38,022 nt of DNA. Source: Utricularia gibba. Taxonomy: Eukaryota; Streptophyta; Magnoliopsida; Lamiales; Lentibulariaceae. Every line of letters begins with the position of its first letter. Within the stretch, counting starts at the first letter, position 1. Position numbers and translations under genes: made by a program. The stretch is from positions 1 through 38,022 of the forward strand of contig NEEC01000063.1 in assembly GCA_002189035.1 (NCBI GenBank), in the 5' to 3' direction. Below the pieces are notes generated by a model. The model ran no database searches. It was not told where the DNA came from and saw only the letters and a program-made list of their open reading frames with translations. Below, in pieces: positions 1-38,022 of this stretch.

Positions 1-994
1 CTGTATTTGGACATTCCCCTGGAGAACCCACTACTCTTCCTGCAGCAGACACAATGGGTAAACGCTAAAGGAATATGAGACAACCTTAAGAGGAAAATTG
101 AAGTTACCTTCGGAGTGATGCTAAATACTCCTCCCTTGAAACATTTTGCATTTCCTCAAGGTCCCTGGCATAGTCTTTTACCTGCATTTCTATGTAGGTC
201 ATAAAAGGAAGAAGAACATATAACTGCAAAGAAAAAGACATTACTTGAAAGTTAATATGTGTTCCGGGGCCCCAGTATTTTAAGGCAGCTAGATCATATG
301 CTCTTGCTGCAGCTTCCTCTTCATCATAGCACCTTAATACAGAGTTCACAAAATTTTACCAACAGCCCTTTTTCCAAGATTCAAGCGACAAAAATGACAT
401 ACACTTACCCAAGTAAACTACCCAAAGGAATCACAGATGGAAGTTCAGTTTTCCAATGACGAAGCGGTTAAGGGAAACAGGAGATAAGTTAGAAACTCAT
501 GTATACAATCAACAGCACCAACTGGCACACGAATCAAATACAGTACCTTGTTTTCCTTTCTTATTTTGGATTTCGTTCCAAGTGCTTTTATCCCAAAGAT
601 GCGCTTCATATCTGCCCGTCCATCTATGCCTGCGCGTGTTTAAGGAAGATATCCCATTTAACTGTTAAAAATCCCACAGCGGGAAATAGGGTTCTCAGGA
701 GCACACACCCAGTTCTCCGCAGGACACCCAAGATTAGAAAGCGTTTACAAACTTTACTACAAGAGCTAATTGATCATACCTGGTAACGCCTCGATAAATG
801 GAGCTGCGTTTCCCAGCAGTGCATGGCGGCATTCTGCTTATTCGATCTTTGGCAGTGCATCCTCTTTCTTTCTTCGCTTTCTTAATCCCTCGGAAGAGTA
901 GCTGTTGATCGCTCCATAAAGACGCCCCAGCCTCAGAGCTCGCTAGACCGCCAGACGCTTCGGGTCTCACTGCTTTCTCTGATGATGAGGCCAT
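1..994 (-). CDS. AP2-like transcription factor (At2g41710 type), 3' part outside window
   Basis: Nuclear AP2/ERF-superfamily DNA-binding protein. The N-terminus closely resembles Arabidopsis At2g41710 from memory, with the conserved stretches [16 protein letters not shown] and [17 protein letters not shown] just before the AP2 domain. Minus-strand exons inferred from GT-AG signals: 994-780 (start ATG 994-992), 629-547 ([17 protein letters not shown]), a 9-base micro-exon 417-409 encoding VYL, 332-245 ([20 protein letters not shown]), 181-108 ([19 protein letters not shown]), and 39-1, which opens the linker to the second, degenerate AP2 domain (KSSGFSRG). The gene runs off the left edge. An upstream in-frame ATG at 1045 is possible, but MASSSEK at 994 fits the family start. 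Oddity: the micro-exon to 332-245 junction is one base short, so the frame is lost near 328-333. A telo-box core (AAACCCTA, minus strand) lies near 1319-1326 upstream. The family call is firm; the exact orthologue is not. Confidence 0.9.
409..417 (-). other. 9-base micro-exon (VYL) of the AP2 gene
   Basis: The sequence TTTACTTGG on the minus strand is preceded by an AG acceptor (419-418) and followed by a GTAAGT donor (408-403). It encodes the VYL of the AP2 core between KKGKQ and G-x-YDEEE. Nine-base exons at this position are a known conserved feature of AP2/WRI1-like genes. Gene finders usually miss it. Confidence 0.85.
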
Positions 995-1049
995 AGGACC
1001 TGCTGGGAACTCGAAATCGATCGGGTCAATGAAAACGGGACACAATCCA

Positions 1050-2381
1050 AACCAAAAAGCGCAAGAACTTGAAATTTCGAGAACACCTCAAGCGCGCAAC
1101 ATCAACGGCGTTCGTGGGACATTTTTCCTAGGAGTCAACTTTTTTCCATGTTTCCCAAAACCGCCCAAGGTTCTCCACAGTCGGCAAGAGAGACTACGCA
1201 GTACGCGTGAGGCGTTCAACGTTATCCAGGAGCTCCCTTAAATTTGAATTTGAAGTTCAACTTCAACTTGACTCAAGAAAACAGAAAGTTCAGTAGGATA
1301 CATTTTCAAGGCGGGATCTAGGGTTTATGTCGTGTATATTTTATGATAAAACGTGTCGGTATGGAATAATTTATTTCATTCAAAAAATGACTACAAATTT
1401 AGAAAGCTTATTATTTTTTAAAATTATCTACTCTTATTTTCTATTTATTCAAATATTATTTGAGAATCAAAATTAGATAGAACATTCATTCCACAAAGGC
1501 GGTTCTTTGAATTCAATTTAAAGACAAATAATTTAAAATCTTGAAACTCAATATAATAAAGAACAAAACAAACAGTTCAAATTTGAATATTTGTATAAAT
1601 TTTAAATCTATTTAACTTTTTTTTAAAATAGAAGAGGGCTGCATTCTATTTAACTATTTAATATAGAAAAATAAATATATTGTTTTTATATCTTTTATAC
1701 TAGGATCAATTTTTATGATCATTTTATCATACATTCAAAGATAGAGAAGAATGGTCATTTTTCTAATATATTCTAACTATAGTGAATGTCCTTGGGGTTC
1801 TACTATTCCAAAATACTTACTGGTTTTTAGACAATAAATATTCTCTTGGAAAATAGTTTTTAGAGAAATGATCATTCATTTGTTGAAATTATTTTACCAA
1901 ATACGAATTAAAAAATGGTAGGAATTAAACTCAATGTTTTCTTTAAAGAATCTAAGAATTTATTTAAAACAATTTTATTATCAAATGACCCTCATTTTCC
2001 CAGTTGTGCAAGTGTTGATATTCTTTTGAATCTATTTCCTGCTGGTAAATATCGACGTCGAGGATGTTCGAGAATGTTCTGGACTAATTGGGGCAGTCCA
2101 TGGACGTGATGCGACCCGTAAACGAATTCCCGCCACACATGCATTTACTATTATTATTTTTAGCAATCAGGACACCCACCTACAATTACATGCACCCCCC
2201 AGTGTGGTCCCGTCCCAGTCATCTTGGCCACGACGGGGGATATTATGTAATGGCGTGGACACGTCATCTTCGAACACGTACTCGTGGGGTGTGCGCTGTT
2301 TATGGCGGCTACTCTCCCTCCCCGCCGCGTGTGGAGCTGCTGATAAAAGCAGTTCCCTTTCTCCTGCGCACAAGAAAACGG
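1050..2381. promoter_or_regulatory. Divergent intergenic region between AP2-like and ACR genes
   Basis: No gene is seen here. About 1400-2040 is very AT-rich and featureless. The right part, 2050-2381, becomes GC-rich and should hold the ACR promoter and leader. It contains two ACGT-core boxes close together (GACACGTCAT 2258-2267, ACACGTAC 2274-2281), which bZIP/ABRE-type factors may bind. The left part should carry the AP2-gene promoter, with a TAGGGTTTA telo-box core on the plus strand near 1319-1327. No start site can be fixed from sequence alone. Confidence 0.5.
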
Positions 2382-4030
2382 ATGGGGGTGATGATGATGA
2401 TGAACGACGACGCCGTTTTGATCGACAAGGGGAAGAATCCCGGCGACCCCCACGTCATCACCGTGAATTGCCCCGATAAAACGGGACTGGGCTGTGATAT
2501 CTGTCACACTATCCTCGATTTCGGCCTCTACATCACCAAAGGAGGTCCTGATTTTTGCTTTCCCGCTGCTCTCGCTTTCTTTTGTTCCTGATTTTGCTCT
2601 TCTCGACTCCCTGTTCCAGATGTTTCCACAGATGGGAAGTGGTGTTACGTGGTTTTCTGGGTGGTTCCTTCACCTGGGTCTCATGTCATGTGGGTGAATC
2701 TGAGAGACAGATTGCTGTCCATCTGCCCACCATCGCTACCGCAGTTCTATGCTCCAAACCCTTGCGCCCCTTCTTCCCCTGTTTACCTCCTCAAGTTCCG
2801 TAGCCTCGATAGAAAGGGATTGCTACACGGTGATTATGATGCCCTTTTAACCAATTCTCTGTTTCTGCTTCGCGCTCTCATTCCGAGCTTTTGCATCCAG
2901 ATGTCACACGCGTCCTCCACGAGCTCGAGCTTGGGATTCAGAGAGTTAAAGTGAGCACAACCCCAGATGGGTGCGTCCTCGATCTCTTCTTCATAAGGGA
3001 TAATCTGTAAGTTGTTCCACTTGATATTCAGTTCACTAAGTTCGAGAACCATTTTGATGATGATGGGGTCGAATCTCAGGTCGCTGCTGCATTTGAGCTC
3101 TAGACAAGAGGAGACATGTGAGAAGCTGCGGAGTGTGCTCGGAGACTCCATCATAGGGTGTGAAATTCAGTTACCAAGTTCTCAATATGAGAGTCTTCAG
3201 AGCACAAGTGCTTGTCTGTCTCCTGGAACTGCTGAAGAAATGTTCAGATCCACCTTGTTGGAGAGGGATACCAGATTACAGGAACTCAGCACGGATGTGA
3301 CGGAGTTGAAACGAGCCAGTGTAAAAATCGACAATACCCTGAGCCCTGCCCACACATTGCTCCAGATCAGCTGCGTGGATCACAAGGGGTTTCTCTATGA
3401 TATCATGCGAACACTGAAAGATCATAGCATTCAGGTAGCAGTTCACCTCCTAGTCCCATGACCAAAAAGGCAGCCATTGTGATTTTCTTCAAGGTTTCTT
3501 TCTTGTTTTCTGGCCTTAGATATCATACGGGCGGTTTTCACCAGTGAGAAATGGCCACAGAGAATTGGATCTATTCATCCAACAAGACGGGAAGAAGATA
3601 GTAGACCCTGAGAAGCAAGCTGGTCTCTGCTCACGTTTGAAGCTGGAACTGCTGCATCCACTTCGAGTACTCATCACGAGCCGTGGTCCGGACACTGAGC
3701 TCTTGGTAGCTAACCCAGTGGAGCTGTCGGGAAGAGGAAGACCCCGAGTGTTCTATGACGTCACCTTCGCTCTGAAAACCCTGGGGATCTGCATATTCCT
3801 GGTAAATTTTCAACCATGCACACATAAGATTCAACTCAAACTTGCGAACAGAGGTTAAGTGTATGTGGGTTGTGATGTTTAACGTCAAACAGGCGGAGAT
3901 CGGGCGGCATTTAGCTGCAGGACGTGAATGGGAGGTGTACAGGTTTCTCCTGGATGACAACTGCAGCCCCAGGTCTCCGTCGAGCAAGTTGATTGTGGAC
4001 AAAGTTAGGAGAGCACTGATGGGCTGGTGA
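2382..4030 (+). CDS. ACT domain-repeat protein, ACR9/ACR10 type
   Basis: Predicted amino-acid-sensing regulator of the plant ACR family, built of tandem ACT domains and no catalytic domain. Six exons with clean GT-AG junctions and consistent phase: 2382-2544, 2620-2829, 2901-3006, 3080-3434, 3520-3801, 3893-4030 (TGA 4028-4030), giving 417 aa against about 410 in Arabidopsis. Landmarks: ACT1 near residue 19 (VNCPDKTGLGCDICHTILDF, then VSTDGKWCYVVFW), ACT2 near 112 (SLDRKGLLHDVTRVLHEL), ACT3 near 252 (CVDHKGFLYDIMRTLKDHSI), then RGPDTELLVANPVELSGRGR and a C-terminal ACT-like part (AEIGRHLAAGREWEVY). The start at 2382 is chosen because family members begin with MG shortly before the first ACT domain; the same frame is open upstream to 2088, but that part resembles nothing. 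Intact. Ligand and target are unknown; ACR9/10 have been linked to nitrogen and amino-acid signalling. Confidence 0.93.
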
Positions 4031-4068
4031 CTGTATATTAGGGTGGTTTCTCCGGTGTTAACTGCAGA

Positions 4069-4074
4069 AATAAA
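4069..4074 (+). terminator. Polyadenylation signal AATAAA of the ACR gene
   Basis: A canonical AATAAA lies 39 bases after the stop codon of the ACT-repeat gene. Plant poly(A) signals are loose, so cleavage may occur elsewhere. Confidence 0.5.
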
Positions 4075-4976
4075 ATGTCATGATTCCGCTCTTGTCTTCC
4101 TGCGGCGTAAATACGCAGCACAGTCCCCGATAAAGGTCACTATTCCACGGAACTTAAATGAATCAGGAGCCGGTTAGTTCATAGGATAACCGAGGTATAT
4201 CAAAACATCCATCTCCTCTGGTTCTGAAGAATATCCTAGCAACAGCCAGCCAACATCTTGTCACCCTGAACAAACCGAGTTTCCGCATTCTAACAGGGGA
4301 TATATTGGATACTATGTGTTGGCATGGGCTGGCATACATTTAACCAGAATCCCGGTTACCAACAATTCGGCTAAAATATGCATCACATTAAACAATGCAG
4401 CAGCCATAATTTTTCTGAAGGAATTATACCATTCAGAAAAAATCCTCCGAACGCAGAATTTCTCTACGACAGGAGCACAGAAGAGCTGAAAAACATGATG
4501 ATACCAACTCCTGAATATGGAAGCTCATTCGTACAGGAAGGGTCATTCCACAAAACAGGAGCCTGCCTTGTAAATAGGTCAACCAGGTCAGCTGAGGAGA
4601 TAATAAAGATAGCCACAATGGTAAAATGTTCACCAAGACGACTGCAGTAACACAGAATGCTTAGACCATCTCAATACCGCTGCCCTAGAAGGGTATCCCA
4701 CGACAACCCTTCAGATCCAAGGACGAGGGAGTGGCAGTAGATTCGTAGAATACAACTTTTCAGGAAAAAGATGTTCAAAATCTACAACACATCACGGGTA
4801 GAAATCCAAATGGAAGATAAAGCTGCCTAGACAACCACATTTCTTGGGCCAGAATTCAACTCCTTCACAATAATGCTCCTTGTAAACCGATTAACAAGGT
4901 CAAAGCAATTTGAACTTGGTAGATGAAGATAGCAATCAGAATCAGTAGGCTTACACACTTCCCAGACTGGAATTAG
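4075..4976. other. Convergent 3' region between ACR and ALY genes
   Basis: About 900 bases hold the ALY 3' UTR (minus) and possibly the end of the ACR transcript (plus). Open frames such as 4378-4650 show no protein-family resemblance and look like chance. Two stretches share a loose pattern (CTTGTAAA, AGGTCA and GATAGC around 4567-4616 and 4878-4936), perhaps an old small duplication. I see no RNA gene. Confidence 0.5.
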
Positions 4977-6334
4977 CTAAGACTGCATTGCATCTGCATG
5001 ATACTTCTCCAAGTCCGCGTCCAGATCATCAGCAGACACCTTCTCACCACGGGCCCTTCCCGTCCACGGCCCCTTCCAGACCCACGACCACGGCCACGTC
5101 CACCACTAAACGCTCGGGGAAAACCAGCTGTAGCTTGGCCACTGTTAGAACAGCATGCATCGTTAGATGTTACAGTAAACAGAAAGCTAAATATATAACA
5201 TGAAATGCTAACCACAAAAATGTAATATCTACTAAGCCAAATTCCAAGCACAGTGGCACAAACCTTTTACATTACAAGATCAGACAGAATGTATCCGAAA
5301 CGCATACCTAGGAGTAGCATAAGTGGGATTTGAAAAGGCCCCCAAAGGCAGAGCAGCAGCAGCAGCAGGGGTTGGCATGTTTGTTCCAACAAGCTCTAGT
5401 TGCATTGGCTTCCCATCAAGCTGAACGTTGTTATACTTTTTTATAGCTGCCACTGCATCTTGTCGTCGTGAGAACACTACTTCAGCTGTGCCCTAGATAA
5501 AAAGCTTTTCTTCTAAACCACGCAGAAAACAAGCTTCACAACCAACAGCTAACACTAGGTCAATTCGTGAACACTACCTTCGATCGACCACTTCTATCAT
5601 AATTCACAGAATATCTTTTCAGATCACCGACCTCCGCAAACAATTCCTGTAATTCCAGATACAGAAAGATCCCAACGAGGCTCAGCCACATAAATGAACA
5701 AATTATCTTAACATGTAAACAAACTAAAAGGCGGTAACACAAATAAAAGTCAAAGCCATCAGCTGCAGCCACAGAGTTGCATAATTATACACAAAAAAAC
5801 TTCAGTTCTAATACCACAGTTAATCGACTTATTAAGCAATAACATGTAACCACGGAAGTTCCTACAAACGGAACCGGAGGATGCTGAATATTTAATAGAA
5901 TCTACGCGCAGGAAAACTTCCATAAAAATGACAGAATAGCGACAACGGTTTTAATCTATACCTTAATGTCTTCATTGGATACCCCGTAATCCAAATTAGA
6001 GATGTAGAGCTTTGTCCCTGTCTCGATATTAGAAGATCGCCCTCCGGCTTGAAACATGTCATGACCCCAATTTGATTCAGGAGCCTACGAAAGAACCAAA
6101 AAGCTAAATATGGTAAATTTCGCCCAAAACTCACCTTCTAGTAAAACCATTGAAAGAAACAAGAACTCACCTTTGCAACGCATAAGGACCAGCACGATTA
6201 GCGACTCTAGCATTTTGGCGGCGGACAGGACCAGCACCCGCACCCCCACCGCCACGACCTCCGCCTCTAGAACCGGATTTTTTGTTGCTTTTGATGAGAT
6301 CATCGAGAGTCATGTCTAACGCAGCACCCGACAT
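4977..6334 (-). CDS. ALY: ALY/REF mRNA export adaptor (THO complex subunit 4)
   Basis: Nuclear RNA-binding adaptor that links the TREX complex and exon-junction complex to the export receptor. Minus-strand exons: 6334-6171, 6084-5962, 5646-5578, 5492-5308, 5141-4977 (TAG 4979-4977), about 235 aa. Domain order: N-terminal UAP56-binding motif (MSGAALDMTLDDLIK), Arg/Gly-rich linker, a single RRM with RNP2 LYISNL and an RNP1-like GTAEVVFS, a five-Ala run from a GCA repeat near 5355-5366, an RG-rich tail (GRGRGRGSGRGRGRE), and the C-terminal helix DDLDADLEKYHADAM that binds UAP56. Two one-base losses break the frame: at the start of exon 2 (GG at 6085-6084, GGG expected) and in the last exon (CCC after EG, CCCC expected, near 5056-5060). 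Both flanks of each stay conserved, so sequencing error or recent decay is possible. A telo-box lies in the leader. Confidence 0.93.
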
Positions 6335-6402
6335 CGTCTCTTAGCAGCGAATCTCGACGGCGATTTCGGAGACAGTCTGGAGAATCCAACTCACCCAAAA
6401 AT

Positions 6403-6410
6403 TAGGGTTT
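6403..6410 (-). promoter_or_regulatory. Telo-box (AAACCCTA) in the ALY leader
   Basis: The plus strand reads TAGGGTTT, so the minus strand, the coding strand of ALY, reads AAACCCTA about 70 bases upstream of its ATG. Telo-boxes close to the start site are typical of plant genes for translation and RNA processing. Confidence 0.55.
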
Positions 6411-6419
6411 CCAAAGGAT

Positions 6420-7640
6420 GCTTTCACAAATAACGCGTGAGGAGAACGCGATCGGTTTTGAATCCAGTATTTACGTCTTGTCTAGGGCTATCGGGCTGGC
6501 CTTCTGTCATGTTTACATAATCAGTCCTCCAGGACTTCACATATTATAATTCAACCACAAAGTTTACAAACAACACTTTCCCTCCCTATGATTTTAAAAA
6601 ATTGCTTCACCGCACCAGTAGGCGATACGTTTACGTTTCCGTAGTCGACAGCGTTGGGCGCACCCGAACCCCAACCCCACCACAGCCCCCAATTATGCAC
6701 ATGGGCTGGTTTAAATTAATTATTTTAAAAGTACATTCGTCCAATAAATTATAAATTTCTATTTTTTAAAAAATATAAATCACTCCTATTTAATAACAAA
6801 AAAGTTTTTACAATACTTTTCCAAAAAAAGAAATTATTTCACACAAAATTTAATATCAATTTAAATTTTTAATTAATGATTTAAATCTCACAAATTTTGA
6901 TATTGAATTCTTTTTCAAGTCTTAATTTTTTAAAACAATTTTTATTTTTTTAAAAATAATGATGACCACCATGAGATGAGATGAGCTACAAGTATCAATT
7001 GGTGTGAATGGAGCCATCATCAATGAGCTCCATTTAATCATTGCATATAACAAAGTCCTTCATCTACTATTCACATTGATTGATTCAACATTGTAGGCTC
7101 CTATGTATTTTAATACGTCATTAATATTGATTACTTTGGTTCCAATTGTACTTAATCTTGGTGGAGTAGGGTATTAGAATATATAAAAAATTATAAATCA
7201 ATATTAATCGATTGAATATAATTTTTTGTAATGTAATTTATGTTTTTTATATTCTTAAATTTTATATGTATTTATTTAATCTATTGAATTTTCAATTTAA
7301 ACAAAGAGCGATTAAGAGGATTTTGGCATCTAGAAAATCCGAAAAGAAAACTATAATTTTCAATCCTTGTTTGAAAGAGTTGAAATTTTTTTTTATTTTT
7401 TTGAGATATAAATATAGAGATATCCTTTTTAAAAATTGAATTTATTTCCTTTGGTGATAGGAATTAGGAGGGCCCACCAATAGATGAAGCCGATGTCGGA
7501 GTTGGGAAACTAACCAGGGTTAAGCCGAAACGCCTTGCAAAAGGCGCGACTAGGAAACCGGATCGGAGTCGGCGAGTTACCAAAATTACTTGCCGTTTTC
7601 AGTGGCTGCTCTGACTCTCTGTCATTGGGAAAGGAGAGAG
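6420..7640. promoter_or_regulatory. Divergent intergenic region between ALY and PUB genes
   Basis: No gene is seen. A TGGGCT site II-like motif occurs near 6704 on the ALY side. 6720-6960 and 7140-7440 are strongly AT-rich; the 75-codon frame at 7212 is low-complexity and not credible. 7480-7640 is GC-richer and probably includes the PUB promoter and start of transcription. Confidence 0.45.
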
Positions 7641-7642
7641 AC

Positions 7643-7711
7643 ATGGACCCCGACCAGTACCACCTCTCAGCTTGCGCTAATCTGGCTAAGCTTTTCGGGT
7701 TTTCCCGTTGA
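7643..7711 (+). CDS. Short upstream ORF (22 aa) ahead of the PUB gene
   Basis: A 22-codon frame beginning MDPDQYHLSA and ending TGA at 7709-7711 lies about 370 bases ahead of the main PUB start, in a GC-richer stretch that looks like transcribed leader. If transcription starts upstream of 7643 it is a candidate uORF able to dampen translation of the ligase. A GCAG/GTTG sequence just after it (7716-7724) could be a leader-intron donor. Conservation cannot be tested here. Confidence 0.3.
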   Translation: MDPDQYHLSACANLAKLFGFSR

Positions 7712-7783
7712 CTGCAGGTTGTTGCTCACGCTTTTCTCTTAGGAATTTTACATTTGCTTGCTTAATCTCGGATTCCGCCTGGT

Positions 7784-7808
7784 TGATTGTTGTTGTTGTT
7801 GTTGTTGT
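7784..7808 (+). repeat. (TTG)n microsatellite in PUB leader region
   Basis: About seven TTG/TTGT units lie in the putative 5' leader or leader intron of the PUB gene. T-rich simple repeats are common in plant leader introns. Confidence 0.8.
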
Positions 7809-8077
7809 TTTCTGGTTTTGATTTGGTTTTTGTAAGCGTTTTGTTATCTGAGTTGTGCGGTTTGCGTTCCTTGTGTTTTGGGAACTTGGTCTGGCGGTTT
7901 GGTAAGGAGGCTCTGGAATTATGGAGGTTTACTCCGTTTGACTCTTTTTCTCGTTCTTTTTTTTTCTTCTAGTTTTTCTCCTGAATTGGGGCTTGCCTGT
8001 GGTGTACAGCATCCGGGTGAGTGTTTGGAGATTTGTTGAGGATTGAAACGGATAGTTAGCTGGTCTCGTGCACCAGG

Positions 8078-10380
8078 ATGAGCTCCAAATCGTCACCGGC
8101 ATCTTCTTTTGGGCCCGATTGTGGCAGCAGCTTGAACTCTCACTACGTCAATGATCGGATAATGGAGGATGATCGAGTCGCCTTATCGCTCAGTCTAATC
8201 GATTTGGTGGGTGAAATATCTGCAATATCTGGGTATAGAAGCAGCGTCAAGAAGCAATATACGAATCTGGCTAGACGACTGAAGCTTCTGACGCCAATGT
8301 TTGAGGAAATTCGGGACAGCAAGGACCCTTTACCTGAAGAGACCATGAGAGCGTTGAGTTCCTTGCTGAGCGCTCTTGTGATGGCCAAGGACCTACTGCG
8401 CTTTGGCAGTGAAGGGAGCAAGATTTATTTGGTACGACTGAGTCTCACTGTTAAGCATAACCAAATTTTTTACTGCTGCTGTTGCCTCATTTCTGGTACT
8501 TGCAGATCTTGGAGAGAGATCAAGTTATAGTTAAATTCCAAGAAGTTACTAATGAATTAGAGAAAGCTCTTTGCAGCGTTTCCCTTGAGAAGCTTGACAT
8601 ATCAGATGAGGTGAAGGAGCAGGTAAATTTTACTTGATTTTCACTCCTGAAATGCAGTCTCTTCTAGTTTCGATACAGTTACTATTTTTATTCATGTATC
8701 ATCTGAGAACCATATTTACTTTCCCAGGTAGAACTCGTGCTTGCTCAGTTTCGAAGAGCCAAGGGAAGAGTTGATGCTCCGGATGTAGAGCTGTCTGAAG
8801 ATCTTTTGTCTCTTTATAACAACAATGCTGATGCTGATGACGAACTTGATGTATTGAGAAGGTGTGTGGATAAGCTACAGCTCTCCGGAGTAGCTGACTT
8901 AACTCAAGAATCATTAGCCCTACATGAAATGGTTGCGGCAACTGATGGGGATCCAGAGGAGCGGCTGGAAAAGATGTCAATGCTGCTTAAGAAAATCAAG
9001 GATTTTGTGCAGATAATGAGTCCAAACATCAATTCAGTTGAAGAAGAGAAGCTGGCCCCTGGAAGTACAGGTGACAAAACGTTGAAGAACCAGAAAAGTC
9101 TTAACGTACCAGATGATTTTCGGTGTCCTATTTCATTAGAGCTTATGAGGGATCCAGTCATCATCTCAACCGGACAGGTGAGGATGCGTAGTTTCTTTTG
9201 CTGTCTTAAGCTATTCTGGATTCTTAATCGTGGATCTTTTCTGATGGTTTCCATTAAAATCGGATTGTTTCGTGTTCAGACATATGAAAGGTCAAGCATT
9301 GAGAAATGGCTGGAAGCAGGGCATAGGACCTGCCCCAAGACACAGCTAGCTCTAACCACCAGTGAGCTCACACCAAATTATGTTCTCCGAAGCCTTATAG
9401 CACAATGGTGTGAGACTATGGGAATTGAACCTCCAAATAGACCACGATCCGCCCTCACCCAGGCTGACCATGAAATAGAATCTCTTCTCCAGAAGCTCAC
9501 ATCTGACAACCCTGATGATCAGCGAGCTGCAGCTGGTGAGATCCGCCTTCTCGCCAAACGCAACACAGATAACCGTTTGGCGATTGCTGAAGCTGGTGCG
9601 ATTCCTCTGCTGGTTCAGCTGTTGTCAACTCCTGATTCTCGCATTCAAGAGCATGCTGTTACTGCGCTGCTGAATCTCTCAATATGTGAAGATAACAAGG
9701 GTGCCATCATATCATCCGGTGCAGTTCCTGGCATAGTCGAAGTTCTGAAGAAGGGGAGCATGGAAGCTAGAGAAAATGCTGCAGCAACCCTATTCAGCCT
9801 CTCAGTTGTGGATGAAAACAAGATCACAATTGGTTCATCCGGAGCTATCCCACCTCTCGTGGCACTTCTTGAGGAAGGTAGTCAAAGAGGGAAGAAAGAT
9901 GCTGCAACTGCCCTCTTTAACTTGTGCATATACCAAGGTAACAAAGGAAAAGCTGTGCGAGCAGGAGTAATTTCTACTCTCATGAAACTGGTTACTGAAC
10001 CTCAAGGCAACATGGTAGATGAAGCATTGGCCATACTGGCAATATTAGTTGGGCACCCGGAAGGAAAGGCTGCCATTGGAGCAGCCGAGGCTGTGCCCAT
10101 TTTGGTCGATGTCATAGGCAATGGCTCTTCAAGGAACAAAGAAAACGCAGCAGCCGTGCTAGTACACCTCTGTTCAGGTGCTCAGCAGCACCTCATCGAG
10201 GCTCAAGAACTAGGGGTGGTGGCTCCTCTGCTTGATTTATCCCAGAATGGGACGGAAAGGGGCAAAAGGAAAGCTGCCCAACTGCTCGAACGGATCAACA
10301 GAATTGCAGAAAGCACAGAAACCGCCCCAGGCTCAAGCCGGCAGAGTCTGAAATCAGTCCCTGAACCCTCAGTCACCTGA
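8078..10380 (+). CDS. PUB13: U-box/ARM E3 ubiquitin ligase, PUB12/13/14 type
   Basis: Cytosolic RING-like E3 ligase; the PUB12/13/14 group includes ligases that ubiquitinate immune and hormone receptors such as FLS2. Four exons, all in phase: 8078-8431, 8506-8622, 8728-9177, 9280-10380 (TGA 10378-10380), 673 aa against about 630-660 in Arabidopsis. Order: an N-terminal UND helical region ([27 protein letters not shown]), then the U-box at about 284-358 ([55 protein letters not shown]), then about six armadillo repeats to about residue 640 ([74 protein letters not shown]). FRRAKGRVD and [20 protein letters not shown] favour PUB13 over PUB14. Intron 3 (9178-9279) is 102 bases with no in-frame stop, so its retention would insert 34 residues into the U-box. 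Intact. Confidence 0.95.
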
Positions 10381-11350
10381 AAAGCACAATTACTTGAACA
10401 GATGATCCAAGAGATTTGATGAAACGACACCCACATTCATCCTGAAGTTGATACACTCTGAAGCCAATTTCAGCACCCTCCTTCAAGGAAACAGCTGAGA
10501 GCCAGCAGTCTTGTGTAAGTCCTCTTTTTACAGCCTTCTTTTTTGAGTGCCATGTGTTGTATGCCTTGGCTTATTGCAGCTGGGTTGGTTGCTGGGGTGA
10601 AGGTGGAAGATCACCTCCCCATCTCTGCCTGATTTCTTCTTCATTCATGTTTCCCAAATGGCAATTGAGCATATATCCATCCCATTGAGTTCAACACATC
10701 TGGTGACATTGAAACCCGCTTATCCACCCACCTCTACAGCAACAAGAGCACTTAAAATTATGCATTAAAATATGCATTTTATACATAGATTATCAGAGTA
10801 CTTGCGCTAATAGTAAATAATTTTTATCAATAAAAAATATGAATATCTAGATTTGAATACAATATCAATTGTTCACTGATATTAATTTAATTAATAAAAT
10901 ATATTGATAATTCTTATTTATGATAATAAAAATTTGACTTGTCCTAACCTTTCATCAAAGTGCACATATCAAATAAAATTTTAAATACTTTTAATTTTTT
11001 ATGAAACTATGAGGCATATCATGTACAGTAAATATAATTATAAAATAAATAGCGGGATAAAATGGATAATAATATTATAACGGTTGAGTGTTGAGGTGTC
11101 CCTAAAGGCGTGAGAAAATATCAGGAATTGTTTATTAAATTATTAGTGCTTGCAGATCTCCCAAAGCGGGAACGACGTGCTACTCATTTTCAACATGTGA
11201 ATATCATGAGTTAAATCAAATGAACTGATTGATCGTGTAGTAAAAAAGAAAACCTGAGACCTTGTGCAATGCCCCACGCTTTCAGATTTCGTTTTTCTGC
11301 AGCTGTTTTGGATTTGGGCGTCTGTGCTGAGCTCGGCCATGATCGATATT
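10381..11350. other. PUB 3' UTR and AT-rich intergenic region
   Basis: 10381-10760 is mixed-composition sequence consistent with the 3' UTR. 10750-11110 is very AT-rich and featureless. No gene, RNA or clear repeat is seen. Confidence 0.5.
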
Positions 11351-11358
11351 TTGGGGGG

Positions 11359-11364
11359 TATAAA
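11359..11364 (+). promoter_or_regulatory. Candidate TATA box of the XBAT31-like gene
   Basis: TATAAA follows a G run about 245 bases before the XBAT31-like ATG, in a stretch where composition shifts from AT-rich to mixed. That distance would leave a leader of about 210 bases with a C/T-rich stretch (11455-11500). Sequence alone does not prove use. Confidence 0.4.
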
Positions 11365-11607
11365 GGAAAGCATTAAAGGCTGGTCGTTAAAGGCACGCGC
11401 CGGTTCCAAACGTCTGCGTTGTTCTGCGTGCTTTCATATTACTATGCTCTGCTCTACTCTGCTGTTCTAGTTTTCCTCTCTCCTCATCCCCACACCACGA
11501 CACGCAAACTCCTCAAGTTCAACGGTAGTTGTTGACTTGACGGGGAGGGTTTAGGGGCTGCTGCTGGATTGACGGTTTGTTGGTCGAAAAATTGGATCTT
11601 GAGGGTG

Positions 11608-13440
11608 ATGGGTCAGGGGCTGAGTTGCGGGAGAACTGAAGGGAAGGGTCTATTTCGCGCTGTTCAGATGGGGGATGTGGAGTTTATTGAACGAGTGGCG
11701 AATCGGGATGCATCCCTTGTTCGTAGTTTCGCATTGAGTGATCGTAACTCGCTTCTGCATATCGCTGCTGCTCATGGCCAGATCGAGGTTGTAACTTTTG
11801 AAATTGCTCTGTTTTTTTGTTTCTGGGTTTTCTTGATCTGTCGGGGGATTCATACTTTTATCGTTACCCGTTCTTAGATTCTTTCCTTTCTTCTGGAGTT
11901 ATCAGTGCAACCGGATGTGCCGAATAAGCAAAAGCAGGTAAAAGTACCATCTATAAGGCCATTAACGCCGTATGATTTATGTTTTGAGAGTTGTGGTTAA
12001 TTTTCTCAGACTCCATTGATGTTGGCTGCAATGCACGGCAAGATATCGTGTGTAAAGAAGCTCATTGAGGCTGGTGCCAATGTATGTGTCTGTAGATCTG
12101 TATCTCACTCTCCTGTTGGGTTCTCTTAAACTCATTGGTGCTTGCTTTGCATGTTATTCTGTTCTTGGGTAGCAGATTTTACTGTTCGATTCAGTGAATG
12201 GAAGAACCTGCTTGCACTATTCAGCTTATTATGGCCACGTTGATTGCCTAGACACCATTCTCTCCGTAGCCCGAACCTCTTCAGTTGCAGCTTCGTGGTA
12301 ACTGTCTACTGTAAGAAGCATCCATTTGGTCCAAAGAATGACAGTGATACTGATCTTCTACTGAAAAAACCTCAGGGGATTCTCAAGGTTTGTTAACATT
12401 AGAGATAGAAAAGGAGCTACTCCATTGCACCTGGCTGCGCGCCGCAGACACCCTCGATGTGTTCATGTGCTGTTGAACAACGAAGCACTTGTCTGTGCTT
12501 CAACCGGTGGATACGGGTATAGATCTGTTGCAGTAGAACTTGATCCTTCAGTGCTCCCTTTACTGTTGTTGGAGTAGTTTTAACAAGATGCTTGCAGCTT
12601 TCCTGGAAGCACGCCACTTCACTTAGCTGCAAGAGGAGGCTCTCTTGATTGCATCAGAGAGCTGCTTGCCTGGGGCGCAGACAGGCATCACCGAGATGCA
12701 TCGGGGTACTTCCATTTACGCTCGTTGGATCTGAAAACATGAATCTGTATAGGTACTATGATCTGAACTCTCATCTCTGCCATGTTGCATGGTTCAGGAG
12801 AATACCATATGCAGTAGCTGTGAGATACAACCACGACGCATGTGCTGCTTTACTGAATCCTTCCTCAATGGAGCCCCTCGTCTGGCCAACCCCTCTGAAA
12901 TTCATGCGTGAACTCAGCGAGGAAGCAAGAGCCCTTCTGGAGCAAGCTCTAATGGAGGCCAACAGGGAAAGGGAGAAAGCCATCTTAAGAGGAACCCCTC
13001 TCTCCATCCCATCTCCATCACCTTCCGATGATCTGATCAACGATGCTGCGACTGCTATTGCTACATCCCACCTCGATCTCTGCTCAATATGCTTCGATCA
13101 TCACTGCTCGATCCAGATCCAAGACTGTGGGCACCAGATGTGTGCGCAGTGCACTCTCGGCTTGTGCTGCCACAGCAAAGCAAGGCCTGCAAATGCTTCC
13201 CTCCTTCCTGCTCCTGTTTGCCCCTTCTGCCGCGGCAGCATCAGCAACCTGCTCATGGTTGCCAGGGTGGAGGAAGAAGGCGAAAGTGCGCACGAAGTGA
13301 GCTCCTCCAAGCCGCGAAAATCGTGCCGATCAAGCAGCTTCAAGAGCTTATCACTGAGTAAAACGGGCCGTGGCTCAGGCAGAGTCGCCGCCGATGTCCA
13401 GCTACTGGATAAGCCTCAGCCTTTAGGCCCTGATACATAG
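11608..13440 (+). CDS. XBAT31: XBAT31/XB3-type ankyrin-repeat RING E3 ligase
   Basis: Ubiquitin ligase with N-terminal ankyrin repeats for substrate binding and a C-terminal RING; rice XB3 acts in immune signalling. Seven exons in consistent phase: 11608-11787, 11878-11937, 12010-12081, 12176-12297, 12376-12516, 12598-12705, 12798-13440 (TAG 13438-13440), 441 aa. MGQGLSCG at the N-terminus matches XBAT31 and fits N-myristoylation (Gly2) with a nearby Cys. Ankyrin signatures: NSLLHIAAAHGQIE, TPLMLAAMHGKISCVKKLIE, TCLHYSAYYGHVDC, ATPLHLAARRRHPRCVHVLL, STPLHLAARGGSLDCIRELL. The signature EEARALLEQALMEANREREK follows, then the RING from about C323 (CSICF, CGHQMCAQC, CPFCRG). The tail KTGRGSGRVAA...LDKP matches the family C-terminus. 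The intron 1 donor (GAG/GTTGTA) is weak but phase and homology support it. Intact; its last 150 bases and 3' flank are duplicated at 24355-24745. Confidence 0.95.
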
Positions 13441-13872
13441 CAATATACGGACGGAAGATGCATTTTGTCGACGCTGCAACTCTTATAATATAATGGATTA
13501 AATTAAAATATTATAAAAATAAAATTAATTATTTATTTTTAGAAATGCTATAATTTTTTTAATAAAAAAATATGCCTCCACTCCTCGGCCTTCCGTACAT
13601 CTCTAATATTTTTTTTATTATTATTTCTAAATTTTGAATTATTTATGATTAACATTTTTTATTTCGGAATAAATAGTAGAATCCGAATTTTCTAATTATA
13701 TGAGAAATAATATAATATAAAAATAATATATAAAGTTTCATACCCACTTGAAATTTAGAATTTATAAATATATACGACAAATATTATATCTAATACCATG
13801 TAATAACTAATAATCAATACACAGAAAACATTGATAATATATGCACATTGTTGTGGCAATCTATATTCTATT
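13441..13872. other. XBAT31 3' UTR and AT-rich flank (duplicated at 24.4-24.7 kb)
   Basis: The first about 220 bases (to about 13662) have a diverged copy at 24495-24745. Beyond that the sequence is AT-rich without recognisable features until the first hAT-like remnant. Confidence 0.7.
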
Positions 13873-14042
13873 GATATTTAGACCCAAGCTATTAGGGCCG
13901 AAGCCCCAATCGGCCCTAAGGGCTTAAAGCTTCGGGCCAGAAAGCCCGATAATTTTTCGGGTCATTAATATTTAGACCCAAGCTTTTTTTTTAGGGTCAG
14001 GCCGAGCCGGCCCACGGGCTTGGACTTTAACTTTCATCCCTA
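13873..14042 (+). mobile_element. Truncated hAT MITE-like element (copy A)
   Basis: The right end TTTCATCCCTA matches an Ac/Ds-type terminal repeat (TAGGGATGAAA on the other strand). The interior shares GGGCC-rich motifs with copies B and C (CCCAATCGGCCCTAAGG, TTCGGGCC, GCCGGCCCAC). The expected left terminal repeat is missing, and a short motif (ATTTAGACCCAAGCT) occurs twice inside, which suggests internal rearrangement. The 8-mers ATTCTATT (13865-13872) and GTTCTATT (14043-14050) flank it and agree at 7 of 8 positions, the size of a hAT target duplication. Confidence 0.6.
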
Positions 14043-14500
14043 GTTCTATTAATTATAAAAGTATCAATAAAAGCGTTACAATAATATTTGGTCGTCATTG
14101 AGTTGAGCATGGATCAGGCCCATTTATAATTGGATCTGACGTTGAAATTTGGGTTTGCATATGGCCAGGCCCATTCTTCAAGATGTCTATCAGGCGAGTT
14201 GGGCCTTTGAATTTAACTGGACATTGGATTTGTGTGGCGCCGCACCCAACAGATGGCATTGTGGATTTTAATTTTAAAGTGGGTCTTAAAGTGGGTTAGG
14301 CCAGCCTGACCCGAAATTGGATTTGCATCTGCTATGGGAACGATTAATGTAGTTTACAATAAAACACGTTCAGTTCATTGTTTGATTTAATTTTGGGTTT
14401 GGATTCAATAATTTTTATAAAAATAACAATAATTTATATATATTATTAAAATAAAACACAAAAACAAGTATGTGTACCAACAAGTGCCGAAGCCTACATA
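14043..14500. other. Intergenic sequence with degenerate GGGCC-rich repeat
   Basis: 14090-14330 contains repeated GGCCCAT / TGGGCC / GGTTAGGCC motifs resembling a more decayed member of the same hAT-like family, but I can find no terminal repeats. 14340-14500 is AT-rich and featureless. Confidence 0.4.
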
Positions 14501-14509
14501 CAAAAAAAC

Positions 14510-15090
14510 TTTTTGATTTTACTGCCCACACACGGACGGGTGGGTGTACTTCTTTTAATCGCGATTTCTATAACATATTCGGTGTGGCGACATCGAGTTG
14601 TAACTGCCCCACGGCAGAAAGGGCATCGTGAGATTCGTTGGGACCACGCCTGGCAGACATGGCCCTCGCCGCACTTCAAAAAAAAAAAGAAAATGTCTTA
14701 TTTATATAAAATAAAACTTAAATTTCTTACTGAAAAGATGGGCCCCCTCATCGGGCCCTCAAAACAGATCGGACAACTCAATATCTCGCCCGGTACTGTA
14801 TAAATATCTTTTGTCGACATTTTGTGATGCAATGTTTAATTTCACCCCACCCTCTTATATAGTGTTGAGAAGCAAAATTTATATAATGAAAAGTTTATAT
14901 TTTTTGAACCATATTACACTTAAATCATGCACATTACAAAACTCATAACATTGCGCTATTAATTCTAAAAAAAATTATAATATGTATTTTGCAATGAAAT
15001 TTTAATTCGGTGTATAACAAAATTCACTGTGTATTGTAACTAATTCTGAAAAAAATTGTAATATGTAATTTTACATGTCATTTTTTTCGA
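14510..15090 (+). repeat. Diverged partial copy of the palindromic repeat family
   Basis: Aligns by eye with the right half of the element at 19.4-20.9 kb: CCCACACACGGACGGGTGGGTGT, GATGGGCCCCCTCATCGGG, ATTTTGTGATGCAATGTTTAAT and TTATATAGTGTTGAGAAG occur in the same order at 20020-20510 and 23225-23705. This copy is the most diverged of the three and contains an extra segment of about 65 bases (about 14611-14677) that the other two lack. Confidence 0.7.
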
Positions 15091-15203
15091 AAAAATTAAC
15101 TATGAAATGGCACAGAATGGGACGGGTACATAATAAAAATCTTGCACACCCCAAAAAGGCAACTTAAAAAATCAGGGAGATAGAAATAAATCTTACGTAC
15201 CAC

Positions 15204-15536
15204 AAAGGATGAAAGTTGGGTCGGGCTGGGTCAGCCCAACTCTAACCCAAAGGGTTCCTGCTAAATTTCGGGCTAAGGCCATATTGAAGCACGATTACAT
15301 ATAATCATAATTAATATGTTTCTAGCCCAATTATTTTTTTTGGCCCGACTAATCCAAAAAAATTATCCATCGTGCCCTAGACCCATCGGGCTTTTAAGCC
15401 CTAAACTCAACCAGCCCTAAGGCATTGGGGCCAAAAGCTCGATTAAATTTCAAATCGTCAACATATAAGCCCAATGTTGATATTTCTAATGCCGTGCCGG
15501 GCCGGCCCACTCTTTAGGTTTAGATTTTCATTCCTA
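15204..15536 (+). mobile_element. hAT MITE-like element (copy B), 333 bases
   Basis: The ends AAAGGATGAAAGTTGGG and (rc) TAGGAATGAAAATC are degenerate Ac-type terminal inverted repeats. Flanking 8-mers CGTACCAC (15196-15203) and CGTAGCAT (15537-15544) agree at 6 of 8 positions. The interior has GC-rich near-inverted motifs and no coding capacity, so the element was non-autonomous. Confidence 0.65.
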
Positions 15537-15563
15537 CGTAGCATCAATTAACCTTGTATTACG

Positions 15564-16120
15564 TAGAGATGAAAGTTGGGCCGGGCCGGCTGGGCCGACC
15601 CTATTTTAGAGGGGTCTCGACAAGTTTCGGGTTTAGGTTGGGTTTAAGTCCAATTACATAAAAATATGATTAATATGATCCTAATCTGATTATTCATTAA
15701 ATTGGATTGTCTCTACTTGACCCATGGATCTACCATATAATAAATACAATTTTTTAAAAAATTAATAAACATTAATACACATTTTAATATTATTTAAATA
15801 ATTTATAGAAAAAAAATAAAATTATTATATAAATTATTAATTCATATTATTTATCCTAAAAATAAAATATTGTATATAAAATGAATTTAAATTATTCAAA
15901 ATAAAAAAAATAATTATAATTATCATACATAAAACTTTATTTTTAAATTGGTACTAGGTCCATAGAACTTTTAGACCCGAAGCTCAATCGGTCCTAAGGA
16001 CTTAGAGTTTCGGGCCAAAAAATCCAGTCTTTCGGATCATCAATGTATAGGCTCAAATGCGATGTATTTTATGGCCGGATTGGGCTGGCCCACTTGCTTG
16101 GGCTTGAACTTTCTTCCCTA
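15564..16120 (+). mobile_element. hAT MITE-like element (copy C), 557 bases
   Basis: Terminal inverted repeats TAGAGATGAAAGTT and (rc) TAGGGAAGAAAGTT match the Ac/Ds consensus (C/T)AGGGATGAAA. Target-site duplications GTATTACG (15556-15563) and GTATTAGG (16121-16128) agree at 7 of 8 positions, the 8-bp size expected for hAT. GC-rich subterminal parts enclose an AT-rich core (15750-15950). There is no coding capacity. It lies only 27 bases from copy B and shares the motif order of A and B. Confidence 0.8.
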
Positions 16121-16128
16121 GTATTAGG

Positions 16129-16593
16129 GAAGACATGCAAGAAGACGAATTTTTGGGATTCATCAGAATTTTTTAAATACCTAGTGTGTGGGGACGGCCC
16201 CATAGGCAGGCCATCCGGGTGTATTACAAATATCACACGGACTGGCGGGATGACCCACTCGGAAATGCCGCCACGTGGAGCACGTCATAAAGAATACCCT
16301 TTGACAAAAGTCACCTCGGGTTCGTCCTGCTAATAAAGGAAAATCCAATTAATACTTGTACAAAAATGTTATATTTTTTTTTCTGTGAATATTACATCAA
16401 TTTTCGCAATCTAATTCCTAAACCCACAACAAGGTAATGAAAACATACTCTACCCAATGTGGACCTTGTATTTCAAAATAACGATTCCCGTGTTGTATAA
16501 TATCAATCTCGATAAACTGATTGTACATCAAAACTTGACCACTATCTTTTAGAATATAGATAAATGGATGATGACCTTTTAACACTTGCTCAC
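16129..16593. other. Non-coding sequence between hAT element C and LTR-like repeat
   Basis: 16130-16330 is mixed-composition and 16340-16593 is AT-rich. No credible coding frame is seen. Confidence 0.4.
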
Positions 16594-17622
16594 TGTTAAG
16601 TGTTATTTTTTTACTAATTCTTAGGTTATTTTTATGCTTAATTATGATTAGGATTGTTTAATTAAAAGTCTATAATATGAGATTTAGGTTTTTATCTAGT
16701 TTAGAGTAATTATACTAAATCTTGTATTTTATGTAATAATTTTACTAATTTTAATTGAGTTTTTCTAGAGTTGCACACGTGGCAGGAAGTAAGAGAAAGA
16801 GGGTATTAGATGGTGACAAATTGAATCTTCACGAACTGACATTCCCTTGATTTCCGGAAGATTGCAGACGCCTAATCATGAGCCTTGGCGTGCGGAACAT
16901 GGGAGTTTTTGATAGGCGGCATCATTAGCGTACCAGTGTCAGACGTTGCTTGCAAGTCATCCCAAATTCAGCAGAATCATAGGGCATGAAAGCTTAGACT
17001 CTTAATGAAGTTCAGTTTTGATCAGACAAGTTTAGTTTACTTCAGTTTAGTTTTCCCTCTTGTTTTACTCTCTCTAGAGGATTTTTCTTCTAGCTTCTCT
17101 TTGGAACTTTGTTTGTGTTTCCTTTATTTTGTATGGCCGTTCGTGGCTAGAACTTTCGTTTCTGGTTGGAACACCCCCAGATCTATGTTTCGTTAGCTTA
17201 TCTTCACACTTTCTCTGAATCCGAACGGATTTCGTATGTCTTCGCGTGACTATATTGCAGTCTTTCTGTAACAATCCTTTTATTCAATATTCATGGTTAG
17301 CTGATCACTACTCGTGGATTTTAGAGAGGAACAAGGTGGAAAGCACCAACTCCAGGTAGTGACCTTGTATTTGGAAGACAACGTTTTGTCTGTGGCCGCA
17401 CCTTAGAATCAATGGGCAGGTAGTGACCTTGTATTTGGACTCATTGGGTCATTAGCAACACTCGGGCACACGCGCGCAATTCGGCCGTGAGGGTACGTTG
17501 GAAGGACCTCTTATTCTCAAGTTCATCCAAGGAGGAGCAACATCGGGCTATTCCCGTGCCTTCTTGCAAGAGAGTGTAAGGGAGAATAGGCAATTCCTTA
17601 CTCCTATAACCGAGTACTCAAG
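16594..17622 (+). repeat. LTR-like direct repeat, copy 1
   Basis: About 1.03 kb repeated in the same orientation at 21397-22433. Both copies begin TGTTAAGTGT and run collinearly through many shared blocks (GAGATTTAGGTTTTTATCTA, GACAAATTGAATCTTC, CACCTAATCATGAGCCTTG or a one-base variant, CCTCTTATTCTC, AAGGAGGAGCAACAT, CTTGCAAGAGAGTGTAAGGG) to CCGAGTACTC. The TG start and spacing of about 4.8 kb suggest old LTRs, or LTR plus leader, of a retroelement. I cannot identify a primer-binding site, polypurine tract or target duplication, so a segmental duplication inside a larger element remains possible. Confidence 0.55.
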
Positions 17623-19160
17623 TCTTGATGCTTTCGCGAGATTCCTTATTGGCCTATGGGATTCTGGGTCGCAATCGAGATGGACAGTGGCCCGATTTCC
17701 TCATTCCTCTAGGTTCCGACTTGGAGTACCGACTTCTTTTGCAATCTCCACACAACGTTCCCTCTCATTCCACAGCGTCTCCCAATTCTGACCCAATAAT
17801 CCCCTCCCCTCTAATCCGGTTCCCGAAACCTCTGCTCAGCCTTCAACTCAAAAGAAAAGAAAAAGGGTTAAGGTTTCCGCGTAGAAACCTTCTAAGAAGC
17901 ACAGAGGTAGCCGGGTTTTGCCTCCCCGAGTTGCAATATTTTTACTTCATTTCACTGTCCTTTCAATTTTCGTATGTAGCTGAGGAGATGGCATGGAGAA
18001 TTGCCTTAGAGGATTTGATGATGGCCCGTTTATCTACCAAGATGCAGAGGATGCAATAATCTGATGCCGCCGCTTCCGTTCAGGTTCTATTTATATGAAC
18101 CGTTGTAATGAATTCCCGATTCTAACCCTTTTCAATTCTTCTTCTAGGCTGGTTACCCGGAAGTTCAATTGGATGTCGGCGATCACCTGTCAAATGGGGA
18201 TCAAATAATTGAGGTTTCCGGGACTCGGGAACCGACTCCTCCTCCCCCGACGGGAAAGGGAAAGGGGAATCTCTTCCCTTCTTCTGAACCTGTCGAAGTC
18301 CCGATTCTCGGCACGGGGCTCTTTTCGCCTGGCGCCTCTACATCGGCCCCCCCCAAATGCGAGACAGAGGGACTCTCCTCCTCCAATTGAGATAAGGCAT
18401 GATCATGCTCTTCCCCCTTCTTTGGTTCCTCCTGAGCTGCGATGGGCCTTGGAGGAGGCGACCTCGAGTTTTTCGGAGATCTAGCCGGATATTATACTTA
18501 AGGGGATCTGGTAAGTATTCTTCTTCTCCTTTCTCGGAGTTGTTCGTAATCAGTTCCTTATCTGATGATTTCTTCTAAGGCTTTAACCTTCGGATGGGGG
18601 ATGGCGAAGGAGATCGAGTCCCATTCGGAGGAAGTTTCCTGGCTTCAAGCCTATATCGTGGCTTAGGATGCCAAAGTAAAACTGTTGGAGGAGGATGGGA
18701 GTTCGCTGAGAATGGTTCTAGGAAAGCGTACTCATCGGGAGGAGGAATTGCAAAGTGTAGTAGACGAAATGAGGTGATCGATGACGCCAACTCCGAAAAG
18801 GAAAGGTTCAAAGTAAGGTTCGAGGAGGCGGAAGCAAACTAAAGCACGCTAGGGACTGCATTGCGGCCTTGGAGGCCGAATTGCTTAACCAAGAAGCGTC
18901 TCAGCGAGGCCTTCTAGACGACTTCGTCAATTCAGCCTACTTCTCTGAGCTGTCCAACATTTACGCTAGGGACTTAATTGGGCTGCTCTTGTATCGGTAG
19001 AGGAGCCAGTTTAGCCGGGAATTTGGGTTGTCGATCACAGATCCATGCTTTGACAGGATTAACCCCTTGATGAAGGACGAAAACATGTTGGATGTGATTG
19101 GGGACTTAGTTTTATTGATGTTTTGGGGGTGCTTCCCCCCTTCGCATTTGCCTTGATTTC
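17623..19160 (+). pseudogene. Decayed, intron-bearing coiled-coil coding remnant
   Basis: Conceptual translation gives a protein-like series broken by stops: a basic segment (STQKKRKRVKVS near 17845-17880), a Pro-rich segment (PTPPPPTGKGKG near 18230-18265), then a Glu/Lys-rich coiled coil (EEDGSSLRMVL, REEELQSVVDEM, EKERFKVRFEEAEAN, ARDCIAALEAELLNQEASQ; 18690-18900) and a folded-looking end (FVNSAYFSELSNIYARDLIG; DENMLDVIGDLVLLM) closing near 19156. Two well-formed introns can be seen (about 18084-18148 and 18512-18579, GT...TTCTAG or TTCTAAG). In-frame stops remain, for example at 18479-18484, 18664-18666 and 18999-19001. It resembles the coiled-coil, gag-like or captured proteins common inside plant transposons, but I cannot place it in a family. 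Confidence 0.5.
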
Positions 19161-19413
19161 TTTTAACTTTCTCGACTCGAATGTTGTATGTTACTATTTT
19201 GTTGTTTTCAGTGACAAACGATTGGATATAATGTGGAGTATAGTTGTATTCAATACAATTCATTTTCTTTAAAGGTTCAATATAGTGTTTTTATTATTTG
19301 AAAATATGAATTTTTGAAATTTGAATAAATAGTTAATGTAATAATGAAATTTTTTAGAAAATAAATAAATAATTTAAAATCAACAAAAAATTATGAAAAT
19401 GCATAAATTATAG
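19161..19413. other. AT-rich spacer
   Basis: Non-coding, increasingly AT-rich toward the palindromic element. The minus-strand frame at 18961-19263 overlaps the decayed coding remnant and has no recognisable content. Confidence 0.4.
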
Positions 19414-20855
19414 GATAATGTTGTTTAATATTGATTATAAACTTATCAAAAAATAAATTATCATTTCATAATAATACATCGCAATCAGTTTGTATAATGG
19501 ATAATCTTTATTTAATAATTTTAATGTTACAAATATAGATTTTTAAAACAAAATTCATTTATGTAAATATTACAAAAAAATTTGTACAGAAATGTTTTTT
19601 TATGATATTTTTATTGTATATTAAAAATATTAATTATGATATTTATAATATAATATATACATATAAAAAGTAAGATGTATAGTTTTATAAATTCTAATAT
19701 ACACATTTCACATGATAAATAATTTTCTAAAGAGTGTTTTTCACAATGGTAATTTTTCAAAATGACTCACGGTCGCATAGTGTGTGAGCCCTACTTACAC
19801 CGACTTGCAGGATGCCTACTGCGTCGTGAGCCTATTACCACTAGATATCGACATATAGAGCCTGTAATAGAAACGGCAATTCAACGGACACATAGTCGTC
19901 CACGTGTGGATATGAAAATGAAAATAGACTAGTGGTTGTTTTTATGTAAACTAGTATATATAGCACCAGATGCGAAGCCTATATAAAATCAACTAGTCTA
20001 TTTTCATTTTATTATCCACACATGGACTGGTGGGTGTCCTTCCTTGAAGCCGCGTCTCTATCACATGCTCTGTATGCCAGCATCCGGTGGTAACTGGCCC
20101 CTCATTACACTTTCAAAATATAAATTGTTAATTCATGATTCTATTAAATATTCTTACCCAAAAGATGGCCCCCTCATGGGGCCCTCACAGCAGATTGGGT
20201 AGTTGAATAACTTGACCGCCAATGCATAAATTTCATCTGCCTACATTTTGTGATGCAAGGTTTAATCATCCCACCTTCTTATATAGTGTTGAGAAGAAAA
20301 ATCTATATAATAAAAAGTTTATGTTTTTTGAACAATATTACACTTTAATCATGCGCATTACAAAACTCATAACATTGCACTAGTAATTCTAAAAAAAATT
20401 GTAATATGTATTTTGTAATTTCACTTTAACAAAATTCGCTATCTTGTTTAAATAATCTATAAAAAGTTGTAATATACGATTTTCTATACTTGAACAAAAT
20501 TACTAAGAAATACCAAAAATGTTAGAAAAATTTCTATAAATTATTTGAAAGTCAGGGGCAAGGAATGAAGTGAATGGATGGGTAAAAAATTTCTATAGAA
20601 CGTTTTGTACTAAATATTCATATTTCTAGAGATTACAATACTGAATGTGGTTTTTAGTGATATTTAAATAAATTAATTTTGCTATGAAAATCTATATTTG
20701 TAATACTAAAACTATGAAATAAAGATTATTCATTAAAAAAATGAATTAGTTTTCATTATTGAAAAATTATAATATATTATTATAAAACGACAATTTATTT
20801 TAGTGATAAGTTTATAATCAATATAAAAAACATTGTCGTAAAATTAAATGAAATA
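19414..20855 (+). mobile_element. Palindromic (foldback-like) element, fullest copy
   Basis: Two nested inverted repeats are seen. The outer arms are about 19414-19600 and (reverse) about 20650-20855; they share ATTGATTATAAACTTATCA, ATAATCTTTATTT and TGTTACAAATATAGATTTT or close variants. The inner arms are about 19830-19935 and (reverse) 19990-20103; both contain a TTACCAC...TGTGTGG/CGTGTGG series and AAAATGAAAATAGACTAGT. The centre (about 19950-19975) holds CTAGTATATATAGCACC. No open frame spans it, so it is non-autonomous. A second copy lies at 22753-23830 and a diverged half-copy at 14510-15090. The class is uncertain: foldback, Mutator-like with long inverted repeats, or two Helitron-like ends joined head to head. 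Confidence 0.6.
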
Positions 20856-21396
20856 TAACAAGAGTTTATGGTATACGAATTAAATTAGATGAAATTTAAA
20901 ATAACAATTATTCTGGATTTTAATAATCTATTCAATTTTAAAAAATTCTTATTTTAAAATACCCCGAATAAAACAAGAAAGAATTAAAAAATAGTAAAGT
21001 AAGTTGCAATGTGCTAGAACATTACGACATGTGAATTGTATAAGAATGTATACTCATTATCATTGCTTAATTGTGATGACTATGGATCCTTGGAAAACCC
21101 TAAAACCTCAATGATTTTAAATAACACAACTCTAATTCGTAATTATTCAATTTAATGATGATATTTTACATGTAAAAAAGTTTAGAAGTTAAATATTACT
21201 TAGAATCCATAACATCAAAACAAATTTATATACATTATCACAAATTAAGCCTAATAAAATTTGGTATACATTTCTAAAAGAAATATTATAGTTTATATTC
21301 TTAAATTTCAGAAATAGCCTAAAAATTTATCTTTTAAAAGTTTTTTTTATAAATACTATCTTTTCGTAATTTACCAAGTTTTCAATCATCCAATAT
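20856..21396. other. AT-rich spacer before LTR-like repeat copy 2
   Basis: No gene and no clear repeat seen; strongly AT-rich. Confidence 0.45.
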
Positions 21397-22433
21397 TGTT
21401 AAGTGTCATTTTCTTACTACTTCTTAGGTTGTTTTTATGTTTAAATGTAATTAAAAGTATTTAATTAAGAGTATATGATATGAGATTTAGGTTTTTATCT
21501 AATTTAAGGTAATTATCCTAAATCTTGTATTTTATCTAATAATTTTGTTAGTTTTAATCAAATTTTTCTAGATTCACACACATGGCAAGAAGTGAGAGAA
21601 AGAGGGCAGTAGATGGCGACAAATTGAATCTTCTGAACTGAAATCTGCTTGATTTCCGTAAGATTGCAGACACCTAATCATGAGCCTTGACGTGCGGAAC
21701 ACGGGATTTTCTAACAGGCGACATCATTAGCGCACCAATGTCACAGTAGACGTTTGCTTACAAGTCATCCTAAGTCCAGTAGAACCACAAGGACACGAAA
21801 ACTGAGACAAGATGGTTCAACTCAGTTCAGTTGGAGGAAGCAGAGAGTAGAGTAGTTAGTTTAGTTTAGACTTTTGTTTCTCTCTCTAAAGTATTTTCTT
21901 CTAGCTTCTCTCTAGAATCTTGTTTTCGTTTCATGTAGTTTGTATGGCCATTCACGACTAGAAACTTCTGTTTCTGAATGAGGATACTCCAAGATCGATA
22001 TTTCGTTAACTTATCTTCATCTCTTCTTTCAATCCGAACGGGTTCCGTATGTTTTCGCGTAACTGTATTATAGTCTTTCTATAACAGTCCCCTTATTTAA
22101 GATTCATGGTTAGCTTATCACTACCCGCGGATTTTGAAGAGGAGTAAGGTGGAGAGAACCAACTCATGCCCTTTTGGCAGGAGGAAGACAACGTTTTGTT
22201 TGTGGCCGTACCTCAAGATTAATGGACAGGTAGTGACCTCGTATTTGTACTCATTAGGTCATTGGCAACACTCGGGCACATGCGCGCAATTCAGCCATGA
22301 GGGTATGCTGGCAGGACCTCTTATTCTCACGTTCGTCCAAGGAGGAGCAACATTTGGCTATTCCTGTGCCTTCTTGCAAGAGAGTGTAAGGGAGAGGGTA
22401 GACAATTCTTTACTCCTATAACCGAGTACTCGA
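21397..22433 (+). repeat. LTR-like direct repeat, copy 2
   Basis: Collinear with 16594-17622 and in the same orientation, starting TGTTAAGTGTC and ending CCGAGTACTCG. Differences are mostly substitutions and short indels spread evenly, consistent with an old insertion. Confidence 0.55.
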
Positions 22434-22752
22434 GAAGACCAGGGAAGAGTGAAGATGCAACGAGCATAGCTGGACAGGATTCCAAACCAAGGAACATTTA
22501 CTTTATTTAAGGTTGATCGCTTACGTTTACTTCTGCTGTTTGTTTAAAACTCTCTTACCCCTTACTCAATCTTCATCATTTACGTTTCTCGCACCTTTTA
22601 CTTCCAAACCCGTTTATAAATCGTGACAGTTATATTCGGTGTACCTCATCTTTCACTTAAAAACAACTCCCTGTGTTTGACACCCGTACTACGCTTTTAT
22701 GTTTTATGAGTTTTAAAAATATTTAAATTTGTTGTGGAAAACAACACACATC
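22434..22752. other. Retroelement-like tail after LTR-like repeat 2
   Basis: Contains AACTCCCTGTGTTTGACACCC (22667-22687), close to a motif I recall from plant retroelement leaders. No coding frame. It abuts the second palindromic copy at about 22753. Confidence 0.35.
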
Positions 22753-23830
22753 ATGGATAATCTTTATTTAATAATTTTAATGTTACAAATATAAATTTCC
22801 AAAACAAAATTCATTTATGTAAATATTACAAAAAAATTTGTACATAAATGACTTTTTATGTACAAAAAAAATATTAATTATGATATTTATAATATAATAT
22901 ATACATATAAAAAGTAAGATATATAATTTTAAAATTCTAATATAAACAGTTCACATGATGAATAATTTTTTAAAGAGTGTTTTTTACAATGGTAACTTTT
23001 CAAAATGACTCACGGCCACATAGTGTGTGAGCCCTACTTACACCGACTTGCAGCATGCCTACTCTACCCTGGGCCGATTACCATTAGATGTCGACATATA
23101 GAGCATGTTATAGAAACCGCGATTCAACGAAGGACAGGTAGCCGTCCACGTGTGGATAATTAGACTAGTATATATAGCACCAGGTGCGAAGCCTATATAA
23201 AATCAACTAGTCTATTTTCATTTTATTATCCACACATGGACTAGGGGGTGTCCTTCCTTGAAGCGCCGTCTCTATCACATGCTCTATATGCTGGCACCTA
23301 GTGGTAACTGGCCCCTCATTACACTTTAAAAATATAAATTGTTAATTCATGATTCTATTAAATATTCTTACCCAAAAGATGGCCCCCCTCATGGGGCCAT
23401 CACAGCAGATTGGGTAGTTGAATAACTTGCCCGCCAATGTATAGATTTCATCTGCCTACATTTTGTGATGCAAGGTTTAATCATCCCACCTTCTTATATA
23501 GTGTTGAGAAGAAAAATCTATATAATAAAAAGTTTATGTTTTTTGAAAAATATTACACTTTAATCATGCGCATTACAAAACTCATAACATTGCACTAGTA
23601 ATTCTAAAAAAAATTGTAATATGTATTTTGTAATTTCACTTTAACAAAAGTCGCTATGTTGTGTAAATAATCTGAAAAAAGTTGTAATATGTGATTTTTG
23701 ATACTTGAAAAAATTTACTAAGAAATAGCAAAAAATGTTAGAAAAATTTCTATAAAATATTTGAAAAGTCAAGGGCAAAGAATGAAGTGAAGGGACATGT
23801 ACAAAATTTCTATAGAATATTTTGTACTAA
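22753..23830 (+). mobile_element. Palindromic element, second copy (outer ends shortened)
   Basis: Direct repeat of 19499-20615, with long near-identical blocks (for example TAATATAATATATACATATA, CTACTTACACCGACTTGCAG, ATTCATGATTCTATTAAAT). The left inner arm is shortened by a deletion before the centre, so the centre reads GACTAGTATATATAGCACC directly after the CACGTGTGG box. The outermost inverted ends of the first copy are missing. Confidence 0.65.
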
Positions 23831-24354
23831 AGATTAGTATTTGTGTATGAAGTTCAGTAAATCAAATAATACTCCTAATATTAACCAACTTTAAGTCCAA
23901 TAGCAAAGTTTTAAAACTAGAGACATGACATAAATTTCATGCAGAAACCAATCAGCAGGACATGTAGCACAAAGAGGGAAGTCAATGAGTGCAATTTTCA
24001 TCGCCTCATATTATAGATTCAAAATAGGAACAACATGGTTGTAAGAAACTGTACTTGTATTGGAAAATGATAAGAAGAGAAATATAGATTTTTTGGACAG
24101 AGAGCAACCACGAAAAAAGAGTGTGAGGGATGAGGTGGGGGGAGAATACAATGATCAGTAGGATATGATTTTCAGCAGAAGAACCTTTAACTTAAAGTTG
24201 ATAATTGAAAACCCATTTTATCACTAATAGATCATAAATATTAGCACACAAAAGATAAAAATTTATTTCTTTTTTTTTTCTAGTTTGCTGAATATTCTAT
24301 CTTTGCAGTGTTCCTCTTATGATATTTCTTACAATTTCTTCAGTTTATGTCTTT
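23831..24354. other. Non-coding spacer upstream of XBAT31 fragment
   Basis: Not repeated elsewhere in the window. No coding frame or RNA gene seen. Confidence 0.45.
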
Positions 24355-24745
24355 GCACGAAGTGAGCTCCTCCAAGCCTTGAAAATCATGCAAATCAAGC
24401 AGCTTCAAGAGCTTATCAATCATTAAAACGAGCCGTGGCTCAGGTAGAGTTGACGTCGATGTCCAACTGCTCGATAAGCCTCTGCTTTTAGGCCCTGATA
24501 CATAGCAATATACGGAAGATGCATTTTGCCGTCGAAGGAAATAGGCGCTGCAACTATTATAATGAATTAAATTAAAATATTTATAAAACAAAATAATAAT
24601 TATTTATTTTTAGAAATGTCATAATTTTTTTAATAAAAAATATTAAATTGAATCAAGGACACTGGCCTCCACTCCTTCCGTACATCTCTAATATATTTTT
24701 TTTTATTTCTAAATTTTGAATTATTTATGATTAATATTTTCTTTT
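24355..24745 (+). pseudogene. Duplicated 3' fragment of the XBAT31-like gene
   Basis: Matches 13290-13662: the last about 50 codons of the XBAT31-like gene (EVSSSKP, SSSFKSLS, RGSGRV, LDKP, LGPDT then TAG) and about 240 bases of its 3' flank (GATACATAGCAATATACGG, TTATTTATTTTTAGAAATG, CCGTACATCTCTAATAT). An in-frame TGA follows KP, so it cannot code. It is not simply a degraded daughter: it retains short stretches absent from the gene copy (for example about 24526-24545 and about 24645-24660), so both have changed since duplication. It directly abuts the TIM9 promoter. Confidence 0.9.
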
Positions 24746-24759
24746 CTATGTTTTGAGCC

Positions 24760-24868
24760 GGCCCATTTAAAGAAGCGTTGGGCTGGTTTGATTAATTATC
24801 GAACGTTGCCTTTTAGGGTACCCAATGCTGCCGAACCGCAAGCTGCACGCGGATGTCTTAAACCCTAG
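24760..24868 (+). promoter_or_regulatory. TIM9 promoter: two site II motifs plus telo-box
   Basis: GGCCCATTT (24760-24768; rc site II TGGGCC, also matching the UP1 motif GGCCCAWWW), TGGGCT (24779-24784) and AAACCCTAG (24860-24868) lie within 135 bases of the TIM9 ATG. Site II clusters with telo-boxes are characteristic of plant nuclear genes for ribosomal and mitochondrial proteins, where TCP-family factors bind site II. Confidence 0.65.
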
Positions 24869-24894
24869 CTGGGGTGCGAGTGTCGTCGGCGATC

Positions 24895-25595
24895 ATGGAT
24901 AGCTGTTCTGTACCTGGAGGCATTTCATCTCTTTCCGAAGCAGACAATGATCGAATCGCAAAAATGATAGATCAGTTTCAGACGCGGGACAGGTAAAAGG
25001 CTTTTGAGCTGTGTAGTGTTTTTGGCCCGTTCGTGATTTGGGAGGCTTGGTGATCTTTGAACGACGCTTGCGTGAGTGTAGGTTGCTTCAGAGAATTTAG
25101 GTTGCATGAATTTGTTAGATGTTATGCAACTTTGTACATGAAGCTATAACGAGCATTCTCCTTATAAACCAGGGCATCATTTGTTTTTACTGTGCATCTG
25201 GACGTTAAGGGAATGACACTTTTTATTCAAGATTATGAATCTTGTGTGAACGCTGTTTTTGTTCTTTCATTGATGCGAATAGACATACTCTGAATCGGCG
25301 AAAATGTTTGGCGATTGCTACTGAGTTTGTATGTGGTTTCTTGTCATGTTTCCATTATTTTTCTTTGGTGTTACACTGATGCTTCATGATTTGTGTTTCC
25401 AGTCTGAAGACATACAATATGCTTGTAGAGCGATGCTTCAACGGTTGTGTGCACAGCTTTTACCGCAAGTCCCTGGGCAAACAAGAAGAGAACTGTGTCA
25501 GGCACTGCGTTGAAAAGTTTCTTAGGCTTTCTATGAGGGTGTCAATACAGTTTGCTGAAATGAATCAGGCACAGCAGGATGGGTATCATGCCTGA
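24895..25595 (+). CDS. TIM9: Mitochondrial intermembrane-space chaperone Tim9
   Basis: Small TIM chaperone; with Tim10 it escorts hydrophobic precursors across the intermembrane space to the TIM22 translocase. Two exons: 24895-24992 and 25403-25595 (TGA 25593-25595), 96 aa, the usual length for plant Tim9. The twin CX3C motifs that form the two disulphides are CFNGC and CVRHC. Family signatures: IAKMIDQFQTRD, YNMLVERCF, KQEENCVRHCVEKFL and SMRVSIQFAEMNQ. There is no cleavable presequence, as expected for MIA-dependent import. Intron phase (AG/T) is consistent. Intact. The promoter carries site II and telo-box motifs. Confidence 0.95.
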
Positions 25596-26135
25596 TGCTT
25601 TCACGAGTTCTGGAAGTTCATGTCCTCATCAACACCTAGCTATTGCTGTAGCACACGGTGCAAGGGAAGGGAAAATCTACGGTTGCATGAAGATAGCATT
25701 ATTTGTTATTCTTGCAGACCCTTTCTGCTTTCTCCCTTTCCACAGTGCAAAGCAAAGTTTTATAAAGTGTCACACATCCATGGGATGGAGCGGCAGATGC
25801 ATTGTGTGGAAGCAACATTCATGGAGACTTAACCAAACCAGCTCTAGGTACAGTTCTGATTCGATAGCCTGAGCTCGTGTAACTTTTTGAATGTGCTGGA
25901 AGTTTTAAACATATTATGAGAATTCGATTTCTTATTCCACCAAGAAATCCAAGATTCATATCAATTGTGATTCTGTCACATTCTAATGCACAGTAGTCGA
26001 TGAATGTTTGGTACATAAGAATCAGACGGGTACAAAGCTATTTGCAAAAAGAGAAAAAGTACAAAAATCTTATTTGTTTGATTGAACCAGCGAAAGTAAA
26101 AATTTGCATTCTCAGATCCGGCTTGTACTTCCCAT
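25596..26135. other. Convergent 3' region of TIM9 and the DUF506 gene
   Basis: About 540 bases of presumed 3' UTRs. The frames at 25579, 25620 and 25819 show no family resemblance. Confidence 0.45.
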
Positions 26136-27162
26136 CTAATGATCTCTGATTGAACGAAGGGATTGATGTGCTACACAACTATGTGAAGGAGAATATGTTT
26201 GTGTGTCAGGAGACACTATTCTTTTGCAGGGAGTTTCCCATTTGGCTGCTAAATAATTCAAGGATCTCCAAGGAGGAAGAGGCATTGAGTTTTGTGTGAG
26301 AGAGCATGTTGCTGCATCCACCATGATTCGAAGAATCTGCTTTAGCTTTGCCATGTTTCCAACGAAGATCGGGGGAAGAGAATCAAGGACTGTGCTGTAT
26401 GGCTGCACGGCTCGAGCTATCTGAAAATGGCGTCGGAAATCAACCTCGATAATGCATTTCTCTGGTTCTCCATAGCCCCTCTGGTCTAACACATCTATAT
26501 ACTCATGCTGCCCTGAGATTTGATGATAATTAGTGAATAACTGCTGACAATCTAGGGCATGTTTTTGAACAGGTTAAGCTACCTCCAGGGTATTTGCCAA
26601 CGCCTTCCCATTTGGAAACGCACAGAGCTGCATTGTAACCAGATGATCGCAGGGCCTTCACCAAGGAATGCAGAACGCCGTTTGAGTCGCAAGGCCCCCG
26701 CATTTCGAACTGCGCCGACTCCGGCATCGAGAGAATCTGCGACCTGGTTACCTCCATCAGTTCGTTCTCATATTTATCCGACGATCGCAAGCAGACCTGC
26801 AAGTTCAGCACCACCGTATTCCTCAGAGAAGGCTCTACCATTTCCGATAACGCTGCCGATCAATCTACTGCTGTTATACAACTGACCGAAATCCTTTCAG
26901 CGTGGTACAGAAGGTCAGAGAAACCGCCATCGGAATCGGGACTGCACCACGGCTCCATCGTGTCGGCGCTTCCGATCTCTAGGAAGTCTTCCACCATGGC
27001 AGCCAAATCCAGGTCGCTCCCCGTCCTCGGGTATGAGTGCCGCCTGGCAGCGGCGGCCGGTTCTCGGCTCCGCATCCCCGAGTCCTGGATGTTGAACGGT
27101 TGAGCAGTGGCGTGCTTTGAAGAGGTTTTAAAAAGAAGCGCGTTGGGCGAGCAGTTGACCAA
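26136..27162 (-). CDS. DUF506 (PDDEXK-like) family protein with in-frame stop
   Basis: Plant family of unknown biochemical function with a PDDEXK-nuclease-like fold; some Arabidopsis members repress root-hair growth and bind calmodulin. Minus-strand exons: 27162-26583 and 26512-26136, with a 70-base intron. The C-terminal core is typical: GYNAALCVSKWEG, HEYIDVL, KCIIEVDFRRHFQIARAVQ, YSTVLDSLPPIFVG, LKQILRIMVDAA, PLPPWRSLNYLAAKW. The N-terminal part (VEDFLEIGS, GGFSDLLYHAE) also fits the family. A TGA at 26862-26860 interrupts the frame between SCITAVD and SAALSEMVEP, with the same frame on both sides, so one indel does not explain it. An intron removing the stop would need to be about 30 bases, too short. 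It may be a pseudogene, a base error, or use the Met at 26841 as a shorter start. Confidence 0.75.
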
Positions 27163-27560
27163 GTTCCAGGGAAACTTCCCAAACGCGTTTCCTCAGAAAA
27201 CAGTTTGGGAGGCTATAAATAGAATATTAAGTGCATCCTCAAGATAATAATAGTTTTATTCATTTTCATTGCGTTAATTTATTATGAAAATGAACATTTT
27301 ATTAATTAAATTCTCCACTTTATTCATGACCTTGACATTCATCAGTGTGAGTGCAATTATTTTCTAATCTAAAATTGAAAAGGAAAATAATAAATATTTT
27401 TTTAGTTGTGCATTAACTTCATTTTTACTTGTAATTTTATCAAAATATTTTTAATTTATTCCTCAATTTTGAAATTTATTTTTATTTCCAGAAATTTCAT
27501 CTTAAAATTTTATTATTATTATTTTAAAAAATGAGTGGTAAAAAAAATTAGTAATTTAAT
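27163..27560. other. AT-rich intergenic region between DUF506 and XS/XH genes
   Basis: Mostly A/T without features. It must hold two divergent promoters. TATAAATAG at 27214-27222 could be a TATA box, but its direction is unclear. Confidence 0.4.
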
Positions 27561-27650
27561 TTTGGGTTAAACCCTGTCTACCGACGCTTCCCCTGCCACC
27601 TTTCGTAGCGTTCGCAATTCACTGACTGGGGCTTTTTCAGCGTTTATTAG

Positions 27651-28221
27651 GTGAGTGCTTGGGTTTTAGGTTGGGATCAGGTGACGGAGTAAGGTTTTGA
27701 GGTTCTTTTTTTCTTGGAATTGGTTGTCATCAGGTGACTACGGTTTTTCCATTGACGACAAAACCCATTGGGTAATGTTTCGTTCTTTTGCGCTATCTAT
27801 GGTCATCTTAAAGTAGCCGATAGTTCTTTCATTTTCTTTTTGCGTAGGGTTCATCTCGTTGCGAAATCCATCATTTTTACCTAATTATGGACAGTAAAGT
27901 GGCACAGGAGCTGAAATGAATCTGCTAAAGTGTTTCCTAGTAGCTCGTTCTCCGGCGTTTAATCAGTGTGCGTCGAAGGCTTTTCTGGGAATTTGATTTT
28001 GTTATCAGTGTGAATGATGTGCAACAAAAATTCTGGTCATTTTGGTTTCAATTTCATGCTTGTATAAATGGATTGATACAAACAAATTCTTCATTTGGGA
28101 TTTTCATTATGTTTGATGGAGATATGGTAAGCTTCTTTACGATCTTATTTCCTTAATGTACTTTTCAGTTGCCTATTACCTTCGGTTATGATCTTTTTTT
28201 GTCTCCTTCATTTGTCAGCAG
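27651..28221 (+). other. Likely 5' UTR intron of the XS/XH gene
   Basis: A good donor (TTAG/GTGAGTGC) at 27651 and a T-rich acceptor (TTTGTCAGCAG) ending at 28218 or 28221, just ahead of the ATG at 28228, suggest a leader intron of about 570 bases. The frame at 27968-28156 lies inside it. Transcript data would settle it. Confidence 0.5.
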
Positions 28222-28227
28222 TGGAAG

Positions 28228-31004
28228 ATGTCTCATGCAAGAGACTGGAAGCATGCCAGGGAATCAGAGATCTACGATAAGTATTATAACGAGTTAATTA
28301 ATGAAAAAGTCAGGTGCATTAGTTCTAGGGGGTACTTCTATTGCCCTTATTGTCAGACTGATCGAAGGTATGAGCTGACTGAGTTAAAATCTCATGCATC
28401 TCGGATTTCTCGAGAATCAAAAAGTGCCAGTTTCAGGGACAAGGTAAAACATATGGGGTTGCTTGATTATCTGGATGTTCATAGGTCCTCAGAGTTGAAA
28501 CTTGGGAAATGTATGGAGGAAGGTAGTAAGAATGAGCTCAATCGTGGAGATGCAAGTACATGTGTATCTAATCATCCGAAGGCTGTGGACATTAAACCTG
28601 GGGGAATTTATGAAGAATCAGTGCAACGTGATTCAAATAATAAGAAATCGAGCAAAACGTCCATGAGGTTTGAGTTTGCTACCCGAAAAGAACATGGAAG
28701 TAAAGATGAACTGATGGTGTGGCCTTGGATGGCGATTGTTGCCAATATCCCTGTTCAGTTAGTTAATGGAAAATATGTGGGTGAAAGTGGCAATAAGATA
28801 AAAGAGGAATTTCTTCGTGAAGGACTCAATCCTTTAAAAGTCCATCCCTTATGGGATTACAGTGGCCATTCTGGGTTTGCGGTTGTTGATTTCAGTAAAG
28901 ATTGGGAAGGTTTCAATGATGCTCTGGCATTTGAGAAGGCATTTGAAATGCGTCAGCATGGGAAAAGGGATTGGTATGCAGCTACGCATAAGGGAGACAT
29001 GCTATATGGGTGGCTTGCACGTGAAGAAGAATATCGGTTGAAGGGACCTATAGGTAAGCATCTCCAAAAGAACGGGGACCTCCAAACAGTTTCAGAGATT
29101 CAAAAAGATAATCAGAGGAAGGAAAAATCCCTTCTGAACAATTTAGCCAATGTGTTGTCGTCAAAGGATGAGAAATGCAAGGAGATAAAGTGGAAGATTA
29201 CAAAGAAAGACAATTTCATCAAAAAGCTGTTGATGATGATGGAGGAGATGACTGAAAATTACAACAAAGGTTCTCCATTAATTTCTGCTGTTCTATTCCA
29301 TTTCTTATTTCAATATGCTGCAACTAAGAATCATCCCTTGTCTAACTATTGTGAAAGAGATGAAAAAGATCCAGGATAATGAATCTGATCGGCTACGGAG
29401 AATTTCAGAGGATCATATGAGAAGTAAATCCCATCTGGAGGCGCGGAGACAACAACTGAAGTCATGGGAAAAGGAATTGAATAAACTTCAAGTTCTGAAT
29501 GAGAGTGCATGGAGGAAGCTAGATAAACAAAAGAAAATGGTACCTTTTTTCCCTGTTTATTAGTTTTCCTGTCCCAATTGCTAAGCAAAGTCGCAGATGA
29601 TATCAAGATTCACTTCTTACTACTTTCACTTTCGTGTTTCAAGTATTCTCATTGTGTGACAGTGTGCAGACCTGGTCAAATGAATTATTCCCGTTTTGCT
29701 TTAACTTATATAATATATTCTGCTTTAAAACTACTATTTCATGAACGTGTCATCCTGATGCTGTGCAGAATGAGATGGCAATTATGGAACAAAAAAAGGC
29801 TGATGAGAAAATGGAAAAGCTTGCACAGGAACACAAGGTGTGGCTTAGCTCGTGTATTTAACTTCTTGACCCTTGTGACACAATAAATGCTGAGGCTTTT
29901 CCTCGAATTTCAGGAAGAGAAAGAGCGTCTGCAAAAAAAGATTATCGAACTAGAGAAAATGTTTGATCATAAACAGGCCCTGGAATTGCAGATAGAGCGC
30001 ATAAGGGGTGATCTTGAGGTGAGGAAATGTATCATTGCCCAAGGAGAAACTGAAGAGATAGAAAAGATGAATGCAATCAAAGGGGAACTTAATAGCATGG
30101 AAGAGGAACTAGAAATGCTGGACTCTCTTACTCAAGCAGTTATAGTAAATGAGAGAAAAGCAAACGATGAGCTGCAAGATGCTCGCAAGGAGCTAATAAA
30201 AGTCAGTTCCTATGAACTCCCTGCATTATTTTTCATGTTATACGTTATTTGGATAAAAGTATCAATTTTTCTTCTGTTTCTTCTGTTACACAATGGCTCT
30301 TAGGCATGACTTGCAGTGCTTGCATCAGGTGGCCTTGATGCTGAATCAGTGAGCATTCTTGGTTTAAACTGCCTTGTGGTTTGATGCATTGTAAATATCT
30401 GTTTGCCTTAGGGATTCAAAGCTAGCAAAGCTAACATATGTGTTAAACGAATGGGTGAACTTGATGGAAGGCCTTTTATTGCGCTGCAAAGAGGAACATC
30501 ACCGGTGAGGAAGATGTAGCAGAAAAAGCAGCACAGCTGTGCTCCTTGTGGGAAGACAGTCTCCGGGATCCGAACTGGCATCCCTATAAAATGGTTAAGG
30601 ATGGAGAAAGTTACAAGGTGATGACTTATATGACACAGATGCTTGAATATTTTATTTTACCCACCATTCAAGGATTCCTTTCGTGTTCTTTTTCGGAAAA
30701 GAAAAAGATATTGGAATTTATGTTTTACCCACAACTTTTTGATGTCCACCGCAAATTACACTTTCAGGAGATACTTGACAAAGATGATCAGAAAATAAGG
30801 GAACTTGAAGATGATCTGGGTGATGAAGTGTTTGTGGCTGTGACTACAGCCTTAAAGGAGTTGAATGAGTGTAACCCAAGTGGTAGATATCCGTTGCCCG
30901 AGTTGTGGAATCGCAGTGAGAATAGGAAGGCTTCTGTGATAGAGGGGATTGAATATTTGGTGAAACAGTGGAAGATCCACAAGCCGAAGCGTAAGAGGAA
31001 CTGA
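28228..31004 (+). CDS. XS-XH domain protein (FDM/IDN2/SGS3-like), RdDM factor
   Basis: Related to IDN2 and the FDM proteins, which bind double-stranded RNA with a 5' overhang and form complexes needed in RNA-directed DNA methylation. Exons: 28228-29269, 29358-29539, 29769-29837, 29914-30201, 30412-30617, 30768-31004 (TGA 31002-31004), about 674 aa. Order: zf-XS zinc finger at about residues 37-60 (FYCPYC...ELTELKSHAS), XS domain about 161-280 (WPWMAIVANIPV, LWDYSGHSGFAVVDFSKDW, LYGWLAREEEY), long coiled coil about 300-555 (EQKKADEKMEKLAQEHK, NERKANDELQDARKEL), XH domain to the end (KRMGELDGRPF, DVAEKAAQLCSLWEDSLRDP, NPSGRYPLPELWN). One base is missing near 30482-30484 (GCGCTGC where the family frame needs GCGGCTGC): exon 5 is 206 bases, one short of the phase needed. 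Otherwise intact. Confidence 0.93.
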
Positions 31005-31401
31005 TTGTAAGTACCTTTAACAGCAGGAACTGATTGCATGTACCTTAACAGCACTTCTCTGATCCTTTGTTTCCCACGTGATATTTGTACTCTTTGATGT
31101 GCTCAATGCCAATGGGTTTTTCGGTGCTTTTAAGCATACCTGCACCCTTTATGTGGTTTGAACCAGAGATGATTTATCGTAGATGATATGCTAAAACTTA
31201 AAGCTGCATACGGAACATGAGTTTTACGAGGGAAAGGAAAATGAACATAGTTGTGGAAGTTGCAAATCTCAACCTACTCAGCATAATACTGGCTGCAAAG
31301 GTTTTGTGCTTCTCAAACTATTTAGGTAGGTTGAATCCTGCTCAGTTCTTAATTTGCTTCCAAAGGTTTGTTTGCTTCTTCTTGCAGCCCTTAAAGTTGC
31401 T
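31005..31401. other. Convergent 3' region of XS/XH and GRAS genes
   Basis: 3' UTR sequence of two tail-to-tail genes. A short direct repeat lies just after the XS/XH stop (AACAGCAGGAACTGATTG and a nearby variant, 30998-31050). No gene seen. Confidence 0.5.
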
Positions 31402-33221
31402 TCAAGATGTCGGTTTCCAAAATGAAAGAGCATACACAACTCTTCCTTTCCACCCCTGTAACATCCATTTGCCATCTTCCTCCACCAAAAAATCAGGATG
31501 GTACCACAGACGAACCTTCGTCTTTGCTTCTTGCAATATTTGCTTGTCCAGTGGGAGCTGTTCAAAGCCAGCCCTATTATCCCGAACTTGCCATTTTTTG
31601 TACCCCTCTGGTCTCTCCACCCTCTCCGATCCTTCACATGTAACCACATTCATGATCTCACTCCCAAGAATGTCCCTCTCATAAACCTGTCTTTCATTGT
31701 CTTCACGGGGCATCGTTGCTTCCAGCATGTCGAATAGACATGAGTAGTGATTAAGTGCTTCACCAAATCTTGTTGTGAAAAGAGGAACTCCATGATTGGC
31801 ATTGGATATCCCATGGACAAATATGGTGGGGTAGATTTCCCTGATCAACTTCAGTACAGAATCACGAGGGCTCTCCAGGTCAAGGCTCATGGATTCTTCC
31901 AGTACATGCTTCATTTGGTACACGGAGTTCACCACAACAACCTCATCCTCTTCGATCCCGAGGTCCTCCAGTTTAATCTCTTTCCACTTCTTGGCAATGG
32001 GGTGATACTCAAAAGGTACGTCAAATCTCTTACAATAGCTCATCAGCCATCTCCCTACTCTCTCAACTCTTGCTGCTGGTTTCAATCCCGCCTGTGGCAA
32101 ATCTATTCCTGTTATTTTCAAAAGGGGTGGTCCTCCAGGCTTCAAAGAAATACCCTGTATCAGACATGGCCATTGAAAGCCATACATTATGCCAAAATCT
32201 ATGATATGAATCTTCTGTGCTTCCCTTGTATACAATGCAATCGTCTTGTTTGCGACTATGTTCGACAACCGTTGGAATGGGCAAGCTTGAAAATATGCCT
32301 GATAGCATTTCAATATCTGTGCAGGCTGGCTACTCCTTGACAATGAGCTCGCAGCAGCAGTGTACAACATGGAGCCTGTGCCCTCTATTCTAGCATCCAG
32401 CGCATTGGCAAAATAATGAGCTAATCTCTCTGTGTGATCCCCATATGGGGAAGAATGCCGCCTGATCCCCATCAGCAGTTCCCTCGCAGCGCCGTTGTTC
32501 AACACAGAAACAGCTTTTGCTGCCTGAGAAAGAAGGGTCTTGAAATCAATGATCTCCTTCACACCGGACTGTTTCTTGCTCCCTTCTTCGGTCTCCCCCT
32601 CTTGAGCTCGGGCGGTTTTATGTACTTCCTGCTGACATTCTCATCTTCCGATGAATCCTGATTGTTGCCTGTACAAGCCGTTGACGTTTCATAGAAACAG
32701 GGGTTCATTTTCTGACAAAGAAGTGTCTTATCATACTTGTCCGTGGGCTCACATTCATCATCATCATCCCCTGCTGCTATCTGCTTCCTTCTACGCTCCT
32801 GGTCATCGTCATCCTCATTTTCTTCATCGTCCCTTCTCCTTCGTCCCTTGCCCTGCGATTCCCCACCCGGAAACGGATGACCCTGACCCGAATCACCATC
32901 ACCATCAATCCTTCCGGTCCCGGCAGCTTCATCCTGCGCCTGACTATCCAACAAATCATAGAAAGTCTTCTCAATACACGAAGAGAAAGCACCCAGATTA
33001 TCAGCATCATCGTCCTCTTCCATCAGAATCTTCTCTATGTACTCAAAAACCCCATTGAAGTAGTCGCAAGCCACCATCCTGCCACAATCTTCTTCTCCGT
33101 CAACGCCGATCCCTGTAAAAAATGATGGATTCAAAGCAGAGATGGACTTTTCTTTTCTTGTCGCCACATAAAACAGCCGCTCCTTTGGGCAGATTTTTCT
33201 TCTCGAGCCCCCGACCGACAC
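31402..33221 (-). CDS. GRAS transcription regulator, LISCL/SCL14-like
   Basis: Plant GRAS protein of the LISCL group (SCL9/11/14/30/33), nuclear co-regulators; SCL14 works with TGA factors in xenobiotic response. Minus strand, no intron in the coding part, about 606 aa. The acidic N-terminal part has the LISCL-type motif YIEKILMEEDDD and a basic RGRPKKGAR before the GRAS domain. Then LHRI (IDFKTLLSQAAKAVSVL, SSPYGDHTERLAHYFANAL), VHIID as IHIIDFGIMYGFQWP, PFYRE (DMLEATMPREDNERQVYER) and SAW (WMLQGWKGRVVYALSFWKP). The reading frame changes once near 32572-32574: the N-terminal frame ends at TGA 32561-32559 and the GRAS frame is already open there. One more A in the AAA run would join them. The start is uncertain: 33221 gives an unusual N-terminus, and an acceptor-like TTTTTTACAG near 33111-33120 hints at an upstream leader intron; Met 33077 is an alternative. 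Confidence 0.9.
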
Positions 33222-33566
33222 TCCATCTGCGCTCCTTCTCTGGAGCTGTCAGTCCTTGGCAATGGCGTCCATCCCCAGCCCCATTCACTGAATCTCTTAC
33301 ATCATTTTCATCCCTCCCGGGCCTTTTCTTTTTTTGTTTTTTTCTTACATGGCATTTCATCCTATTTAATAATTATTAATTAATAAAACCTCATCTCATT
33401 AAAATAAAAATAAAAAGAGGAAAAAAGGAAAAAAAAAAAAAGATTCCGCAATCCATAGGCTTCTAGAAAGGGAAACAAAGCCAATGTAAAATAACAAGTG
33501 GGACTAAAAATAATAATATAAAATATTGATAATGTTGGTAAATATATGCAGGAATTTAGTAATTTA
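33222..33566. promoter_or_regulatory. GRAS upstream region
   Basis: 33222-33360 is C/T-rich on the plus strand and reads as a purine-rich leader on the GRAS strand. Further out it is AT-rich. No definite core promoter can be picked. Confidence 0.4.
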
Positions 33567-34432
33567 CCTGTGTCAGATCTTCTTTTTACTTAAATGCCTG
33601 ACTTTTTTTCTTCATCAAAATGCCTGTGGCTTTATTTTTTTTTTAAAAATACCTGTTTTGTTCTAATATGTATTTTATTTATATTTATTAAAATGCATCT
33701 CTCTTATTTTTGCGTTTTGTTGGAATTATTGTTTTAATACCTATTTTATCGTGAAATATTCAAGTCATGTTTTTAATTATATCAATTAAATAAAATTTCA
33801 TCTTATTTTTCATTATAAATAAAAATTGAATGATTATGTTACATTGTATTATTTCATTTTTTAAGTTTAATTAATAGTGAGAAAAATAAAATAAATCAAT
33901 TTATGCAATGAAGTGTAATTTCTAATTATTACAGAAATTCAATATAATTTTTTTCAATTTTTTATTAACTCATTAATGTAAACAAAATCAGAATGTTTTT
34001 TTAACTTGTTTGAGTTTAATACATGATTATTTTTCTTTTCCAAATATCTAATTACAAAATGATATAAAAATCATTAAATCATTGAGAATGATGTGGGATG
34101 GATGATAATGGCGTGACTTGTAGCAGTAGAGATGAGGTGGCGTTCATTGTGAATCTTTTGTTACTGGGTCAAATCTCATGTAGTGTGATTGGTTTAGTCA
34201 ATGATTTTATGATTTGTATAAATTTATGAAATTTAAATATATTTTTATTTGAAATAAAAGTTTATTTATTGGTAAAAATAATTCAATGTAAAAAAACTTC
34301 AATTATTTTAATAATAATGAATTTATGTAAAAAAAACCACATGTATTTTAGTAACAATGTGATCAAATACAGGTATTTTAATAATTATAAAAAATTAACA
34401 GACATTTCATTAAAAATATTTACTGACACAGG
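33567..34432 (+). mobile_element. Inverted-repeat element with CCTGTGTCAG ends
   Basis: The left end CCTGTGTCAG (33567-33576) is matched in inverse by CTGACACAGG (34423-34432). About 150-200 bases inside each end are related in inverse orientation and built of a loosely repeated unit, A-run then TGCCTG or ACCTG then T-run (for example AAAATGCCTG, AAAATACCTG). The AT-rich interior has no frame of note. Length and structure suggest a non-autonomous DNA transposon with long, internally repeated inverted ends. Target duplications are not clear. Confidence 0.5.
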
Positions 34433-34672
34433 CTTTTTGATAAAAAGGCCTAAATATATGTCAATTTCCATCTAAAAATAGCAAGTTTATTGCATTTTTT
34501 TCTTATTAAAAAAAGTTGAATATTCCGTGGAATCGACTCTGCGTTCACAGCACAACTGTTTTTGAGTACCGAATTGAAACGAACAAATTACAGCAGACTC
34601 GAAGACTAAAGCAGATAGCGGGAGTTTGGTTGTCCAAGAGACAGATCACAGAGATGGGAGGCAATGCCTGGA

Positions 34673-36108
34673 TCAGAAGTGAGCTAAGCTGTAGACTACG
34701 ATCCAAGCTAGCTGAACAGAAAATGGAGGTGGTGGCTGTTAGGAGAGCTGGGGCGATGGAGATGGTATACAGGGGAAGTGGGAACGTACCAGGAACAAGG
34801 AGATTGAGGCGAAGAGGCCCTCTTGGAGTAAAGCTCCATGGCCGCCGAATTCTTCTTCGTCAACTTTCAAGATGCCGGCGTAGTAGCCGTAAATGACACC
34901 GGTGGACAACACTAAAAACCTGTGTTTGGAAAAGCAAACGGGGGTTATTCAAGGTAAAGGGTGATAAGTGACTCTAGATGTATTCTGCTTATTTTCCTGC
35001 AGTAAACTTCTCATATACAGTGCTTAGTATACATCCTTCCACTCACAGTATCGTATACCCTTCTAGTCTGCTCTACTTGTTCCACTCACAGTTTCATATA
35101 ACCTTCTAGTATACATTCTTCAACAGCCCATACAATAACAACTCCCCTGTCTATCCAAATAGAAGTAGAAAGGGGCTCAGTTCTCTTCTCTTTTCACCAT
35201 TCTCATCACAGGAAGGAAGTTTTCGGAACAACAACTATAACAGAAAAAGAGATTTACTCTAATGATCTATGTTTCGCTGTAGGATCACTTGGAATATTGT
35301 TTCCTATGATGGTCACCATGTTAAGCCTAAAGACTGAACGAGGTTCTTAATCCTTTGGTTTTGCACATACCATTATCGAAATTCTCGCTAATTCCTCCAT
35401 CTTACTTCACATCGCTTCCTTGATACCGTTCCATATAGCATGTTATCTTATCTTATACCACTAGCAACTTTAATTCTCACAGTTCCTTTTGGATGGATGC
35501 CTCCAACAGCTAAGAAAAATGAAAAAAATGAGCGGAAATTCAAAGAAAATTGACTCACAAAATAAACCAAAAGCCTCCAACCAAAGGAACTGCACCCCAT
35601 AGTAATCCACACACAAGGGCTAACGCTTGTCTAATCCAGTGCAATACATCCCCTAGTTGATCCTGAAAAAAATATGAAAACTTCAACTGAGGATGAGTAT
35701 ATCCTACACAAAATTCGACTAAAAAAAGAGAGAAACGGGCAGCAAACAAAAGCTCCAATGGTGAAGATTGAAAGCCACAATTAGTAAAACCAAACCAGGA
35801 TATCCATTAAAAGAAATAGCACAAGCGACAACTTCTCTATATAAAGAATCCTTTCATTGCTCCCTTCTACGGTTCCACGCATTCTTCCGGCCAGTAAAAT
35901 CAAATCCAAGCTAAGGAATTCCCAATCAATGCCTCGCGAACGAAAATAAACATGACCCAAGATGGAAAGAAAGCCAACGTTTTCTCTTTACCTTATCCCA
36001 CGAAGCATTAGGATCCAATAACTTGCCAATCTTGAACGGAATCAAATGTCCATTAGCATGGTCTTGCTGCTGTTGGCTATTCAATTTCGAAGATTTCCTT
36101 TCTCTCAT
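34673..36108 (-). CDS. Rab5-interacting (RAB5IF/OPTI) family small membrane protein
   Basis: Homologue of the human RAB5IF/C20orf24 family (also called OPTI or RCAF1), reported in an ER multipass translocon and in respirasome assembly; the plant role is unproven. Minus-strand exons: 36108-35992, 35662-35559, 34919-34790, 34711-34673 (TGA 34675-34673), 129 aa, phases consistent. Landmarks: KLLDPNASWDK, then DVLHWIRQALALVCGLLWG leading into the first membrane segment (GAVPLVGGFWFILF), STGVIYGYYAGILKVDEEEF, GGHGALLQEGLFASISLFLL, and a C-terminal membrane segment ending VVYSLAHF. Two hydrophobic spans. Intact. Introns 1 and 2 are about 330 and 640 bases. It is divergent from CBSX3 across about 820 bases that include a palindromic TGGGCCCA. 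Confidence 0.92.
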
Positions 36109-36930
36109 CTAACTTTACCCTCAAAAAACAAGCACAGTCTCCTCGATACTCGCGCCCCACCGGAGATTAATCAGGTTATCGGAAATGTGCAACGGAGGTT
36201 GGGCGCTCTTTGGAGTCGCCGATCTGCCGAAACCACACTTGAGTCCCTGCGTCTTGACTTCAAAGCAGGCCCTTAACGGGCCGGACATATGGGCCCATTA
36301 ATTAACTGCTAGAAAATTCTTAGTTTCATTTCAAATGACAAAGACAGCCCAGTCTTTCCTTTCGATAAATGTCGTCGTCTACAGAAAAAGTAGGATAAGT
36401 GTTTAAGGTTAGGGTGCTCTTCTGAAGCCGGGAAGGTCAAACTCGCTGTATCTTCACTTCCATTGTTGAAAATACTTGATCTTTTGGGTAGGGGAAAGGT
36501 TCCCGATCGGTTCTTGTAGTCGGTTGCACATGTGTATTTTGTGGGAACTTTGAAATGGGAGAAAAAATTATTTGGGAAGGTCCAGATCAATATGATTCTT
36601 GGAAGTTGATCTCCTCTCTTTTTGTAGAAAAGTTGGATAGGTTTTTGCGTAGTGTTCTTCTTTGATTCTGAAGGCATTGCTGTTCTGTTTTCTCGATGAG
36701 TGTAAAGTGTAAAATACTTGTTTACACGGGTTTTTTCTTTAATGGGTTCGAGATCCCCTCGAATTCTGATTCTTAAACTTCGGTTGTTTGTTTTAATAAT
36801 CAGGGAGATGTTATAGTTGTTTTTCCATGTTGGGTTATATATGATGTATGCGTATGCTTTGTGGGAGCTGGTGTAATCGTACTGTTTGGCTTCTTGAAAA
36901 TCACTGACAGGCTCTTTTGCTACAGAAAAG
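36109..36930. promoter_or_regulatory. Divergent promoter region of Rab5IF-like gene and CBSX3
   Basis: TGGGCCCA (36290-36297) is a palindromic site II/UP1 motif (GGCCCATTA on one strand) readable in both directions, about 180 bases upstream of the Rab5IF-like ATG. GGGCC at 36279-36283 is a second GC-rich core. The sequence TTTTGCTACAG just before the CBSX3 ATG is a good acceptor, so CBSX3 probably has a leader intron and starts transcription nearer 36300-36500. Confidence 0.55.
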
Positions 36931-38022
36931 ATGCAAGGAGTTCAAGCCATTTTGTCGAATGGGAATGTTTTGAAGAATGCTGTCTTGCGCCATATCCGCC
37001 TGATTCCTGCCGCTGTTGCTACTCGTTCGCCTCCTTTTGCCCGCTTTGAATCCACCTCCACTGCGGCGAAAATTGAGGAGCATGGATTTGAGAGCACCAA
37101 GATATCTGATGTTTTGAAAGACAAAGGGAAAAATGCCGATGGCTCTTGGCTTTGGTGCACAACAGAAGACACTGTTTATGATGCCGTGAAATCTGTATTG
37201 GCTTATTTTTCTTGATATGAACTCCATTTGAGTTTTTGTTCTCCGTGTCGCTGCCTTGACTACATTCTTGTACTGCAGATGACACAGCACAACGTTGGTG
37301 CTCTTGTGGTGGTTAAGCCTGGGAGCAGAAAGCAATTGCTGGAATTATCACAGAGAGAGGTATTCCTTTCTCATTTCTAATCTTTTAATTAGATCAAATT
37401 GTGTTTGTTTTCATCTTTATCTCTTTATGCATATCTCCCGAGAGTCTATCTATGACTAGAAATGAACTTGGTCTGAGATGGAATTCATTCTTTTCTTGGG
37501 GAAAATTTATCAGGGGCAACCTTGATTTTTCTATCTTTTTATGCTATGAGTTAATGGACTGGTATTTGCTGTATCGGTATGGATTACGAATGTTTCCGGT
37601 GATTCTACCAAATGGTTTGACCGCATGTCCCATCTAGTTTATTTAGTCTTTGCTGATGACATTATCAGTAGAAATCCTTTCGTTGGATTAGTTTCACTCG
37701 AGCTTGTTTATGGGGTTGTGCACTGTGTGAGGGTTGATGACATTTGTTACTTGGACAGATTATCTTAGGAAGATCATTGTTCAGGGGAGATCATCGAAGG
37801 CCACAAAAGTTGGGGACATCATGACTGAGGAGGTAACTATATACTTTTAAATTGTTCTATAGCATTCTAAGAAAAATAGTCTGATGGATCCTCATCAATT
37901 GCAGAACAAGCTGATCACAGTTGACCCAGATACTAAAGTTCTTAAGGCAATGCAATTAATGACAGGTTCTGCTAGTCGTGAAAAAACTTTTGCCAACTTC
38001 AACTCCTCTTTGGGTTCTCTCT
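36931..38022 (+). CDS. CBSX3: CBSX3-type mitochondrial CBS-domain protein, 3' end outside window
   Basis: Single CBS-pair protein of mitochondria; Arabidopsis CBSX3 activates thioredoxin o2 and affects redox state. Coding exons in the window: 36931-37194, 37279-37359, 37759-37832, 37915-37975, followed by a donor (ACAG/GTTCTG) and intron to the edge. The N-terminal about 45 residues are Arg/Ser/Ala-rich without acidic residues (LRHIRLIPAAVATRSPPFAR), fitting a presequence. Then EEHGFESTKISDVL, DGSWLWCTTEDTVYDAVKS, the first CBS (MTQHNVGALVVVKPG, IAGIITER, YLRKIIVQGRSSKATKVGDI) and the start of the second (ENKLITVDPDTKVLKAMQLM). Exon 2 is one base short: GGG at 37321-37323, where GGGG would keep the frame of PGEQKAIAG. 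The ATG follows an intron-acceptor-like TTGCTACAG. Confidence 0.93.

Follow-up and report, generated by a model that had tools for sequence, protein, structure and literature searches.

Whether frame breaks in conserved genes record mutations of the genome or errors of the assembled consensus is the question raised by this locus. The window analysed here is an entire contig, C316 (38,022 bp), of an assembly comprising 100,091,633 bases in 516 contigs, and the first-pass annotation had claimed six one-base losses in five of its conserved genes. We show that C316 is a short redundant copy of a stretch of a much larger contig, and comparison of the two copies makes it very probable that the six frame breaks are errors in the assembled consensus and not mutations.

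Alignment placed window positions 1-38022 wholly within C412 (2.57 Mb), at C412:825,679-860,421, as a near-identical copy in the same order. Two colinear flanks surround a middle part whose structure differs between the contigs:

1..15086, plus strand: left flank of C316, colinear with C412:825679-840770 (megablast: 99.78% identity, 11 mismatches, 18 gap openings)
15087..23877, no strand given: central repeat-rich part of C316, about 8.8 kb in C316 vs about 5.5 kb in C412
23878..38022, plus strand: right flank of C316, colinear with C412:846239-860421 (megablast: 99.61% identity, 12 mismatches, 25 gap openings)

BLAST thus opened 43 gaps over the 29.2 kb of the two flanks and found 23 mismatches. 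In the middle part, whose internal repeats are about 80-88% identical, C316 exceeds C412 by about 3.3 kb, perhaps through haplotype copy-number variation or through a collapse in one of the two contigs. Within the right flank, 33541-34451 is a dispersed repeat that recurs with 96% identity at C328:507142-508073 and with less similarity at many other sites.

The C412 copy surfaced through a search for the GRAS family and two protein searches, which returned near-identical matches in the same order on C412. A DNA search of the window against its own genome, with 1-14000 and 25000-38022 as queries, listed neither this 99.6-99.8% identical copy nor the window itself, except for an internal repeat. 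The candidate reading taken from that search, namely that C316 has no near-identical copy, is refuted by the C412 copy; since the search missed a match of this quality, a missing match there does not prove uniqueness. Scans for tRNAs and Rfam families found nothing. As is expected of a haplotig or redundant contig, C316 lies within C412 as a colinear, near-identical copy, with a structurally different middle. It probably represents either a second haplotype or a leftover built from a small number of reads, where both the low read depth and the allelic origin are presumed.

The genes that bear on the frame breaks are the following, with run lengths as found in C412:

245..993, minus strand: part of an AP2-like gene, with a one-base loss at 328 (run of 2); outer exon borders drawn by eye; Pfam AP2 on the spliced C412 piece
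2382..4030, plus strand: ACR9-like ACT-domain gene, without a break by eye; C412 is short by one base at window 2384, next to the first ATG
4979..6335, minus strand: ALY-type RRM gene, with one base missing at 5058 (run of 4) and another at 6179 (run of 2), and a loss of C412's own at window 6243; Pfam RRM_1
28230..31004, plus strand: XS/XH gene, with a loss at 30482 (run of 2); Pfam zf-XS, XS and XH
31402..33076, minus strand: GRAS gene, with a loss in the C run 32580-32583 (run of 4); Pfam GRAS
36931..38022, plus strand: CBSX3-like gene, truncated by the contig end, with a loss at 37320 (run of 4); Pfam CBS

The names ALY and CBSX3 are those we take to fit from general knowledge of the families. 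At every one of the six sites, the run in C412 is exactly one same base longer than in C316, so that all six are losses relative to C412 and, in line with the first-pass annotation, fall in runs of two to four bases in C412. Its claim of six one-base losses in five conserved genes therefore stands, although two of the six positions had been displaced. The C316/C412 alignment confirmed the positions 328, 5058, 30482 and 37320. In contrast, the second ALY loss, formerly placed at 6084-6085, is actually some 95 bases off, across an intron, at 6179 within exon 1, where both C412 and an older paralogue on C1 carry the extra base, and the GRAS loss belongs, by comparison with C412, to the C run 32580-32583 and not to the T run 32572-32574. 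That no gains occur was also borne out: judged by frame, no exonic one-base difference gives C316 a surplus base. The only exonic sites at which C316 is longer are window 2384 and 6243, and both represent a base lost in C412 (2384, beside the first ATG, was judged by eye).

At five of these sites, the exon of C412 keeps its reading frame. For the GRAS gene, the reading frame from the chosen Met extends over 172 aa in C316 vs 558 aa in C412. The exception is 6179, in ALY exon 1, where C412 has the base at issue and has lost a different one (window 6243). This exon is accordingly broken at different places in the two contigs, while exons 2-4 are open with the same translation in both; neither ALY copy is intact as assembled, yet the two combined point to an intact gene. 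The off-frame ALY exon 1 of C412 is nonetheless a point against the reading as consensus error. The extra base is also found in older paralogues, on C1 for ALY (both sites) and CBSX3, and on C2 for CBSX3.

Several further observations concern these genes and their neighbours. On the minus strand, the AP2-like gene contains a 9-nt microexon (409-417) through which, in C412, both parts of the AP2 domain are linked in frame; microexons of such a kind are known in AP2 genes. At window 28278, in the XS/XH gene, C412 has nine additional bases in frame, a difference that may be a true polymorphism. An older paralogous block on C1, at about 6.531-6.548 Mb, is about 76-81% identical to 2283-6418 and 36383-37973 and keeps the ACR-like, ALY and CBSX3 genes; it probably derives from a whole-genome duplication. 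The 5' part of the U-box/ARM gene (7624-8421) has a 93-98% identical copy at C3:4821204-4821702 that lacks 7718-7985, as if spliced out, and is possibly a partial retrocopy. No break was seen in the ACR-like, U-box/ARM and XBAT-like genes when the sequence was read by eye; the genes near 25-27 kb and 34.8-36.1 kb lay outside this reading.

MAFFT alignment of the 29.2 kb of flanks yielded 34 one-base differences, of which 26 are losses on the C316 side and 8 on that of C412 (p = 0.003), and 31 of the 34 lie in runs of at least two identical bases, which hold about half of all bases. This corresponds to about 0.9 one-base losses per kb on C316 and 0.27 per kb on the matching C412 stretch. Exons contain 8 of the 34 differences and 33.8% of the flank bases (p = 0.28), i.e., no significant depletion, for an exon list that was drawn by eye and omits the genes at the two places named above. 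The same alignment includes 7 indels of more than one base, among them an in-frame one of 9 bp, which brings the indel events to 41 in total, and 27 substitutions, among which the cluster at 14,688-14,698 is apparent alignment noise. These counts depend on the aligner, with 27 substitutions by MAFFT vs 23 by BLAST for C316/C412, and 8 vs 0 for a further pair, C414/C416. Overall, the differences between C316 and C412 show what homopolymer under-calling predicts: run-length changes are mostly losses, indels outnumber substitutions, and coding sequence is not avoided. Together with the longer C412 run at each of the six sites, the concentration of losses in short runs and in C316 thus supports the earlier attribution of the breaks to consensus error.

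We examined the GRAS family across the assembly for breaks of the same kind. The 69 GRAS matches were grouped by hand into 45 loci, from which three duplicates (on C316, C416 and C177) and one fragment (on C321) were dropped, leaving 41 distinct genes. With frames followed within the domain only, 14 of the 41 have a frame break inside it. The other 27 are unbroken in the domain, comprising 23 single matches, three genes split by introns (L023, L026 and L036, with introns judged by eye) and the gene on C402, which we placed among the unbroken ones since its four pieces share one frame, yet has stops within and between the pieces and is not one open frame; without it, the proportion is 14 of 40. 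Thirteen of 17 frame steps are in the sense of one lost base (one-sided p = 0.025), whereas the remaining four would correspond to either one gained base or two lost ones; L032, which was read closely, fits two losses. In L032, L033, L034 and L037, the breaks lie at or beside the Gly-Gly-Pro-Pro motif in long C or G runs, on contigs of 2.1-8.5 Mb, indicating that the fault extends to large contigs. Stops are present in some of the 14 frame-broken genes, which may be true pseudogenes.

Two other duplicate stretches allowed the comparison to be repeated. One 14.4-kb end of C177 (24,235 bp in length; reverse strand) duplicates a section of C451, and BLAST counted 27 gap openings against 3 mismatches between them; the remainder of C177 shares only short repeats with the part of C451 compared. 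The end of C414 equals the start of C416 over 2.2 kb, where BLAST opened 23 gaps and found 0 mismatches. Under MAFFT, C177/C451 shows 3 substitutions and 26 indel events, 9 of them longer than one base. Of its 17 one-base indels, 13 are bases missing from the small contig and 4 are bases missing from the large one, and 13 of the 17 lie in runs. C414/C416 shows 8 substitutions and 17 indel events, of which 11 are one-base indels without bias in direction (6 vs 5; 10 of 11 in runs) and 6 are longer. An excess of indels is therefore found in both pairs, and the bias towards losses in the smaller contig is present in C177/C451 and absent at the C414/C416 ends. Both pairs match the run-length picture less cleanly, with multi-base indels and with 4 of 17 and 1 of 11 one-base indels, respectively, lying outside runs.

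The main competing account takes C316 for a genuine recent duplicate or haplotype in which true one-base deletions have caused the genes to decay, and we consider it very unlikely. Some of the variation carried by C316 does seem genuine, as suggested by its 23 mismatches, the indel of 9 bp that keeps the frame of the XS gene and the rearranged middle, and part of the difference from C412, the 7 longer indels included, may be true polymorphism. Yet one-base indels outnumber mismatches, which is unexpected under natural divergence from what is generally known. True alleles of conserved genes are expected to avoid changes in exons, whereas errors need not, and exons show no significant shortage of losses here. 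C412 has lost bases in the same manner, and the two further contig pairs combine 23-27 gap openings with 0-3 mismatches by BLAST. Decay would lead one to expect mismatches to accumulate faster than one-base indels and the large contig to be free of this fault; neither was found, and error is favoured over decay for that reason.

That the exon borders were mis-drawn and no base is missing at all is more improbable still. The earlier site at 6084-6085 was derived from intron phase and was indeed wrongly placed, but the extra C412 base lies within the exon at all six sites, and the protein continues in frame at five of them. We give hardly any credence to programmed frameshifting or RNA editing that restores the frames, considering that five unrelated genes are concerned and that the base is present in the DNA of the second copy.

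Under the favoured reading of consensus error, reads would disagree on the length of short runs and the consensus would settle on one base too few. Such losses would become more frequent where reads are few, and this could be how C316 came to have about three times as many losses as C412. The evidence consists of assembled contigs compared with each other; from it we infer the low depth of C316, its allelic origin and a PacBio-type long-read source. Long reads seem a much likelier source than pyrosequencing because contigs reach 8.5 Mb. The contig N50 of the assembly is at least 3.2 Mb, given that the contigs of at least 3.2 Mb that were seen sum to over half of 100.09 Mb. A PacBio assembly of Utricularia gibba is about 100 Mb in size. 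PMC5793159 lists a U. gibba assembly made with HGAP, with a contig N50 of 3.4 Mb and a genome size of 82 Mb.

Here, duplicate contigs yield an error rate without reads, making the assembly auditable from within. Rates of about 0.9 and 0.27 one-base losses per kb suffice to break many genes, and frame-broken genes in this assembly should therefore not be called pseudogenes without reads. The breaks are ordinary data error that recurs elsewhere in the assembly; they are not biology. If the assembly is the long-read U. gibba reference, and if the 0.27 losses per kb seen in one 29-kb stretch of a large contig hold throughout, we tentatively suggest, as a possibility of rather low probability, that a notable share of its truncated, split or lost genes are artefacts. 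Should this be true, published gene-loss counts for the small U. gibba genome would need rechecking.

Both features of this locus have counterparts in described systems. For long-read drafts, the Kastor paper (PMC12007338) reports that false deletions make up most indel errors in one draft, that they are linked to runs of two to eight bases, and that genes are fragmented as a result. C316/C412 resembles that case in having deletion errors in homopolymer runs that break genes, and differs in that bacterial drafts and one eukaryote are apparently compared there with reference genomes, whereas two contigs within one plant assembly are compared here. According to the Purge Haplotigs paper (PMC6267036), duplicated regions persist in an assembly when two haplotypes are not recognised as one. 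While that paper ties the problem to highly heterozygous regions, and the flanks of C316 and C412 differ by only 23 mismatches in 29.2 kb, C316 is like the haplotigs it describes in that it is short and duplicates a section of a larger contig.
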